Below are positions 1-64,000 of a stretch of 64,000 bases of DNA, in pieces. How positions within the stretch are numbered: the stretch's first letter is position 1; every line of letters begins with the position of its first letter. The DNA lies in assembly GCF_900323885.1 (NCBI RefSeq), contig NZ_OOHJ01000005.1, positions 372,001 through 436,000 on the forward strand. Reading direction: 5' to 3'. A program made the position numbers and the translations under genes. The notes beneath the pieces are model-generated. The model ran no database searches, was not told the DNA's origin, and saw only the letters and a program-made list of their open reading frames with translations. Source of the stretch: [Actinomadura] parvosata subsp. kistnae. GTDB taxonomy: Bacteria > Actinomycetota > Actinomycetes > Streptosporangiales > Streptosporangiaceae.

Positions 1-307
1 GGTTCATGTGCCCGTGGTCGTCGCGCGAGTGGTAGCCGCGCTCGGCCGAGAAGGTCGGGCCGCCCCAGAAGTTCTGGCCCGACAGGTGCGCCCACGTCAT
101 CTGCAGGCCCTTGTGCCAGCGGTGGTCGTGCGGCCGGTAGCTCGACATGGGCGCGCCGGACAGGCTGCGGATCGGGTGCAGGTAGGGCTTGGGCGACTCG
201 GAGTCCGGGGCGTCCGGGTGGTGGACGTACTCCGCGATGTCCACGTCTCCGGCGGTGATGATCACGGACTTGCCCGCGTCGCGGACGCTGAGCCGGGGGT
301 CAGGCAT
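1..307 (-). CDS. PmoA-like (DUF6807 family) protein, N-terminal part only
   Basis: Only the first 102 codons are inside the window; the gene runs off the left edge. The readable N-terminus has early beta-strand-like sequence followed by a His-rich stretch (SYRPHDHRWHKGLQMTWAH) and later HSRDDHGHMN. This pattern fits the PmoA/DUF6807 family, proteins usually found beside Gfo/Idh/MocA oxidoreductases in carbohydrate loci; their biochemical role is unsettled. The ATG at 307 overlaps the end of the upstream oxidoreductase by 8 bases, so the two are probably translationally coupled and share the promoter upstream of 1436. Family assignment rests on motif memory and neighbourhood, not on a search. 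Confidence 0.7.
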   Translation of the reverse strand, partial: MPDPRLSVRDAGKSVIITAGDVDIAEYVHHPDAPDSESPKPYLHPIRSLSGAPMSSYRPHDHRWHKGLQMTWAHLSGQNFWGGPTFSAERGYHSRDDHGHMN

Positions 308-1436
308 GGGTGCTCTCCTTGGACGGGCGCAGGCGGGCGGCGGCGGCCTGCGGGTCGCCGCCGTTCAGCGCGTGGTAGAAGGGGTTGGCGGGGACGAGCT
401 CGGCCCGGGAGACCGGGCGGCCGGTGAGCGCCGACTGGTACATGCCGGTGATCAGCTCCATGACGCGCCGGCCGTCGGCGCCGCCGGCCTGGGGCCGCTC
501 GCCGGCCCTCATGGCGGCCAGCAGGGCGGCGAGCTGGGCGCGGTGCGAGCTGGGCGTGTTCTCCTCCGGCGCCCAGCCGGCGATGCGGTCCTGGTCGGTG
601 ACGTGCGGGGCGGGCGTCCAGCGCCAGTTGCCGTTGTCGTAGCCGTACAGGTGCTCGACCTCCACCGTGGCGTCGGCGAAGTCGAAGCGCAGGTAGCTCG
701 TCTCGCGCGGGGACAGGACGCTGTTGACGACCGAGGCGACCGCGCCCGACGCGAAGCGGACGATCGCGAACGAGACGTCCTCCGTCTCGACCCGGCGGCC
801 GAGGGTGGCCGCTACGGCGTGCACCTCCTGCCAGTCGCCGAGCAGGCTCAGCATGAGGTCCATCTGGTGGATGCCGTGGCCCATGGTGGGGCCGCCGCCC
901 TCGGTCTCCCACTTGCCGCGCCACGGCACCTCGAAGTAGTCGTGGCCGCGGTACCACAGCGTGTTGCACACGGCGACGAGCGGCGCGCCCAATGCGCCGT
1001 CGTCGATGTGCCGCCGCAGCCTCTGTGCCGCGCTGCCGAAGCGGTGCTGGAAGACGTAGCTCGCGTACGGGCCGCCGTCCCGCTCGTGGGCGGTGATCTC
1101 GTCGTACTCGGCCAGCGACAGCGTGGGCGGCTTCTCGCACCACACCCACGCGCCCGCGTCCAGGCTCGCCGTGACCGCCTCGCGGTGCGCGACCGGCGGC
1201 GTGGCGACCACCACCAGGTCGGGGCGGTGCGCGGCCAGCATCTCGCCGGGGTCGGTGTGGCGGCCGGGGACGCCGAAGGCGTCGGCGACCTCGCGGGTAC
1301 GGGCGGGGTCGACGTCGCACACGGCGACGATCTCCACCTCGTCGCCGGCGGCGGCCAGCGCGGGAAGGTGACAGGCTTTCGCGATGCCCCCGGCGCCGAT
1401 GACGGCGACCCGGATCGGGGGCGAGGACGCAGGCAT
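300..1436 (-). CDS. Gfo/Idh/MocA family NAD(P)-dependent oxidoreductase
   Basis: 378 residues, normal family length. The N-terminal Rossmann fold begins at residue 8 with VAVIGAGGIAKACHLPAL (GxGxxA nucleotide-binding loop); the family Glu-Lys-Pro motif appears as WCEKPPTLS near residue 100. The C-terminal substrate domain contains GHGIHQMDLMLSLLGDW, the usual catalytic His region. These enzymes oxidise or reduce sugars and polyols; the actual substrate cannot be read from the sequence. No signal peptide, so cytoplasmic. The ATG at 1436 follows an AAGGAG ribosome site. It forms an operon with the PmoA-like gene and is preceded by a perfect 16-bp palindrome (1475-1490), a likely operator. Confidence 0.9.
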   Translation of the reverse strand: MPASSPPIRVAVIGAGGIAKACHLPALAAAGDEVEIVAVCDVDPARTREVADAFGVPGRHTDPGEMLAAHRPDLVVVATPPVAHREAVTASLDAGAWVWCEKPPTLSLAEYDEITAHERDGGPYASYVFQHRFGSAAQRLRRHIDDGALGAPLVAVCNTLWYRGHDYFEVPWRGKWETEGGGPTMGHGIHQMDLMLSLLGDWQEVHAVAATLGRRVETEDVSFAIVRFASGAVASVVNSVLSPRETSYLRFDFADATVEVEHLYGYDNGNWRWTPAPHVTDQDRIAGWAPEENTPSSHRAQLAALLAAMRAGERPQAGGADGRRVMELITGMYQSALTGRPVSRAELVPANPFYHALNGGDPQAAAARLRPSKESTHA

Positions 1437-1474
1437 GCGTAACTCCTTCGGACGACACCCCTGGGCCGGCCCAG

Positions 1475-1490
1475 AAGTGATCGATCACTT
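1475..1490. promoter_or_regulatory. 16-bp perfect palindrome, putative operator
   Basis: AAGTGATCGATCACTT reads the same on both strands. It lies 39 bp upstream of the oxidoreductase start (1436) and downstream of the LacI gene end (1551), so it is placed to control the oxidoreductase/PmoA operon. Its sequence differs from the TGTTAGCGCTAACA palindromes near the CAZyme operons, suggesting a different repressor. The binding protein is unknown. Confidence 0.5.
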
Positions 1491-1550
1491 TTGCCTGGTC
1501 AACCTATGTCGATCAGCCCGCGAGGGTCAACCCCCCGGACGGAGCGGAGG

Positions 1551-2567
1551 TCAGGAGAGAGGGGGAGGGGCGGTGCTGTCGCGGACGACCAGCTCCGTGG
1601 CCAGCTCGATGCGGCTCTGCGCGAGCTCCTCGCCGTTGGCGAGCTGGAGCAGCATCCGGGTGGCCGCGGCGGCCATCTGGCTGAGCGGCTGGCGGACGGT
1701 GGTCAGCGGCGGGATGGCCCACCGCATCGAGGGGAGGTCGTCGAAGCCGACCACGCTCAGGTCGTCCGGAATGCGCAGCCCGAGCCGGTGGGCGGCGTGG
1801 TAGACGCCGATCGCCTGGCCGTCGTTGGTGGCGAAGATCGCGGTGGGGCGGTCGGGCAGGCACAACATCCGGTGCGCCGCGGCCAGGCCGCCCTCGATCA
1901 GGAAGTCGCCCCGGCCGATCAGCTCCGGGTCGGCGGGCACGCCGGCCATGTCGAGGGCGGTGCGGTAGCCGTCGAGCCGGGCCCGGCTGGACAGCGCGGA
2001 GTCGGGCCCCGTGATGATCGCGATGCGGCGGTGCCCCAGCTCCAGCAGGTGCCGGGTGGCGGTGAGCCCGCCGTTCCAGTTGCCCGCGCCGACCGAGGGG
2101 ACGTTCTTGCCGGGGGCGTCGGCCGGGTCGAGCAGCACCAGCGGGATCTCGCGGCGGGTCAGCTGCTCGTGCTGCGTCTCCGTCAGGCCGGAGAACACGG
2201 CGATCACGCCGCTCGGGCGGCGCCGCAGCACGCCGTCGATCCAGGCGTCGGCGGCGTTGTGGTCGCGGTGCAGGTCGGAGATGCCCACGGTGAGGTCGTG
2301 CTCGCGGGCGACCTGGGCGACGCCCTTGGTGATCTCGACGGGGTAGTCGCCTTCGAGGGCGTGGAAGACCAGCTCGACCAGGGCGGTCGGGGTGGAGCGG
2401 CGGCGCTGGCGGCGGTAGCCGTGCAGGCGGATCAGCTCCTCCACGGCGGCGCGGGTCTCGGAGGAGACCTCGGAGCGGCCGTTCACGACCTTGGAGACCG
2501 TCGCGGTGGACACGCCGGCCAGCTCGGCGAGCTGGGCGATGGTGAGAGGGGACGACTCCGTGGTCAT
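1551..2567 (-). CDS. LacI family transcriptional regulator
   Basis: 338 residues, full family length. The helix-turn-helix occupies residues 8-30 (IAQLAELAGVSTATVSKVVN), followed by a hinge and a periplasmic-binding-protein-like effector domain with the conserved GHRRIAIITG and VVGFDDLP motifs. LacI proteins are usually sugar-responsive repressors. It lies between an oxidoreductase operon and the GH127-GH43-GH62 operon, all on the same strand. A good candidate for the protein that reads the TGTTAGCGCTAACA palindromes at 9022 and 23778; this is inference. A TAGACT hexamer ends 6 bases before the ATG and no ribosome site is visible, so the mRNA may be leaderless. Confidence 0.93.
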   Translation of the reverse strand: MTTESSPLTIAQLAELAGVSTATVSKVVNGRSEVSSETRAAVEELIRLHGYRRQRRRSTPTALVELVFHALEGDYPVEITKGVAQVAREHDLTVGISDLHRDHNAADAWIDGVLRRRPSGVIAVFSGLTETQHEQLTRREIPLVLLDPADAPGKNVPSVGAGNWNGGLTATRHLLELGHRRIAIITGPDSALSSRARLDGYRTALDMAGVPADPELIGRGDFLIEGGLAAAHRMLCLPDRPTAIFATNDGQAIGVYHAAHRLGLRIPDDLSVVGFDDLPSMRWAIPPLTTVRQPLSQMAAAATRMLLQLANGEELAQSRIELATELVVRDSTAPPPLS

Positions 2568-2648
2568 GGCGGCAGTCTAGCCAGGGAGCCCCGCGGGCGG
2601 GCGGCCCCGCAGCACCAAGATCGGATTTTTCGCCCCATGGACGGCGAG

Positions 2649-2686
2649 AGCCCTGGACACGTCCCCAGCCGGCCGTGTCCAGGGCT
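2649..2686 (-). terminator. Hairpin terminator of the GH127-GH43-GH62 operon
   Basis: A 13-bp perfect inverted repeat (2649-2661 with 2674-2686, 12-base loop) sits just past the GH62 stop codon. There is no T-run, which is common in high-GC actinomycetes. It separates the CAZyme operon from the LacI gene transcribed in the same direction. Confidence 0.75.
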
Positions 2687-2695
2687 GTCATGCCG

Positions 2696-4153
2696 TCAGC
2701 GCTGCAGGGTCAGCAGGCCCGGCCGGTAGGGCAGCAGGCCGTAGTCGCCGCCCGAGCTGGGGCTGCGCCCCTGGTAGAGGAGCTGCAGGTTGCAGGGGTC
2801 GACGGTGAAGGTCTGGTCGGCGCTGGTGCGGATCAGCTCACCGTGGCTGATGTCGTTGGTCCACGTGGCGCCGCTGTTGGCCTTGCCGGCGAACGGGTTG
2901 CTCTCGGTCGCGGCCTGCGGGGTCCACGAGCCGTTCAGGCTGGTGGCCGTGAACGAGCGGAAGTAGCGGCCCTGCGCGCCGATCGCCTCGACGAGCATGA
3001 GGTACTTGTTCTGGTCCTTGAGCTTGTAGACCTGAACGGCCTCGAACAGGTTGTTCGTCGAGTCGCTCATGATCACCGTGGACGTCGAGCCGAAGCTGCC
3101 GGGGAAGTTCCCGATCGGCATGCTGGCCCGGTAGATCTTGCCGTTGTCCCCGGCGAAGAACAGGTACATGTTCGTGCCGTCACCGATGACGGTCTGGTCG
3201 ATGGGGCCCGTCCCCGAGCCGGAGATGCTGCCGGAGAACAGCGTCTGCTGCGCCGACCAGCCGTTCGGGTTGGTCGGGTCGGTCGAGGTCCGGTACGAGA
3301 ACGCGGTCCCGCCCCACTGGTAGGCCAGCACCCAGATGTTCTTCGGCGCGAAGTAGAACAGCGTGGGCGCGACCGTGGAGTTGGTCATGGCGTTCTGGCT
3401 CGCCGTGGCCATCTCCGACCAGTTGGTGAAGGGGCTGAAGTTCATGGAGCCCCACCGGGTGCCGGTGTCGTGCGTCGTGGCGTAGACGAGGTGCTTGCCG
3501 TTGTAGGGGGCCACGGTGAAGTCCTTGAGCGAGACCCAGCCCGCCTTCGGGGTGGCCAGGGGCCCGGTCGAGGTCCAGCGATAGGACGAGGGCAGGTCGC
3601 ACTGGCCGGGGTTGCCGGTGCCGCCGTCCACCTTGACGAGCTGCCACTGCTGGTTGGTGCCGCCCCAGTCGTCGTACTGGACGATGTTGCCGCCGTCGGC
3701 GGTCGAGGCGCCCTGCACCTCCAGCGCCTTGTTGCTGTTGCGGTTGATGAAGCGCACGTAGCCGTCGGAGCTGTCGGCCAGCCGCCACTGCTGGTTGGTG
3801 CCGTTCAGGTCGGACCACTGGACGATGGAGCCGCCGTTGGCGGTGGAGAAGTTGTAGACGTCCAGGACCTTGCTGGACAGGCGGGACTTGATCCGGTAGT
3901 AGCCGCCGCCGGAGTCGACGAACTGCCACTGCTGCTGGTTGCCGTTGTTGCGGGTCCACTGCGTGATGCGGGCCCCGTCGTTGGTCGCCAGGTTGTAGAC
4001 GTCCAGGGCCTTGCCGCTGTTGCGGTTGACCAGGACGTACCAGGCGGTGGTGTCCACGGTGGCCGCGTTCGCCGGCTGCGTCTGCAGGCCGATGAACAGG
4101 CTCGCCAGTAAGGTGGCCACCGTCGCGAGGACGGTCAGGGATCTGGATCTCAC
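2696..4153 (-). CDS. Secreted GH62 alpha-L-arabinofuranosidase with N-terminal CBM13
   Basis: 485 residues, GTG start. Order: Sec signal peptide 1-30 (cut after QPANA), ricin-type beta-trefoil 36-175 with three NQQW repeats, short linker, GH62 five-bladed propeller 184-485. GH62 enzymes remove arabinose side chains from arabinoxylan and arabinan. Expected catalytic residues are visible: Asp211 in LKDFTVAP (base), Asp319 in GPIDQTVI, and Glu371 in [11 protein letters not shown] (acid). It is the last gene of the GH127-GH43-GH62 operon, 16 bp after the GH43 stop. Its trefoil is almost the same as those of the neighbouring GH43 and GH30 enzymes. Confident family call; preferred substrate is inferred. 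Confidence 0.95.
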
Positions 4154-4169
4154 GTGTGTGCCTTTCCTG

Positions 4170-6197
4170 TCAGGGGGTGGTGAGGTCGAAGCGGCGCACG
4201 GTCACCGCTCCGCCGAGGGACTGGGTGGCGTAGTTGAAGATGCCGAAGCGGTAACCCATGAAGAACTGCCAGGCGTTGTTCAGCGTGAACGCCGGGCCGA
4301 GACTGACGAACGTGGTGCCGTCGGTGCTGTAGGAGAAGCGGGCCGTTCTGCCGGAGCCGGGCCGGATGTCGGCGTTGACCCGCAACCAGATGCGGCCGCC
4401 CGAGATGTTCGCGCCCGCCGCCTCGGTGCCGGTGCCGGTGGTCTGCCACGAGCCGTTCATGGTCAGGCCGTTGGTCATCACCACCCGGTTGACGCCGTTG
4501 TCGCGCTTGACGCCGATCCAGGCCGACTGGTCGCGCAGCATCGCCAGGCCGGCGCGGTCGCCGTTGGCCATCTGCGAGTAGTCGAGCTCGATCGTCGCCG
4601 TGGACGACGGGCCCTGGATGCGGTGGGTGAGCGTGTTGCGGGCGTTGTAGAGGTCGTTGGTGACGGTCGCGGTCTGCAGGCGCAGGCCGTTGCCGGTGGA
4701 GTAGCGGCTGGTGTCGGGGTTGTGGTTCCACTCCCAGCGGTGGCCGAGCGTGGGCGAGGTGAACGTGTCCGGGCCGATCATGGACGCGACGGTCTTGCTG
4801 GTCTGGATGTTCGGCTTCGGGTACGTGGCGCCCCAGCCGCCGTTCACGGTCTGGATCGTCGGCCAGTCGCCGGACCACGTGATCGGCGCGAGCGCCGGCA
4901 CCCGGCCGCCGGGATAGGCGTCGACGAACGACATGTAGTACCAGTCGCCGCCCTGCGTCTGGACGAGGCCGCCCTGGTGCGGCACGCCGCCGCCGGAGAT
5001 GGGGCCCGGCATGTTCAGCAGGACCTGCCGCATCTCGTACGGGCCCCACGGAGAGGTGGAGCGCAGCACGTACTGGCCGTTGGCGGGGCGGGTCAGCCAG
5101 ATGTAGTAGTAGCCGTTCCGCTTGTAGAAGCGGGCGCCCTCCAGGGTGCCGACGCTGCTCGGCGTCTGGAACACCTGCTGGCTGCGCACCTGGCTGAGCC
5201 CGTCGGCCGAGAGCTGGGCGACGCTGATCGTGGTGTTGCCGTAGGCGACGTACATGGTGTCGTCGGTGTCGACCAGCAGGCCGGCGTCGTAGTAGCAGTT
5301 GTTGATCTGCGAGCGCTTGGTCCACGTGCCGTCCACGGCGGACGCCGTATAGACATAGGTCCGGTTGAACTCGACGCAGCCGATCCAGTAGTAGGTGCTG
5401 TTGCTGGGCCGGTAGTTCAGGGTCGAGGCCCAGATGCCCTTCACGTACGCCCGGCCGCCGTTGAGGTCGTAGGCGCTGGAGCCGAAGTCGAGCCTCGGCA
5501 CCGAGTGGCCGGCGTACTCCCAGTCGACCAGGTTGTACGAGCGCAGGATCGGCGCGCCCGGCGAGTAGTGCATCGTCGAGGCCGAGTAGTAGTAGGCGTC
5601 GCCGACGCGGATGATGTCGCCGTCGGCGAAGTCCTGCCAGACGACCGGGTTGTTGTAGGTGCCGCCGCCGGGATCGGGGTTGCCGCCGCCCATGGGCACG
5701 AGCTGCCACTGCTGGTTGGCGCCGCCCCAGTCGTCGTACTGGACGATGTTGCCGCCGTCGGCGGTGGAGGCGTTCTGCACTTCGAGAGCCTTGTTGCTGT
5801 TGCGGTTGATCAGGCGGACGTGGCCGTCGGGGGAGTCGGCCAGCCGCCACTGCTGGTTGGTGCCGTTGTGGTCGCTCCACTGGACGACGCTCGCGCCGTT
5901 CGCCGTGGAGGCGCCGGAGACGTCCAGCACCTTGCCCGACAGGCGGGACTTGATCCGGTAGTAGCCGCCGCCGGAGTCGACGAACTGCCACTGCTGCTGG
6001 TCGCCGTTGTTGCGGGTCCACTGCGTGATGCGGGCGCCGTCGGCGGTGGACAGGTTGTAGACGTCCAGGGCCTTGCCGCTGTTGCGGTTGACCAGCACGT
6101 ACCAGGCGTTCGGGTCGACCGTCGCCGCCGACGCCTGGGGCACGGGTAACAGGCCCAGGAGAAGCAGTGTCGAGAGCAGCGCGAGCACGCGTCTCAC
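4170..6197 (-). CDS. Secreted GH43 beta-xylosidase/arabinofuranosidase with N-terminal CBM13
   Basis: 675 residues from a GTG start whose codon overlaps the TGA of the upstream GH127 gene (GTGA), so the longer upstream reading frame is not used. Signal peptide 1-24 (ends PQASA), ricin-type trefoil about 28-165, Gly/Pro linker, GH43 five-bladed propeller about 180-475, and a C-terminal concanavalin-like beta-sandwich to 675, an arrangement common in xylan-active GH43 enzymes. Visible catalytic features: ADGDIIRV (base Asp), [11 protein letters not shown] (pKa-setting Asp) and [15 protein letters not shown] (acid Glu). Middle gene of an operon of arabinoxylan-debranching enzymes. Exact specificity (xylosidase or arabinofuranosidase) cannot be decided from sequence. 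Confidence 0.92.
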
Positions 6198-8935
6198 AGG
6201 AACCTCCAGAGGTTGTTGGTCGAGCCGTTGTCGTCGGCGAGCACCACCTGCGCGCCCTGCGACGTGCCGGCCAGGCCGAGGACCCGGCCGCCATTGGCGC
6301 ACTGGATGCGGAAGGTGAAGCCGGAGGTGTGGCGCAGCCGCCAGCGGTGGTCGGCGGTGCCGGTGTCGCCCCACTGCACGACGCGCGACCCGGCGGCGCT
6401 GGCCCCGCCCTCCACGCCCAGCACCTTCTGGCTGTGGGAGACGCGCAGCCGCAGGTAACCGCCGGTGTCGACGATCGCCGTCCACAGGTGGTCGGCGGTG
6501 CCGGTGTCGCCCCACTGCACGACGAGCGCGCCGTCGGCCGTCGACATGCCGGTGACGCCCAGCACCATGCCGGTGCCGACGTTCTGGACGCGCCGCGCGC
6601 CGTTCGGCACCAGCCGCCACTGGTTGTCGGCGCCGCCGTTGTCGGAGTCCTGGACGGCCTGCGCGCCGTTGGCCGTCGAGCCGTTCTGGATGCCGAGCAG
6701 CTTGGAGCTGTTGACGTTGCGGATCTTGACGGAGCCGTCGCCCACGTCGGTGATCGTCCAGCGGTGGTCGGCGGTGCCGTTGTCGCTCCACTGGAGCACC
6801 CGGGCGCCGTCGGCGGTGGACATGTTCTCGACGCCGAGCACCTTGCCGCTGTTAGCGTTGCGCAGGCGCACCGCGCTGCCGTCGGCGACCGGGATCCAGT
6901 CGTGGTCGGCGGTGCCGTTGTCGGTCCACTGCAGGGCCAGGCCGCCGTCGGCGGTGGACATGTTCTGGATGCCGAGCGCCAGCCCGCTGGCCGCGTTGAG
7001 CAGCCGGAAGCTCGCCGCGCCCGTCCCGCCCTGGCCGCCGGTGTTCCAGTAGACGACGTAGTTGTGGGCCGAGGCGTCGTAGAACGGGCCCAGGCCGACG
7101 CTCGCGCCGTTCGCGGTGGCGGTGAAGGCCAGCGACGACGTGCTGGTCCGGGTGATCGACGATGGCGTCAGCGACGGGGCCGACGACAGCGACGTATTGC
7201 CGTAGTCGCCCGACAGCACGACCGGGCCGTAGACGGCGGCGGCCAGCGCGGCGTTGTCGTTGGCGGCCTTCATCACCACCCGCATGGGCAGCCGCACGGT
7301 CACGGTGTCGCCCGAGGCCCACGTGCGGGTGAGGTCGGCGTAGGAGCCCGGGGTAGTGGCCACGTCCTGCTGGACCCCGTTGACGCTGATCGTCGCGTCC
7401 TGCGTCCAGGCCGGGATGCGGATCCGCATCGACCAGGAGCCGCTCACGTCCCCGGTGACCTGCAACGACGTGGTGTCGCTCACCGGGTAGGAGGTCGTCT
7501 GGGTGACGGTGATGCCGCGCTGGCTCCAGGTGAGCGTGGACGGCACGAACAGGTTCACGAACAGCGTGGTGCCGTTGTGGAAGTAGATCGAGTCCATCAG
7601 CTTGGTGTTGGTCTCGATGCCGGTGCCCTGGCAGCACCAGAAGGAGTTGTAGTCCGTGCTCCAGGTGCCGCCGCCCCAGGCCGGGCCGACGCCGCGGCGC
7701 CCGCCGGGGTTGAGCGGCGTGAAGTAGGTGACGTGCCCGTGCGCGTCGGCCGGGTTCTGCTGGCCGAGCAGGTGGTTGAGCAGCGCGTTCTCGTAGAAGT
7801 CGAAGTAGTCGGCCCGGTTCGGCGACAGCAGCCACAGCTCGCGGGTCAGCTTGAGCATGTTGTAGGTGTTGCAGGCCTCGCCGGTGTCCCTGCTCAGGTA
7901 GGCGGCGATCGCGTTGGGGGCGCGGAAGTGCTCGGCCTGGCTGTTGGAGCCGTTGACGTACGAGTGCGCGCCGACGGTGATCGACCAGGCGTTGGCGGCG
8001 ATGTCGCGGTAGCGGGTGGTGCCCGTCGCCTTGTACTCGCGGGCCGCGCCGATCCACTTGGGCACCTGCGTGTTGGCGTGCAGCCCGTTGAGCTGGTCCT
8101 GGCCGGCGGCCAGCGGGTTGAACACGGCCGCGTGGTCGAACCGCTGCGCCGTGGCCAGCCAGCGGGAGTCACCGGTCATCTGGTACAGGTCCGTCAGCAC
8201 GGCGTTCATGCCGCCGAACTCGGTGCCGAGCATGGCCTGCATCTGGCTGGAGCTCAGCCGCGACGTGCGCGTGTCCACCCAGCCGGCCAGGGCCAGCAGG
8301 ACGGTCCTGGCCTGGGTGTTGCCGGTCAGCCGCCACACGTCCAGGAGCCCCGCCAGGGTCTTGTGGATGCAGTAGTACGGCACGTTGCCGTTGCTCAGCG
8401 TGCGGTTCTCCAGGGCGGTGATGTCGGACTCGGGGAAGCCGGACAGGTAGCCCGCGGTGAAGCCGGCGGCGCCGTTGTTGGCCTGGCACTTCGCCAGCTC
8501 GGCGACCATGTAGGCGGCCTTGTCGCGGCAGGTGGTGTCGCCGAGCACGGCGTACGCCTGCGCCCACGCGGTCAGGAAGTGGCCCTGCATGTGGGAGCGG
8601 AACGGGAAACTGGGCGCGTCCCAGCCGCCGTTGGCCGTCGCGCCGCCGGTGGAGAGCCGGTGGTTGGCGCGGAAGACGTACAGCAGCCGGTCGACGTCGA
8701 CGAAGCGCAGGTAGCTGAGCGTGCGGTTCTGGTTGTCCAGCAGGCGGCCGGAGGTCAGCCGGACCTGGCCGAGGTCGAACTCGTAGGCCGAGACCCCGAT
8801 GTCGGGCCTGGCCCACGGCACCGCGGCCAGGGCGGGTGCGGCCAGGGCGGGTGCGGCGCCGGCCACTTCTCCGGCGACCGTGAGGGCGGCGGTCGCCCCC
8901 GCGGCCTGTAAGAGCCGGCGACGGCTCAAGGACAT
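6194..8935 (-). CDS. Secreted GH127 beta-L-arabinofuranosidase-like enzyme with ricin-type C-terminus
   Basis: 913 residues. A Tat signal peptide (SRRRLLQAAG, residues 4-13) suggests export in folded form. The catalytic region (about 40-640) is the DUF1680/GH127 fold. The zinc-thiolate site of the characterised bifidobacterial enzyme is conserved: Glu353 and Cys355 in GEACNTYNML, Cys434-Cys435 in FWCCQGTG. Residues about 640-913 hold six ricin-like repeats (LGxxNMSTADG ... DNGTADHxW), i.e. two beta-trefoils, a different subtype from the GH62/GH43 trefoils. First gene of the operon, with an AAGGAG ribosome site and a LacI-type palindrome at 9022-9035 upstream. Likely removes beta-L-arabinofuranose from plant glycans. 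Confidence 0.92.
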   Translation of the reverse strand: MSLSRRRLLQAAGATAALTVAGEVAGAAPALAAPALAAVPWARPDIGVSAYEFDLGQVRLTSGRLLDNQNRTLSYLRFVDVDRLLYVFRANHRLSTGGATANGGWDAPSFPFRSHMQGHFLTAWAQAYAVLGDTTCRDKAAYMVAELAKCQANNGAAGFTAGYLSGFPESDITALENRTLSNGNVPYYCIHKTLAGLLDVWRLTGNTQARTVLLALAGWVDTRTSRLSSSQMQAMLGTEFGGMNAVLTDLYQMTGDSRWLATAQRFDHAAVFNPLAAGQDQLNGLHANTQVPKWIGAAREYKATGTTRYRDIAANAWSITVGAHSYVNGSNSQAEHFRAPNAIAAYLSRDTGEACNTYNMLKLTRELWLLSPNRADYFDFYENALLNHLLGQQNPADAHGHVTYFTPLNPGGRRGVGPAWGGGTWSTDYNSFWCCQGTGIETNTKLMDSIYFHNGTTLFVNLFVPSTLTWSQRGITVTQTTSYPVSDTTSLQVTGDVSGSWSMRIRIPAWTQDATISVNGVQQDVATTPGSYADLTRTWASGDTVTVRLPMRVVMKAANDNAALAAAVYGPVVLSGDYGNTSLSSAPSLTPSSITRTSTSSLAFTATANGASVGLGPFYDASAHNYVVYWNTGGQGGTGAASFRLLNAASGLALGIQNMSTADGGLALQWTDNGTADHDWIPVADGSAVRLRNANSGKVLGVENMSTADGARVLQWSDNGTADHRWTITDVGDGSVKIRNVNSSKLLGIQNGSTANGAQAVQDSDNGGADNQWRLVPNGARRVQNVGTGMVLGVTGMSTADGALVVQWGDTGTADHLWTAIVDTGGYLRLRVSHSQKVLGVEGGASAAGSRVVQWGDTGTADHRWRLRHTSGFTFRIQCANGGRVLGLAGTSQGAQVVLADDNGSTNNLWRFL

Positions 8936-9021
8936 GGGAACTCCTTCGAGGTCGGGGCGCGGGCCCGGCCGCCGCCGGGCACGCGTTCACGAGGCCGGGC
9001 CTCGGATGGTCTGCGATGTGT

Positions 9022-9035
9022 TGTTAGCGCTAACA
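9022..9035. promoter_or_regulatory. LacI-type operator palindrome, copy 1
   Basis: TGTTAGCGCTAACA is a perfect 14-bp palindrome with a central CG, typical of LacI-family operators. It lies 87 bp upstream of the GH127 start on the minus strand. The identical sequence recurs at 23778-23791 before the CE1-GH43-GH27 operon, which argues for one regulator acting on both operons. Confidence 0.75.
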
Positions 9036-9210
9036 TCCGGTCCTGCGGACAGCCGTGCGGCCGACTCCCTTGTGCGTTGTCGCGGAGTACATCCGACGGC
9101 CCGCCCTCACGTCAACGAGGGGCACCCCTCGCCACGTGGGCGGTCGCCGCCGGAACGGCGTCCCGCCTGGAGTTTCACGCCTCCGGGAGATCACGCCGCA
9201 CTGCTGGTGA

Positions 9211-9227
9211 CTGTGAAAGTTTCACAG
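9211..9227. promoter_or_regulatory. Xylanase-type palindrome (GAAAGTTTC core)
   Basis: CTGTGAAAGTTTCACAG is a perfect 17-bp inverted repeat around a central G. Its core matches, from memory, the CGAAA(C/G)TTTCG palindrome reported in actinomycete xylanase promoters. Further GAAASTTTC copies lie upstream of the GH10 xylanase at 23553-23602. Confidence 0.6.
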
Positions 9228-9447
9228 AAGTTACTCGAAGGCAACAGGGTAAGTTGCGAAAGATCAGCGGTTAAGTTGCCGTCTCGGGAACGCGGTCATC
9301 CCGCGTGACAGGAGGGCTCCCTGCCCTGTGCTGGACCGATACCGCTCATCGATGGCCTGGGCGAGGGCCGGATCCGATCTTCGTTAAGTTTCTGGACCGG
9401 GCTCTGTTGACGAGCGGCAGTCAGAGCCTTACCTTCCTGCAAAGAGA

Positions 9448-9461
9448 TGTTAACGCGAACA
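9448..9461. promoter_or_regulatory. Degenerate LacI-type operator before GH30
   Basis: TGTTAACGCGAACA matches the perfect operator TGTTAGCGCTAACA at 12 of 14 positions and keeps both outer half-sites. It is 164 bp upstream of the GH30 start, so it may place the GH30-GH95 pair under the same repressor with weaker binding. Confidence 0.45.
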
Positions 9462-9624
9462 AACGGCCCGCGCTGCTAGCCGCCGCTCGCGCCAGGAAGC
9501 CGGCCCGCCAGGGCCGGCTGCTCACCCGCGCGCGCTCCGACGCCGCCGCCGACTCCCTCTCCCTGCCATGCCCGGACCGGCCCGCCCATCGGCGTGCCGC
9601 GCCCACCAGCCACTAGGAGGAGAC

Positions 9625-11379
9625 ATGACCCAAGGCCCGGCCGATCGGCGGGCGGCCGATCAGCAGGCGGGCCGTCGCCCGCTGAGCCGCAGAGCCGTCC
9701 TGGCCACGATGGGCGCTCTTCCGGTGCTCGCGGCCACGGCGACGCCCGCGGCGGCCGCCGCCGCGGTGGTCATCGACCCGTCGGCGCGGCGGCAGACGAT
9801 CAGAGGCTTCGGCGGCATGGCCCACGCGGCCTGGATCGGCGACCTGACGGCCGCCCAGCGGGACACCGCGTTCGGCACCGGCGACGGCCGCCTGGGCTTC
9901 TCCGTGCTGCGGATCCCCGTCCCGGAGAACCAGGCCGACTGGAGCCGCGACCTGGCCACGGCGCGGCGCGCGGCCGAGCTCGGGGCAGCCGTCATCGCCT
10001 CGCCGTGGAACCCGCCCGCCTCGATGGTCGAGACGTTCGTGCGCGGCAGCCAGACCAACGCCCGGCGCCTGAAGTACTCCTCGTACGCCGCCTACGCCCA
10101 GCACCTCAACGACTTCACCACCCACCTGCGCAACAACGGCGTCAACCTGTACGGCATCTCCGTGCAGAACGAGCCCGACTACGCCCAGGAATGGACGTGG
10201 TGGACCGCCGCCGAGATGGTGCGCTTCTTACGGGAGAACGCCGGCTCGATCAGCACCAGGGTCATCGCGCCCGAGTCGTTCCAGTACCTGAAGAACATGT
10301 CGGACCCGATACTCAACGACGCCACCGCGCTGGCCAACGTGGACATCATCGGCGCCCACCTCTACGGCACCTCCTACGCCAACTTCCCGTACCCGCTGTT
10401 CAAGCAGAAGGGCGCGGGCAAGGAGCTGTGGATGACCGAGGTGTACTACCCCAACAGCACCGACTCGGCCGACCTGTGGCCGCAGGCGCTCGACGTGGGC
10501 GAGCACGTCCACCACGCGATGGTGGACGCCGAGTTCCAGGCGTACGTCTGGTGGTACATCCGGCGCAGCTACGGGCCGATGCGGGAGGACGGGCAGCTCA
10601 GCAAGCGCGGCGCCTGCATGGCGCAGTTCGCCAGGTTCGTCCGCCCCGGGTACGTGCGGATCGACGCGACGGCCAACCCGGTGTCGAACGTCTACGTCTC
10701 GGCGTACCAGGGCGGTGACGGCACGGTCGCCGTCGTGGCCGTCAACAAGGCGGCCTCCGCGGTGAGCCAGCAGTTCACGCTGGCGAGCGGCACCGCCTCC
10801 AGCGTCTCGTCCTGGGTGACGGACGCGAGCAGGAACGTCGCCGCGCAGGGCACGGCCGCCGTCTCGAACGGCTCGTTCACCGCCACCCTGCCCGCCCGCA
10901 GCGTGACGACGTTCGTGACCGGCGTGACGCAGACGCCCGGCGGCGGGATCGACACCACCGCCTGGTACGTGCTGGTCAACCGCAACAGCGGCAAGGCCCT
11001 GGACGTCTACAACCTGTCCACGGCCGACGGGGCCCGCATCACGCAGTGGACCCGCAACAACGGCAACCAGCAGCAGTGGCAGTTCGCCGACTCCGGCGGC
11101 GGCTACTACCGGATCAAGTCCCGCCTTTCGGGCAAGGTGCTGGACGTCTCCGGCTTCTCCACCGCCAACGGCGGCGCCGTCGTCCAGTGGACCGACCTGA
11201 ACGGCACCAACCAGCAGTGGCGGCCGGCCGAGTCCGGCGGTTACATCCGCCTGATCAACCGCAACAGCGGCAAGGCGCTGGAGGTGCAGGGCGCCTCCAC
11301 CGCCGACGGCGCCAACATCGTCCAGTACGACGACTGGGGCGGCGCCAACCAGCAATGGCAGCTCGTCCGGGTCGGCTGA
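9625..11379 (+). CDS. Secreted GH30 xylanase/glucuronoxylanase with C-terminal CBM13
   Basis: 584 residues from the ATG at 9625, chosen because AGGAGG lies 4 bases upstream; an earlier in-frame ATG has none. Tat-type signal (PLSRRAVLATMG, residues 19-30) to about residue 46. The GH30 barrel with its beta side-domain spans about 47-435: acid/base Glu183 in SVQNEPDY, nucleophile Glu272 in WMTEVYYP. Residues 446-584 are a ricin-type trefoil nearly identical to those of GH62 and GH43 at 2.7-6.2 kb, but placed at the other end of the protein. GH30 enzymes of this sort cut glucuronoxylan. Forms a two-gene operon with GH95, 24 bp apart. Confidence 0.93.
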   Translation: MTQGPADRRAADQQAGRRPLSRRAVLATMGALPVLAATATPAAAAAAVVIDPSARRQTIRGFGGMAHAAWIGDLTAAQRDTAFGTGDGRLGFSVLRIPVPENQADWSRDLATARRAAELGAAVIASPWNPPASMVETFVRGSQTNARRLKYSSYAAYAQHLNDFTTHLRNNGVNLYGISVQNEPDYAQEWTWWTAAEMVRFLRENAGSISTRVIAPESFQYLKNMSDPILNDATALANVDIIGAHLYGTSYANFPYPLFKQKGAGKELWMTEVYYPNSTDSADLWPQALDVGEHVHHAMVDAEFQAYVWWYIRRSYGPMREDGQLSKRGACMAQFARFVRPGYVRIDATANPVSNVYVSAYQGGDGTVAVVAVNKAASAVSQQFTLASGTASSVSSWVTDASRNVAAQGTAAVSNGSFTATLPARSVTTFVTGVTQTPGGGIDTTAWYVLVNRNSGKALDVYNLSTADGARITQWTRNNGNQQQWQFADSGGGYYRIKSRLSGKVLDVSGFSTANGGAVVQWTDLNGTNQQWRPAESGGYIRLINRNSGKALEVQGASTADGANIVQYDDWGGANQQWQLVRVG

Positions 11380-11403
11380 CCACCATCCCCCTAGGGAAGC
11401 GAC

Positions 11404-14226
11404 ATGTCTGACTTATCGCGAAGGCAAGTGCTGCGGTTCGGTGCGGCCGGAGCCGGTGCCGCCATGCTGCCGATGTGGCCGGCCACCGCCCACGCGGCCG
11501 CCTCCCCGGCGGGCGACCTGGCCCTGTGGTACGACGAGGGCGCCGGCACCGACTGGCTGCGCGCCCTGCCGATCGGCAACGGCCGCCTGGGCGCCATGGT
11601 GTTCGGCAATGTCGACGTCGAGCGGCTGCAGCTCAACGAGGACACCGTGTGGGCGGGCGGCCCGTACGACCAGAGCAACACCAAGGGCGCGGCGGCGCTG
11701 GGCCAGATCCGGCAGCTCGTCTTCCAGAACCAGTGGAGCCAGGCCCAGAGCCTGATCGACCAGAACATGCTCGGCAGCCCGGCGGGCCAGCTCGCCTACC
11801 AGACCGTCGGCAACCTGCGGCTCACCCTCGGCGGCACCTCCGGCGTCAGCGAGTACACCCGCCACCTCGACCTGACCACCGCCACCGCGGGCGTGTCGTA
11901 CCTGCAGAACGGCGTCCGCTACCGCCGCGAGACGATCGCCAGCGCGCCGGACCAGGTGATCGCCCTGCGCCTGACCGCCGACCGGCCCGGCTCGATCACG
12001 TTCTCGGCGACGTTCGACAGCCCGCAGCGCACCACCCGCTCCAGCCCGGACGCGGCCACGGTCGCGCTCGACGGCGTCTCCGGCGACATGGAGGGCGTGG
12101 CCGGGCGGGTCCGGTTCCTGGCGCTGGCCAGGGCCGTCGCCACGGGCGGCACCGTCACCAGCTCCGGCGGCACGCTGCAGGTCAGGTCCGCCGACAGCGT
12201 GACCGTGCTGATCTCCATCGGCACCAGCTACGTCGACTTCCGCGACGTGAGCGGCGACTACCAGGGCATCGCCCGCCGCCACCTCGACGCGGCCGCCGGC
12301 CGCTCCTACGACGACCTGCGCGCCCGGCACGTCGCCGACTACCAGCGGCTCTTCAGCCGTACGACGCTCGACCTCGGACGTACCGCGGCGGCCGACCAGA
12401 CGACCGACGTGCGCATCTCCCGGCACGCCACCACCGACGACCCGCAGTTCGCCGCGCTGCTCTTCCAGTACGGCCGCTACCTGCTGATCAGCTCCTCCCG
12501 CCCGGGCACGCAGCCGGCCAACCTCCAGGGCATCTGGAACGACTCGCTGACCCCGGCGTGGGACTCGAAGTACACGATCAACGCGAACCTGCCGATGAAC
12601 TACTGGCCGGCCGACACGACGAACCTGTCCGAGTGCTTTGAGCCGGTGTTCAAGATGATCAACGAGCTGGCGATCACCGGCGCCCGCACGGCCCGCGTGC
12701 AGTACAACGCGGGCGGCTGGGTGACCCACCACAACACCGACGCCTGGCGCGCGACGTCCGTCGTGGACGGCGCCATGTGGGGCATGTGGCAGACCGGCGG
12801 CGCGTGGCTGGCCAGCCTCATCTGGGAGCACTACACCTTCACCGGCGACCTGGAGTTCCTGCGGCAGAACTACCCGGCGCTGAAGGGCGCCGCGCAGTTC
12901 TTCCTCGACACCCTCGTGGAGGAGCCGACCCTGCGCTACCTGGTCACCAACCCGTCGAACTCGCCGGAGCTGGCCCACCACTCCGGCGTCAGCGTCTGCG
13001 CCGGCCCCACGATGGACAACCAGATCCTGCGCGACCTGTTCAACGGCTGCGCCCAGGCGGGCCAGGCGCTCGGCGTCGACGCCGACTTCCGCGCGCGCGT
13101 CCTGGCCGCCCGCGACCGGCTCGCGCCGATGAAGACCGGCTCGCGCGGCAACATCCAGGAATGGCTGTACGACTGGGTCGAGACCGAGCCCAACCACCGG
13201 CACATCTCGCACCTGTACGGCCTGCACCCCAGCAACCAGATCACCAAACGCGGCACCCCCGCCCTGCACGCCGCCGCCCGCCGCACCCTGGAGCTGCGCG
13301 GCGACGACGGGACCGGCTGGTCGCTGGCCTGGAAGGTCAACTACTGGGCGCGCATGGAGGAGGGCGCCCGCGCGCACACGCTGCTGCGGCTGCTGGTGAC
13401 CCCGGACCGGCTGGCGCCCAACATGTTCGACCTGCACCCGCCGTTCCAGATCGACGGCAACTTCGGCGCCACCTCCGGCATCGCCGAGATGCTGCTGCAG
13501 AGCCACAACGGCGAGCTGCACGTCCTGCCGGCCCTGCCGCCCGCCTGGCCGAACGGCAAGGTGCAGGGCCTGCGCGGACGCGGCGGCTACACCGTGGACG
13601 CCACCTGGAGCTCCGGCGCGGCCACCGAGATCCGCGTCACCTTCGACCGGGGCGGCACCGTCTACGTGCGCGGCCGCATGTTCACCGGCAGCCACCAGGT
13701 GACCGACGCCGCGACCGGCGAGGCCGTCACCGTCACCAGGCCGGAGACCGACGTCATCGGGCTGACCGGGCAGGCCGGGCACACGTACCGGATGACCGCC
13801 TCCGGGCCGCCGGCCGCCTACGTGCGGATCGCGAACGTCACCACCGGCCTGGTGCTGGACAGCGGCGGCAACGTCGCCTCCGGCTCGGTGCTCAAGCAGT
13901 GGAGCTGGGACGGCAGCACCAACCTGCAGTGGCAGCTCGTGGACCTGGGCGGCGGCTGGTACCGCATCGTCAACCGCACCAACGGCATGGTCATCGACAG
14001 CTGGGGCAGCACCGCCAACGGCGCCAGCGCCCGGCAGGCGGCCTGGAGCGGCGGCAACAACCAGCAGTGGCGGCTCAACAGCACCGGCAACGGCCGCTAC
14101 CAGATCATCAACCGGGGCACCGGCACGGCACTGGACGGCATGGGCAACAGCACCGCCGGCTCGACGGTGGCCCTGTGGGCGCCGAACTCCAGCACCAACA
14201 ACCAGTGGACCGTCACCGGTGTCTGA
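11404..14226 (+). CDS. Secreted GH95 alpha-L-fucosidase/galactosidase with C-terminal ricin-type domain
   Basis: 940 residues. Tat signal (DLSRRQVLRFGAAG, residues 3-16) ending near THAAA. N-terminal GH95 beta-domain (LPIGNGRLGAMVFGNV ... LNEDTVWAGGPYD), then an (alpha/alpha)6 barrel with the conserved NANLPMNYWP and DGNFGATSGIAEMLLQS motifs that carry family catalytic residues. Residues about 804-940 form a ricin-type trefoil (three W-containing repeats) different from the GH30 one. GH95 enzymes release alpha-L-fucose or alpha-L-galactose from xyloglucan or xylan side chains. Second gene after GH30; co-transcription is likely. Family call is firm, sugar specificity is not. Confidence 0.94.
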   Translation: MSDLSRRQVLRFGAAGAGAAMLPMWPATAHAAASPAGDLALWYDEGAGTDWLRALPIGNGRLGAMVFGNVDVERLQLNEDTVWAGGPYDQSNTKGAAALGQIRQLVFQNQWSQAQSLIDQNMLGSPAGQLAYQTVGNLRLTLGGTSGVSEYTRHLDLTTATAGVSYLQNGVRYRRETIASAPDQVIALRLTADRPGSITFSATFDSPQRTTRSSPDAATVALDGVSGDMEGVAGRVRFLALARAVATGGTVTSSGGTLQVRSADSVTVLISIGTSYVDFRDVSGDYQGIARRHLDAAAGRSYDDLRARHVADYQRLFSRTTLDLGRTAAADQTTDVRISRHATTDDPQFAALLFQYGRYLLISSSRPGTQPANLQGIWNDSLTPAWDSKYTINANLPMNYWPADTTNLSECFEPVFKMINELAITGARTARVQYNAGGWVTHHNTDAWRATSVVDGAMWGMWQTGGAWLASLIWEHYTFTGDLEFLRQNYPALKGAAQFFLDTLVEEPTLRYLVTNPSNSPELAHHSGVSVCAGPTMDNQILRDLFNGCAQAGQALGVDADFRARVLAARDRLAPMKTGSRGNIQEWLYDWVETEPNHRHISHLYGLHPSNQITKRGTPALHAAARRTLELRGDDGTGWSLAWKVNYWARMEEGARAHTLLRLLVTPDRLAPNMFDLHPPFQIDGNFGATSGIAEMLLQSHNGELHVLPALPPAWPNGKVQGLRGRGGYTVDATWSSGAATEIRVTFDRGGTVYVRGRMFTGSHQVTDAATGEAVTVTRPETDVIGLTGQAGHTYRMTASGPPAAYVRIANVTTGLVLDSGGNVASGSVLKQWSWDGSTNLQWQLVDLGGGWYRIVNRTNGMVIDSWGSTANGASARQAAWSGGNNQQWRLNSTGNGRYQIINRGTGTALDGMGNSTAGSTVALWAPNSSTNNQWTVTGV

Positions 14227-14231
14227 GCGAG

Positions 14232-14471
14232 TCAGGGCTGGAGCAGCACCTTGATCGCGCTCGGGTGACGAGGTCGGTGGCGCCGAACCGGCGGGCCGGC
14301 TCCTGCCGGGGCGAACCAGCCGGTGCCGAGCACGTCGGAGGCGGCCGGCAGGCCCGGCACCAGGTCCAGGTCCGGCATGCCGGGGGTCGCCACGAGCGTG
14401 CCGTCGGCCGGCGGGACCCGGGCGAGCTGCGACCGGGTGCCGATCGCGGTGCTTTGCCCTGCCCCCGCCAC
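14232..14471 (-). pseudogene. Remnant of a zinc-dependent alcohol dehydrogenase
   Basis: A 79-codon frame that reads like scattered parts of a medium-chain alcohol dehydrogenase. VPPADGTLVATPG and DVLGTGWFAPAG match the segment before the NAD domain, and HPSAIKVLLQP is the usual family C-terminus. In an overlapping second frame RRFGATDLVT recalls the ARRFGATDxV motif of the same enzymes. The catalytic zinc site and most of the Rossmann fold are missing, so at least two deletions or frameshifts have occurred. Not expected to make a working enzyme. Confidence 0.65.
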
Positions 14472-14483
14472 TCCCTGCCGCCG

Positions 14484-14945
14484 CTACTCCCCGCCGACCC
14501 GCGCGCTCAGCGCCGCGAGCGTGGCGGAGAGCTGGGGGTCCGCCTGGCCCGCCGCCTCCAGCGCGGCGCTCAGGGTCTCCTCGTACGTGCGGCTGGCCTC
14601 GGCGTGCCTGGCCCGGCCCGCCTCGGTGATGACGGTGTAGACGCCGCGCTTGTCGTCGGGGCACAGGTCGCGGTAGGCGAAGCCGGCCGCGTTCAGCCGG
14701 GCGACCAGTCGGGTCACCGAGCTCTGGTTGAGCCCGACCTTGTCGGCCAGCTCCTGCATGCGCAGCTCGCTGGCAGGGGAGGTGGCGAGGTGGCCGAGCG
14801 CCCGGTACTCCGACAGGCCGATGCCGTGGTGGCGCTGCAAGGCGGTGGCGAGCCTGCTCTCCACCCGGGCGTGCAGGAGCAGCACGCGGTGCCAGGTCGC
14901 GGCGACGTCCGGGACGGGCGGCGCGGCGGGGGCTTCGGAGGCCAT
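14484..14945 (-). CDS. MarR family transcriptional regulator
   Basis: 153 residues from the ATG at 14945, preceded by GAGGAG; a longer frame exists upstream but would cross the promoter. The winged helix spans about residues 30-110, with LRMQELADKVGLNQSSVTRLVARL as recognition region (HTH) and DKRGVYTVITEAGR as the wing. MarR proteins sense small aromatic or toxic compounds and repress neighbouring genes. It is divergent from two SMR efflux genes, with repeated ATACAT elements between them, so it very probably represses that pump and itself. Confidence 0.92.
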   Translation of the reverse strand: MASEAPAAPPVPDVAATWHRVLLLHARVESRLATALQRHHGIGLSEYRALGHLATSPASELRMQELADKVGLNQSSVTRLVARLNAAGFAYRDLCPDDKRGVYTVITEAGRARHAEASRTYEETLSAALEAAGQADPQLSATLAALSARVGGE

Positions 14946-14980
14946 GGGGATCTCCTCGTTCCAGGATCTTGAAGACCGGC

Positions 14981-15053
14981 TTGACAGAAGAATACATGTA
15001 CATACATCATTCTGCCCGTCGGGCATCTACTTGCAGATACATACAAATAGGAG
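14981..15053 (+). promoter_or_regulatory. Promoter and putative MarR operator of the SMR pair
   Basis: A consensus TTGACA (14981-14986) is followed 16 bases later by TACATC as a possible -10. The region holds repeated ATACAT elements (14992, 15002 and 15038) and the palindrome TACATGTA (14993-15000) overlapping the promoter, as expected of a MarR site. AGGAG (15049-15053) is the ribosome site of the first SMR gene. Confidence 0.55.
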
Positions 15054-15060
15054 TCATGTG

Positions 15061-15405
15061 ATGGCCTGGATCTACCTGCTCGTCGCCGCCGTCTTCGAGG
15101 TCGTCTTCGCCCTGGCCACCAACGCCACCGAAGGCTTCACGCAGCTCTGGCCGTCCCTGCTCACGGCGGGCGCGGCGGCCGGCGGCATCTTCTTCCTCAG
15201 TCTCGCCCTGCGCACGCTGGACGTCGGCGTCGGCTACACCGTGTGGACGGGCATCGGCTCCGTCGGCACCGTCGTGCTCGGCGCCGTCATCTTCGGCGAG
15301 CAGATCACCATCTGGAAGGCCCTCGCGTTCGTGCTGATCATCGGCGGCGTGCTCGGGCTCAAGCTCTCCGACCGCCTGTCCGCGAGCAAGCCGTCCGCCG
15401 CCTGA
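15061..15405 (+). CDS. Small multidrug resistance (SMR) family subunit 1
   Basis: 114 residues with four predicted membrane helices, the SMR size. MAWIYLLVAAVFEVVFA carries the membrane-buried Glu (residue 13) that binds proton and substrate; GVGYTVWTGIGSVGTVVLG is the conserved helix-3 motif. Both features resemble SugE/Gdx-type exporters, which move guanidinium or quaternary ammonium compounds. Followed 28 bp later by a second SMR gene, so the pump may be a heterodimer (EbrAB-like). The MarR gene upstream is the likely regulator. Confidence 0.92.
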   Translation: MAWIYLLVAAVFEVVFALATNATEGFTQLWPSLLTAGAAAGGIFFLSLALRTLDVGVGYTVWTGIGSVGTVVLGAVIFGEQITIWKALAFVLIIGGVLGLKLSDRLSASKPSAA

Positions 15406-15433
15406 CCCGCTCCCATAGAAAGGTTTCCGTACC

Positions 15434-15754
15434 ATGGCCTGGATCTACCTGTCCGTCGCGATCGTCTTCGAGATCTGCTTCGCCCTCGGCACCAACGCCA
15501 CCCGCGGCTTCACCCGCCTGTGGCCGTCGGTCTTCACGCTGCTGGCGGCGGCCGGCGGCATCTTCACCCTCAGCCTGGCCCTGCGCACCCTCGACGTCGG
15601 CGTCGGCTACACCATCTGGACCGGCATCGGCTCCATCGGCACGGTCGTGCTCGGCGCCCTCATCTACAAGGAGCGGATCACTCCCGCCAAGCTCGGCTCG
15701 TTCGCCGCGATCATCGGCGGCGTCCTCCTGCTCAAGCTCGCGGCGGGCGTCTGA
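15434..15754 (+). CDS. Small multidrug resistance (SMR) family subunit 2
   Basis: 106 residues, four membrane helices, with the essential Glu at position 13 (MAWIYLSVAIVFEICFALG) and the helix-3 motif GVGYTIWTGIGSIGTVVLG. It is clearly a paralogue of the gene just upstream but lacks the polar C-terminal tail. Paired SMR genes commonly encode the two halves of an antiparallel heterodimer. Ribosome site is weak (AAAGG about 11 bases away), so coupling to the first gene is possible. Confidence 0.92.
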   Translation: MAWIYLSVAIVFEICFALGTNATRGFTRLWPSVFTLLAAAGGIFTLSLALRTLDVGVGYTIWTGIGSIGTVVLGALIYKERITPAKLGSFAAIIGGVLLLKLAAGV

Positions 15755-15801
15755 CCCGCTCCGGGACGGCTTGGTTCGATGGCTGTCGTACGATGGGGAC
15801 C

Positions 15802-16161
15802 ATGGTCACAGCGCGACGAGCCGGGCAGGACCGGGTGCCGCCGCACCCCGACCCCGCCGAGATCAGCCTGCAGCAGGTCCTCGAAGCCCTGGTCGACCCG
15901 GTGCGCCGGCAGATCGTCCGCGAGCTGCACGCCGCCGGCGAGGACCTGCGGTGCGGCGTCATCGACCTGCCGGTCAGCAAGTCCACCGCCACCCACCACT
16001 TCAACGTGCTGCGCGAGGCCGGCCTCATCCGGCAGTACTACGTCGGCACCTCCCGCATGAACGCGCTGCGCCGCGACGAGGTCGAGCGGGCCTTCCCCGG
16101 GCTGCTGGCCCTCGTCGCGGCCGACACCCCCTCGGGTGCGCAGCTTTCAGGCGTCGGCTGA
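15802..16161 (+). CDS. ArsR-type winged-helix regulator
   Basis: 119 residues. LQQVLEALVDPVRRQIVRELHAAG and KSTATHHFNVLREAGLIRQYYVGTSRMNALRRDEVERAFPGLL are the ArsR dimer helix and recognition helix-wing. No cysteine metal-binding motif of the ArsR/SmtB metal sensors is seen, so it probably senses something else. No ribosome site precedes the ATG at 15802; TACGAT ends 7 bases before it, suggesting a leaderless message (an ATG at 15793 is the alternative). Its 3' end overlaps the convergent L,D-transpeptidase gene by 15 bp. Target unknown. Confidence 0.85.
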   Translation: MVTARRAGQDRVPPHPDPAEISLQQVLEALVDPVRRQIVRELHAAGEDLRCGVIDLPVSKSTATHHFNVLREAGLIRQYYVGTSRMNALRRDEVERAFPGLLALVAADTPSGAQLSGVG

Positions 16162-17364
16162 GTCCTTCCGGAGCTCGGCTTCCCGGGCGTCCGCCGAGGT
16201 GCCGAGGGCGCTGCCCGCCAGCCACTCCTGCCACGACTTGGCCCAGGGCGTCGGCCCGTTGCCGAACCGCAGCCGCCGCGAGGTGCCCGTGACCTCGATG
16301 ATGTCGCCCCGCTGCGTGAAGCCGTAGAACCAGCGGGCGTTGCTCGTGCTCGCGTTCACGCAGCCGTGGCTGACGTTGCGGCGGCCCTGCGCGCCGGTCG
16401 ACCAGGGGGCGGCGTGGAAGAACATGCCGCTGTACGTCATCCGCACGTTCCACTTCGTGTGGTGGAAGTACTCGCCCGGGATGCCGATCGTGGCGGAGTC
16501 CATCAGGAAGTCCTCCGCCTTCTCCTGGGCGATCATCGTGCCGGACCAGCTCTCGTAGCCCGGCTTGCCCAGGCTGACCGGGATCCTCCGGACGACCTCG
16601 CCGTTCTTGCGGACGATCGCCCGGTGCGTCTTGTTCCGGATCGTGGTGATGTGCTCGGGGCCCACGGTGAAGGACAGCGTGCGGTCCTTCGTCCCCCAGA
16701 AGCCGCCGCCGATCCGCAGGCCCGCCAGATGGGCGACCACCGTGACCCGCTCGCCGCTCGGCCAGTACTCGCGCGGCCTGAACTGCATCTCCCGGTCGCT
16801 CACCCAGCTCCACGCGCCCTCGACCGGCTGCGACATCCGCACCTCCAGCGACCGCTCCACCGCCGCCCGGTCCTCGCGGGCGGTCACCGGCTTCGACAGC
16901 AGGACCTGGATCGGCATCCCCACGCCGACCCGCTCGCCGTCCAGCGGCGACATGCCGGTCTCCAGCACCTTCCTCGGCTTGAGCGTGGTGAACGCGGACC
17001 GCTCCGTCACCACCTGCCCGCCGTCGGCGCCGGTGGCCTGCGCCCGCACCGTGTACGCCGTGCCCGGCCGCAACGGCCAGCGCGGCCGCCACGTGCCGTC
17101 GGCCGCCAGGGCCCCGCTGACCTCGCGCCCCTTGGCGTCGGCGACCGACAGCGCGGTGACCTTGCCGCCGGTGACCCGGACGCCGATCCCCGTGTCCGGC
17201 GGGACCTTCTTCGCGCCGTCCACCGGCGTGATCGTCAGGCCGGGCGGCGGGAGCGGCCGGGACTCCTGAGGCGGTGCGGGGGTGCCGCCGCCCGAGGCGC
17301 AGCCGGCGGTCACGAGCAGCACCGCCGTGGACGTGCTGACGAGGATGGTGCTGCCGTTCCGCAT
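16147..17364 (-). CDS. Lipoprotein L,D-transpeptidase (Ig-like domains plus YkuD)
   Basis: 405 residues from the ATG at 17364. Lipoprotein signal with lipobox VTAGC (Cys22). Two immunoglobulin-like domains (about 40-130 and 130-235) precede the YkuD catalytic domain (about 237-385) with HAAPWSTGAQ ... VSHGCVN: His317, His333 and catalytic Cys335. This is the LdtMt2-like layout of actinomycete enzymes that make 3-3 peptidoglycan cross-links outside the membrane. Two earlier in-frame ATGs would push the signal peptide inward and are less likely. No operon partners; it stands alone between convergent and divergent neighbours. Confidence 0.94.
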   Translation of the reverse strand: MRNGSTILVSTSTAVLLVTAGCASGGGTPAPPQESRPLPPPGLTITPVDGAKKVPPDTGIGVRVTGGKVTALSVADAKGREVSGALAADGTWRPRWPLRPGTAYTVRAQATGADGGQVVTERSAFTTLKPRKVLETGMSPLDGERVGVGMPIQVLLSKPVTAREDRAAVERSLEVRMSQPVEGAWSWVSDREMQFRPREYWPSGERVTVVAHLAGLRIGGGFWGTKDRTLSFTVGPEHITTIRNKTHRAIVRKNGEVVRRIPVSLGKPGYESWSGTMIAQEKAEDFLMDSATIGIPGEYFHHTKWNVRMTYSGMFFHAAPWSTGAQGRRNVSHGCVNASTSNARWFYGFTQRGDIIEVTGTSRRLRFGNGPTPWAKSWQEWLAGSALGTSADAREAELRKDSADA

Positions 17365-17785
17365 CGCGGATGCCCCCAACTTCTCCCGACACATGGGCCT
17401 ATTTCGGACTAGGTGATCCCTCTTCGGGACGAGAAGGGTTATGCCCGTCACTCTGTGTAATCATGCGATGGCGTCCTTCGTCTTTCGCGGACGTTCAAGA
17501 GCCGTGCGGAAACCCGCGACGCCCACCCGTACGTCACCCTGCTTGACACCACCGTGATCGATCCTTAACCTCTCGGGGGCAAGGCGGCCTGAATCGTTTT
17601 TATCCCTGTTATGTACCTTCCGTGAGGGGGTGCGCTTCAGAGCTCGATGTCCTGCCCATGAAGTGCGGGGTTGCGGCGACGCTGCGTAACTCTCCTCGAC
17701 CCTTCGACGGCCCGCCGCCCATCGAACCTCTCTGAAACGTTCAAACCAAGGCCGCGAGACGTCCCCCGACCCGACGGAGGAACTC
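17365..17785. other. Divergent intergenic region with promoter elements
   Basis: About 420 bp without a supportable gene. TTGACA at 17543-17548 with TAACCT 17 bases later could drive the downstream beta-helix gene. TGAAACGTTCAA at 17733-17744 is an imperfect palindrome with an AACGTT centre, 41 bases before that gene and of the kind bound by LacI-type proteins. GGAGG at 17776-17780 is the ribosome site. No riboswitch was recognised with confidence. Confidence 0.4.
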
Positions 17786-18961
17786 ATGACCACCACCCCC
17801 GCCTTACGCACTCCCGAGAAGCGCCGCAGGCTCGCCCGGACCGTCGCGGCCCTCGCCCTCCTCGCGGGCGGCCTCGCACTAGGCTCGCCCCCCGCGTCCG
17901 CCGCGGCCTGCGGTGACGGCACCTTCCAGGCGCAGGTGACGGTCAGCGGCAGCACCTGGACCGCCCGCAACAGCGCCGGCGCCGCCGTCTACACCGGCAC
18001 CGACTTCCGGGCGGCCGTGCAGGCGGGCATCGGCAGCCTCACCGCCGGGCGCACCTCCATCCAGCGGGTCCTCGTGCGCGGCAACGGCTCGATGAGCGCC
18101 GGCAGCCGGATCTCGCTGCCCAGCCACACGTCCCTGTCGGTCTGCGGCACGATCAACGTCACCGGCTCCGGCAGCGGCGACTACGCGCCGGTCTACTCCC
18201 GGGGTACCACGAACATCGAGGTCCCGTACCTCAACGTCACCGGCACCCCCGTCTACGGCATCTTCCTGCGCAACGTCACCAACGTCTGGCTCGGCCAGAT
18301 CGACATGCGGCTCGGCGCGGGCCTCGGCGTCCGCATCGACAACCGCGGCGACACCAGCCAGTGGACCCGCAACGTCCGGGTCGACAACGTGTACGTGCAA
18401 GGTGCCAGTTCGCACGCCATGGAGACGTACGGCGTGGACGGCCTCACCGTCGGCACCGTGACGGCCCGCAGCGTCGGCGAGTCCGGCCTGCTGCTCAACC
18501 AGACCATCAACGCCACGGTCGGCACCGTGGACGCCGACAACGCCGGCGCCGGCACCGGCTACGCCGCCTTCCGCATGGCCAACCGCAACGGCCGCATCGG
18601 CAGCTCCTACCCGAACAACATCCGCGTCGGCACCGTCAAGGCGCGCGGCGGCGGCCGCGGCGTCTTCTGCGTCTCGGAGAGCGGCGGCGCCACCATCGAC
18701 CGGGTCGACATCGCCAACACCGGCAACAACTCCGTCCTGGTGGAGAACTGCTACAACGTCGTCATCGCGGGCGTGTCGGGCACGATCAGCGGCGGCGGCG
18801 AGGTGCGGATCGCGGCCCGCACGGAGTTCCCGCCGTCGTCGGGCATCCGGTTCCAGAACCTGACGGTCAGCAACACCGGCATCCGGTGGAGCCCGTGCAC
18901 CGGCAGCAACAACACGATCAGCAACGTGACACGGGTGAACTCCACGCTGACCTGGTGCTGA
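17786..18961 (+). CDS. Secreted right-handed parallel beta-helix protein, function unknown
   Basis: 391 residues. Signal peptide to about residue 43 (GSPPASAAA). The mature part shows successive short strands of Val/Ile/Asn pattern typical of pectin-lyase-like solenoids: INVTGSG, IEVPYLNVTG, VWLGQIDMRL, VRVDNVYVQG, LTVGTVTARS, ATVGTVDADN, RVGTVKARGG, TIDRVDIANT. Four or more cysteines (e.g. CGDG, SVCGT, VFCVSES, VENCYN) may form disulphides. Its setting among plant-polysaccharide hydrolases suggests a lyase or hydrolase, but I see no catalytic motif that fixes a family, so no function is assigned. Confidence 0.8.
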   Translation: MTTTPALRTPEKRRRLARTVAALALLAGGLALGSPPASAAACGDGTFQAQVTVSGSTWTARNSAGAAVYTGTDFRAAVQAGIGSLTAGRTSIQRVLVRGNGSMSAGSRISLPSHTSLSVCGTINVTGSGSGDYAPVYSRGTTNIEVPYLNVTGTPVYGIFLRNVTNVWLGQIDMRLGAGLGVRIDNRGDTSQWTRNVRVDNVYVQGASSHAMETYGVDGLTVGTVTARSVGESGLLLNQTINATVGTVDADNAGAGTGYAAFRMANRNGRIGSSYPNNIRVGTVKARGGGRGVFCVSESGGATIDRVDIANTGNNSVLVENCYNVVIAGVSGTISGGGEVRIAARTEFPPSSGIRFQNLTVSNTGIRWSPCTGSNNTISNVTRVNSTLTWC

Positions 18962-19635
18962 ACCACCCACCCCGTACCGTCGCCGCCTCGGCGGGCGAGC
19001 CGCCGTCGGTGGCCGAGTCGCCTTCGCCGAGCTGGTCGCCTGCGTCGGGCCAGTCGCCTGCCACGGGCGCGTCGCCTGCGAGTCACCTTCGGTGGGCCCG
19101 CCGCCTCCTATGGGCACGTCGTTCTCGGTGGGGGGTCGCCTTCTGGGCGGTCGCCTGCGGAGGGCGAGTCGCCTCCGGAGGATGCGGGGGGCCACTCAGG
19201 GCGGCCCGGCCCGTGTGGACCGGGCCGCCGTTGTGGCCTGCCGCTCCGGCGACGAGCGCCGCGTCACTGGCGGCCAAGCCGCGCTCGGCCCGTTCGCGGT
19301 GCTGCGCGGCCTCCGCATCGGGCCTGGTGCTGAGGCGATTGTTCCGGCGGGCACGTTCATCGCCCGCACCACGTCCGTCCTGCTCGCGGACGCCCGCACC
19401 GGCCCGCGGCCGTCCGCCGGGTCGGTGCGGGCCGTGAGATGTCGTGATCGGCGGTGCCGTTCACGCGCTGCCACCGCACTGCCGCCGCCCACCGCGCCGG
19501 CGCGCCCGCCGCGGCCCCTGAAGCCGCCAGGGGACCGGGGGCCGGTGGTTTATCCGGGTGCGGTGGGTGCGGCGGCCGGGGGAGGATGGCCGCGCCCGGC
19601 CCGTGGAGGCCGGTATCCCGGACGAGGAGCGTGTC
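18962..19635. other. Gene-free GC-rich spacer with degenerate short repeats
   Basis: About 670 bp. From 18990 to 19180 the sequence repeats variants of GTCGCCTGC every 15-20 bases. All open frames are low in complexity (Ala/Pro/Arg/Ser), lack ribosome sites and match no family I know. A hairpin at 19200-19229 is listed separately. I see no supportable gene here. Confidence 0.5.
19200..19229. terminator. Hairpin, possible terminator
   Basis: A 10-bp perfect GC-rich stem (19200-19209 pairing with 19220-19229) with a 10-base loop and no T-run. It lies 240 bp past the beta-helix gene stop and could end that transcript. Confidence 0.45.
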
Positions 19636-21165
19636 ATGGGCGCCATCGGATCCGCAGGCCCCGAGGTCAGGGTGAGGGCGGGGAGGCTGCGCGGCCGGAT
19701 GGAGGGCGGTGTGGCCGTGTTCCGGGGCGTGCCGTTCGGGCGGCCGCCGGTCGGGGCGCTCCGGCTGGCCGCGCCGGTGCCGGCCGAGTCGTGGGACGGG
19801 GTGCGGGAGGCGGTGGCGTTCGGGGCGCCGCCGCCGCAGTCGCGGCTGCTCGGCGCGTCCCGCGCGGACGGCGGCGACGGCGACTGGCTGACCGTCAACG
19901 TCTGGTCCCCGAGCCTGGGGGGTGCCCGGCTGCCGGTGATGGTGTGGATCCAGGGTGGCGGATACATGTACGGCTGGTCCGGCGACCCGCTCTTCGACGG
20001 CCGGGTGCTGGCCGGTGACGGCGTTGTCGTGGTCACGTTCAACTACCGGGTCTCGGCCGAGGGCTTCGGGCACTTCCGTGGGGCGCCGGCCAACCGCGGC
20101 CTGCTGGACCAGGTGGCGGCGCTGCGGTGGGTGCGTGACAACATCGCGGCGTTCGGCGGGGACCCTGACCGGGTCACCGTCTTCGGCGAGTCGGCGGGCG
20201 CGGGCAGCATCGCGGCGCTGATGACCATGCCCTCGGCCGCTGGGTTGTTCCGCCGGGCGATCGCGCTGAGCGTGCCGGGCCTGTTCTTCTCCGCCGAGGT
20301 GGCCGCGGACATCGCCGCCGCCGTGGCCGCCGAGCTGGGCCTGCCTCCGGACGCGGGCGAGCTGCGGAGCCTGCCGCCGGAGCGGCTGATCGACGCCGGT
20401 GACGCGGTGGCGGACAAGTCGGGCGGCTGCCCGCAGTGGGGCCGGGCCGCGTACGTCCAGACGCCGTTCGCGCCGGTCGTGGACGGCGAGGTGCTGCCCG
20501 ACGTGCCATGGAGGTCCGTACCGGACGGGCCCGCGCCCGGGGCCGCGGACGGGACCGCGTCCGGTGTGGACTTGATCGTCGGGCACAATCGCGACGAGTA
20601 CCGCCTCTTCATGCTGATCAAGGGCGACCTCGGCCAGATCACCGCCGAACGCGCGGACGCCGCGCTGCGGCAGCTCGCCCCCGACCCGGCCGGCTACCGG
20701 GCCGCCTTCCCGGACGCCTGCGAGGAGCGGCTGTTCGAGCTGGTGCACTCGGACTGGTTGTTCCGGATGCCGTCGCTGCGCCTGGCCGAGGCCCATCAGC
20801 GGCGCGGCGGCAGCACCCGCCTGTTCGAGCTGACCTGGCCGGCCCCCGGCATGGGCGGCGACGTGCTGGGCGCCTGTCACGGCCTCGGCCTGCCGCTGAC
20901 GTTCGGGAATCTGACCGAGGGAGTGGCGGCCCTGCTGCTCGGCCAGGAGCCGCCGCCGGCCGCGGCGGAGCTGTCGGCCAGGGTGCGGGCGGCCTGGACC
21001 GCGTTCGCGGCGACGGGGGATCCGGGCTGGCCGGCGTACGAGCAGGAAGGGCGCCTCACGTGGGTCGTCGGCGCCGAGCCGGCCGTGGCGGCGTATCCGG
21101 AGGAGACGTCGCGCGCGCTGTGGGCGGGGTACGGCTTCGACCCGCTCCCGCTCGGCCCACGCTGA
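19636..21165 (+). CDS. Type B carboxylesterase/lipase family protein
   Basis: 509 residues from the ATG at 19636 (GAGGAG 6 bases upstream). Alpha/beta-hydrolase with oxyanion-hole motif WIQGGGYMYG (about 105-113) and nucleophile elbow FGESAGAGS, Ser186. A typical acid region and a late His (CHGLGLPLTFGN) complete the family pattern. No signal peptide, so probably cytoplasmic. It hydrolyses carboxylic esters; the substrate is unknown. Stands alone, with no clear operon partner. Confidence 0.9.
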   Translation: MGAIGSAGPEVRVRAGRLRGRMEGGVAVFRGVPFGRPPVGALRLAAPVPAESWDGVREAVAFGAPPPQSRLLGASRADGGDGDWLTVNVWSPSLGGARLPVMVWIQGGGYMYGWSGDPLFDGRVLAGDGVVVVTFNYRVSAEGFGHFRGAPANRGLLDQVAALRWVRDNIAAFGGDPDRVTVFGESAGAGSIAALMTMPSAAGLFRRAIALSVPGLFFSAEVAADIAAAVAAELGLPPDAGELRSLPPERLIDAGDAVADKSGGCPQWGRAAYVQTPFAPVVDGEVLPDVPWRSVPDGPAPGAADGTASGVDLIVGHNRDEYRLFMLIKGDLGQITAERADAALRQLAPDPAGYRAAFPDACEERLFELVHSDWLFRMPSLRLAEAHQRRGGSTRLFELTWPAPGMGGDVLGACHGLGLPLTFGNLTEGVAALLLGQEPPPAAAELSARVRAAWTAFAATGDPGWPAYEQEGRLTWVVGAEPAVAAYPEETSRALWAGYGFDPLPLGPR

Positions 21166-21198
21166 CGTGAAGCCTGTCCTATATATACCTTTTTATGC

Positions 21199-21224
21199 GC
21201 TTTTGGGGGGTTCAATCGGGGTAG
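21199..21224 (+). promoter_or_regulatory. Possible stress-sigma-type promoter
   Basis: GCTTT at 21199 and GGGTAG at 21219-21224 are separated by about 15 bases, close to the GNNTT-N14-16-GGGTA pattern of actinomycete general-stress sigma factors. It lies 65 bases upstream of a small membrane protein gene, after an unusually A+T-rich run. Low confidence. Confidence 0.3.
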
Positions 21225-21288
21225 GGGGAGGCCGGAACGGGAGCACGAGCCCGACACAGGGTCAGGGCCGAAGGGGGAGGGTGCTTCG

Positions 21289-21699
21289 ATGACCTACCAT
21301 CACACACGGCACGTCAGCGGCTGGGTCGGCTGGATCTGGTTCGCCGGGATGCTCATGATCATCGCGGGCGTCTTCAACATCATCGGTGGCCTGTACGCGG
21401 TCATCAACGACGACGTCTACGTCCGCACGCCGCTGCGGCTGCTGTTCTTCGACGTGTCCACCTGGGGATGGCTGCACCTGATCTTCGGCGTGGTGCTCCT
21501 CGCCACCGGCCTCGCCGTGAGCGTCGGGCAGACGTGGGCCCGCGTGGTCGCCGCGATCCTGGTCATGCTGAACGCGATGACCCAGCTCACCTGGATCGGC
21601 GTGAACCCGTGGTGGTCGCTGGCGGTCATCGCGGTGGACGTGCTGGTGCTCTACGCCCTCATCGTGCACGGCCGCGAGGCCAGGCAACTCGACACCTGA
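21289..21699 (+). CDS. DUF7144-type four-helix membrane protein
   Basis: 136 residues. Four hydrophobic helices: WVGWIWFAGMLMIIAGVFNIIGGLYAV, a second near WGWLHLIFGVVLLATGLAV, WARVVAAILVMLNAMTQLTWI, and WSLAVIAVDVLVLYALIVHG. This layout with the W-rich first helix matches a family of small actinobacterial membrane proteins of unknown function (DUF7144 as I remember it). A GGGAGGG ribosome site lies about 8 bases before the ATG. Followed by a strong hairpin. No biochemical role can be stated. Confidence 0.8.
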   Translation: MTYHHTRHVSGWVGWIWFAGMLMIIAGVFNIIGGLYAVINDDVYVRTPLRLLFFDVSTWGWLHLIFGVVLLATGLAVSVGQTWARVVAAILVMLNAMTQLTWIGVNPWWSLAVIAVDVLVLYALIVHGREARQLDT

Positions 21700-21714
21700 G
21701 CCCCCCTTGAAAGG

Positions 21715-21744
21715 ACGCCCTCTGGCCTTCCGGTCAGGGGGCGT
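21715..21744. terminator. Bidirectional hairpin terminator
   Basis: A 13-bp stem (21715-21727 with 21732-21744) with two G-T wobble pairs on this strand and a TTCC tetraloop. It lies between the convergent small membrane protein and GH10 genes and can serve both. Confidence 0.75.
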
Positions 21745-21884
21745 TCGCCGTGCCCCACCGTACGTCCCGCAAGCACGGCCGAAGGTCCTTCAGCGGCAGG
21801 GCCGTGCGTTCATTGCCGAGCCGGGCCCCGGCGGCTACTGCCGCCACCGAGGCCCGGCTCTGTCCGTGACCGCCGCTCAGCGGG

Positions 21885-25146
<3,262 letters not shown>

Positions 25147-25147
<1 letters not shown>

Positions 25148-26523
25148 TGAACAGAATGGCATCCGCACTCCGGCGCGCCGGGCTCGTGATCGTGGCGTTG
25201 CTCTGCACCGCGACCGTGATCACCGGCCCGGCCAGGGCCGACAACCCGATCATCCAGACGATCTACACCGCCGACCCGGCGCCGCTGGTGCACAACGGCC
25301 GCGTCTACCTCTACACGGGGCACGACGAGGACGGCTCGACCTACTTCACGATGAAGGAGTGGCGGGTCTGGTCGTCGGCGGACATGGTGAACTGGACCGA
25401 CCACGGCTCCCCGATGAGCGTGTCCACCTTCGCCTGGGCGAGCGCGGACGCGTGGGCCGGCCAGACGATCGAGCGCAACGGCAAGTTCTACTGGTACGTG
25501 CCGGTCAAGGACCGGGCCAGCGGCCAGATGGCCATCGGCGTCGGCGTCTCCACCAGCCCCACCGGGCCCTTCACCGACGCCATCGGCCGCCCGCTGGTCA
25601 GGAACGGCGAGATCGACCCCACGGTGTTCATCGACGACAACGGCCAGGCGTACCTGTACTGGGGCAACCCGAACCTGTGGTACGTCCGGCTGAACGCCGA
25701 CATGATCTCGTACTCGGGCAGCCCCACGCAGATCCCGCTGACCACGGCCGGGTTCGGCACCCGCACCGGCAACGCGAGCCGGCCCACCCTGTACGAGGAG
25801 GGGCCCTGGGTCTTCAAGCGCAACGGCCTGTACTACAACGTCTTCGCGGCGCGCTGCTGCTCGGAGTTCATCGCCTATTCGACGGCGCCCGGCCCCACCG
25901 GCCCCTGGACGTACCGGGGGACGGTCATGCCGACGCAGGGCGGAAGCTTCACCAACCACGCCGGCATCGTCGACTTCAACGGCGGGTCGTACTTCTTCTA
26001 CCACAACGGCGCGCTGCCGGGCGGCGGCGGTTACACGCGCTCGGTGGCGGTGGAGAAGTTCACCTACAACGCCGACGGCACCATCCCGACGATCACCATG
26101 ACCACGTCGGGCGCTCCACAGGTGGGGACGCTGAACCCGTACGTGCGCCAGGAGGCCGAGACGATCGCCTGGGAGAGCGGCGTGGAGACCGAGCGCGCCA
26201 GCGAGGGCGGCATGAACGTCGGCTGGATCGAGAACGGCGACTACATCAAGGTCAAGGGCGTCGCGTTCGGCTCCGGCGCGACCTCCTTCACCGCCCGCGT
26301 GGCCTCGGCGAGCTCCGGCGGCCGGATCGAGCTGCGCCTCGACGGCGCCAACGGCCAGCTCGTGGGGACGTGCACCGTGCCCGGCACCGGCGGCTGGCAG
26401 ACGTGGACGACCGTCACCTGCCCGGTGAGTGGCGCGACGGGCACGCACGACCTGTACTTCAGGTACGCCGGCGGCAGCGGCTACCTGTTCAACGTGAACT
26501 GGTGGCAGTTCAACGGCGGCTGA
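25147..26523 (+). CDS. Secreted GH43 arabinoxylan hydrolase with CBM6
   Basis: 458 residues; its ATG shares the last base of the CE1 stop codon (TGATG). Signal peptide to residue 31 (GPARA). GH43 propeller 33-320: base Asp43 in TADPAPL, Asp157 in EIDPTVF, acid Glu218 in YEEGPWVFKRNGLYY. Residues about 332-458 are a CBM6 jelly roll (QEAETIAWESGVE ... NVNWWQFNGG). GH43-CBM6 enzymes commonly act as arabinoxylan arabinofuranohydrolases or xylosidases. Unlike its neighbours it carries no ricin domain. Middle gene of the operon. Confidence 0.94.
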
Positions 26524-26545
26524 CCGGCGGGACAGGAGGAACCGG

Positions 26546-28123
26546 ATGCGCAAGATCATGAGAGGGCTCCTGGCGGTGTTACTGGCGGCCGGCGCGCTGG
26601 TCGTCGCCGGCGGCGGCACGACGCCGGCCGCGGCCCTGGACAACGGGCTCGCCCGCACCCCGCAGATGGGGTGGAACGACTGGAACACCTTCTTCTGCAA
26701 CGTCAACGAGAGCCTGATCCGGCAGACCGCGGACATCATGGTCTCCAGCGGCATGGCGGCGGCGGGCTACACCTACGTCAACATCGACGACTGCTGGTCG
26801 ACCAAGAGCCGCAACGCCGCCGGCGATCTGGTGGCGGACCCGCAGAAGTTCCCCAGCGGCATGAAGGCGCTGGCCGACTACGTGCACTCCAAGGGGCTGA
26901 AGCTCGGCATCTACTCCTCGGCGGGCACGACCACGTGCGCGGGCTACCCGGCCAGCCTCGGCTATGAGCGGCGCGACGCCGCGCTGTGGGCGTCGTGGGG
27001 CATCGACTACCTGAAGTACGACAACTGCGGCGACCACCAGGGCAAGAGCGGGCAGCAGCGCTACACCGCCATGCGGGACGCGCTGGCCGCCACCGGCCGG
27101 CCGATCCTGTTCAGCCTGTGCAACTGGGGCCAGGAGAGCGTGTGGACGTGGGGGATGCCGGTCGGCAACTCATGGCGCACCACGGGCGACATCGCCGCGA
27201 ACTGGAACTCCATCATGGGCATCCTCGACCAGCAGGTGGGGCTGGAGGCGTACTCGGGGCCGGGCGGCTGGAACGACCCGGACATGCTGGAGGTGGGCGT
27301 CGGCTCGCTGACGGCGACCGAGGGGCGCGCGCACTTCAGCCTGTGGTCGCTGCTGAACGCCCCGCTCATCGCGGGCAACGACATCCGGTCGATGAGCGCC
27401 GAGACCCGGACCATCCTGACGAACACCGAGGTCATCGCGGTCAACCAGGACTGGGGCGGCCGGCAGGGCCACAAGATCAGCGACAACGGGAACCTGGAGG
27501 TGTGGCGCAAGCCGATGTCGAACGGCTCGGTCGCGGTCGTCCTGCTCAACCGGGGCACCTCGACCTCGACGATCTCCACCACCGCCGCCGCGCTGGGGCT
27601 GGGCTCGGTCGCCTCCTACACGGTGCGCGACCTGTGGGCGCACACGACGTCGACCTCGACGGGGACGATCAGCGCTTCCGTACCGGGGCACGGGGCGGCC
27701 ATGTTCCTCGTCACCGGCGGCGGCATCACGCCCACGCCGACCGGCACCATCAAGGGCGCCGGCTCGGGCCGCTGCCTGGACGTCACCGGCGCCGCCGCGA
27801 CGAACGGCGCGCAGGCGCAGATCTGGGACTGCAACGGCCAGCCGAGCCAGCAGTGGACGCCCACCGCGAGCGGCGAGCTGCGCGTCTTCGGCACCAAGTG
27901 CCTGGACGTCTACAACCGCGGCACCGCCGACGGCACCAACGTGATCATCTGGGACTGCAACGGGCAGACCAACCAGCAGTGGCGGCTCAACAGCGACGGC
28001 ACGATCACGGCCGTGGGCGCGAACAAGTGCCTGGACGTGCCCAACAACGCCACCGCCAACGGCACCAAGCTGGTCATCTGGTCCTGCAACGGCGGCGCCA
28101 ACCAGCGCTGGACCCGCACCTGA
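26546..28123 (+). CDS. Secreted GH27 alpha-galactosidase with CBM13
   Basis: 525 residues. Signal peptide to about residue 30. GH27 barrel begins at TPQMGWNDWNTF; nucleophile Asp159 in DYLKYDNCG, acid/base Asp in GGWNDPDMLEVG (about 241-250). An antiparallel beta C-terminal subdomain follows, then a linker and a ricin-type trefoil (about 400-525) with three DxW...QQW repeats, more diverged from the GH10/CE1 version. Removes alpha-galactose from galactomannan or other hemicelluloses; some GH27 members act on beta-L-arabinopyranose instead. Third gene of the operon, 22 bp after GH43, with GGAGGA upstream. Confidence 0.95.
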   Translation: MRKIMRGLLAVLLAAGALVVAGGGTTPAAALDNGLARTPQMGWNDWNTFFCNVNESLIRQTADIMVSSGMAAAGYTYVNIDDCWSTKSRNAAGDLVADPQKFPSGMKALADYVHSKGLKLGIYSSAGTTTCAGYPASLGYERRDAALWASWGIDYLKYDNCGDHQGKSGQQRYTAMRDALAATGRPILFSLCNWGQESVWTWGMPVGNSWRTTGDIAANWNSIMGILDQQVGLEAYSGPGGWNDPDMLEVGVGSLTATEGRAHFSLWSLLNAPLIAGNDIRSMSAETRTILTNTEVIAVNQDWGGRQGHKISDNGNLEVWRKPMSNGSVAVVLLNRGTSTSTISTTAAALGLGSVASYTVRDLWAHTTSTSTGTISASVPGHGAAMFLVTGGGITPTPTGTIKGAGSGRCLDVTGAAATNGAQAQIWDCNGQPSQQWTPTASGELRVFGTKCLDVYNRGTADGTNVIIWDCNGQTNQQWRLNSDGTITAVGANKCLDVPNNATANGTKLVIWSCNGGANQRWTRT

Positions 28124-28127
28124 GTCC

Positions 28128-28164
28128 CGCGCCGGAGGCGGCGGGGTCCACCGCCTCCGGCGCG
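28128..28164. terminator. Strong hairpin terminator between convergent operons
   Basis: A perfect 14-bp GC-rich stem (28128-28141 with 28151-28164, 9-base loop) lies 4 bases past the GH27 stop and 10 bases before the convergent GH39 stop. It can end both transcripts. Confidence 0.85.
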
Positions 28165-28174
28165 ACCACCCGGG

Positions 28175-29788
28175 CTACGCGCCCGACTGGCGCAGGGACA
28201 TCACCGCCCACGGGGCGAGCTCGACGTCGAGGTGCAGCACCCCGTCGGCGGGCACGGTCAGCGCGTACCTGAGCAGCGAATCGGCGACCCCTCTCAGGTA
28301 CGCGCCCTGCTCCCTGGACAGGTTCAGCGGCGACCCGAGCCGGTACCAGGCCTCGGCGGCGTTCCCGTGCTGCCAGTCCACGACCTCCACCAGGAACGTG
28401 GTGCCGGGCTCCAGCCCGCCGATCGAGTGGCGGATCCGCCGGCTCGGCCCCACCCCGGCCAGCGAGCGGGCCGCCGCGTACGAGGTCGCCGACCCCACCC
28501 CCTTGCCGCCCATCTCCTCCGGGTAGTTGAAGAACACCGCGGAGACGGCCGACGTGCGGCTGTCACGCGTCACCACCCCGTGCGGCGTCGTCAGCAGCGC
28601 CCGGTCCCCGAGCCGGGTCAGCATCGCGAACGCGTGGAACGTCGGCTTGTGCACCCCGTCCTCGTTGACCAGCCCGAACCCGCCGTGGAACGGCCCGATG
28701 CCCGCGCCGCCCTCCTCGAACACGTCGGTGAAGGTCCAGTAGGCGATCGAGTCGGCCAGCGTCGCGCACTGCAGGAACGACCGCGTGATGGCGGCCGCCG
28801 CGAACGGCGTGTCGTGGATGAAGTCGCGGGCGGACGGCGACGTCGACCACTCGGTGATGTGGATCTCCGCGTCGGGGTAGGCGCTGCCGCGCACCAGCTC
28901 GCGCAGCAGGGTCAGGTCGTCGTACGTGGCGTCGGCGTACCGGGTGATCTGCACGGCCTCCCCGCTGGCGCCGTAGGCGAAGTCGGTGGGGTAGGTGTGG
29001 GTGGAGATGAAGTCGACCGGCAGCTCGCGCTCGGCGCACCAGGCGATGAAGTCCTCGATCCAGACCGGCCGCCAGTCGAGAGCGTCCACGTCCTCGGCGG
29101 CGGCGGTGGCGAACGCGGCGGAGCGGTCCTCGACCTCGCCCTTGTAGCGGTCGTCCGGCACGAAGACGCTGGTGGCGGGCCCGCCCACCTTCAGCTCAGG
29201 GTCGATGGCCTTGATCGCCCGGACGGTCCGCTCGTACAGCTCGAAGTACTCGGTCTTGGTGCCGGTCCAGAAGTGCGGGACCAGGTTCGGCTCGTTCCAC
29301 ACCTCGAAGCGCCACTGCCGCACCTCGTCCAGGCCGTAGCGGCCGATCCAGTGCTCGACCGACCGGGTGACCAGCTCGACCCAGCGCTCCATGTCGTTGG
29401 GCGGGCTGCAGTGGGCGCCCCACCAGAACACGGTCTCCGTCTGGGTCGCCAGGTCGCGCGGCATGAACCCCAGCTCGACGAAGGGCCGCACGCCGTGGTC
29501 GAGCAGGAAGTCGAACACCTTGTCCACGTAGCTGAAGGTGTGGACGGGGGCGGGCAGCGGGGCGTCGGGGCCGAAGCCGCCGCCGTAGCGGGCCCGGTAG
29601 ACGAACATGTCGTCGTGGAAGACGCCGTGGAAGCGGAGGTAGCGCACCCCGAGGGCGGCGATCTCGGCGAACTGCCGCTGCCAGTCGGCGCGCAGCGCCT
29701 CGTTCGCCCGCCCGGCGCCGACGCACCGGCTCCAGACGTGCGGGAGCGCGCTCTCGTCGCACGGCCTGCCGTCGATCCAGATGTTCAT
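28175..29788 (-). CDS. Cytoplasmic GH39 beta-xylosidase-like enzyme
   Basis: 537 residues, no signal peptide. GH39 barrel with acid/base Glu166 in FEVWNEPNLVPHFW and nucleophile Glu313 in IHITEWSTSPS; a C-terminal beta-sandwich completes the family length. It is the last gene of the SBP-permease-permease-GH39 operon (26 bp after the permease stop), so it most likely splits imported xylo-oligosaccharides inside the cell. The ribosome site is weak, suggesting translational coupling or low expression. Family call is firm; xylosidase activity is the usual but not only activity of GH39. Confidence 0.93.
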   Translation of the reverse strand: MNIWIDGRPCDESALPHVWSRCVGAGRANEALRADWQRQFAEIAALGVRYLRFHGVFHDDMFVYRARYGGGFGPDAPLPAPVHTFSYVDKVFDFLLDHGVRPFVELGFMPRDLATQTETVFWWGAHCSPPNDMERWVELVTRSVEHWIGRYGLDEVRQWRFEVWNEPNLVPHFWTGTKTEYFELYERTVRAIKAIDPELKVGGPATSVFVPDDRYKGEVEDRSAAFATAAAEDVDALDWRPVWIEDFIAWCAERELPVDFISTHTYPTDFAYGASGEAVQITRYADATYDDLTLLRELVRGSAYPDAEIHITEWSTSPSARDFIHDTPFAAAAITRSFLQCATLADSIAYWTFTDVFEEGGAGIGPFHGGFGLVNEDGVHKPTFHAFAMLTRLGDRALLTTPHGVVTRDSRTSAVSAVFFNYPEEMGGKGVGSATSYAAARSLAGVGPSRRIRHSIGGLEPGTTFLVEVVDWQHGNAAEAWYRLGSPLNLSREQGAYLRGVADSLLRYALTVPADGVLHLDVELAPWAVMSLRQSGA

Positions 29789-29813
29789 GGTCTCATTTCT
29801 GTTGGGGAGAGGG

Positions 29814-30698
29814 TCAGCCCTTGACGGCGCCCAGCGCCAGGCCCGACTGCCAGTACCGCTGCAGGCTGAGGAACGCGATGATCAGCGGGACGATCGTCAG
29901 CAGCGCGGAGGTGATCACCAGGTTCTGGACGAGCGCGCCGTTGCCGGCCGACGAGCCGAGCTTGTTCCACTGGTTGATGCCGACCGTCAGCGGATACCAG
30001 TCCGGATCCTTGAGCATGATCAGCGGCAGGAAGTAGTTGTTCCAGATCGACACGAACGAGAACAGCAGCACCGTCACGCCCGCCGGCGCCAGCAGCGGCA
30101 GCGCGATCTGCAGGAACGTCCTGAACTCGCCGGCCCCGTCGATCTTGGCCGCCTCCAGCAGCCCCGACGGCACCGCCTCGGCCGTGAACACCCACATCAG
30201 GTACAGCCCGAACGGGTTGATGAAGGACGGGATGAGCACCGCCCACGGCGTGTCGGTCATGCCGAGCTGCGCGAACAGCAGGAACTGCGGGATCGCCAGG
30301 GCGATGCCGGGCACCGAGATCGACCCCAGCACGACCAGGAGGAACACCCGCTTGCCGGTGAAGTCCAGCTTGGCCAGCGCGTACCCGCCGAGCGCGGCCA
30401 GGAACGTCGACACGGTCGCGCCGACGACGACGTAGAGCACGGTGTTGAGCAGCCACCGGGCGAAGATCCCGTCCTGGTAGGTGAACACCTGCGCGATGTT
30501 GTCCCACAGCGCGAACTCGTGGCCGGGCCCCAGCCCGAACGTCGAGACGAAGTCGGCCTGCGACTTGGTCGCGTTGATCACCAGCCACACCAGCGGCAGC
30601 AGGCAGTACAGGGTGAACAGGGCCGTCATCACCGTGAGCGTGGTGCTCTTCCTCGGGTTGCCCACGGTGTGCAGGCGGCTAGCGGCCGGACGAGGCAT
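29814..30698 (-). CDS. Sugar ABC transporter permease (MalG type)
   Basis: 294 residues, six predicted membrane helices. The coupling motif that meets the ATPase is EAAKIDGAGEFRTFLQIALPLLAP (EAA loop, about residue 190). Start at ATG 30698 overlaps the upstream permease by 20 bases. Belongs to the CUT1 oligosaccharide importer class. Operon order is SBP, MalF-type, MalG-type, GH39. No ATPase gene is present; actinomycetes often share one MsiK-type ATPase among several such importers. Confidence 0.93.
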   Translation of the reverse strand: MPRPAASRLHTVGNPRKSTTLTVMTALFTLYCLLPLVWLVINATKSQADFVSTFGLGPGHEFALWDNIAQVFTYQDGIFARWLLNTVLYVVVGATVSTFLAALGGYALAKLDFTGKRVFLLVVLGSISVPGIALAIPQFLLFAQLGMTDTPWAVLIPSFINPFGLYLMWVFTAEAVPSGLLEAAKIDGAGEFRTFLQIALPLLAPAGVTVLLFSFVSIWNNYFLPLIMLKDPDWYPLTVGINQWNKLGSSAGNGALVQNLVITSALLTIVPLIIAFLSLQRYWQSGLALGAVKG

Positions 30699-31599
30699 TG
30701 CGCAACCCCCTGATCTGGACGGCGTAGGCGACGGCGATCGTGATCGCCGCCATGACGAGGGCGAGCGCCGCCGCGTAACCCTGCTGCGACCCGGTGAACG
30801 CCAGGTTGTAGGCGTACAGGTTGGGCGTGTAGAAGGTGGTCACGCCGCTGTTGGCCACCATCGAGGGCAGGATTTGCGGCTCGTTGAACATCTGGAACGT
30901 GCCGATGATCGAGAAGATGACGGTGACGACCAGCGAGCCGCGCAGCGCGGGCAGCTTGATCGCCCGCACGACCTGCAGCTCGTTCGCGCCGTCGATCGCG
31001 GCCGCCTCGTACAGCTCGCGCGGCACCGCCTTGAGCGCGGCGTAGAAGATGAGCATGTTGAAGCCGGTGAACGCCCACGTCACCATCACCCCGATGGAGA
31101 TGAGCGTGGTGCCGGGGGAGAACGGATCGAAGTCCGTGCCCAGGGCCTTGTTGAGGCTGCCGAACAGGCCGTACTTGACGCCCAGCAGGAACCCCCACAT
31201 GAGCGTCGAGACGATCGCCGGCACCGCGTACGGCAGGAAGATCGTCACCCGCAGGAACTTCGTGCCGTGCAGGCGCATGGAGTCGAGCGCCAGCGCCAGC
31301 GCCATGGACAGCACCAGCATGATCGGCACCTGGACGAGCGTGAACCGGGCCACGCGCGCCACGCCGTCCCAGAACTGCGGGTCGCGCACCAGCTTGGTGT
31401 AGTTGTCGAGCCCGACGAACGTGGTGCCGCCGACCAGCCTGTCCTGGAAGAAGCTCAAGTAGGCGGCGTACAGGATGGGCACGATGAACACGAGGGCGAA
31501 CAGCGCGGCGAAGGGCGCGATGAACGCCAGCCCCGCCTGCGGCCTGCGCGGCTTGCGCGGGCCGCGGGCAGCGGCGTCGGGCTGACGGGCCTGGGCCAC
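30679..31599 (-). CDS. Sugar ABC transporter permease (MalF type)
   Basis: 306 residues, GTG start one base after the SBP stop codon (TAG-C-GTG), with GAGGTGA as ribosome site inside the SBP end. A polar N-terminus is followed by six membrane helices; the EAA loop is YEAAAIDGANELQVVRAIKLPALR. The C-terminal YTPNLYAYNLAFTGSQQGYAAALAL segment is typical of CUT1 permeases. Works with the MalG-type partner to import an oligosaccharide, probably xylan-derived given the attached GH39. Confidence 0.93.
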   Translation of the reverse strand: MAQARQPDAAARGPRKPRRPQAGLAFIAPFAALFALVFIVPILYAAYLSFFQDRLVGGTTFVGLDNYTKLVRDPQFWDGVARVARFTLVQVPIMLVLSMALALALDSMRLHGTKFLRVTIFLPYAVPAIVSTLMWGFLLGVKYGLFGSLNKALGTDFDPFSPGTTLISIGVMVTWAFTGFNMLIFYAALKAVPRELYEAAAIDGANELQVVRAIKLPALRGSLVVTVIFSIIGTFQMFNEPQILPSMVANSGVTTFYTPNLYAYNLAFTGSQQGYAAALALVMAAITIAVAYAVQIRGLRNASSGR

Positions 31600-31600
31600 G

Positions 31601-32914
31601 CTAGCTCACCTCGAAGCCCTGCTCGTTGCCGTACTGGATGCAGCGCTGCCGCCACTGCTCCAGGATCTCGGCCAGCGAGCCCTTGCCGGTGGTGTAGAAC
31701 GGCGAGGCGAGGTCGCCGTAGATCGAGCGGGCCCACTCGAAGAACGGCGGGTACTGCCAGCCGCTGCCGACGATCTCCGAGGCCTCGGCGAGCACGGCGC
31801 CGACCTTCTGGCCGCCGAAGTAGGTGCTCTCCTTGTCGCGGAACGCCTTGTCGTCCAGCACCGACAGGTTCGGCACGAAGGCGCCGGCCTCGACCCGGGA
31901 CGACAGCCCCTTGCCGTGCGCGAAGTACTCCAGGAACTTGTAGGCCGCCTCCTTGTGCTCGGCCGCCGCCGGGATGCCGAAGGAGCTGCCGCCGTTCGCC
32001 GCTCCGACCTTGGTGCCCGGCTCCCACTGCGGCATCAGGGCGACCTTGAAGTCGCCGCTGGCCTTCGGGGCGCGCTCGGGCAGCGTCGAGGTCAGCCAGC
32101 CGCCCATCGTCTGGGTGGCGAGGCTGCCGTCGTTGAGCGCCCGGTTCCAGTCGTCGGACCAGCCGGTGATCTTCGTGTTGATCAGGCCCTCGTCGAGCAT
32201 CTTCTGCCAGAAGGCCACGGCCTTGGTCGTGCCGGCGTCGGTGAAGTCGATGTGCACCTTCGTGCCGTCCACCTTGAACGGGCGGCCCCCGGCCTGCCAG
32301 ATGAGCGAGAGCAGGAAGAAGATGTCGCCGGTGTCCTGGGCGATGTAGTGGTCGCCGCCGAGCGCGCGCACCTTCTTGGCGGCCTCGTAGTACTCGTCCC
32401 ACGTGGCCGGCGGCTTGTCGACGCCGGCCTTCTTCAGCGTGGCCTCGTTGTAGAACATCGCCGACGGGCCGTAGTCGGAGGGCAGCGCGTAGACCTTGCC
32501 GCCCACGGTCACGTCGCTCCACGCGGCCGGCACGTAGTCCTGCTGGAGCTTGCCGGCGCCGAACTCGCCGAGGTCGGCGAGCTTGCCGGGGATGGCGAAG
32601 TACGGCACGGCGAAGTACTCGAACATCACCAGGTCGGGCACGCCGGAGCCGGCCTGGATGGCGTTGTCGAGCGCCTTGTACTCGTCCTGGGAGGAGCCCG
32701 CGTTGACGACCTCGACCTTGATGTTCGGGTTGGCGGCCTGGAAGCCGGCCACGGCGCCTTCGACGGTGCCGTCCCAGCTCCAGACCTTGATCTTCACCTG
32801 CTCGTTCGCGCTCGCACCCGTCCCGCCGCCGCCGCTGCCGCCGGAGCAGGCGGTCAGCGCGAGCATCGGCGCGAGGGCCGCGGAAAGGAGCCTGAGTTTG
32901 CGGGAGAGCCGCAT
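31601..32914 (-). CDS. Sugar ABC transporter substrate-binding lipoprotein
   Basis: 437 residues. Lipoprotein signal with lipobox LTAC (Cys23) followed by a Gly/Ser linker. Mature part is a family 1 solute-binding protein (VWSWDGTVEGAVAGFQAANPNIKVEVVNAG at the start; aromatic-rich PQWEPG and GSGWQYPPFFEWARSIYG regions likely line the sugar site). First gene of the import operon; GAGGAGAGG precedes the ATG. Controlled from the 165-bp region shared with the divergent LacI gene, which holds three inverted repeats. Probably binds xylo- or arabinoxylo-oligosaccharides (inference from GH39). Confidence 0.93.
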   Translation of the reverse strand: MRLSRKLRLLSAALAPMLALTACSGGSGGGGTGASANEQVKIKVWSWDGTVEGAVAGFQAANPNIKVEVVNAGSSQDEYKALDNAIQAGSGVPDLVMFEYFAVPYFAIPGKLADLGEFGAGKLQQDYVPAAWSDVTVGGKVYALPSDYGPSAMFYNEATLKKAGVDKPPATWDEYYEAAKKVRALGGDHYIAQDTGDIFFLLSLIWQAGGRPFKVDGTKVHIDFTDAGTTKAVAFWQKMLDEGLINTKITGWSDDWNRALNDGSLATQTMGGWLTSTLPERAPKASGDFKVALMPQWEPGTKVGAANGGSSFGIPAAAEHKEAAYKFLEYFAHGKGLSSRVEAGAFVPNLSVLDDKAFRDKESTYFGGQKVGAVLAEASEIVGSGWQYPPFFEWARSIYGDLASPFYTTGKGSLAEILEQWRQRCIQYGNEQGFEVS

Positions 32915-32941
32915 CGGCCTCTCCTCTCGTCCTGCTGGTTA

Positions 32942-33056
32942 CGAAAATAATTCGCAACATGTTCGGTGTTGCGCAGACCTTAGGAGCCCGGTCTGTTGCC
33001 TGTCAACGGGCGGCGACCGGGCGGGAATGTTCGTGGTAGGTTTCGAAATAATTTCG
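32942..33056. promoter_or_regulatory. Operator cluster between SBP and LacI genes
   Basis: Three inverted repeats: CGAAAATAATTCG (32942-32954), CGCAACA-N7-TGTTGCG (32953-32973) and CGAAATAATTTCG (33044-33056). The first and third are near copies (both followed by CAA), unusually A+T-rich for this genome, and flank the divergent promoters. They are placed so that the LacI protein at 33081 could repress both the import operon and its own gene, perhaps with DNA looping over 102 bp. Confidence 0.6.
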
Positions 33057-33080
33057 CAAGCCCTGGTGGAAGGAGCCTGG

Positions 33081-34142
33081 ATGGGACGGCGAGGTCGTTC
33101 CGAGCGGCCCACGCTGGCGGACGTCGCCCGGCTGGCCGGCGTCTCGCCGACGACCGCGTCGAAGGTGCTCAACGGGCGCAGCGACGTGGGGGCGAAGACG
33201 CGCGATCTGGTGCTCGGCGTCATGGCCGAGATCGGCTACAAGCCGACGGCCGCACGGCACGAGCAGCCCCGCGAGCGCACCCTCGTCACCGTGCTCGACA
33301 TCGTCGAGTCCCGCTACGCCGGCACCGTGCTCCAGGGCATCCTCGTGGCCGCGACCGCCGCGCAGGCCGAGCTGCTGCTGCGGCTGCCGCCGGGCGAGCC
33401 GGTCAGCACCAGCCCGGCGGTGGCGCGCGGCTGGATGGAGGAGCAGCGGGCCTCCGGGGTCGTCGGCCTCATCGCGCTGGCCGTCGCCATGCCCGACGCG
33501 ATGCTGCTCGCGGCCGAGGAGCTGGAGCTGCCCATCGTGACGATCGACCCCATCGACACGACCGAGTCACGCCTGGTCAGCATCGGCTCCACCAACTGGG
33601 CGGGCGGCCGCTCGGCCACCGAGCACGTGATCAGGCTCGGCCACCGCCGCATCGGCTGGATCGGCGGGCCGCTCGGCTCGGCCCCCTCGCTGGAGCGCTT
33701 CCACGGCTATCAGGCCGCGCTCGACTCGGCCGGCATCACGCCCGACCGGGCGCTGGTGCGCCACGAGGCCTTCGCCGTCGAGGCGGGGCAGCGGCACGGA
33801 CGCGACCTGCTCTCGCTGCCCGAGCGGCCGACCGCGATCGTCGCGGGCAACGACGAGATCGCCGTCGGGGTGCTCGCCGCGGCCAAGGAGCTCGGCATCG
33901 CCGTGCCCGGCGAGCTGTCGGTCACCGGGTTCGACGACACGCCGCAGGCGCAGTGGACCACGCCCCGGCTCACGTCGGTGCGGCAGCCGCTCGTCGGCAT
34001 GGGCCGGATGGCGGTCGAGACCGTCCTCGGCATGGCCGACGGCGTGCAGCCCGCCTCGCGCCACCTCCAGCTCGCCACGACGCTGAGTGTCCGCGACTCG
34101 ACCGGGCCGGGACCACACGCTCCGGGCAATGTTTCTACCTGA
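33081..34142 (+). CDS. LacI family transcriptional regulator (import operon)
   Basis: 353 residues from ATG 33081, preceded by AAGGAG. HTH at about residues 11-32 (LADVARLAGVSPTTASKVLNGRSDV). Effector domain with GHRRIGWIGG and VTGFDDTPQAQWTTPRLTSVRQP motifs. Divergent from the SBP-permease-GH39 operon; the A+T-rich palindromes between them are its likely operators and an oligosaccharide its likely inducer. Unusual for having an Asp/Glu-rich but otherwise normal ligand domain; nothing is missing. Confidence 0.93.
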   Translation: MGRRGRSERPTLADVARLAGVSPTTASKVLNGRSDVGAKTRDLVLGVMAEIGYKPTAARHEQPRERTLVTVLDIVESRYAGTVLQGILVAATAAQAELLLRLPPGEPVSTSPAVARGWMEEQRASGVVGLIALAVAMPDAMLLAAEELELPIVTIDPIDTTESRLVSIGSTNWAGGRSATEHVIRLGHRRIGWIGGPLGSAPSLERFHGYQAALDSAGITPDRALVRHEAFAVEAGQRHGRDLLSLPERPTAIVAGNDEIAVGVLAAAKELGIAVPGELSVTGFDDTPQAQWTTPRLTSVRQPLVGMGRMAVETVLGMADGVQPASRHLQLATTLSVRDSTGPGPHAPGNVST

Positions 34143-34198
34143 TGAACGGCCTGGTGAAAAGGTCTTGTTTCCGACATCCTGATCGCTTACCTTTGCGC

Positions 34199-34227
34199 TG
34201 CAAACGTAACCGATAACGATTGCAACG
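34199..34227. promoter_or_regulatory. Putative operator before the second LacI gene
   Basis: TGCAAACG ... CGATTGCAACG forms an imperfect inverted repeat around TAACCGATAACG, ending 13 bases before the LacI start at 34240. Its TTATCG/CGATAA core also appears in the direct repeats at 35325-35356 before the esterase, pointing to autoregulation by the same protein. Confidence 0.4.
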
Positions 34228-34239
34228 TGTGAGGGCGGC

Positions 34240-35247
34240 ATGGCCGAGGGCGGCGCGCCGGTGACGATGAGCGATGTCGCACGCTTGGCGGGCGTGTCCA
34301 CCGCGACCGTGTCCCGGGTGGTCAACGGGCGCTACGGCGTCAGCGCGAGCACCGTCGCCCACGTGCGCGCGGCGATCGAGCGGCTCGGCTACGAGTCGAG
34401 CCTCGTGGCGACGAGCCTGCGGCGCAGCCGCACCAACGTGCTCGGGCTGGTCACCCACAGCTTCCAGTCCTACACGGCCGAGGTGCTCAAAGGGGTGATG
34501 GACGCGTTGAGCCAGTCGGGCTTCGACCTCATCATCTACGCCAACAGCGACCTGTACGGCACCTACTCCGAGGGCTGGGAGCAACGGCACCTGGCCCGCC
34601 TGGCGGGCACCCTCACCGACGGCTGCATCGTGGTCACCCCCTCGGGCGAGGTGCGCAGCGGCACCCCGGTCGTCGCGATCGATCCCGCCATGGGCTCCAC
34701 GGTGCCGGCGGTGACGGCCGACAACCTCGCGGGCGCCACCGCCGTGGTCGAGCACCTTCTCGCCCTGGGGCACCGGCGCATCGGCTTCATCGCGGGCCGC
34801 TCCAGCCTGGAGGCCGCCTGGTCGCGGGAGGAGGGTTACCGCAGAGCGCTGGCCGCGGCCGGCATCGCGGCCGACCCGGCCCTGATCGCGCGGGGCGACT
34901 TCAACGCCGAGTCCGCGGCGCCGCTCGCGCGGGAGCTGCTGGAGCGGCCCGACCGCCCGACGGCGATCTTCGCGGCGAACGACGGGATGGCGCTGAAGAC
35001 CCTGGAGGTCGCCAGGGAGCTGGGGTTGAGCGTGCCCGGCGACCTGTCGGTGGCCGGGTTCGACAACATCCCGGAGTCCGCGCTGGGCGAGCCCGGGCTG
35101 ACCACGGTCGACCAGTCGATGTACCGGCTCGGCTACGAGGCGGCCCGGATGCTCAAGTCGCTGGTGTGCGGCGACTGGGAGGGCCCCGGCCGGATCGTGC
35201 TCCCGACCCGCCTGGTGACGCGCGGCTCCACCGCGGCAGCACCCTAA
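34240..35247 (+). CDS. LacI family transcriptional regulator (esterase/import cluster)
   Basis: 335 residues. HTH at residues 9-30 (MSDVARLAGVSTATVSRVVNGRYGVS); effector domain with GHRRIGFIAGRSS, FAANDGMALKTLEVARELG and VAGFDNIPES motifs. It is a paralogue of the LacI gene just upstream but clearly distinct. It precedes, on the same strand, the tandem esterase and a second ATPase-less sugar importer, so it probably controls them; the 13-bp direct repeats at 35325-35356 are candidate sites. Confidence 0.93.
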   Translation: MAEGGAPVTMSDVARLAGVSTATVSRVVNGRYGVSASTVAHVRAAIERLGYESSLVATSLRRSRTNVLGLVTHSFQSYTAEVLKGVMDALSQSGFDLIIYANSDLYGTYSEGWEQRHLARLAGTLTDGCIVVTPSGEVRSGTPVVAIDPAMGSTVPAVTADNLAGATAVVEHLLALGHRRIGFIAGRSSLEAAWSREEGYRRALAAAGIAADPALIARGDFNAESAAPLARELLERPDRPTAIFAANDGMALKTLEVARELGLSVPGDLSVAGFDNIPESALGEPGLTTVDQSMYRLGYEAARMLKSLVCGDWEGPGRIVLPTRLVTRGSTAAAP

Positions 35248-35324
35248 TCTTGACGCCGCCCGCGGGCGCGCGTCACCTCCCCGATCGATCCCCAACGGAG
35301 GTGCGGACACCACAGTCATCACAG

Positions 35325-35356
35325 CTTTATCGATCAATAACAACTTTATCGATCAA
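35325..35356 (+). promoter_or_regulatory. Two 13-bp direct repeats, putative operators
   Basis: CTTTATCGATCAA occurs at 35325-35337 and again at 35344-35356, 19 bp start to start (about two helical turns). Each contains the palindrome ATCGAT. They lie in an A+T-rich stretch 73 bp before the esterase start and downstream of a LacI gene, and so are good candidates for its binding sites. Confidence 0.5.
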
Positions 35357-35428
35357 GCAGCGTTTGTGCGCAAAAAGATCGGGCCGGCCGGGTGCCATCC
35401 GGAGCCGGCCCGCGAAGGGACTTCAAGC

Positions 35429-37594
35429 ATGCCTTCATCCGGAACCTATCACGGCAGCTCACGCGCCCAGGGCGGGCGCCGCCGGCTCCAGGCGGCCGTC
35501 ACCGGGGCCGTGCTGATCGCCACCGCGTTAGCCGCGCCGCGCCCGGCCGTGGCCGCGGCCGACACGCCGTGGCTCAACCTCTCCCAGGACGGCTACGCCT
35601 CCTTCAGCCTCCCGGCCGCCGCCGTCGAGGCCGGCGTGGGCCAGGTGTCGCAGGTCGTCATCGAGGGCAACTTCGGCCCCTCCGCCACCTGGGCCGAGTA
35701 CGGCCTGACCCGCCGGGGCGACGTCTGGTCCGGCGTCCTCGGGCCGCTCAAGCCCGGCCTGTACTCGTACCAGGTCACGGGCGATGACACCAAGGGGCTG
35801 AAGGACCCGACGAACGGCACCGGCGTGGCCTCCAAGCCGCTGTGGAGCACGTTCTTCGTGCCCGGCGAGTCGGCGCGCCTGCTCGCGGACGTGCCGCAGG
35901 GGCAGGGCGGCAAGGTCGAGACCCTGACCTACCGGGCCCAGCAGCAGGAGCGCTCGGCCCTGGTGTGGACCCCGCCCGGTTACGCGCCCAGGGGACCGAA
36001 GGCCTACCCCGTGTTGTACCTGCAGCCCGGCGACGGCGGCAGCGCCAGCGACTGGCTCGATCTGGGCCGGGCCAAGCAGATCCTCGACAACCTGGCCGCC
36101 CAGAAGGCCATCGAGCCCATGGTCGTCGCGATCAGCGACGCCGGCGGGACCGACGACGACCTGCGCGCGGCGGTCGCCGGCCGCTACCGCGTCCTGCGTG
36201 ACCCCGCCCACCAGGCCATCGCCGGCATCGGCGCCGGCGGCGCGCAAGCGGTGCGTGCCGCGCTGGCCCGCCCCGAGCGCTTCGCCTACGCCGGCTCGTT
36301 CTCCGGCCTTGCGGCCGACGACCCCGGCCGGGCGCTCAACCGGCATCCCAAGCTGCTGCGTCTGTACACGGGCAACGTGACCGACCCGGCCTACAACGCC
36401 ACGTACAAGCTGACCAAGGCACTCGACCGCGCCCGCGTCGGCTACGAGTTCGACGGCGTCAACCCCGACGCCGGCGGCAACTGGAACGCCTGGCAGGAGA
36501 ACCTGATCGACTTCCTGCCGCGGCTGTTCCGCAAGGTGCGCGACCACGGCCCGAGCGACGGGCACGGGCCGCTGAAGGGCGAGTTCACCCCGCCCGCGCC
36601 CGGCACCACGCCCACCCCGTTCGTGACGAAGGACGGCTTCGTCACCTTCGAGACCACCACCGCCTTCAAGGACGCCCAGCAGGTCAAGGTGTGGGCCAAC
36701 TGGGCGCCCAACGGAAGCTGGCTGCGCGTGCCGGCGACCCGCGCCGGCGACCGCTGGCGCGTCACCGTCGGCCCGCTCGACCCCTGGTTCTACTACTACC
36801 GGTTCATCGTGGACCGCACCTCCGTCAAGGACGCGTCCAACCCGACCAAGGTGACCTCCGAGCCGACCTGGAGCACCTTCATGGTGGACGGGGAGCGCTC
36901 CCGCCTGCTCTCCGACGTCCCCGCAGGTCAGGGCGGCAAGGTCGAGAGCATGACGTACCGCAGCACCGTGGCCAACGCGGACCGCACCGCGCTGGTGTGG
37001 ACGCCGCCCGGCTACGACCCGAACCGGGCCGAGCCGTATCCCGTCTTCTACCTCCAGCACGGCGGCGGCCAGAGCTACACCGACTGGGTCGAGATGGGCC
37101 GCGCCAAGCAGATCCTCGATCACCTGTCCCTCGACGGGAAGCTCGAGCCGATGGTCGTCGTCATGGGCAACGGCAACGTGCCCGACTTCAACAAGGAGCT
37201 GCTGGAGAACATCGTCCCGGCCGCCCGCTCCCACTACCACGTCTCCTCCGACCCGGCGCGGCAGGCCCTCGCCGGCCTGTCCATGGGCGGCGGCCAGACG
37301 TTCGGGGTGCTCAAGGCCTACCCCGGCCGGTTCGCCTACGTCGCGGCGTTCTCCGCCGGGTTCGGCAGCGCCACCGGCGTCGACGCGCAGGCGATCAACA
37401 ACGGCACCAAGCTGCTGCGCCTGTACGTCGGTGACCAGACCGACTTCGTCTACCCGTCCTTCATGACCTCCCTGACCACCCTCAACACCCTCGGCATCCG
37501 CTACGAGTTCGACGGGGTCACCCCCGGGCCGCACGGCTGGGACGTGTGGCAGAAGAACCTCATCGACCTGGCTCCACGCCTGTTCAAGCGCTAG
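35429..37594 (+). CDS. Secreted tandem CE1-type esterase; first copy catalytically dead
   Basis: 721 residues from ATG 35429. Signal peptide to about residue 43. Two repeats of an Ig-like E-set domain plus alpha/beta-hydrolase: copy A about 46-368, copy B about 397-721. Copy B has the nucleophile Ser618 in AGLSMGG, His702 in PGPHGWDVW and oxyanion segment LQHGGG. In copy A these positions read AGIGAGG (Gly268), DAGGNWNAW (no His) and LQPGDG, so copy A cannot use the usual mechanism and may serve for binding or stability. Family members are acetylxylan/feruloyl esterases. It precedes a sugar importer and follows a LacI gene. Confidence 0.9.
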   Translation: MPSSGTYHGSSRAQGGRRRLQAAVTGAVLIATALAAPRPAVAAADTPWLNLSQDGYASFSLPAAAVEAGVGQVSQVVIEGNFGPSATWAEYGLTRRGDVWSGVLGPLKPGLYSYQVTGDDTKGLKDPTNGTGVASKPLWSTFFVPGESARLLADVPQGQGGKVETLTYRAQQQERSALVWTPPGYAPRGPKAYPVLYLQPGDGGSASDWLDLGRAKQILDNLAAQKAIEPMVVAISDAGGTDDDLRAAVAGRYRVLRDPAHQAIAGIGAGGAQAVRAALARPERFAYAGSFSGLAADDPGRALNRHPKLLRLYTGNVTDPAYNATYKLTKALDRARVGYEFDGVNPDAGGNWNAWQENLIDFLPRLFRKVRDHGPSDGHGPLKGEFTPPAPGTTPTPFVTKDGFVTFETTTAFKDAQQVKVWANWAPNGSWLRVPATRAGDRWRVTVGPLDPWFYYYRFIVDRTSVKDASNPTKVTSEPTWSTFMVDGERSRLLSDVPAGQGGKVESMTYRSTVANADRTALVWTPPGYDPNRAEPYPVFYLQHGGGQSYTDWVEMGRAKQILDHLSLDGKLEPMVVVMGNGNVPDFNKELLENIVPAARSHYHVSSDPARQALAGLSMGGGQTFGVLKAYPGRFAYVAAFSAGFGSATGVDAQAINNGTKLLRLYVGDQTDFVYPSFMTSLTTLNTLGIRYEFDGVTPGPHGWDVWQKNLIDLAPRLFKR

Positions 37595-37724
37595 ACGCGC
37601 ACCTGGGAAGGTGCCGGGGGCGGGGCGCGGGTCGTGTCACCCGTGCCCCGTCCCCGGCCCTTCGCTCGCCCCACCAGCGGCGCACCGGCCTTCCGTACGC
37701 CGCCACCCCGAAGGAAACATGCCA

Positions 37725-39095
37725 ATGAACAACAAGAGGCTCCTCACCGCGGCGGCCGTGCTCGCCGCCGCGACCACGCTGGCCGCCTGCTCCTCCGGCG
37801 GAGGAGGGGGCGGCGGCGGCACCGCGAGCGGCGGCGGCGGTGGCGCGAGCAACTGCACCAACACGATCCCCAAGAAGAACCTGCCGACCGTGACGATGTG
37901 GGGCTGGTACCCCAACATGCAGCTCGTCGTCGACAACTTCAACAAGCAGAACGCCGAGGTCCAGGTCTGCTGGACCAACGTCGGCCAGGGCAGCGACGAG
38001 TACGACAAGTTCCAGACGGCCATCTCCGCGGGCACCGGCGCGCCCGACGTCATCATGATCGAGATGGACCGCATCCCGACCTTCCAGATCCAGAAGGCGC
38101 TCGTCGACATCAAGAAGTTCGGCTTCGACGCCGTCAAGGCCGACTACGGCCCCGGCGCCTGGAAGGACGTCTCCATCGGCGACGCCGTCTACGGCGTCCC
38201 CGTCGACGGCGGCCCCATGGCGATGATCTACCGCAAGGACATCTTCGACAAGTACGACATCAAGCCGCCCAAGACCTGGGCCGAGTACGAGCAGGCCGCG
38301 CAGAAGATGAAGGACGCCGGCGGCCCCCAGTTCGGCGACTTCGCCGCCAACGTCTCCGCCCTCACCATGGCGCTGCAGATCCAGAAGGGCGCCTCCCCGT
38401 TCACCTACGACCCGGCGCAGCAGAGCACCATCGGCATCAAGCTGAACGACCAGGCCTCCAAGGACGTGCTCGACTACTGGGGCAACCTCGCCAAGAAGGG
38501 GCTGGTCGGCACCCAGGACCAGTTCACCCCCGAGTACATCTCCGGCGTCATCAACGGCAAGTACGCCACCTACATCTCCGCCGCCTGGGCGCCCGGCTAC
38601 CTCACCGGCGCCGGCGTCGGCAAGGGCGAGGACACCGGCAAGTTCGCCGTCGCGCCGCTGCCGCAGTGGGACCCCGCCAACCCCGTGCAGGTCAACTGGG
38701 GCGGCTCCGCGTTCTCCGTGACGAGCCAGGCCAAGAACCCCGAGCTCGCCGCGAAGGTCGCCTACGGCCTGTACGCCGACAAGGAGTCGCTCACCGACGG
38801 CTGGACCAACCAGATCATCTTCCCGCTCAACCTCAAGGCGCTCAACGACCCCGAGTTCATCAACCTCAAGGTCGCCTTCTTCGGCGGGCAGCAGGCGAAC
38901 AAGGAGGTCTACGTCCCGGCGGCCTCCGCCTACAAGGGCATGACCTACAGCCCGTTCGGCCAGTACTACTTCGACGCCATGACCAAGCAGGTCAGCGCCA
39001 TCATCGACGGCTCCGTCACCGGCGCGCAGGCCGCCGACAAGCTCCAGGAGGACGTGGCGGCCTACGCCAAGGAGCAAGGCTTCACCGTCCAGTGA
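37725..39095 (+). CDS. Sugar ABC transporter substrate-binding lipoprotein
   Basis: 456 residues. AAGGA lies 9 bases before ATG 37725; an ATG at 37719 is the alternative. Lipobox LAAC (Cys22) followed by an unusually Gly/Ser-rich linker (two poly-Gly runs). Family 1 solute-binding protein: VTMWGWYPNMQLVVDNFNKQN at the start, GAPDVIMIEMD, and late NWGGSAFSVTSQ. First gene of an SBP-permease-permease operon without an ATPase. Its last codons are the first copy of a 26-bp tandem repeat that continues to 39233. Ligand unknown, probably an oligosaccharide freed by the upstream esterase and xylanases. Confidence 0.92.
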   Translation: MNNKRLLTAAAVLAAATTLAACSSGGGGGGGGTASGGGGGASNCTNTIPKKNLPTVTMWGWYPNMQLVVDNFNKQNAEVQVCWTNVGQGSDEYDKFQTAISAGTGAPDVIMIEMDRIPTFQIQKALVDIKKFGFDAVKADYGPGAWKDVSIGDAVYGVPVDGGPMAMIYRKDIFDKYDIKPPKTWAEYEQAAQKMKDAGGPQFGDFAANVSALTMALQIQKGASPFTYDPAQQSTIGIKLNDQASKDVLDYWGNLAKKGLVGTQDQFTPEYISGVINGKYATYISAAWAPGYLTGAGVGKGEDTGKFAVAPLPQWDPANPVQVNWGGSAFSVTSQAKNPELAAKVAYGLYADKESLTDGWTNQIIFPLNLKALNDPEFINLKVAFFGGQQANKEVYVPAASAYKGMTYSPFGQYYFDAMTKQVSAIIDGSVTGAQAADKLQEDVAAYAKEQGFTVQ

Positions 39096-39233
39096 CAACG
39101 TGAGGCTTCACCGTCCCGTGACAACGTGAGGCTTCAGCGTCCAGTGACGACGCGAGGCTTCACCGTCCCGTGACGACGCGGAGCCTCACCGTCCAGCGAC
39201 GACGCGAAGCTTCACTCTCCCGTGACGACGCGC
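39078..39233 (+). repeat. Six-copy 26-bp tandem repeat covering the SBP stop codon
   Basis: Units start at 39078, 39104, 39130, 39156, 39182 and 39208, with consensus GGCTTCACCGTCCMGTGACR followed by ACGYGA. The variable base M alternates A, C, A, C, A, C, so the array is really three 52-bp dimers. Copy 1 encodes the last residues (GFTVQ) and stop of the SBP; the rest fills the gap before the permease. Copies are continuous, with no spacers. Confidence 0.9.
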
Positions 39234-39304
39234 GTGGACCGGGCGGGGCCGCCCGGTTCACCCGCAAGCAGGCCCTCAGCACCCATCCTCCCCGGAGCCC
39301 AACG

Positions 39305-40252
39305 ATGACCCTCCTGACCACCGACACCAAGAGCGCGCCACGCGCCCGAGACAAGACCCCCGACCGGCGCGGCAAGGTCCGCCTGCGCGAGCACGTGATG
39401 GGCTGGCTGTTCGTCGGGCCGTTCGGGATCGTCTTCCTCGCGCTGCTCATCGCGCCGCTCGCCTACGCGCTCTACCTGAGCCTCTTCCAGAAGAAGCTCA
39501 TCGGCGGGACCAGCTTCGTCCTGTTCGACAACTACGTGAAGGCGTTCACCGACCCGAGCTTCCTGTCCGGGTCGTGGTTCGTCATCCGCTTCTCGCTCGT
39601 CTCCATCCCGCTGCAGATCATCGTCGCCCTCGCGATGGCCCTGATCCTCGACACGGTGACGTCCCTGTTCACCCGCTTCTCCCGGCTGATGATCTTCCTG
39701 CCGTACGCGATCCCCACCGTCATCGGCGCCGTCATGTGGGGCTTCCTCTACAGCAAGAGCTTCGGCCCCCTGACGGACCTCTTCGGCCTGTTCGGCGCCA
39801 CCCCGCCCGACTTCCTCAGCGGCAACCTCATCTTCTACGGCCTCGTCAACGTCGTCACCTGGCAGTGGGCCGGCTACTACATGATCATCCTGTACGCGGC
39901 GCTCCAGGGCATCGACCCCGCACTCTACGAAGCCGCCCGCATGGACGGCGCCGGCCGATGGCAGATCGCCCTCCGCATCAAGATCCCCCTCATCGCCCCC
40001 GCGCTGCTCCTCATCCTCGTCTTCTCCCTCATCGGCACCCTGCAGTTCTTCAACGAGCCGCAGATCCTGCGCTCACTCGCCGCCGGCACCATCGGCCCCG
40101 ACTTCACCCCCAACATGTACGCCTACCAGCAGGCCTTCGCCCTCGCCAACTTCAACTACGGATCGGCGATCTCCTTCGCGCTCGGCGGCATCGTCTTCGT
40201 CGGCGTCTACGCCTTCCTCTTCCTCACCCGCAAGCGGAGGACCTTCCTGTGA
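39305..40252 (+). CDS. Sugar ABC transporter permease (MalF type)
   Basis: 315 residues from ATG 39305 (GGAG upstream); a longer frame begins inside the tandem repeat and is not credible. Six helices after a charged N-terminus; EAA loop is YEAARMDGAGRWQIALRIKIPLIAP. Paralogous to the permease at 30679. Second gene of the importer operon; separated from the SBP by the repeat array, which may lower its expression relative to the SBP. Confidence 0.93.
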   Translation: MTLLTTDTKSAPRARDKTPDRRGKVRLREHVMGWLFVGPFGIVFLALLIAPLAYALYLSLFQKKLIGGTSFVLFDNYVKAFTDPSFLSGSWFVIRFSLVSIPLQIIVALAMALILDTVTSLFTRFSRLMIFLPYAIPTVIGAVMWGFLYSKSFGPLTDLFGLFGATPPDFLSGNLIFYGLVNVVTWQWAGYYMIILYAALQGIDPALYEAARMDGAGRWQIALRIKIPLIAPALLLILVFSLIGTLQFFNEPQILRSLAAGTIGPDFTPNMYAYQQAFALANFNYGSAISFALGGIVFVGVYAFLFLTRKRRTFL

Positions 40253-41115
40253 TGCGCGCCCGCCCCCGCCCACAACGCCACCTCCCCCTCCAGGTGCTCC
40301 TCGGCTTCCTCGTCGTCTACTTCCTCGTGCCGTTCTGGTGGGTCATCGTCAACAGCTCCAAGGACGCCCCCGGCCTCTTCGGCGGCGGCAACACCCTCTG
40401 GTTCGCCGACACCATCGACTACCTCGGCAACCTCCAGCAGCTGTTCACCTACGACAACGGCATCTACGGCCGCTGGATACTCAACTCCACCCTCTACGCC
40501 CTCGCCGGCGGCATCGGCGCCACCGTCCTCGCCGTCATGGCCGGCTACGGCTTCGCCAAATACCGCTTCGCCGGCCGCCGCTTCAGCTTCGCCCTCGTGC
40601 TCGGCGCCCTCATGGTGCCCGCCACCGCCCTCGTCATCCCCACCTTCATGATGTTCTCCGAGTTCGGCCTCACCAACACCATCTGGGCCGTCATCCTGCC
40701 GTCCCTCCTCAACCCCTTCGGGGTCTACCTCATGCACGTGTACGCCCGGGACGCCGTCCCCGACGAGATCCTCGACGCGGCCCGAGCCGACGGCGCCGGC
40801 GAGATCCGCACCTTCCTCCAGGTCGCCTTCCCCCTGATGCGCCCCGCCGTCGTCACCGTCCTGCTCCTGTCGGCCGTCGCCTCCTGGAACAACTACTTCC
40901 TCCCCCTCGCCATGCTCTCCGACAACCGGCTCTTCCCAGTCACGGTGGGGCTGGGGGTGTGGCAGGGCATCGCCTCGGCCAACAACGCGGGCAGCACGTC
41001 GCTGTGGAGCCTGATCATCATGGGGGCGCTGGTGTCGGTGGTGCCGCTCGTCATCGCCTTCTTCACCCTGCAACGCCACTGGCGCGGCGGCCTCTCGGTC
41101 GGCGGCCTCCGCTAA
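40252..41115 (+). CDS. Sugar ABC transporter permease (MalG type)
   Basis: 287 residues; its ATG uses the last base of the upstream stop codon (TGATG). Six helices; EAA loop LDAARADGAGEIRTFLQVAFPLMRP. Final gene of the operon, so like the importer at 30-33 kb it lacks its own ATPase and probably shares an MsiK-type one elsewhere in the genome. Codon third positions are strongly C-biased here compared with the 28-33 kb paralogue. Confidence 0.93.
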   Translation: MRARPRPQRHLPLQVLLGFLVVYFLVPFWWVIVNSSKDAPGLFGGGNTLWFADTIDYLGNLQQLFTYDNGIYGRWILNSTLYALAGGIGATVLAVMAGYGFAKYRFAGRRFSFALVLGALMVPATALVIPTFMMFSEFGLTNTIWAVILPSLLNPFGVYLMHVYARDAVPDEILDAARADGAGEIRTFLQVAFPLMRPAVVTVLLLSAVASWNNYFLPLAMLSDNRLFPVTVGLGVWQGIASANNAGSTSLWSLIIMGALVSVVPLVIAFFTLQRHWRGGLSVGGLR

Positions 41116-41493
41116 CCGCGCCCCGCGCCCCGGCGCCCGCCTCACGCGCCGCTCGGGGCGTCGGGCCCGTGCGCCCGCTCCGTGCGCCCGCTCGGTGCGC
41201 CCGGCTCGCCCCCGCCGGGCCCGGTCCGCGCGGCCCGCGCCCCGGTGCACGCCGCGCCCGGCTCGCACTCGGTGCGGGCCGCACCCGCGCGCGGTGCGGG
41301 CTGTGCCTGCCCTATACGTGCGGGCGGTGCGCTGGCGTGCTCTCGGCGTTGTGCCTGGTCGCGGTGGTGCTCAGCGCTGCTGCCTTCGCCCGAGCTGCCC
41401 GCGCCGCGCCCGGCTCCCGCCCGGTCCGCGTTCGCCGAGGCCCGGCTCGTCCTCGTGCGGTCGAAAGCGGGCGCGGGGCCGTGGGAGGTGAAA
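41116..41493. other. Gene-free GC-rich spacer with short repeats
   Basis: About 380 bp of very GC-rich, low-complexity DNA. GTGCGCCCGCTC is repeated at 41169, 41182 and 41195. All open frames are Arg/Ala/Pro-rich and lack ribosome sites; I see no gene. It separates the importer operon from the convergent phytase. Confidence 0.5.
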
Positions 41494-41536
41494 GGCCGGC
41501 CACCGGTTGCGGCGGGTGCGCGGGTGGTGGCCGGCC
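41494..41536 (-). terminator. Hairpin terminator of the phytase gene
   Basis: An 11-bp perfect stem (41494-41504 with 41526-41536, 21-base loop) begins 9 bases after the phytase stop codon on the minus strand. Confidence 0.6.
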
Positions 41537-41544
41537 GGATGACG

Positions 41545-42825
41545 TTAGTCGCGGGGGTTCCAGCCGTCGGTGTCCACGGCGAGGTCGAGGTCGTCGGCGA
41601 TGTCGTCCCAGTCGACGAACTTGAAGTTGGTGTTCTCCCGATCCGGCACCTCAGGCGTGTTGGCGCCGTCGTGGGCGATGAACATGCCGTGGTCGAAGTC
41701 CCCGAGCGGGACGTTGATCACGGCGGAGCCGTCGCTGTGCTCGACCCCGTCGAGCCCGTTGCCGTCCGCGACGCGGAACTGGCCGACGTAGGCGTTGCCG
41801 GGTTCGCGGCGGTAGACGGCGAAGGTGTTGTCGCCCTGGCTGGAGGCGAGCAGGTAGCCCTTGCCGTTCTCGCGGTAGTAGATGGTCAGGCCCTCGGCGT
41901 CGGCCGACAGGTGGGTGCCGCCGTAGCCGGGGTCGGCGCCGGGGGTGCACTCCTCGGTGGCGGGGTCGTAGGTGCCGGGGACGCCGTACTCCTTGACCTT
42001 GTCGACCAGGACGGGCGTGCCGGTGAGGTCGGCGCGGACGCGCCAGATGCCCACGTCCTCCTGGGCGGCGTAGAGGACGTCGCGCTGCTGGTCGACGACC
42101 ATGCCCTCGACCTGGGCGAGCTCGTCGGGCTCCATGCAGGGGGCCCAGGTGGTGCCGTTGGGGAGGGTGAAGGAGGCGGGCAGGTCGAGGGCGCGGACCT
42201 TCTGGTAGCCGACCTTGCCGCCGGCGGTGGCGACCAGCTTGAACAGGCCGATGGAGGTCTTGTGGCGGCGGCTCACGAGGGCGTACGTGCCGGTGGCGTC
42301 CTTCCAGGTGGTGAGGCCGTAGCCGGTCTCCTGGTCGTTGACCTGCGCCTGCGTGGTGTTGAACAGGAACGGCACGGCGGGGTCGGTGACGTCGGTGAGG
42401 TGGCCGTCGCGGATGGCGTAGAAGCGGAGCTGGTCGCGGCCCCGGTCGGAGACGACGGCCAGGTCCTTGCCGGCGAAGCCGTAGGTGGTGTCGACGTTGT
42501 TGAAGCGGCCGTTCTCGTCGTCGGGGCCGGGGGCGGCGGGGGCGTCGAAGTGCTGGAGCTGCTGCCCGTCGAGGTCGTAGACGTTGAGGCCGCCTTCCTT
42601 GGCGGTGGTGACGATGACGCTGTCCTCGTCGTCGTCCGGGTCGACCCAGATCGCCGGGTCGTCGCCGTTGGCGTTGCCGCCGGCCTCGTCGTCGAACAGG
42701 GCGGGGGTCTCGACCTGCGGGTCGACGGACGCGACCGTGTTGGCGGAGGCGGCGGTGGGTGCGGTTAAGCCTCCCATGAGGAGGGTGGCGAGGGCGGTCA
42801 GCAGGACGGGGTGGGGGCGACGCAT
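41545..42825 (-). CDS. Secreted beta-propeller phytase
   Basis: 426 residues from ATG 42825 (AAGGAG 5 bases upstream). Signal peptide to about residue 28 (PTAASA). The mature protein is a six-bladed beta-propeller phytase: NGDDPAIWVDPDD (about 54-66) and LSADAEGLTIYY are the two family signature motifs, and the many Asp residues build the calcium sites that hold substrate phosphates. These enzymes remove phosphates stepwise from calcium phytate and usually leave lower inositol phosphates. It stands beside an inositol catabolic operon and shares a TGTC-NN-GACA palindrome with it, which points to feeding inositol phosphates into that pathway. Confidence 0.95.
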   Translation of the reverse strand: MRRPHPVLLTALATLLMGGLTAPTAASANTVASVDPQVETPALFDDEAGGNANGDDPAIWVDPDDDEDSVIVTTAKEGGLNVYDLDGQQLQHFDAPAAPGPDDENGRFNNVDTTYGFAGKDLAVVSDRGRDQLRFYAIRDGHLTDVTDPAVPFLFNTTQAQVNDQETGYGLTTWKDATGTYALVSRRHKTSIGLFKLVATAGGKVGYQKVRALDLPASFTLPNGTTWAPCMEPDELAQVEGMVVDQQRDVLYAAQEDVGIWRVRADLTGTPVLVDKVKEYGVPGTYDPATEECTPGADPGYGGTHLSADAEGLTIYYRENGKGYLLASSQGDNTFAVYRREPGNAYVGQFRVADGNGLDGVEHSDGSAVINVPLGDFDHGMFIAHDGANTPEVPDRENTNFKFVDWDDIADDLDLAVDTDGWNPRD

Positions 42826-42876
42826 CGTACTCCTTGTGCAGTGGGTGATCGTGTGGTGCAGAGGAGAAGACATTGT

Positions 42877-42890
42877 CATGTCAGGACATG
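42877..42890. promoter_or_regulatory. TGTC-NN-GACA operator before the phytase
   Basis: CATGTC-AG-GACATG is a perfect inverted repeat 52 bp upstream of the phytase start. Its core TGTCAGGACA is identical to 44646-44655 before the inositol operon. From memory, it also resembles the GntR-type IolR site of Corynebacterium (KGWCHTRACA) at nine of ten positions. Confidence 0.65.
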
Positions 42891-43320
42891 AACGGACATG
42901 AAACGGCGCGGCTCTCCCGAAGGAACCGCACGCCGCGAAAGGTGACGGCGCCAAGGTCTCCACGCCGCCATGGTGCGGGGGCGCAGAACTCCGCGCCGCC
43001 GTGGTGCCGATGTTGAACGGGCTGCGCGCCGTTGTGCCATGAGGCCTCGGGGCCGTGCCGCGGTGGCACCATGGCGCCGGCGTTCAAAGGGCGCGCGTCG
43101 CTGCAGCGCTGGGCGAAGTGGCCCCGCACGCCGATCTGACGCCGGACGTGCAGGCCGCCCACAGCCGGGGTGCCGGCGGCCGAGATGTCGGCCTGGTGCC
43201 GGGGTTATGTCGGGTGGTGTGGGCGTTCGCAATGCGCGTCGCCGTGGCGGCGGGTGAAGTGGCCGGGCGCCGCCGTGACGGCCGGCGCGCACAGGTCGTA
43301 CGCCCGAGGGGTGCGAACGC
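42891..43320. other. Gene-free spacer with degenerate GC-rich repeats
   Basis: About 430 bp between the phytase promoter and the SBP stop. From about 42955 to 43085, variants of CGCCGCCGTGGTGCC recur roughly every 33-45 bases, like a decayed minisatellite. Open frames on either strand are low-complexity with no ribosome site. I see no supportable gene. Confidence 0.5.
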
Positions 43321-44496
43321 TCAGCGGTGGTTGACGCGCCAGAAGTCGGAGGCGACCTGCCGGTTCTGCAGGTCCGAGACCAGAGCCTTCGGGTCGGTGT
43401 GGAAGAGCTGGCCCTTCCAGTCGGCCAGGCCGGCGGGGGTGACCCGGGGCTGGACGGTGCTGTTGCCGGAGATGCCGCCCTCGCCGATCTCGTGCTTGAC
43501 GCCCTCCTCGGTCATGATGAAGCGGGCGTACAGCTTGGCCGCGTTCGGGTGCTTCGACTTGGTGGCGACGGCGACGTACTTGGGGTAGCTGAAGCCGGTG
43601 AAGGGGGTCATGCCGGCGCAGGCGGCCTGGGTGTAGCCCTTGTCCTCGTTGTTGCGGAACTTGGAGATCGACATGAAGCCGATCTTCTTGTCGGTGGCGC
43701 CGGGCGCGCCGACGGCGCCGGAGATGTCCTCGTCGGAGCCGGTCAGGACGGGTTTGTTGGCCGCCAGGCGCTTGATCCACTCGTAGGCGGCGCTCTTCTC
43801 CTCGGTCTTGAGCGGTTCGCCGTACTTGGCCTGGTACGCCTGCTCCAGCGCCTGGTTGCCGTGCGCGTCGAGCTGGGTGAAGAAGGACAGGACGGTCGGC
43901 TTGCCGAGCGGGTCCTGCATGACGAGCTTGCCGGACCAGGCGGGCTCGGTGAGCTCCCAGATGTTCTTGATCGGGCAGCCGCCGGGCGACAGCTTGGTGT
44001 TGTAGGCGAAGACGGTGGCCTTGGACAGGGCGCGCAGCGGGTTGCGGTCCTCGGGCAGGATCTGGTCCTGGAGGTCGGCGGGCACCCACGTCTGGACGAT
44101 GCCCTGCGGGATGAGCTGCCCCATCAGCACGCCGCCGTCCTCGTACATGGCGGCGTCGATGGTGACGTTGTCGGCCGCGTGCTCGCGGGTCATCTTCTCG
44201 GCCGTCTGCGGGGTGTCGGACTTCACGCCTTCCATGGCGATGCCGTACTTCGCGGTGAAGGCCGCGGCCACCTCCTCGATGTCGCCGCTGGAGTCGTAGA
44301 CGAGCAGGCTGCCTTCCTTCTTGGCCGCCGCGACCAGCGCGTTCAGGTCGAAGTCGGCGTCGACGGAGGCCGCGGGCAGCGGCTTGCCGGCCGCCTGCGC
44401 GCCGCCAGGCTGGCCGGCCTGGCCGGCGGTGGACGGTGCGCATGCGGCCAGGGCCAGCAGGGCCGCAACAGGGACGATCTTCTTCGTACGCCGCAT
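43321..44496 (-). CDS. ABC transporter substrate-binding lipoprotein (Fe3+/phosphonate-type fold)
   Basis: 391 residues. Lipobox LAAC (Cys19). The mature part is a class of solute-binding protein usually paired with fused permeases (Fe3+, thiamine, phosphonate or sugar-phosphate importers): LLVYDSSGDIEEVAAAFTAKYGI, FAYNTKLSPGGCPIKNIWELTEPAWSGKLVMQDPLG, and GGISGNSTVQP near the end. The matching permease and ATPase are inside the divergent inositol operon (52343-55263). It shares a 218-bp control region with that operon containing two TGTC-NN-GACA sites. A phosphorylated inositol is a reasonable ligand, but this is inference. Confidence 0.88.
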   Translation of the reverse strand: MRRTKKIVPVAALLALAACAPSTAGQAGQPGGAQAAGKPLPAASVDADFDLNALVAAAKKEGSLLVYDSSGDIEEVAAAFTAKYGIAMEGVKSDTPQTAEKMTREHAADNVTIDAAMYEDGGVLMGQLIPQGIVQTWVPADLQDQILPEDRNPLRALSKATVFAYNTKLSPGGCPIKNIWELTEPAWSGKLVMQDPLGKPTVLSFFTQLDAHGNQALEQAYQAKYGEPLKTEEKSAAYEWIKRLAANKPVLTGSDEDISGAVGAPGATDKKIGFMSISKFRNNEDKGYTQAACAGMTPFTGFSYPKYVAVATKSKHPNAAKLYARFIMTEEGVKHEIGEGGISGNSTVQPRVTPAGLADWKGQLFHTDPKALVSDLQNRQVASDFWRVNHR

Positions 44497-44594
44497 GGTG
44501 GCGGTACTCCTCGTGACTCGCAGTGCCGTACGCGCCGCCCTCCGCCCCGATCGGCGCCGCGGTGGGCTCCACGATGAACGGGAGATTAATAAGT

Positions 44595-44655
44595 TGTCAA
44601 GACATACTCATGTCAGTGATGAGGTGACGTGTCTATTCGTCGTTATGTCAGGACA
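44595..44655. promoter_or_regulatory. Two TGTC-NN-GACA operators in the divergent SBP/iol control region
   Basis: TGTCAAGACA (44595-44604) and TGTCAGGACA (44646-44655), 51 bp apart, lie between the start of the SBP (44496, minus) and the inositol operon (44715, plus). The second is identical to the core of the phytase site at 42879-42888. A half-like copy, TGTCAGTGAT, lies at 44611. The spacing close to whole helical turns fits a dimeric repressor acting on both promoters. Confidence 0.65.
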
Positions 44656-44714
44656 AACTATTGACGTTCACTTTCCGTTCATCTACAACTGGAGCCTCTG
44701 AGCGAGGAGGCGGC

Positions 44715-45806
44715 ATGCGTGTGGGCTTGATGGGCCTGGGACGGATCGGGCGGTTTCATGCGGGAACGTTACCCAGGCTGGCCGGCGAGCTGATCGTGGC
44801 CGACGCCGACCGGCGCCTGGCCGAGGAGGTGGCCGCCGAGACCGGCGCCGTGGTGGGAGACCCGTGGAGCGCGGACGCCGTGGTGATCGCGACCCCGACC
44901 TCCACCCACGCCGAGCTGCTCCTGCGGGCCTGCGAGCAGCGGATCCCCGTCTTCTGCGAGAAGCCCGCGGCGCCCGGCGTGGCCGAGACCAAGCGGGTGG
45001 CCGAGGCGGCCGACCGCAGCGGGACCCTCGTGCACATCGGCTTCCAGCGGCGCTTCGACCCCGGGTTCGCCGCGGCCCGGCAGGCGCTGCTCGGCGGCGC
45101 GCTGGGCGAGCTGCACCGCGTCCACCTCCTGACCGGTGACCCGCGCCCGCCGGCGCCGGAGTACGTCCCCCTCTCGGGCGGCATCTTCCGCGACTGCCAC
45201 ATCCACGACTTCGACATCCTGCGCTGGGTGACCGGGCTGGAGGCCGAGACCGTCTACGCCGCCGGCGCCAACCGGGGCGAGGCGTTCTTCGCGGCGGCCG
45301 GGGACGTCGACACCAGCGCCGCGCTGATCACCATGGCCGACGGCACGCTCGTCACCCTCCAGGGCTCCCGCTACAACGGCGCCGGCTACGACGTGCGGAT
45401 GGAGCTGGCCGGCACCCGGGCCACCTGGGCGGCCGGCCTGGGCCCGCGAACGCCCCTGCACCGCGCCGACGCCGGCGCCGACGAGGGAGCCGACGGCAGG
45501 GCCGCGAACGGGGCCGACGCCACATCCGACGGCAGGGCCGTCAACGGGGCCGTCAACAGGGCCGGCAACAGGGCCGGCAACAGGGCCGATGACGGTGCCT
45601 CCTCCGAGGGGCCGTGGCCGGACTTCCAGGCCAGGTTCGCCGCCGCGTACACGGCCGAGATCGAGGCGTTCCTGGCTGCCGCGCGCGGCGAGCGCGGCAG
45701 CCCGTGCACCGCCGGCGACGCGCTGGCCGCGCTGTACCTGGCGGAGGCGGCCGACCTGTCCCGCCGCGAGGGACGCCCGGTCCAGCTGGCGGAGGTGACC
45801 AAGTGA
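44715..45806 (+). CDS. Inositol 2-dehydrogenase-like Gfo/Idh/MocA oxidoreductase
   Basis: 363 residues from ATG 44715 (GAGGAGG just upstream). Rossmann loop GLMGLGRIGRFHAG (residues 4-17), EKP motif at 82-84, catalytic DCHIHDFD at 160-167, the pattern of inositol dehydrogenases (IolG), which oxidise myo-inositol to scyllo-inosose with NAD. First gene of the operon, and its place before IolE/IolC/IolD-like genes supports this substrate. Oddly, residues 251-298 are an Ala/Gly/Asn/Arg low-complexity insert encoded by 12-bp tandem repeats between the substrate domain and the last helix; it probably forms a flexible loop. Confidence 0.85.
   Translation: MRVGLMGLGRIGRFHAGTLPRLAGELIVADADRRLAEEVAAETGAVVGDPWSADAVVIATPTSTHAELLLRACEQRIPVFCEKPAAPGVAETKRVAEAADRSGTLVHIGFQRRFDPGFAAARQALLGGALGELHRVHLLTGDPRPPAPEYVPLSGGIFRDCHIHDFDILRWVTGLEAETVYAAGANRGEAFFAAAGDVDTSAALITMADGTLVTLQGSRYNGAGYDVRMELAGTRATWAAGLGPRTPLHRADAGADEGADGRAANGADATSDGRAVNGAVNRAGNRAGNRADDGASSEGPWPDFQARFAAAYTAEIEAFLAAARGERGSPCTAGDALAALYLAEAADLSRREGRPVQLAEVTK
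45465..45608 (+). repeat. In-frame low-complexity repeat insert in the dehydrogenase
   Basis: About 144 bp of GC-rich repeats inside the coding frame. The clearest part is GTCAACAGGGCC then GGCAACAGGGCC twice (45552-45587); earlier parts repeat GACGGCAGGGCC and AACGGGGCC. All units are multiples of 3, so the frame is kept. Confidence 0.8.
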
Positions 45807-45865
45807 GCGGCGCAGATCGCGGAGGCCCGCACGTGGGCGGCCCAGATCGCGGAGGCGATCACCTG
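45791..45865 (+). repeat. Triplicated 30-bp translation-start module
   Basis: GGAGG occurs at 45791, 45821 and 45851, exactly 30 bp apart, each followed 7 bases later by GTG (45803), GTG (45833) and CTG (45863). The second and third modules share GATCGCGGAGG. The repeat lies at the dehydrogenase/IolE junction and adds 20 codons to the front of IolE if the first GTG is used. Confidence 0.8.
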
Positions 45866-46708
45866 AGGACGGCTGCCGCGCCCATCTCGTGGGGTGTGTG
45901 CGAGGTGCCGGGCTGGGGATACCAGCTCGACCCGGAGCGGGTCCTGGGGGAGATGGCCGAGCTCGGTCTGGACGCCACCGAGCTCGGGCCGGACGGGTTC
46001 CTGCCGCCCGCCGCCGACGAGCGCTCGCGCCTGCTCGACCGCTACGGCCTGCGGGTCGTCGGCGGGTTCGTGCCCGTCGTGCTGCACGACCCGGACCACG
46101 ACCCGCTGCCGGGCGTGCGCGCCCTGCTCGGCTCGTTCGAGGAGGAGGCGGTGGTCGTGCTGGCGGCGGCCACCGGCGCGGCGGGCTACGACGCCCGGCC
46201 CGCGCTCGACGCCCGCGGCTGGCGGACGCTGCTCGCCAACCTCGACCGCATCGCCGGCGCCCTCCGCCACCCGGTGGCGCTGCACCCGCACGTCGGCACC
46301 ATGGTCGAGACCGCCGAAGAGGTGGACAGGGTGCTCGACGGCAGCGCCGTCCCGCTGTGCCTCGACACCGGCCACCTCCTCGTCGGCGGCGCCGACCCGG
46401 TGGCGCTCGCGTCCCGCGCCGCCGGGCGGATCGCCCACGTCCACCTCAAGGACGTCGACGCCACGCTGGCCGAACGGGTGAGGGGCGGCGCGATGAGCTA
46501 CACCGAGGGGGTGCGCGCCGGGATGTACCGGCCGCTGGGCCGGGGCGACGTGGACGTCAAGGCCATCGTCACCAGCCTGACCGCCGCCGGCTACACCGGC
46601 TGGTACGTCATGGAGCAGGACGTCGTCCTGGACGCCGAGCCGCCCGCCGGCGCCGGCCCGATCGGCGAGGTACGCGAGAGCCTGTCCTTCCTGCGGAGCC
46701 TCGCGTGA
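45803..46708 (+). CDS. iolE: Inosose dehydratase-like sugar phosphate isomerase/epimerase (IolE)
   Basis: 301 residues from GTG 45803, which overlaps the dehydrogenase stop (GTGA) and has GGAGG 7 bases upstream. The first 20 residues are two 10-residue repeats from the 30-bp module; homologues normally begin near the AAAPISWGVCEVPGWGYQ motif (residue 24). TIM-barrel metal enzyme: PVALHPHVGTMVET, PLCLDTGHLLVGG and IAHVHLKDVD carry the expected metal ligands. IolE removes water from scyllo-inosose to give the dione used by IolD. GTG 45833 is an equally good alternative start. Confidence 0.88.
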   Translation: MSGADRGGPHVGGPDRGGDHLRTAAAPISWGVCEVPGWGYQLDPERVLGEMAELGLDATELGPDGFLPPAADERSRLLDRYGLRVVGGFVPVVLHDPDHDPLPGVRALLGSFEEEAVVVLAAATGAAGYDARPALDARGWRTLLANLDRIAGALRHPVALHPHVGTMVETAEEVDRVLDGSAVPLCLDTGHLLVGGADPVALASRAAGRIAHVHLKDVDATLAERVRGGAMSYTEGVRAGMYRPLGRGDVDVKAIVTSLTAAGYTGWYVMEQDVVLDAEPPAGAGPIGEVRESLSFLRSLA

Positions 46709-47784
46709 ACGAAGAGCCGAACGCGGAGCGGGCCGGCGCCGAAGCGCCGGTCACGGGACGCGCTGGTGCCGGAGCGCCGATCACGCGGCCGGCCGGCGCC
46801 GACGCGCCGACCACGGGGCGGGCCGGTGCCGAAGTGCTGACCATGGGGCGGGCCGGGGTCGACCTCTACCCCCTCCAGACCGGGGTCCCGCTCGACGAGG
46901 TGGAGACGTTCGGCCGGTATCTGGGCGGCAGCCCCACCAACGTGGCCGTCGCCGCCGCCCGGCTGGGCCGCACCGCCGCCGTGATCACCAGGACGGGGAA
47001 GGACCCGTTCGGCGCGTTCGTCCGGCGGGCGCTGCGCGGCTACGGCGTGGACGACCGGCACGTGACCGCCGTCCCCGGGCTGCCGACCCCGCTGACGTTC
47101 TGCGAGATCCGGCCGCCGGAGGACTTCCCGCTGTTCTTCTACCGCCTGCCGAAGGCCCCCGACCTGGAGATCCGCCCGGACGAGCTCGACCTGGACGCCA
47201 TCGCCCGCGCCCCGCTGTTCTGGGCGACGCTGACCGGGCTGTCGCAGGAGCCCTCCCGGCAGGCGCACTTCGCCGCGTGGCGGGCGCGGGGCCGCAGGCC
47301 GTACACGGTGCTGGACCTGGACTACCGGCCGATGTTCTGGACGGACCCGCGGCAGGCGGCCGAGCAGGCCAGGCGGGCGGTCGGGCACGCCACCGTCGTG
47401 GTGGGCAACGTGGACGAGGCCGAGGTGGCCACCGGCGTCCGCGAGCCGCGCCGCGCCGGTGAGGCGCTGCTGGCGGCCGGGGTGGAGCTGGCGATCGTCA
47501 AGCGCGGCTCCGCCGGGGTGCTGGCGATGACCGCGCGGGAGTGCGTCGAGGTGCCCGCCGTGCCGGTCGAGGTCGTCAACGGCCTCGGCGCCGGTGACGC
47601 CTTCGGCGGTGCTCTGTGCCACGGCCTGCTGTCGGGCTGGCCGCTCGAACGTACGGTGCGCTTCGCCAACGCGGCGGGCGCCATCGTCGCCGGCCGCCTG
47701 GCCTGCGCGCCCGCGATGCCCACGGCCGGCGAGATCGACGCCCTGCTGACCAGCCGCGACGCCGAGGAGGCCGCGCATGCTTGA
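46705..47784 (+). CDS. iolC: IolC-like PfkB family kinase (5-dehydro-2-deoxygluconokinase)
   Basis: 359 residues from GTG 46705 (GTGA overlap with IolE; GGAG 7 bases upstream). Residues 1-46 are an extension made of four decapeptide repeats of the RAGAxAPxTG kind; homologues begin at MGRAGVDLYPLQ (ATG 46843, no ribosome site). PfkB fold with GGSPTNVAVAAARLG (substrate lid region) and NGLGAGDAFGGALCHGLL (catalytic Asp and anion hole). Phosphorylates 2-deoxy-5-keto-D-gluconate in inositol breakdown. Overlaps the next gene by 8 bases. Confidence 0.88.
   Translation: MNEEPNAERAGAEAPVTGRAGAGAPITRPAGADAPTTGRAGAEVLTMGRAGVDLYPLQTGVPLDEVETFGRYLGGSPTNVAVAAARLGRTAAVITRTGKDPFGAFVRRALRGYGVDDRHVTAVPGLPTPLTFCEIRPPEDFPLFFYRLPKAPDLEIRPDELDLDAIARAPLFWATLTGLSQEPSRQAHFAAWRARGRRPYTVLDLDYRPMFWTDPRQAAEQARRAVGHATVVVGNVDEAEVATGVREPRRAGEALLAAGVELAIVKRGSAGVLAMTARECVEVPAVPVEVVNGLGAGDAFGGALCHGLLSGWPLERTVRFANAAGAIVAGRLACAPAMPTAGEIDALLTSRDAEEAAHA
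46729..46848 (+). repeat. Four 30-bp coding repeats at the kinase N-terminus
   Basis: Units at 46729, 46759, 46789 and 46819, consensus CGGGCCGGTGCCGAAGCGCC followed by GACCACGGGG. The fourth unit holds the ATG (46843) that matches the start of homologous kinases; in the other three that codon is ACG. The array looks like duplication of the start region. Confidence 0.85.
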
Positions 47785-48751
47785 CGACTCCCCCAAGTGC
47801 ACGCTCACCAGGCGCCTGCCCGAGGACGCCTTCCACCGGCTGCGCGAGGATCGTGCCCGCTTCCCGGAGCGCGTGGTCCAGATGGCCGCCGGGCGGCGGC
47901 GCCGGCCCGTGCTGGCCGGACGCGACCAGCTGCTGATCATCGCCGCCGACCATCCGGCCCGCGGCGCGCTCGGCGCCGGTGACCGGCCGGCGGCGATGGA
48001 GAGCCGGCTCGACCTGCTCGACCGCCTGATGACCGCGCTGGCCAGGCCCGGCGTGGACGGGCTGCTGGCCACTCCGGACATCGTCGAGGATCTGCTGCTC
48101 CTCGGAGCCCTCGACGACAAGCTCGTCATCGGCTCGATGAACCGGGGCGGCGTGCAGGGCTCGGTCTTCGAGTTCGACGACCGGTTCACCGCCTACACCG
48201 CCGACTCGATCGCCGGGATGGGGCTGGACGGCGGCAAGATGTTGTGCAGGATCGCGCCGGAGGACTCCGCGACCGTGGCCACGCTGGAGCGGTGCGGGCA
48301 GGCCGTGTCGAGCCTGGCGGGGCACAGCCTCATGGCGATGATCGAGCCCTTCTGGTCCCGGCACGTGGGCGGCTCGGTCAAGCATGATCTGTCGGCGGCG
48401 GCGATGGTGCGGGCGATCAGCGTGGTGCAGGCGCTTGGCACGACCTCCGCCCGTACGTGGCTGAAGATCCCCGTGGTGGCGGACATGGAGCGGGTGATGG
48501 CGGCCACCACGCTGCCGACCCTGCTGCTCGGCGGCGACCCCGGGCAGGCGGCGGACGAGGCGTTCGCCGCGTGGGGGAAGGCGCTGCGGCTGCCGGGCGT
48601 GCGCGGCCTGGTGGTCGGCCGGGCCCTGCTGTACCCGCCGGGCGACGACGTGGCGGCGGCGGTGGACGCGGCGGCGAGCCTGCTGCACCAGGCGCCCCTC
48701 TCGAACGCGGCGGTCCTGGACCAGGCACCGGACGCGGGGGAGCGCCGATGA
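47777..48751 (+). CDS. Cgl0159-family (beta/alpha)8 protein, probable inositol-pathway aldolase
   Basis: 324 residues, ATG overlapping the kinase end by 8 bases. It belongs to the Cgl0159 family named from the Corynebacterium inositol locus (from memory), distant relatives of class I aldolases: LLIIAADHPARGALG, DGLLATPDIVEDLLLLGALDDKLVIGSMNRGG, WLKIPVVADMERVMAATTLPTLLLGGDPG. It occupies the place where the IolJ aldolase would be, which splits 2-deoxy-5-keto-gluconate 6-phosphate into DHAP and malonate semialdehyde; that role is inferred. Overlaps IolD by 4 bases (ATGA). Confidence 0.82.
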   Translation: MLDDSPKCTLTRRLPEDAFHRLREDRARFPERVVQMAAGRRRRPVLAGRDQLLIIAADHPARGALGAGDRPAAMESRLDLLDRLMTALARPGVDGLLATPDIVEDLLLLGALDDKLVIGSMNRGGVQGSVFEFDDRFTAYTADSIAGMGLDGGKMLCRIAPEDSATVATLERCGQAVSSLAGHSLMAMIEPFWSRHVGGSVKHDLSAAAMVRAISVVQALGTTSARTWLKIPVVADMERVMAATTLPTLLLGGDPGQAADEAFAAWGKALRLPGVRGLVVGRALLYPPGDDVAAAVDAAASLLHQAPLSNAAVLDQAPDAGERR

Positions 48752-50586
48752 GGCTCACCACGGCTCAGGCGCTCGTCCGCTTCCTCGCCGCCCAGTGGAC
48801 CGAGCGCGACGGCACCGAGCAGCGCCTGATCGAGGGCTGCTTCGGCATCTTCGGCCACGGCAACGTGGCCGGGATCGGGCAGGCGCTGGCCGAGCAGGGC
48901 GCCGGGCTGCACGACCCGCTGCCCTACTACCTGGCCCGCAACGAGCAGGCGATGGTGCACACGGCGGTCGCCTACGCCCGCACCCGCGACCGCCTCTCGG
49001 CCTTCGCCTGCACCACGTCGATCGGCCCCGGCGCCACGAACCTGGTCACCGGCGCGGCCCTGGCGACGATCAACCGGCTGCCGGTGCTGCTCCTGCCGGG
49101 GGACGTCTTCGCCACCCGCGCCGCCGGCACCGTCCTGCAGGAGCTGGAGGACCCGCGCTCCCACGACGTCACCGTGAACGACTGCCTGCGCCCGGTCTCC
49201 CGCTTCTTCGACCGGATCGACCGCCCCGAGCAGCTGCCCGCCGCGCTGATGGCGGCGATGCGGGTGCTGAGCGACCCGGCGGAGACGGGCGCGGTCACGC
49301 TGGCGCTGCCGCAGGACGTGCAGGCCGAGGCGGCCGACTGGCCGGAGGAGCTGTTCGCGCGGCGGGTCTGGCACGTGGCCAGGCCGGTGCCGGAGCCGGC
49401 CGCGCTGGAGCGGGCGAACGCGCTGCTGCGCGGCTCGCGCCGGCCGCTGATCGTCGCCGGTGGCGGGGTGAAGTACAGCGGCGCCTGCGCCGACCTGCCG
49501 GCCTTCGCCGAACGGCACGGCATCCCGGTGGCGGAGACGCAGGCGGGCAAGGGCGCCATGCCGTACGACCACCCGTGCGCCGTGGGCGCGATCGGGCACA
49601 CGGGGACGGCCGCCGCCGTCGCGCTGGCCCGCGAAGCGGACCTGGTCATCGGCGTCGGCACCCGGTACACGGACTTCACCACGGCCTCGCGCACGCTGTT
49701 CGGCCGCGCGCGCTTCCTCAACGTCAACGTGGCCGCCTTCGACGCGGCCAAGCACGCGGGCGAGATGCTGGTCGCCGACGCCCGGCAGGCGCTGCGGGCG
49801 CTCGGCCCGGACGGCTGGCGCGCCGATCCGGAGTGGAGCGGGCGGGCCGCGAGCCTGTCCCGGAGCTGGCAGGAGGTCGCCGCCCGCGCCTACGCGGGGG
49901 AGGAGCTGACCCAGCCGGTGCTGCTCGGCCTGGTCAACGAGGCGGCGCGCGGCGGCGTCGTGGTCAACGCGGCCGGCTCGATGCCGGGCGACCTGCACCG
50001 CCTCTGGCGGGCCGATCACCCGGCGCAGTACCACGTCGAGTACGGCTACTCCTGCATGGGCTACGAGATCGCCGGCGGGCTCGGGGTGAAGCTGGCGGTG
50101 CCGGAGCGCGAGGTGTTCGTGCTGGTCGGCGACGGCTCGTACCTGATGATGGCGCAGGAGCTGGCGACGGCGGTGCAGGAGGGCGTCAAGCTCGTCGTGG
50201 TCCTGGTCGACAACGGCGGGTTCGCCTCGATCGGCGCGCTGTCGGAGGCGGTCGGCGCGGCCCGGCTGGGCACCGCCTACCGGGCGCGCGGCGGCTCCGG
50301 GCACCTCGACGGGGACCCGCTGCCGACCGACCTGGCGCTGAACGCGGCCAGCCTCGGCGCCGACGTGCTGACGGCCGGCGACCCGGACGCGTTCAGGCAG
50401 GCGCTGGAGAAGGCGGTGGCCGCCACCAGGACCACCGTGATCCACGCCAGGACCGTCCCCGGCGGCGGCCCCGAGGCGCAGGCGTGGTGGGACGTGCCGG
50501 TCGCCGAGGTGTCGGGGCGGGCCGAGGTCAGGCAGGCCAGGGCGCGGTACGAGGCGGCCAGGCGCGACCAGCGGCCGTACCTGTGA
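48748..50586 (+). CDS. iolD: 3D-(3,5/4)-trihydroxycyclohexane-1,2-dione hydrolase (IolD)
   Basis: 612 residues, ATGA overlap with the gene upstream. ThDP-dependent enzyme: N-terminal pyrimidine domain (FGIFGHGNVAGIGQAL, catalytic Glu in YLARNEQAMVH), middle domain, and C-terminal pyrophosphate domain with VLVGDGSYLMMAQELATAVQEGVKLVVVLVDNGG (GDG-N motif). HVEYGYSCMGYEIAGGLGVKLA is typical of IolD. It opens the six-membered ring of the dione to 5-deoxy-glucuronate, the committed ring-opening step. The next step, IolB, is not encoded in this window. Confidence 0.95.
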   Translation: MRLTTAQALVRFLAAQWTERDGTEQRLIEGCFGIFGHGNVAGIGQALAEQGAGLHDPLPYYLARNEQAMVHTAVAYARTRDRLSAFACTTSIGPGATNLVTGAALATINRLPVLLLPGDVFATRAAGTVLQELEDPRSHDVTVNDCLRPVSRFFDRIDRPEQLPAALMAAMRVLSDPAETGAVTLALPQDVQAEAADWPEELFARRVWHVARPVPEPAALERANALLRGSRRPLIVAGGGVKYSGACADLPAFAERHGIPVAETQAGKGAMPYDHPCAVGAIGHTGTAAAVALAREADLVIGVGTRYTDFTTASRTLFGRARFLNVNVAAFDAAKHAGEMLVADARQALRALGPDGWRADPEWSGRAASLSRSWQEVAARAYAGEELTQPVLLGLVNEAARGGVVVNAAGSMPGDLHRLWRADHPAQYHVEYGYSCMGYEIAGGLGVKLAVPEREVFVLVGDGSYLMMAQELATAVQEGVKLVVVLVDNGGFASIGALSEAVGAARLGTAYRARGGSGHLDGDPLPTDLALNAASLGADVLTAGDPDAFRQALEKAVAATRTTVIHARTVPGGGPEAQAWWDVPVAEVSGRAEVRQARARYEAARRDQRPYL

Positions 50587-51565
50587 TGGGGTGGACCCTC
50601 GCCTTCGCCGGCACCGCCGTGCTGTTCGTGCTGGTCACCGGGGCGAATGACGGGGCGGCGCTGATCGGGCTCGGCCTGCGCTTCCCGAAGGCGCCCGGGT
50701 GGCTGGCCGTCGCGCTGCCCGCCGCGGCGCTGATCGGCGTGCCGTACGTGCTGGGCGTCGCGGTGGCGGCCACGTTCACCGAGCGGCTGGCGGGGCTCGG
50801 CAGCGAAGGGGGCGCGGCGGCGTTCCTGGCGGGCGTGGTGATCGCGGTCGGCGTGGTCGCGGTGCTGGCCGGGCGCGGGCTGCCGACGAGCCTGACGCTG
50901 GCGGTCGTCGGCGGCATCACCGGCGCCGGGTTCGGGGCCGGGCTGCCCGTGTCGGCGGCCGGGCTCGGCACGGTGCTGGCGGTCGGCGCGCTGGCCCCGC
51001 TCGCCGGCGTCCTGCTCGGCTACCTGCTCGCCGCGTGCTCCCGCCGGGTGCCCAGCCACGGCCGCATGCCGCGGCTCGTGCTCGCCGCCCACCTGCTCGC
51101 CTACACCGCGCAGTGCGTCGCCTACGCCGTCAACGACGGGCAGAAGATGGTCGCCGTCGTCAGCGTGGCGCTGGAGGTGGGGCGGCACGGGGTCGGCGGC
51201 ATCGGGCCGTCAGCGTCGGCCCGGCCTGGATGGCGCTGCTCGTCCTGGTGTTCCTGACCGGCGCGCTGACCAGCCTGCCCACGGTGGGCGCCCGGCTCGG
51301 CCGCGGCCTCGTCCTGGCCAGACCGCTGTACGTGGTGTCGGCCGAGACCGCCGCCGCCGGGGCCGTCCTCGGCAGCTCCGTCCTCGGCGCGCCGGTGAGC
51401 ATGACCCAGTCCGTCACGGCGGGCGTCGTCGGCGCCGCCGCCAGCGAGGGAAGCAGGAGGGTGCGATGGCAGGGCGTGGCGAACATGGGGACGGCCTGGC
51501 TGGTCACGCTGCCGTCGTCGATGGCCCTGGGCTGCCTGGCCGGCCTCGCGGTGAGATGGCTGTGA
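50586..51565 (+). pseudogene. Pit-family inorganic phosphate transporter with a single-base frameshift
   Basis: Starts with a TGATG overlap after IolD. Frame 1 encodes GANDGAALIGLGLRFP and CVAYAVNDGQKM, the paired G/N-A-N-D-G motifs of PiT transporters, with several membrane helices. Near 51204-51206 the homology moves to another frame and continues as AVSVGPAWMALLVLVFLTGALTSLP to the end. Adding one G to the GGG run would restore a protein of about 326 residues. So it is either a sequencing error, a recent mutation, or programmed slippage. If repaired it would move phosphate, either taking up or exporting what phytate breakdown releases. Confidence 0.85.
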
Positions 51566-52218
51566 ACCGGCCAGGACGGCGGCGGCGCGGGCTCGCGCGG
51601 GCGTGGGACGACCTGCGCGGCAGATCGTCCCGGCGCGTCGTCGGCCTGGTCAGGGCGCAGATCGCGGTCGCCAGAGCGGGCGCCGAGCTGGCGGGCCAGA
51701 TGGCCGGCGGGCACGACCGCTCGCTGGCCCGCGCCCGCATGGCCGAGATCGAGCACCAGGGCGACGCGGCGCGCGCCGAGCTGGTGACGCTGCTGCGGCG
51801 GGTCCTGGTGACGCCCATCGACCGGGAGGACCTGTTCCGCCTGTCCCGCTCCATCGACGACGTGCTCGACCAGCTGCGCGACTACGTCCGCGAGGCCGAC
51901 CTCTTCGGCCCCGGCGACCTCGGCTTCGCCACCGAGCTGCTCCAGGCGCTCACCAAGGGCCTGGACGAGCTCGAACGCGCCGTGCAGCACATGATCGACG
52001 AGCCCGGCTCCGTCACCGAGGCGGTGCTGGCCACCCGCAAGGCCAGGACCCGCATGCGGCAGCTGCGCCAGAGCCGGCTCGGCGAGCTGTTCACCGGCAC
52101 GCTGGACATGGACACGCTGCGCCGCCGCGAGCTGCTCTCCCGCCTCGACGCCGTCGGCCAGCGCCTCGGCGAGGCCGCCGACGCGCTGGCCGACGCGATG
52201 CTCAAACGAAGCCACTAG
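51556..52218 (+). CDS. PhoU-like DUF47 family protein, partner of the Pit transporter
   Basis: 220 residues from ATG 51556, overlapping the Pit end by 10 bases (GTG 51562 is an alternative). All-helical with a repeated heptad-like pattern; RARMAEIEHQGDAARAELVTLLRRVLVTPIDREDLFRLSRSIDDVLDQL is the characteristic DUF47 segment (metal-binding Glu/Asp). Such proteins almost always sit beside Pit transporters and are thought to tune them. Its last codons and TAG stop form the first unit of a 30-bp tandem repeat (52206-52308). Confidence 0.9.
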   Translation: MAVNRPGRRRRGLARAWDDLRGRSSRRVVGLVRAQIAVARAGAELAGQMAGGHDRSLARARMAEIEHQGDAARAELVTLLRRVLVTPIDREDLFRLSRSIDDVLDQLRDYVREADLFGPGDLGFATELLQALTKGLDELERAVQHMIDEPGSVTEAVLATRKARTRMRQLRQSRLGELFTGTLDMDTLRRRELLSRLDAVGQRLGEAADALADAMLKRSH

Positions 52219-52308
52219 AGCCGGCCGCGGCTCGGACGAAGCCACTAGAGCCGGCCGCGGCTCGAACGAAGCCACTAGAGCCGGCCGCGGCTCGGACGAA
52301 GCCACTGA
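52206..52308 (+). repeat. 30-bp tandem repeat covering the DUF47 stop codon
   Basis: Three full units (52206, 52236, 52266) and a partial fourth (52296) of a 30-bp sequence that begins ACGAAGCCACTAGAGCCGGC. Units differ at only one base. Unit 1 includes the last residues (RSH) and the TAG stop; the rest fills most of the gap before the ABC permease. Each unit holds the palindrome AGCCGGCCGCGGCT-like stem sequence, so the RNA could form a row of small hairpins. Confidence 0.9.
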
Positions 52309-52342
52309 AGCTCCCATGAGACCCCCCGAAGGAAACGCATCC

Positions 52343-54172
52343 ATGGCTGTTCGCACCAAGGCGGCGCCACCGCCCCCACCGCCGCTGAGACGCCGCAGGC
52401 TGCTCTACCGCCTGCGCGTCCTGCGCCACGACCCGACCGCCGTGCTGGGCCTGATCCTGGTCGGCGTGCTGGCCTACCTGGTCGTCGCCCCGCTCGTCGC
52501 GGTGCTGTCCGACGCCTTCCGCCTGCAGTACGGCGACGAGGTGCACGCCGGGCAGCAGCCGGGTGAGTGGACCGGCTACTACCTGTGGCGGGTGTTCCGC
52601 TCGCAGGTCAGCGGCCTGCTGTTCTACGAGCCGCTGCTCAACACGCTGGTCGTCTCGCTCGGCACGGTGCTGTTCGCGCTGGTCGTGGGCGGCGGCATGG
52701 CGTGGATGGTGACCCGCACCAACGTGCCGGGGCGCAGGTGGCTGGCGGGGGCGCTCGTGGTGCCGTACATGCTGCCCTCGTGGACGTTCTCGCTGGCCTG
52801 GCTGACCCTGTTCAAGAACGACCGGGCCGGCGGGCAGGTCGGCGTGCTCCAGGCGCAGGGCATTCGGACGCCCGACTGGCTGGCGTACGGGCCGCTGCCG
52901 ATCGTCGTGACGCTCGGCCTGCACTACTACCCGTTCGTGTTCCTGCTGGTCGGCAACGCGCTGCGGCGGATCGACGCGCAGCTTGAGGACTCGGCCCGCA
53001 TCCTGGGCGCGCCCCGGCGGGTGGTGGTGCGCAGGATCGTGGCGCCGCTCATGCTGCCGGCGCTGTCGTCGGCGGTGCTGCTGGTCGTGGGCCGGGTGCT
53101 CGGCACGTTCGGCACGCCGTACGTGCTGGGCCTGCCGGCCGACTACCGGGTCCTGTCGACCGGGCTCTACCAGGCGATCCGCGACCGCAGCACGGGCGTG
53201 GCCTCGGTGCTGACCGCCGTCATCGTGATCATCGGCGTGCTGATCGTCTTCTGCGACGCCCGGCTGCTGCGCGAGCACCGCCGCTTCGTCACCGTGGGCG
53301 GCAAGGGCGCCATGGACCGGCTCTCCGACCTGCGCACCTGGCGGTGGCCGGCGTTCGCGCTGGGCGCGGTGATCTTCGTGGTGAGCGTCGTGGTGCCGGT
53401 GCTGACGCTGCTGCTGTCGTCCCTCACCCGCACGCCCATGGACCTGTCGACGCTGACGCTGAGCTACTGGTTCGCCGACAGCCTCCCGGGCGCGGTCGGG
53501 TTCCCGCACGGGATCTTCCGCGGCTCCGAGCTGTGGACCGCGGCCTGGAACTCGCTGCGCATCGTCGGGCTCGCCTCGGTGATCTGCGCGGTCGCCGGCC
53601 TGCTCATCGGGTACGTGGTGGTGCGCGGCTCGGCGCCGAGGATCGCCGCCTTCCTGCGGCAGGTGTCGTTCCTGCCGTACCTCATCCCGGGCATCGCGTT
53701 CGCGGCGGCGTCGCTGTCGCTGTTCGCGGTGGCGCGCGGCCCGGTGCCCGCGCTCTACGGCACCACGTTCCTGCTCATCCTGGTCATGGCCGTGACCCAC
53801 CTGCCCTACAGCTCCCGCTCGGGCATCGCGGCGATGACGCAGCTCGGCCGCGACCCGGAGGAGGCCGCGCAGATCGCCGGCGCTAACTGGTGGCAGCGCA
53901 TGCGGCGGATCGTCTTCCCCATCCAGAAGGGGGCGCTCGTCACCGGGATCGTGCTGCCGTTCATCTCCGGGCTCAAGGAGCTGAGCATCGTGGTCATGCT
54001 GACCACGACCGGCACCGAACTGCTCACCACCCTGTCGATCGGCCTGGTCGACTACGGCTACACCCAGCTCGCCAACGCGGTCGTCCTCGTGATCGCGCTG
54101 GTCTCGTTCACCATGACCTACCTGACGCAGCGGCTCACCAAGAGCAGCCTCGCGTCCGGCCTGGGAGGATAG
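52343..54172 (+). CDS. Fused two-module ABC permease (Fe3+/phosphonate type)
   Basis: 609 residues from ATG 52343 (AAGGA 9 bases upstream; ATG 52316 lacks a site). Two homologous permease halves in one chain, about 12 helices. Each half has an EAA loop: DSARILGAPRRVVVRRIVAPLMLP (about residues 220-243) and EAAQIAGANWWQRMRRIVFPIQKG near residue 520. This fused layout is typical of FbpB/SfuB-like importers for Fe3+, phosphonates or phosphorylated organics. The likely binding protein is the divergent 43321-44496 gene and the ATPase is next, so the importer belongs to the inositol regulon. Confidence 0.9.
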   Translation: MAVRTKAAPPPPPPLRRRRLLYRLRVLRHDPTAVLGLILVGVLAYLVVAPLVAVLSDAFRLQYGDEVHAGQQPGEWTGYYLWRVFRSQVSGLLFYEPLLNTLVVSLGTVLFALVVGGGMAWMVTRTNVPGRRWLAGALVVPYMLPSWTFSLAWLTLFKNDRAGGQVGVLQAQGIRTPDWLAYGPLPIVVTLGLHYYPFVFLLVGNALRRIDAQLEDSARILGAPRRVVVRRIVAPLMLPALSSAVLLVVGRVLGTFGTPYVLGLPADYRVLSTGLYQAIRDRSTGVASVLTAVIVIIGVLIVFCDARLLREHRRFVTVGGKGAMDRLSDLRTWRWPAFALGAVIFVVSVVVPVLTLLLSSLTRTPMDLSTLTLSYWFADSLPGAVGFPHGIFRGSELWTAAWNSLRIVGLASVICAVAGLLIGYVVVRGSAPRIAAFLRQVSFLPYLIPGIAFAAASLSLFAVARGPVPALYGTTFLLILVMAVTHLPYSSRSGIAAMTQLGRDPEEAAQIAGANWWQRMRRIVFPIQKGALVTGIVLPFISGLKELSIVVMLTTTGTELLTTLSIGLVDYGYTQLANAVVLVIALVSFTMTYLTQRLTKSSLASGLGG

Positions 54173-55263
54173 ATGCCTGCGATCGAACTGAGCGGCGTCG
54201 CCAAGAGCTACGGCGGCGGCGACCACGCGGTCAGGAACCTCGACCTCGTCGTCCCGACGGCGCTTTCATGTGCCTGCTCGGCCCCTCCGGGTGCGGCAAG
54301 ACCACCACCCTGCGCATGATCGCCGGGCTGGAGCAGCCGTCGGCCGGCACCATCGCGGTCGGCGGGCGCGTCCTCGACTCCGTGGAGCAGGGCGTGTACG
54401 TCCCGCCGGAGAAACGCGGGATGGGGCTCGTCTTCCAGAGCTACGCGCTGTGGCCGCACCTGTCGGTACGCGAGAACGTCGAGTTCGGGCTGCGCATGCG
54501 CAAGGTGCCGGCGCCCGAGCGGCGCTCCCGCGCGGAGGCGGCGCTGAAGATGGTGCACGTCTTCGACGCCATGGACCGCTACCCGTCCCAGCTGTCGGGC
54601 GGGCAGCAGCAGCGGGTCGCGCTGGCCCGCATGCTCGCCGTCGACCCGGAGGTGCTGCTGCTGGACGAGCCGCTGTCCAACCTGGACGCCCGCCTGCGGC
54701 TGGAGATGCGGGCCGAGCTGAAGCGCATCCACGAGGAGTCGGGCGCCACCATCGTCTTCGTCACCCACGACCAGCTCGAGGCGCTGACCATGGCCACTCA
54801 CGTGGCCGTGATGAACCAGGGCGAGCTGCAGCAGCTCGCCCCGCCCATGGAGATGTACGCCCGCCCGGCCAACCGGTTCGTCGCCGAGTTCGTCGGCAGC
54901 CCCGCGATGGCCATCGTGGATGCCGGCCCGGCACCGGGCGGGCTGGCCGCCTCGCTGCTGGCGCACGTCCAGGGGCACGACCGCCCGGCGGCGTTCGGCA
55001 TCAGGCCGGAGGCGCTGCACCTTGGGACGCCGCCGCCGCCCGGCGCCTGGTCGGGGCCCGCCACGGTCGAGGCCGTGCTGCCGGCCGGCGCGTCGTGGAC
55101 GGTCCGGCTGCGCGTCCTGGACACCGAGCTGTTCGCCGTCACCCACACCCCGGTCGAGGCCGCCCCCGGCGACACTGTGACCTGCTGGACCGACCAGCTC
55201 CACCTGTTCGACGCCGCCGGGCTGCGCCTGCCGGCCCTGGACGATGTGGCAGCTCGCGCATGA
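54173..55263 (+). pseudogene. ABC transporter ATP-binding protein with a single-base frameshift
   Basis: ATG 54173 directly follows the permease stop (TAG-ATG). The first 27 codons read IELSGVAKSYGGGDHAVRNLDLVV, a normal start, then homology changes frame at the CCC run 54253-54255 and continues GAFMCLLGPSGCGKTTTLRM (Walker A). One added C would give the expected LVVPDGAF. The rest is intact: signature LSGGQQQRVALARML, Walker B VLLLDEPLSNLDA, H-loop VFVTHDQ, and a TOBE domain. As written, only a shortened protein from ATG 54268 could be made, without the A-loop strand. Sequencing error or real mutation cannot be separated here. Confidence 0.87.
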
Positions 55264-56066
55264 CCCCGCCGAACGCCGTGCCGGCCTCGCCGAAGGCCCC
55301 GCTGACCTCGCCGAAGGCCCTGCTGCTCGACTTCGGCGGTGTGCTGGTCGAGACCGCCAGACGCCCGGGGTGGGCGGCCGAGCTGGCCGCCGACGTGCAC
55401 GCCCTGCTGGACCGCGCCGGTTTCGGCGGGCTGAGCCCTGCCGAGATCGAGACCGACATCCGGGCGGGCGCCCGCGCCGACTCCCGATGGAAGGACTCCA
55501 CCTCCCGCCAGTACGCGCCGCAGGAGATGACGCACCGCCGCTTCTGGGCGGAGTTCGTCGCGACGGACTGGCCGGAGCAGGCGCGGGAGCTGGTCACCGC
55601 CGAGGCGAGCCCGCTGTGCCGGCGCATGGGCGAGCTGCGCAGCGAGCGCGCCCTGCGCCCCGGCGTCAAGGAGCTGCTGGCCGCCTGCTGGGCGCGCGGC
55701 GTGCGCCCAGCCGTGGTCAGCAACGCCCTGTGCGGCCTCGTCCACCGCGACTTCCTGACCCGAAACGGCCTGGACGGGCAGGTGGCCGTGCAGGTCTACA
55801 GCGACGAGGCCGGCGTGCGCAAGCCGAACCCGGAGCTGATCCACATGGCCTGCCGGGCCCTGGCCGTCGATCCCGCCGAGGTCTGGTACGTCGGCGACAA
55901 CTACGACCGCGACGTCGTGTGCGGCGTGCGCGCCGGGGCCGGGGCGACCGTGCTCATGGTCTCGCCCAGCACGGACAAGATCCCGTACGAGGTGCGGCAG
56001 CGCCCGCACGCGACCGTCGACAACCCGCTCGGCCTGCTGAGACTGCTGGAGGACACGTGGACCTGA
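55260..56066 (+). CDS. HAD family phosphatase (inositol regulon)
   Basis: 268 residues, ATGA overlap with the ATPase gene. HAD motifs: I LLLDFGGVLVET (nucleophile Asp, but with Gly-Gly in place of the usual x-Asp acid/base), II VVSNA, III GVRKPNPELI, IV WYVGDNYDRDV. An inserted cap domain lies between motifs I and II. The first 20 residues include SPKAPLT/SPKALLL, coded by a 21-bp direct repeat (55287-55328). Possibly removes phosphate from an imported inositol phosphate or pathway intermediate; the substrate is not known. The altered motif I (DxG rather than DxD) occurs in some HAD subfamilies. Confidence 0.88.
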   Translation: MTPPNAVPASPKAPLTSPKALLLDFGGVLVETARRPGWAAELAADVHALLDRAGFGGLSPAEIETDIRAGARADSRWKDSTSRQYAPQEMTHRRFWAEFVATDWPEQARELVTAEASPLCRRMGELRSERALRPGVKELLAACWARGVRPAVVSNALCGLVHRDFLTRNGLDGQVAVQVYSDEAGVRKPNPELIHMACRALAVDPAEVWYVGDNYDRDVVCGVRAGAGATVLMVSPSTDKIPYEVRQRPHATVDNPLGLLRLLEDTWT

Positions 56067-56860
56067 CCACCTCGCGCGAGCTGGCCGCGATCGCGAGCCG
56101 GGCGGCCAGGGCCGTCGGCGACCGGTTGCGCGGCGCCTTCCGGTCCAGGCCGGAGGTGGCGACCAAGCGCGACTTCCACGACCCGGTGACCGAGCACGAC
56201 AAGGCGGCCGAGGAGGAGATCCGCGAGGTGCTGGCCCGCCACTGCCCGGACAGCCTCGTGGTCGGCGAGGAGGGCGGCAGCCAGGGCGACGGCACGGTGC
56301 ACTGGTACGTCGACCCGATCGACGGCACCGCGAACTTCGCCGCGGGGTTGCCGTTCTTCTGCACCTCGATCGGCGCGGCCGTGGACGGCGAGATGGTCGC
56401 GGGCGTCGTCTACGACCCGGTCCGCGACGACGAGTTCACCGCCTGGCTCGGCGGCGCGCAGTGCAACGGCGAGCCGATCCGCAGCACGGGGGCGCGCACG
56501 GACCGGGAGGCGGTGCTGCTGTCCAGCTATCCCGCGCCGCGCGACCTGGCCGCGGAGGGCGACGAGGCGCTGCACCGCTTCGCCCGCATGGTCAACGCCT
56601 TCGCCAGCACCCGCCGCCCGGGCAGCGCCGCGCTCAAGCTCGCGCACGTCGCCGCCGGCTGGTCCGACGTGGCCTTCGGCACGCACGTCAACGTCTGGGA
56701 CGTCGCGGCCGGCTCCCTGCTGGTACGTCAGGCGGGCGGCACGTACCTCCCCCTGTCGGGCAGCGTCTTCGCCCCCGGCGGCTACCTGGCCTGCGTCGGC
56801 GGGTTCGACCTCGACGGCTCCGTGATGGCCGAGGTGGCGACGGCGGTGAAGCCCGCATGA
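56057..56860 (+). CDS. Inositol monophosphatase family protein
   Basis: 267 residues from GTG 56057 (GGAGG upstream), overlapping the HAD gene by 10 bases. All family metal-site motifs are present: GEEGG (about residues 72-76), WYVDPIDGTANFAAGLPFF (about 84-102) and HVNVWDVAAGSLLVRQAGG (about 214-232). Such enzymes hydrolyse inositol monophosphates to free inositol with Mg2+, though some prefer other small phosphates. Inside this operon, next to inositol oxidation genes and a phytase, the literal substrate is unusually plausible: it would finish the dephosphorylation of imported inositol phosphates. Confidence 0.92.
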   Translation: MDLTTSRELAAIASRAARAVGDRLRGAFRSRPEVATKRDFHDPVTEHDKAAEEEIREVLARHCPDSLVVGEEGGSQGDGTVHWYVDPIDGTANFAAGLPFFCTSIGAAVDGEMVAGVVYDPVRDDEFTAWLGGAQCNGEPIRSTGARTDREAVLLSSYPAPRDLAAEGDEALHRFARMVNAFASTRRPGSAALKLAHVAAGWSDVAFGTHVNVWDVAAGSLLVRQAGGTYLPLSGSVFAPGGYLACVGGFDLDGSVMAEVATAVKPA

Positions 56861-57642
56861 TCCGCTGGATCGTCACCGACCTCGACGGCACCCTCGTCGG
56901 CCGCGACCTGGCGATGGTGCCGGCCAGCCGGGACGCCCTGCGCCGCTTCCGCGCGGCCGGCGGCCAGGTCGTCATCGCCACCGGCCGGATGGAACGCTCC
57001 GCCTTGCGCTACTACGAGGAGCTCGGCCTGGACGGCCCCGCCATCCTCTACAACGGCGCCAGGACGGTGAACCTGGCCACCGGCTCCGTCGGGCGCTCGT
57101 GCTCGCTGCCGCCGGAGGCGTGGAAGACGCTGCTGGCGATGTTCGACGACCTGCCGGACGGGGTCCACCCGGTCGCCTTCAGCGGCGGCGAGGCGTACGC
57201 GGTCGAGCGGGCGCCCGCCCTGCGCGACTACGCCCGGCGCGACGGGATCACGCTGCGCGACCCGGGCGACTGGACCGCGCTGCCCGCCGGGGACGTCACC
57301 AAGTGCATGCTGATCGGCGACCCGCTGCCCGACCCGGACATCCCGGGCACCGTCACCACCCGCTCCGAGGCCACGTACCTGGAGATCCTGCCCGAGGGCG
57401 CCACGAAGGGCAGCGCCCTGCGCGAGCTGGCGGCGGCGGCCGGCGTGCCGCCGCGCGAGATCGCCGCCGTCGGCGACAACCCCAACGACCTCGACATGAT
57501 CGAGCTCGCCGGGCTCGGGGCGGCGGTGGGGGACGGCCACCCCACCGTGCGCGCGGCGGCCGACGTGGTCGTCCGCGCCTGCGCCGACGGGGCCGTGGCG
57601 CACGTCGTGGAGCTGGCCTGCCAGGCCAACGGCTGGTCCTGA
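56857..57642 (+). CDS. Cof-type HAD hydrolase (HAD-IIB)
   Basis: 261 residues, ATGA overlap. Motif I IVTDLDGTLVGRD (DxD nucleophile and acid/base), motif II IATGR, Lys of motif III in GATKGSALREL, motif IV AVGDNPNDLDMIELAG; the C2 cap lies between. Cof-type enzymes are cytosolic sugar-phosphate phosphatases with broad activity. Second HAD enzyme of the operon; together with the inositol-monophosphatase-like gene it gives three intracellular phosphatases in a row, which fits stepwise removal of phosphates from a multi-phosphorylated import. Confidence 0.92.
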   Translation: MIRWIVTDLDGTLVGRDLAMVPASRDALRRFRAAGGQVVIATGRMERSALRYYEELGLDGPAILYNGARTVNLATGSVGRSCSLPPEAWKTLLAMFDDLPDGVHPVAFSGGEAYAVERAPALRDYARRDGITLRDPGDWTALPAGDVTKCMLIGDPLPDPDIPGTVTTRSEATYLEILPEGATKGSALRELAAAAGVPPREIAAVGDNPNDLDMIELAGLGAAVGDGHPTVRAAADVVVRACADGAVAHVVELACQANGWS

Positions 57643-57659
57643 GAGCTGAGGAGTCGCAA

Positions 57660-59171
57660 GTGACGAAGACGGTCAAGCATTGGATCAACGGGGCTCTCGC
57701 GGACGGCGATTCCGCCCGTGCCGCGGAGCTGTTCGACCCGGCCACCGGCGAGGTGAGCGGGCACGTCGCGCTGGCCTCGGCGGCCGACGTGGACGCGGCC
57801 GTCGCCGCCGCGTCCGCCGCCTTCCCGGCCTGGCGCGACACCTCGATCTCGCGGCGCGCGCAGGTGCTGTTCCGCTTCCGCGAACTGCTGGCGGGGCACC
57901 TGGACGAGATCGCGGCGGCCATCTCGGCCGAGCACGGCAAGGTGCACTCCGACGCGCTGGGCGAGGTGGCGCGCGGGCTGGAGGTGGTGGAGTTCGCCTG
58001 CGGGATCCCGCACCTGCTCAAGGGCGGCTTCTCCGAGGGCGTCTCGACGCGGGTGGACTCCTACTCGATCCGGCAGCCGCTGGGCGTGGTGGCCGGGATC
58101 ACGCCGTTCAACTTCCCGGCGATGGTGCCGATGTGGATGTTCCCGGTGGCGATCGCGTGCGGGAACACCTTCGTGCTCAAGCCGTCGGAGCGGGATCCGT
58201 CGGCGTCGCTGCTGATAGCCCGGCTGTGGCAGCAGGCCGGCTTGCCGGACGGCGTGTTCAACGTGGTGCAGGGCGACAAGGTGAGCGTGGACCGGCTGCT
58301 GGAGCACCCGGACGTGCGCGCGGTCTCGTTCGTCGGCTCCACCCCCATCGCGAGCTACGTGTACGCGACCGGCACCGCGCACGGCAAGCGGGTGCAGGCC
58401 CTGGGCGGGGCGAAGAACCACATGCTGGTGCTGCCGGACGCGGACCTGGACCTGGTGGCCGACTCGGCGGTGTCGGCCGGGTTCGGCTCGGCGGGCGAGC
58501 GGTGCATGGCGATCTCGGTGGTGCTGGCCGTGGACCCGATCGGTGACGAGCTCGTCGCCAAGATCGTCGAGCGGGTCGCGAAGCTGACCGTGGGCCCCGG
58601 CGATGACCCCCGCTCGGAGATGGGGCCGCTGGTCACGGCCGCGCACCGGGACAAGGTGGCCTCCTACCTGGACCTCGGCGTGGAGGAGGGCGCCAAGCTG
58701 GTCGTGGACGGCCGCCGGAGCACGCTCGTCAGCGGCGAGCAGGCGGACCAGGCGGCCGGGTTCTGGCTCGGCCCGACCGTGCTCGACCACGTGCCGGTCG
58801 GGTCGCGGGTGCACACCGAGGAGATCTTCGGCCCGGTGTTGTCGATCGTGCGGGTCCGCTCTTATGAGGAGGGCCTGGAGGTGATCAACGGCGGCGCGTA
58901 CGGCAACGGCACCGCCGTGTTCACCAACGACGGCGGCGCGGCCCGGCGCTTCCAGAACGAGGTCGAGGTCGGCATGGTGGGCATCAACGTGCCGATCCCG
59001 GTGCCGATGGCGTTCTACAGCTTCGGCGGCTGGAAGTCCTCGCTGTTCGGCGACACGCACGTGCACGGCACCGAGGGCGTGCACTTCTACACCCGCGGCA
59101 AGGTCGTCACCTCCCGCTGGCTCGACCCCTCCCACGGCGGCGTGAACCTGGGCTTCCCCACGAACGGGTAG
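57660..59171 (+). CDS. mmsA: Methylmalonate/malonate-semialdehyde dehydrogenase, CoA-acylating (IolA/MmsA)
   Basis: 503 residues from GTG 57660 (GAGGAG 6 bases upstream). Aldehyde-dehydrogenase fold with NAD site (PFNFPAMVPMWMFPVAIACGNTFVLKPSE), catalytic Cys282 in SAGERCMAI, and GGAKNHM in place of the usual general-base Glu, the mark of the CoA-dependent MmsA/IolA branch. In inositol breakdown it converts malonate semialdehyde to acetyl-CoA; in valine breakdown it takes methylmalonate semialdehyde. The operon context favours the inositol role. Last gene of the operon; it ends 5 bases before a convergent gene with no visible terminator. Confidence 0.95.
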   Translation: MTKTVKHWINGALADGDSARAAELFDPATGEVSGHVALASAADVDAAVAAASAAFPAWRDTSISRRAQVLFRFRELLAGHLDEIAAAISAEHGKVHSDALGEVARGLEVVEFACGIPHLLKGGFSEGVSTRVDSYSIRQPLGVVAGITPFNFPAMVPMWMFPVAIACGNTFVLKPSERDPSASLLIARLWQQAGLPDGVFNVVQGDKVSVDRLLEHPDVRAVSFVGSTPIASYVYATGTAHGKRVQALGGAKNHMLVLPDADLDLVADSAVSAGFGSAGERCMAISVVLAVDPIGDELVAKIVERVAKLTVGPGDDPRSEMGPLVTAAHRDKVASYLDLGVEEGAKLVVDGRRSTLVSGEQADQAAGFWLGPTVLDHVPVGSRVHTEEIFGPVLSIVRVRSYEEGLEVINGGAYGNGTAVFTNDGGAARRFQNEVEVGMVGINVPIPVPMAFYSFGGWKSSLFGDTHVHGTEGVHFYTRGKVVTSRWLDPSHGGVNLGFPTNG

Positions 59172-59176
59172 CCCCG

Positions 59177-60136
59177 TCAGCTCTTGGCGCGGGCGTCGAA
59201 CCAGGGGTAGATGCGCTGCTTCTTGTCGGCCTTCACCAGCGTCTCGACGACCCGGCCCTTGAGGTCGACGACGCCGAAGCCGTCGCGGACCGGCGCGAGC
59301 AGGTGCCGCTCGTCGTACCAGCCGAGCACGGGCCCCCAGACGGGGCTGAAGGCGATCTTGATCCGCGTGACGGCCTTACCGGTGCGGGTGTCCCAGACGC
59401 ACGCGGCCTTCTCCAGCGAGGTGCACGCCGTCACGAAGCGGCGGCCCGACGGGGAGAACGTGCCGAGGCCGTGGCCGACGGGCCGGCCGCGTACCTGCCA
59501 GGTGCGCTTGACGGCGCCGGTGAGGTCGTACTGGCGGACGGCGGACCTGCCGTTCTTGCCCCAGCGCACCACGACGCCCTTGCTGTCGCGGGTCCACTGG
59601 AAGCCGCCGACCGTGATCAGCGCGTTCTCGATGCGGACGAAGCGGGCCTTCAGCGCGGGCACCTCGACCAGCACGATGCCTTCCGAGCGCGGCTCGAAGC
59701 CCGGCTCGAAGACGTTGAGGAGCAGGGTCCGCCCATCAGGGGACCAGGTGGGCCAGGACGTGTGCAGGTAGCCGCGCCCGCGCTCGAGGTCCTCCGGCAC
59801 GGGCAGCTCCACCTCGGTCTTCCTGCCGGTCCGCCGGTCGAGGAAGCGCACGGTGGGCGCGGCTGGGGCGCGGGTGACGAGCGTGGCCTCCCAGCGCTCG
59901 CCGGGGGAGACCGTGACCGGGCCGTCCGCCTTGACGAACGCCTTCTTGGCCGGGCTCCACGCCCGCTGCGAGTCGGGCCTGAGCACCGAGTAGGAGGTGA
60001 GCCGCACCGGCCGCCCCGCCAGGTCGGCTACGACGCGCGCGCCGGTGCCCGGCAGCCTCGTGCCGGCGGCCGGCTGGGCGGGCGGGGCGCCGAGCGTGGC
60101 GGTCAGGGCGAGCGCGGCCGCTAAGTTCGTGATCAT
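59177..60136 (-). CDS. Secreted beta-propeller-like protein, function unknown
   Basis: 319 residues. Signal peptide to about residue 23 (GAPPAQPAAG). Repeated strand patterns such as SWPTWSPDGRTLLLNVF, GGFQWTRDSKGVVVRWG, GLGTFSPSGRRFVTACT and VWDTRTGKAVTRI are like TolB/WD40-type propeller blades. GGGAGGA precedes the ATG. It is convergent with the inositol operon and not part of it. No catalytic motif seen; probably an extracytoplasmic binding or scaffold protein, function not assigned. Confidence 0.8.
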   Translation of the reverse strand: MITNLAAALALTATLGAPPAQPAAGTRLPGTGARVVADLAGRPVRLTSYSVLRPDSQRAWSPAKKAFVKADGPVTVSPGERWEATLVTRAPAAPTVRFLDRRTGRKTEVELPVPEDLERGRGYLHTSWPTWSPDGRTLLLNVFEPGFEPRSEGIVLVEVPALKARFVRIENALITVGGFQWTRDSKGVVVRWGKNGRSAVRQYDLTGAVKRTWQVRGRPVGHGLGTFSPSGRRFVTACTSLEKAACVWDTRTGKAVTRIKIAFSPVWGPVLGWYDERHLLAPVRDGFGVVDLKGRVVETLVKADKKQRIYPWFDARAKS

Positions 60137-60246
60137 GATGTCCTCCCGGAAACGGATCCGAAGATCATAGCCGCGGGGGATGAAGCGGCGGGCCCGCCCG
60201 GTTGCACCGGAGGAACGCGACCAGAAACGTGAGGAGAGACCGGCCC

Positions 60247-60711
60247 ATGACCACGCACCCCACCTCCCCCAACGGCCCCGTCCGCCAGCTCAGGCTGGTC
60301 GTCGAGGCGGAGGACTACGAGGCCGCGCTGGCCTTCTACCGCGACGTGCTGGGCCTGCCGGAGCAGGCCGCGTTCTCCAGCGGCGACGGCGCGCGGGTGG
60401 CGATCCTCGACGCGGGCCGCGCCACCCTGGAGATCGCCAACCCGGCGCAGAAGGCGATGATCGACGAGGTCGAGGTGGGGCGGCAGGTGGCGCCCAAGAT
60501 CCGGGTGGCGTTCGAGGTGGACGACGCGGCGGGCACCACCGAGCGGCTGGTCTCGGCGGGCGCGACGGAGGTGGCGCCGCCCACCGTGACGCCGTGGGAG
60601 TCGCTCAACGCCCGCCTCGACGCGCCCGCCGGGCTGCACATCACGGTCTTCCAGGAGCTGCGCACCCTGGAGGAGCGCGAGGCGCTCGACGGGTTCGGCA
60701 AGGACGCGTAG
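60247..60711 (+). CDS. VOC (glyoxalase/bleomycin-resistance) family protein
   Basis: 154 residues from ATG 60247 with GAGGAG about 10 bases upstream. Two beta-alpha-beta-beta-beta units: LRLVVEAEDYEAALAFYRDVLGLPEQ and KIRVAFEVDDAAGTTERLVSAGATEVAPPTVTPWESLNARLDAPAGLHITVFQ. The usual metal-ligand His of the first unit is Val/Arg here, while Glu (TLEIAN) and the final His (LHITVFQE) remain, so metal binding may differ from glyoxalase I. Substrate unknown. Alone in its transcription unit, about 80 bp before the molybdoenzyme. Confidence 0.88.
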   Translation: MTTHPTSPNGPVRQLRLVVEAEDYEAALAFYRDVLGLPEQAAFSSGDGARVAILDAGRATLEIANPAQKAMIDEVEVGRQVAPKIRVAFEVDDAAGTTERLVSAGATEVAPPTVTPWESLNARLDAPAGLHITVFQELRTLEEREALDGFGKDA

Positions 60712-60789
60712 CCCCGGTCGGATCCGGTCCGCGGGAAAAGTAGAGTTTTTGAGGGGTCGTTTCAGCATCGAGCAGCGAAGACGTGAGAC

Positions 60790-63075
60790 ATGGACAAGGT
60801 CGAAGGTCAGGACGGTGAGCACCTGTCGGTCGGGGCGCCCAAGACGTGGGCGGCCGGGCTGCCCGGCGTGCGGCACGCGTTGTCGTACGCGTTGTCGCAG
60901 ACGTCGCCCCGCCGCACCGCGCTGACGCTGCTCAACCTCAACCAGGCCACCGGCCTCGACTGCCCCGGCTGCGCCTGGCCGGAGCCGGGGCGCCGGCACG
61001 TCAACGAGTACTGCGAGAACGGCGCCAAGCACGTCACCGACGAGGCCACCACCCGCCGCGTCACCCGCGAGTTCTTCCGCGAGCACCCGGTCTCCGAGCT
61101 GGCCGGGCGCTCCGACCAGTGGCTCAACCAGCAGGGCAGGCTCACCGAGCCCATGGTCAAGCGGCCCGGCGCCGACCACTACGAGCCCATCGGCTGGGAC
61201 GACGCGCTCGGCCTGCTCGCCGCCGAGCTGCGCGGCCTCGACGACCCCGACCGCGCGCTGTTCTACACCTCGGGCCGGCTCGGCAACGAGGCCGCGTTCC
61301 TGCTGCAGCTCTTCGCCCGCGCGTACGGCACCAACAACCTGCCCGACTGCTCCAACATGTGCCACGAGTCCAGCGGCGTCGCCCTGATCGACACCCTCGG
61401 CGTCGGCAAGGGCAGCGTCAGCCTCGACGACATCCACGACGCCGACCTGGTGTTCGTCGTCGGCCAGAACCCCGGCACCAACCATCCCCGCATGCTGTCG
61501 GCGCTGGAGCAGACCAAGCGCTCGGGCGGCAGCGTCGTCGCGGTCAACCCGCTGCCTGAGGCCGGGCTGCTGCGCTTCAAGAACCCGCAGAAGGCGCGCG
61601 GCATCGTCGGGCGCGGCACGCCGATCGCCGACCAGTTCCTGCAGATCCGCCCCGGCGGCGACCTCGCCCTGTTCCAGGCGCTCAACCTGCTGCTGCTCCA
61701 GTCCGAGGACGAGCGCCCCGGCACCGTGCTCGACCACGCCTTCATCGAGCGGCACACCACCGGCTTCGCCGAGTTCGCCGAGCACGTCCGCCAGGTGGAG
61801 TGGGCGGATGTCCTGGCCGCCACCGGCCTGTCGCGGGAGGAGATCGAGCGCGTCCACGCCCGCGTCCTGGCCAGCGAGAAGATCATCGTGTGCTGGGCGA
61901 TGGGGCTGACCCAGCACAAGCACGGCGTGGCCACCATCAAGGAGATCGTCAACTTCCTGCTGCTGCGCGGCAACGTCGGCAAGCCGGGCGCCGGCGTCTG
62001 CCCGGTGCGCGGGCACAGCAACGTGCAGGGCGACCGCACGATGGGCATCTGGGAGCGGCCCCCGAGGGCCTTCCTCGACGCGCTGGAGCGCGAGTTCGGC
62101 TTCACCCCGCCGCACAAGCACGGCCTCGACACCGTGGGCGCCATCCAGGCCATGCTCGACGGCCGGGCCCAGGTCTTCCTCGGCGTCGGCGGCAACTTCG
62201 TGCGCGCCACCCCCGACAGCGAGGTCACCGAGCGCGCCATGCGCTCGTGCCGGCTGACCGCGCACATCTCCACGAAGCTGAACCGCTCCCACACCGTCTG
62301 CGGCCAGACCGCGCTGATCCTGCCGACGCTCGGCCGCAGCGACCGCGACGTCCAGGCGGGCGGCGAGCAGTTCGTGACCGTCGAAGACTCGATGAGCCAG
62401 GTCCACGCCTCGCGGGGCCGCCTCCACCCCGCCTCCGACCTGCTGCTCAGCGAGGTGGCCATCATCAGCCGGCTGGCCCGGCTCGTGCTCGGCGACCGGC
62501 CCGACATCCCCTGGGAGACGTTCGAGGCCGACTACGGCACCGTCCGCGACCGCATCTCCCGCGTCGTGCCCGGCTTCGAGGACTTCAACGCCCGCGTGGC
62601 CGAGCCCGGCGGCTTCCGCCTGCCCAACCCGGTCAGCGAGCGCGTCTTCCGCACCCCGAGCGGCCGGGCCGTCTTCACGTGCAACCCGTTCGCGCGGCTG
62701 GAGGCCCCGCCCGGCCACCTGATCCTGCAGACGCTGCGCGCCCACGACCAGTGGAACACGATCCCGTACTCCGGCGACGACCGCTACCGGGGCATCCGGC
62801 ACGGCCGCCGGGTCGTCCTCGTCAACCCCGACGACCTGGCCGAGCTGGGCATCGCCGAGCGCAGCGTGGTGGACCTGGTCGGCGTCTGGCACGACGGCGT
62901 GGAGCGGCGCGCCCCCGCGTTCACGGTGGTGGCCTACCCGACCGCGCGCGGCTCGGCCGCGGCCTACTACCCGGAGACGAACGTGCTGGTGCCGCTGGAC
63001 AGCGTGGCCGACCACAGCAACACGCCCACCTCGAAGGCCGTGGTCATCCGGCTGGAGCCCGCCGGGCAGGGCTGA
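60790..63075 (+). CDS. FdhF/YdeP family molybdopterin oxidoreductase
   Basis: 761 residues, normal for the YdeP-like branch of formate-dehydrogenase-type enzymes. N-terminal LNQATGLDCPGCAWPEPGRRHVNEYCENGAKHV is the branch signature with conserved Cys; SGRLGNEAAFLLQLFARAYGTNNLPDCSNMCHESS bears the presumed Mo-ligand Cys region; VVGQNPGTNHPRML, GKPGAGVCPVRGHSNVQGDRTMG and QTLRAHDQWNTIPYSGDDRYRG bind the two guanine-dinucleotide pterins. No Tat signal, so cytoplasmic. Its true substrate and partners are unknown for most members; no FdhD gene is in the window. Confidence 0.93.
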   Translation: MDKVEGQDGEHLSVGAPKTWAAGLPGVRHALSYALSQTSPRRTALTLLNLNQATGLDCPGCAWPEPGRRHVNEYCENGAKHVTDEATTRRVTREFFREHPVSELAGRSDQWLNQQGRLTEPMVKRPGADHYEPIGWDDALGLLAAELRGLDDPDRALFYTSGRLGNEAAFLLQLFARAYGTNNLPDCSNMCHESSGVALIDTLGVGKGSVSLDDIHDADLVFVVGQNPGTNHPRMLSALEQTKRSGGSVVAVNPLPEAGLLRFKNPQKARGIVGRGTPIADQFLQIRPGGDLALFQALNLLLLQSEDERPGTVLDHAFIERHTTGFAEFAEHVRQVEWADVLAATGLSREEIERVHARVLASEKIIVCWAMGLTQHKHGVATIKEIVNFLLLRGNVGKPGAGVCPVRGHSNVQGDRTMGIWERPPRAFLDALEREFGFTPPHKHGLDTVGAIQAMLDGRAQVFLGVGGNFVRATPDSEVTERAMRSCRLTAHISTKLNRSHTVCGQTALILPTLGRSDRDVQAGGEQFVTVEDSMSQVHASRGRLHPASDLLLSEVAIISRLARLVLGDRPDIPWETFEADYGTVRDRISRVVPGFEDFNARVAEPGGFRLPNPVSERVFRTPSGRAVFTCNPFARLEAPPGHLILQTLRAHDQWNTIPYSGDDRYRGIRHGRRVVLVNPDDLAELGIAERSVVDLVGVWHDGVERRAPAFTVVAYPTARGSAAAYYPETNVLVPLDSVADHSNTPTSKAVVIRLEPAGQG

Positions 63076-63081
63076 TGCCGG

Positions 63082-63741
63082 CTACTTGCCGGAACGGGTG
63101 GTGCGGCGCGGCGCCCGGCCCTGCCCGTCGTGCGGCGTCTCCACGAGCGGCGTGTCCACCAGGTGCTCGACCAGGAACCAGGTCTGCAGCTCGCCGGTCC
63201 TGATCACGTCGGACACCAGCAGGTCGTTGGTGCCGTCGTCGCCCAGCTCCGCCGCCCTGGACGCGGCGTCGTGCGAGGCGATGAGGATCGTCTCGTGCGC
63301 CTCGATCAGCCGCGACAACATCGCCGGCACCTCCTCGGCGCCGTTCGGGGGCCGCGGCACCACCGTAATCTCCGCGACGTGCCGGGGGTCGCCGACCGCG
63401 ATGCCGCCCAGCGTCTGCACCCGCTCGGCGATCAGGTCCACCAGCTTGAGCTGCTCGTCGGCGTGCTTGTCCAGCAGCAGGTGCAGCTGGTAGAACGTCG
63501 GGCCGCGCATCAGCCAGTGGTGCTTCTTGTACAGCGCGTAGAGGATCTGCGTGTCGGCCAGGATCTGGTTCAGCCGCTCGCAGGAGTACTCGCGGGCCTC
63601 GTCCGACAGGCCCAGCGGCCACGTCCTGACGGTGCCGAACTCCTGGATCTCGGTGCCGTCGACGTGCAGCCACGGCTGGCTGCTCGACTGCTTCTTCGTC
63701 GTCGTCCTGGTGCTGCTTCTGGTCTTGGCGGGCACGATCAT
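63082..63741 (-). CDS. Dps/ferritin-like DNA-protecting protein
   Basis: 219 residues, longer than typical Dps (about 170) because of a Lys/Arg/Ser/Thr-rich N-terminal tail (1-23) and a basic C-terminal tail. Four-helix ferritin fold; intersubunit ferroxidase site in KKHHWLMRGPTFYQLHLLLDKHADEQLKLVDLIAERV (His, His, Asp, Glu spacing). Stores iron and shields DNA in stress; basic tails of this sort bind DNA. A GGAG abuts the ATG too closely to be an ideal ribosome site. Convergent with the molybdoenzyme gene, 6 bases apart. Confidence 0.92.
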   Translation of the reverse strand: MIVPAKTRSSTRTTTKKQSSSQPWLHVDGTEIQEFGTVRTWPLGLSDEAREYSCERLNQILADTQILYALYKKHHWLMRGPTFYQLHLLLDKHADEQLKLVDLIAERVQTLGGIAVGDPRHVAEITVVPRPPNGAEEVPAMLSRLIEAHETILIASHDAASRAAELGDDGTNDLLVSDVIRTGELQTWFLVEHLVDTPLVETPHDGQGRAPRRTTRSGK

Positions 63742-63840
63742 CTCCAGGTCCGGTGAGGTGTGAGCCGATCCGACCTCGAACCTTCCCGTACGTCCGGAGA
63801 ACGAGCTTTAGCCCAGGCCAGCGCATGGCAAAAGTTGTCC

Positions 63841-63892
63841 GGCTCACGGCTGGCGCACGGCTCAGGGCGCTCGGCTCAGGGCTCGCGGCTCA
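63841..63892 (-). repeat. Short degenerate tandem repeats covering a stop codon
   Basis: On the minus strand CCTGAGCCG recurs about every 14-15 bases (three to four copies), starting with the TGA stop of the gene that runs off the right edge. Another case in this window of tandem repeats built from the end of a coding sequence. Confidence 0.55.
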
Positions 63893-64000
63893 GGAGGGGA
63901 GGGCGGCCGGTGGCCTGAGCAGCCGGTGCCGCAGCCGCGTGACGAGCGGCGCCACGCGGGTGGCCAGGTCGCGGGCCGCGATGCCGGCCCTGGTGGCGGG
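63890..64000 (-). CDS. C-terminal end of an unidentified protein (cut by window edge)
   Basis: Only the last 36 codons are visible, ending in a TGA at 63890-63892. The residues are Ala/Arg/Leu-rich (ARDLATRVAPLVTRLRHRLLRPP) with a basic helix-like pattern. Third-position GC bias supports coding. Too little to assign a family. Confidence 0.45.
   Translation of the reverse strand, partial: PATRAGIAARDLATRVAPLVTRLRHRLLRPPAALPS

Follow-up and report, generated by a model that had tools for sequence, protein, structure and literature searches.

A predicted phytate-carbon regulon in [Actinomadura] parvosata: phytase, ABC importer and inositol genes with a common palindromic operator motif

Background

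Phytate is the chief form in which plants store phosphorus, and bacterial phytases tend to be seen as scavengers of phosphate, free inositol being a by-product for others. In the 64,000-nucleotide stretch of [Actinomadura] parvosata subsp. kistnae DNA analyzed here (the window), a secreted beta-propeller phytase resides next to genes for an ABC importer, phosphatases and inositol catabolism (iol), and the question is whether phytate may be a carbon source for such a cell. In the preferred reading, to which a probability of about two in three is given, phytase, importer, phosphatases and iol genes would form one regulon, marked by a shared operator and governed by a predicted IolR; the cell would then use the carbon of phytate, not its phosphate alone. 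If true, phytate would be a private carbon source for bacteria with such a regulon, the lower inositol phosphates left by beta-propeller phytases would be accounted for, and a transporter family present in several phyla, now often labelled iron(III) transport, would gain a testable function.

Results

Gene content of the locus

The genes that an earlier note had named from the sequence, and their place and order, are borne out by Pfam and NCBIfam matches (Table 1). The phytase scores 205 bits against PF02333 (curated cut-off 21) and has the solved Bacillus phytases as relatives (best chain 1poo_A, E 1.5e-44); ATG 42825, where a signal peptide begins, is preferred to 42963 as its most plausible start. 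The binding lipoprotein (SBP) features an L-A-A-C lipobox. IolG and IolE score below the curated NCBIfam cut-offs, and are therefore regarded as family-like only; the top NCBIfam score of the inositol-monophosphatase (IMPase)-family enzyme is to histidinol-phosphatase, also below cut-off. Adjacent genes from iolG to DUF47 overlap, with the starts chosen, by 1 to 10 bases. DUF47 and permease genes are separated by about 97-124 bp, including a 30-bp tandem repeat (52206-52306), the last HAD gene and MmsA by 17 bp. No phosphodiesterase was recognised among the Pfam domain matches of the window operon, and the promoter and terminator scan returned no promoter.

Table 1. Features of the phytase and iol locus, in window coordinates
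Feature	Position	Strand	Evidence
Secreted beta-propeller phytase	41545..42825	-	PF02333, E 2e-60; N-terminal signal peptide in sequence
Operator ATGTCAGGACAT, palindromic, 53 bp upstream of phytase ATG	42878..42889		Motif match
SBP lipoprotein, predicted inositol-phosphate binding protein	43321..44496	-	SBP_bac_8/SBP_bac_11; FbpA/AfuA-like fold; ligand putative
Operator TTGTCAAGACAT, 98 bp upstream of SBP ATG	44594..44605		Motif match
Operator ATGTCAGGACAA, 59-70 bp upstream of iolG ATG	44645..44656		Motif match
PHO-box-like pair of 11-nt direct repeats GTTCACTTTCC-GTTCATCTACA	44666..44687	+	One of two such matches in window
IolG-like inositol dehydrogenase	44715..45806	+	GFO_IDH_MocA; TIGR04380 255 bits, below cut-off 355
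IolE-like dehydratase	45803..46708	+	AP_endonuc_2; TIGR04379 144 bits, below cut-off 290
IolC kinase	46705..47784	+	PfkB; TIGR04382 371 bits, above cut-off 300
Cgl0159-type aldolase-like protein	47777..48751	+	PF22649, E 2.9e-120
IolD	48748..50586	+	TPP enzyme; TIGR04377 878 bits, above cut-off 715
Pit phosphate transporter, frame-broken in assembly	50586..51565	+	PHO4 matched in two frames
DUF47 / PhoU-like partner of Pit	51556..52218	+	PhoU_div, PF01865
Fused ABC permease, two permease domains	52316..54172	+	BPD_transp_1 twice in one protein; alternative start ATG 52343
ABC ATPase with TOBE_2, frame-broken in assembly	54173..55263	+	ABC_tran
HAD family IA phosphatase-like protein	55260..56066	+	PF00702/PF13419
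Inositol-monophosphatase-family enzyme	56057..56860	+	Inositol_P PF00459, E 2e-54; EEGG, DPIDGT, WD motifs in SuhB alignment
Cof-type HAD-IIB phosphatase	56857..57642	+	Hydrolase_3; TIGR00099 141 bits, above cut-off 137
MmsA/IolA (CoA-acylating) dehydrogenase	57660..59171	+	Aldedh; TIGR01722 (MMSDH) 727 bits, above cut-off 448.5

The same note had described the set as complete-looking. The genes are present, but Pit and ATPase are frame-broken in the assembly, and iolB is absent, so that the full iol pathway (iolG, E, D, B, C, aldolase, A) is not found at one locus; the only KduI/IolB match in the genome lies in a second iol operon (contig C35). Pit is read in two open frames, with a break at about 51180-51210, the ATPase in two frames, with a break at about 54255-54265, and the candidate regulator gene described below (contig C11) loses its frame near the 3' end, beside a G run. 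All three breaks are likely assembly indels, decay being also possible.

Conservation of the neighbourhood

Of the relatives, the best 80 of 108 were used, sorted into 46 close and 34 distant loci. Close SBPs belong to one lineage, and linkage counts are therefore not independent events; the absence of an iol or phosphatase gene at a locus may merely reflect the end of the flank. Within the best 80 of 108, a phytase lies near the SBP in all 32 close loci that exceed 20 kb (40/46 with the short ones), spanning six actinobacterial families, and in none of the 27 long distant loci. The Cof-type HAD gene (HAD2) is found in 33/46 close vs. 0/34 distant loci, two or more iol genes in 29/46 and 6/34, an IMPase-family gene within 7 kb in 32/46 and 25/34, respectively; MmsA adjoins the cluster in only two of the 46 close loci, within the flanks covered. 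One of the six distant loci with two or more iol genes, the alphaproteobacterial L090, carries iolC, iolD, iolE, iolB, the importer and two IMPase-family genes on one strand, and two further importers (L166, L167) are accompanied by IMPase-family genes in the absence of phytase. Conservation of the phytase neighbourhood in relatives, the lack of which the earlier note had named as refuting its reading, holds for the long close loci; against it, in an even class sample SBPs at least 45% identical were found in four of 296 genomes, two of which (45-47%) lack the phytase.

A shared operator and its candidate regulator

Three copies of the palindrome WTGTCNNGACAW lie in the window, all at the phytase and SBP/iolG promoters; further copies stand before the second iol operon, before the gene of an IolG paralogue and before that of an IolR-like GntR-UTRA protein. 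Seven of the 21 sites in the whole genome lie at five inositol/phytate promoters; the other 14 have no inositol neighbour, several being inside reading frames, and a bare operator match is therefore no evidence. In the 46 close actinobacterial loci (best 80 of 108 relatives) 71 of 72 copies are found just upstream of cluster genes, where a single site may count for two divergent genes; eleven control palindromes total 17 copies in the same loci, none of them in upstream zones. Common control of the phytase, importer and iol promoters, as proposed in the earlier note, is suggested by the operator shared by the phytase, SBP/iolG and regulator promoters, but does not extend to 14 Actinomadura loci, in which the operator was not found at phytase, SBP or iolG and is present, exactly or with one base changed, at iolE alone.

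The operator was monitored also in 36 evenly sampled phytase promoters (the phytase of the window left out; one row, L168, without upstream sequence). Only five carry it, four of them in the family of the window, and the operator was consequently dropped as an explanation of ordinary stand-alone phytases. The phytase of S. coelicolor is reportedly under an unknown repressor; as the operator is seldom found at stand-alone phytases, this repressor is not linkable to it.

The candidate regulator, picked from the genome-wide operator list, is made up of GntR (PF00392) and UTRA (PF07702) domains. The exact operator lies no more than 120 bp upstream of the gene in 26 of 30 orthologue loci examined, taken from the matches listed. 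In some genomes the gene adjoins SBP and iolG, phytase, IMPase-family or iolE genes, it resides inside the importer clusters L166 and L167, and source annotations give several homologues the name myo-inositol degradation transcriptional regulator. A motif scan of an initial set of loci revealed no GntR gene beside the cluster; one is present in the relatives L127, L129, L166 and L167. The GntR-UTRA protein is a predicted IolR, which would bind the operators and be released by inositol or a derivative; the palindrome is found at iol promoters and at the promoter of the regulator itself, as in GntR-type IolR regulons. The IolR motif of C. glutamicum is KGWCHTRACA, and the operator presumably resembles the GntR-type IolR palindrome TGTC..GACA.

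The ligand of the importer

The SBP has an Fbp-type, FbpA/AfuA-like fold, and ferric and metal-citrate binders are among the nearest folds; the absence of a match from the PDB list rules out no class of ligand. In Fbp-type ferric binders iron is held by a Tyr-Tyr pair, a site beyond the reach of the residue-level alignments to iron binders. Only SBP_bac families were matched, and not the Peripla_BP families to which a classical, sugar-type inositol SBP such as IbpA belongs. InsP3/InsP2 are the end products left by beta-propeller phytases.

The sugar-binding residues of AfuA, given as H205, D206 and E229 in the available text of PMC4546632, correspond to S278, K279 and P305 in the low-identity profile alignment on which the pocket argument rests, and are not kept. 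K101, K159, K199, K279, R281 and K306 are invariant in 46/46 close rows (the window and 45 loci, the split SBP of L097 being dropped; best 80 of 108 relatives). In the 44 distant rows from the same relatives, which include some paralogues of one locus, R281 is found in 44, K279 in 35, K199 as K or R in 36, K306 and K101 in 13 each. Invariant lysine/arginine at the acidic sugar site of AfuA fits a multiply phosphorylated ligand, and the SBP would bind a multiply phosphorylated inositol, probably InsP3/InsP2.

Discussion

Proposed mechanism and alternatives

The secreted phytase would trim phytate outside the cell, and the remaining, partly dephosphorylated inositol phosphates would enter through an AfuABC-like ABC transporter. 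Their last phosphates would be removed by three cytosolic phosphatases, any assignment of single phosphates to single enzymes being putative, and the freed inositol would be degraded by the iol enzymes, IolB being supplied from the second iol operon. Pit/DUF47 may handle the released phosphate, and the GntR-UTRA regulator would hold the operators at phytase, importer and iol promoters. More tentatively, at somewhat less than even odds, the ABC importer may be dedicated to inositol polyphosphates: it would take the InsP3/InsP2 that the phytase cannot finish, the ring serving as a source of carbon; the phytase of this lineage would have passed from control by phosphate starvation to that of an inositol repressor; and phytase-linked importers would have evolved for several phosphates, to which the extra invariant lysines and the three phosphatases point, distant cousins in Micrococcales, Alphaproteobacteria and Vibrionaceae for one.

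The regulon may be real and the importer carry inositol monophosphate or glycerophosphoinositol from membrane lipids, the phytase being merely a co-regulated supplier of phosphate and inositol. IMPase is the phosphatase common to close and distant groups, and its genes lie beside importers without phytase in L166, L167 and 25/34 distant loci (best 80 of 108 relatives). This alternative is nevertheless rather unlikely, given the phytase in 32/32 long close loci, the extra Cof-type HAD in close loci only (same relatives), the extra invariant lysines limited to close SBPs and the operon in which no phosphodiesterase was recognised. The least probable alternative is a ferric iron, phosphonate or other unrelated ligand, the place beside phytase and iol genes being accidental. 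Homologues are labelled iron(III) transport system in source annotations, ferric and metal-citrate binders have similar folds, and the best NCBIfam match of the permease is the 2-aminoethylphosphonate permease PhnU2, but at 138 bits, far below the cut-off of 593; the ATPase similarly scores 299 bits against PhnT2 (cut-off 458) and 250 against the ferric ATPase model (cut-off 496). Moreover, linkage with IMPase-family, phytase and iol genes recurs across families and phyla, and the operator is common to the cluster promoters.

Were the locus a phosphate-starvation (PHO) cluster, the role of phytase, Pit and importer would be to scavenge phosphorus, the iol genes just disposing of the carbon. 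The pairs of 11-nt GTTCACC-type repeats by which the PHO regulon is recognised are found at iolG in the window, similar ones at iolG in 5/31 relatives; no such pair was seen at the phytase promoter of the window, nor in full at its SBP promoter. PHO scores of 11 or more were found at 15/38 SBP promoters of relatives (16/39 with L044, a slicing artefact) vs. 1.7% of shuffles, PHO boxes at 19 of the 36 evenly sampled phytase promoters vs. 0.6 expected, and a Streptomyces phytase is listed among phosphate-starvation genes in the available text of PMC3282765. The repeats may be used by PhoP. Yet the operator is common to iol promoters and regulator gene, and in Streptosporangiaceae clusters a PHO score of 11 or more occurs at 1/17 phytase promoters, the operator within 200 bp at 13/17; a PHO cluster is thus highly unlikely.

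Comparison with known systems

A search of the open-access literature yielded no inositol-phosphate ABC importer tied to a phytase; the earlier note knew of no system that places an extracellular phytase, a dedicated importer of this kind and the iol pathway under one control. The Caulobacter IolR/IbpA-IatA-IatP module (PMC2597717) is likewise an inositol regulon with an ABC importer, and its authors speculate that an HlyB-family transporter might carry inositol phosphates; the regulator is of the RpiR family, however, the transporters belong to other families, and no phytase link is mentioned in the available text. The phytase locus of Flavobacterium johnsoniae (PMC8115612) similarly places a PF02333 phytase beside a transporter, but this is a TonB-dependent outer-membrane protein, the response is to phosphate depletion, and the text available mentions no inositol catabolism. 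The inositol regulon of Thermotoga maritima (PMC3750489) includes the ABC transporter InoEFGK, and inositol phosphate was tried there as effector, with no response; it differs in its ROK-family regulator, and the accessible part of the paper names no phytase or phosphatase.

GntR-type IolR regulons of Corynebacterium glutamicum and Streptomyces share with the predicted regulon the regulator family and the iol operon as target. Here the site extends to a phytase, an ABC importer, Pit/DUF47 and phosphatases, targets for which the open-access search gave no report. AfuABC, the hexose/heptose-phosphate importer of Actinobacillus (PMC4546632, as far as its text is available), has an Fbp-type SBP, is also often annotated as iron transport, and takes a kind of ligand akin to the phosphorylated small polyol proposed here. 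H205, D206 and E229 distinguish it from the window SBP, to which phytase, phosphatases, iol genes and an inositol-type operator are linked.

Gene cluster in the window

The gene set reported in the earlier note, a phytase, an importer and an iol operon, is present as described, judging by domain and NCBIfam matches. Curated NCBIfam cut-offs are exceeded by IolC, IolD, the Cof-type HAD (HAD2) and MmsA; IolG and IolE can be called family-like only, on sequence. The regulon had also been called complete-looking, which holds for the named genes but not for iolB. None is found in the window cluster, the sole KduI-family match of the genome lying on another contig, C35, in an iolC-Cgl0159-iolB-iolD operon whose iolC, Cgl0159 and iolD products are 59-70% identical to those of the window. 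The window belongs to contig C21; the genome, that of an actinomycete, measures 13.56 Mb. The binding lipoprotein (SBP) of the importer is 91% identical to an SBP named Nonomuraea dietziae, and the rows nearest to it in the SBP tree are Streptosporangiaceae. The reading frame of the candidate regulator gene is broken in this assembly, as are those of the Pit and ABC ATPase genes; either assembly indels or decay would explain this.

Features of the cluster, its surroundings and related sites elsewhere in the genome (window coordinates unless a contig or locus is named)
Feature	Position	Strand	Remark
GH39 gene, sugar ABC set, LacI regulator, esterase-domain protein, further SBP and permease	28175-40252		upstream of the cluster, apparently unrelated to it
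Phytase	41545-42825	minus
Palindrome TGTCNNGACA	42878-42889		ahead of phytase, in intergenic DNA
SBP lipoprotein	43321-44496	minus
Palindrome TGTCNNGACA, two copies	44594-44605, 44645-44656		between SBP and iolG
PHO-box-like repeat	44666-44687		ahead of iolG; one of two such matches in the window
Operon	44715-59171	plus	divergent from phytase and SBP; IolG-like, IolE-like, IolC, Cgl0159, IolD, Pit, DUF47, fused permease, ATPase, HAD-IA (HAD1), IMPase-family, Cof-type HAD, MmsA
Frame break, Pit	51180-51210
30-bp tandem repeat	52206-52306		between DUF47 and permease; 3.4 copies, 97% matches; repeats the final stretch of the DUF47 gene
Frame break, ABC ATPase	54255-54265
Frame break, candidate regulator	near L008 5350
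Second iol operon	C35:1622000-1640000 (L003:9133-13698)		two operator copies ahead of iolC operon
Operator at IolG paralogue	C22, 65 bp before the gene		paralogue 58% identical to window IolG
Operator at GntR gene	C11, 37 bp before the start

A shared operator

Matches to the operator pattern WTGTCNNGACAW are confined in the window to the three palindromes, one mismatch being permitted. By number alone, finding three sites in 64 kb is nothing unusual (36 of 100 shuffles reach three sites at one mismatch, and 6 of 100 with the exact ten-base core), so the argument rests on the position of the sites and on relatives. The whole genome holds 21 sites, versus 4 for the reversed pattern; seven precede inositol or phytate genes (three in the window, two on C35, one each on C22 and C11), and the remaining 14 have no such neighbour.

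Relatives were drawn by SBP homology (80 named loci of 108 relatives), their content being read by tblastn. In the 46 close actinobacterial loci (855 kb), zones just 5' of cluster genes make up 5.8% of the bases. WTGTCNNGACAW occurs 72 times, 71 inside these zones, while 11 other half-site permutations give 17 sites, none inside. Zones carrying the operator are those of SBP (32/46), phytase (24/36), iolG (12/31), Pit (6/16), iolE (4/24), Cgl0159 (2/2) and IMPase (1/3); in the same loci no site was found ahead of permease (0/13), HAD2 (0/11), HAD1 (0/7), DUF47 (0/3), iolB (0/2), iolD (0/1) or mmsA (0/1). At least one exact site resides in all Streptosporangiaceae (18/18), Streptomyces (8/8) and other (6/6) loci, and in 3 of 14 Actinomadura loci.

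The C11 gene encodes GntR and UTRA domains, and its product is predicted to be IolR. Homologues (E 1e-40 or better) are found in 70 of 120 genomes sampled from the family. Several homologues are annotated by their sources as "myo-inositol degradation transcriptional regulator". The exact operator lies within 120 bp upstream of the gene in 26 of the 30 orthologue loci retrieved, TCGTCAGGACAT taking its place in the other four. The regulator gene adjoins SBP and iolG in two loci (L127, L129), is near phytase in four (L106, L108, L109, L112), near IMPase-family or iolE genes in some genomes, and inside an importer-HAD-IMPase cluster lacking phytase in two class-level genomes (L166, L167). Phytase and regulator are adjacent, with operator and without importer, in the family genomes of L131, L133 and L136.

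The coupling of phytase, importer and iol genes is much strengthened by the analysis as a whole. The single control proposed for them gains a shared operator and an operator-preceded regulator gene; against it, in Actinomadura loci the operator or a one-base variant is found at iolE only.

Putative phosphate signals

PHO scores of at least 11 were found in 15 of 38 SBP promoters of relatives, one artefact row being left out (16/39 with it), against 1.7% of shuffles, in 5/31 iolG promoters (shuffles 0.6%) and in 7/37 cluster phytase promoters (shuffles 0.9%). The even sample supplies 36 phytase promoters, of which 19 reach this score where 0.6 would be expected, and the operator is present in 5; among 17 Streptosporangiaceae cluster phytases 13 have the operator within 200 bp and one the PHO score. 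From these motif counts, with single-base shuffles as control, ordinary actinobacterial phytases look phosphate-controlled, in agreement with a passage of a Streptomyces report (PMC3282765), and cluster phytases inositol-controlled. Streptosporangiaceae importer and iol promoters seem to carry both signals.

Conservation of the neighbourhood

Of the loci exceeding 20 kb, all 32 close ones contain a phytase and none of the 27 distant ones does (40/46 and 0/34 with short loci included). The counts for other components, close loci first and distant loci second, are HAD2 (33/46, 0/34), HAD1 (35/46, 7/34), IMPase within 7 kb (32/46, 25/34), and two or more iol genes (29/46, 6/34). Linkage persists across families though gene order differs. 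The close SBPs, from six families, fall on one side of a branch of modest support (72/94): they are a single lineage and cannot be counted as numerous separate events.

An even sample of the class (296 genomes) is less favourable to the linkage. Phytase is found in 36 genomes, SBP at 45% identity or more in four, and at 30-33% in five more. Two of the four (the window genome and G097) have phytase beside the importer; the other two (G215, G289) have importer, HAD1, GntR and IMPase, and no phytase. Among 36 phytase loci from the other 35 genomes the whole importer adjoins only in that of G097 (L132). The phytase neighbourhood expected in relatives is constant in long close loci, but not wherever the SBP occurs.

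Variants were also observed. In seven Streptomyces/Actinocatenispora clusters (L052, L055, L057, L058, L060, L061, L063) two genes of HAD1 type are found; with IMPase and HAD2 these make four phosphatases. Near phytases of one genus (L142, L168) a distant ABC ATPase (43-44%) lies a few kb off, L142 adding a weak permease match (26%). In L070, L071, L074 and L075 (Rhizobiales, Primorskyibacter, Microbacterium) 3-4 SBP copies accompany one permease and ATPase, with 1-2 IMPase-family genes; perhaps one importer serves several ligands (isomers).

Importer and known systems

The SBP model (mean pLDDT 88.8) has the FbpA/AfuA fold, common to ferric, metal-citrate, glucose-6-phosphate (AfuA, VcA0625) and P5PA binding proteins. 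According to passages of PMC4546632, AfuA holds phosphate by S37 and T150, and sugar by H205, D206 and E229; in a low-identity profile alignment, the numbering of that paper being assumed to equal chain index minus two, these residues match T95, T201, S278, K279 and P305. K101, K159, K199, K279, R281 and K306 are invariant in 46/46 close rows. Of 44 distant rows, R281 is kept in 44, K199 (as K or R) in 36, K279 in 35, K306 and K101 in 13 each. A pocket predicted from this alignment to be cationic where that of AfuA is acidic would suit a ligand that carries phosphate at both of its ends; inositol phosphates are the proposed substrate.

In the open-access literature searched, no inositol-phosphate ABC importer tied to phytase was found described. 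The portions seen of an extensive survey of inositol clusters (PMC9430895) show no phytase/importer link, those of a 2026 pig-gut isolate study (PMC12838507) report phytase genes without conserved neighbourhood across genera, and a Caulobacter paper speculates that a different transporter may move inositol phosphates (PMC2597717). Phytase, Fbp-type importer and iol regulon are known parts; what is proposed as new is their union in one regulon, together with the transport substrate.
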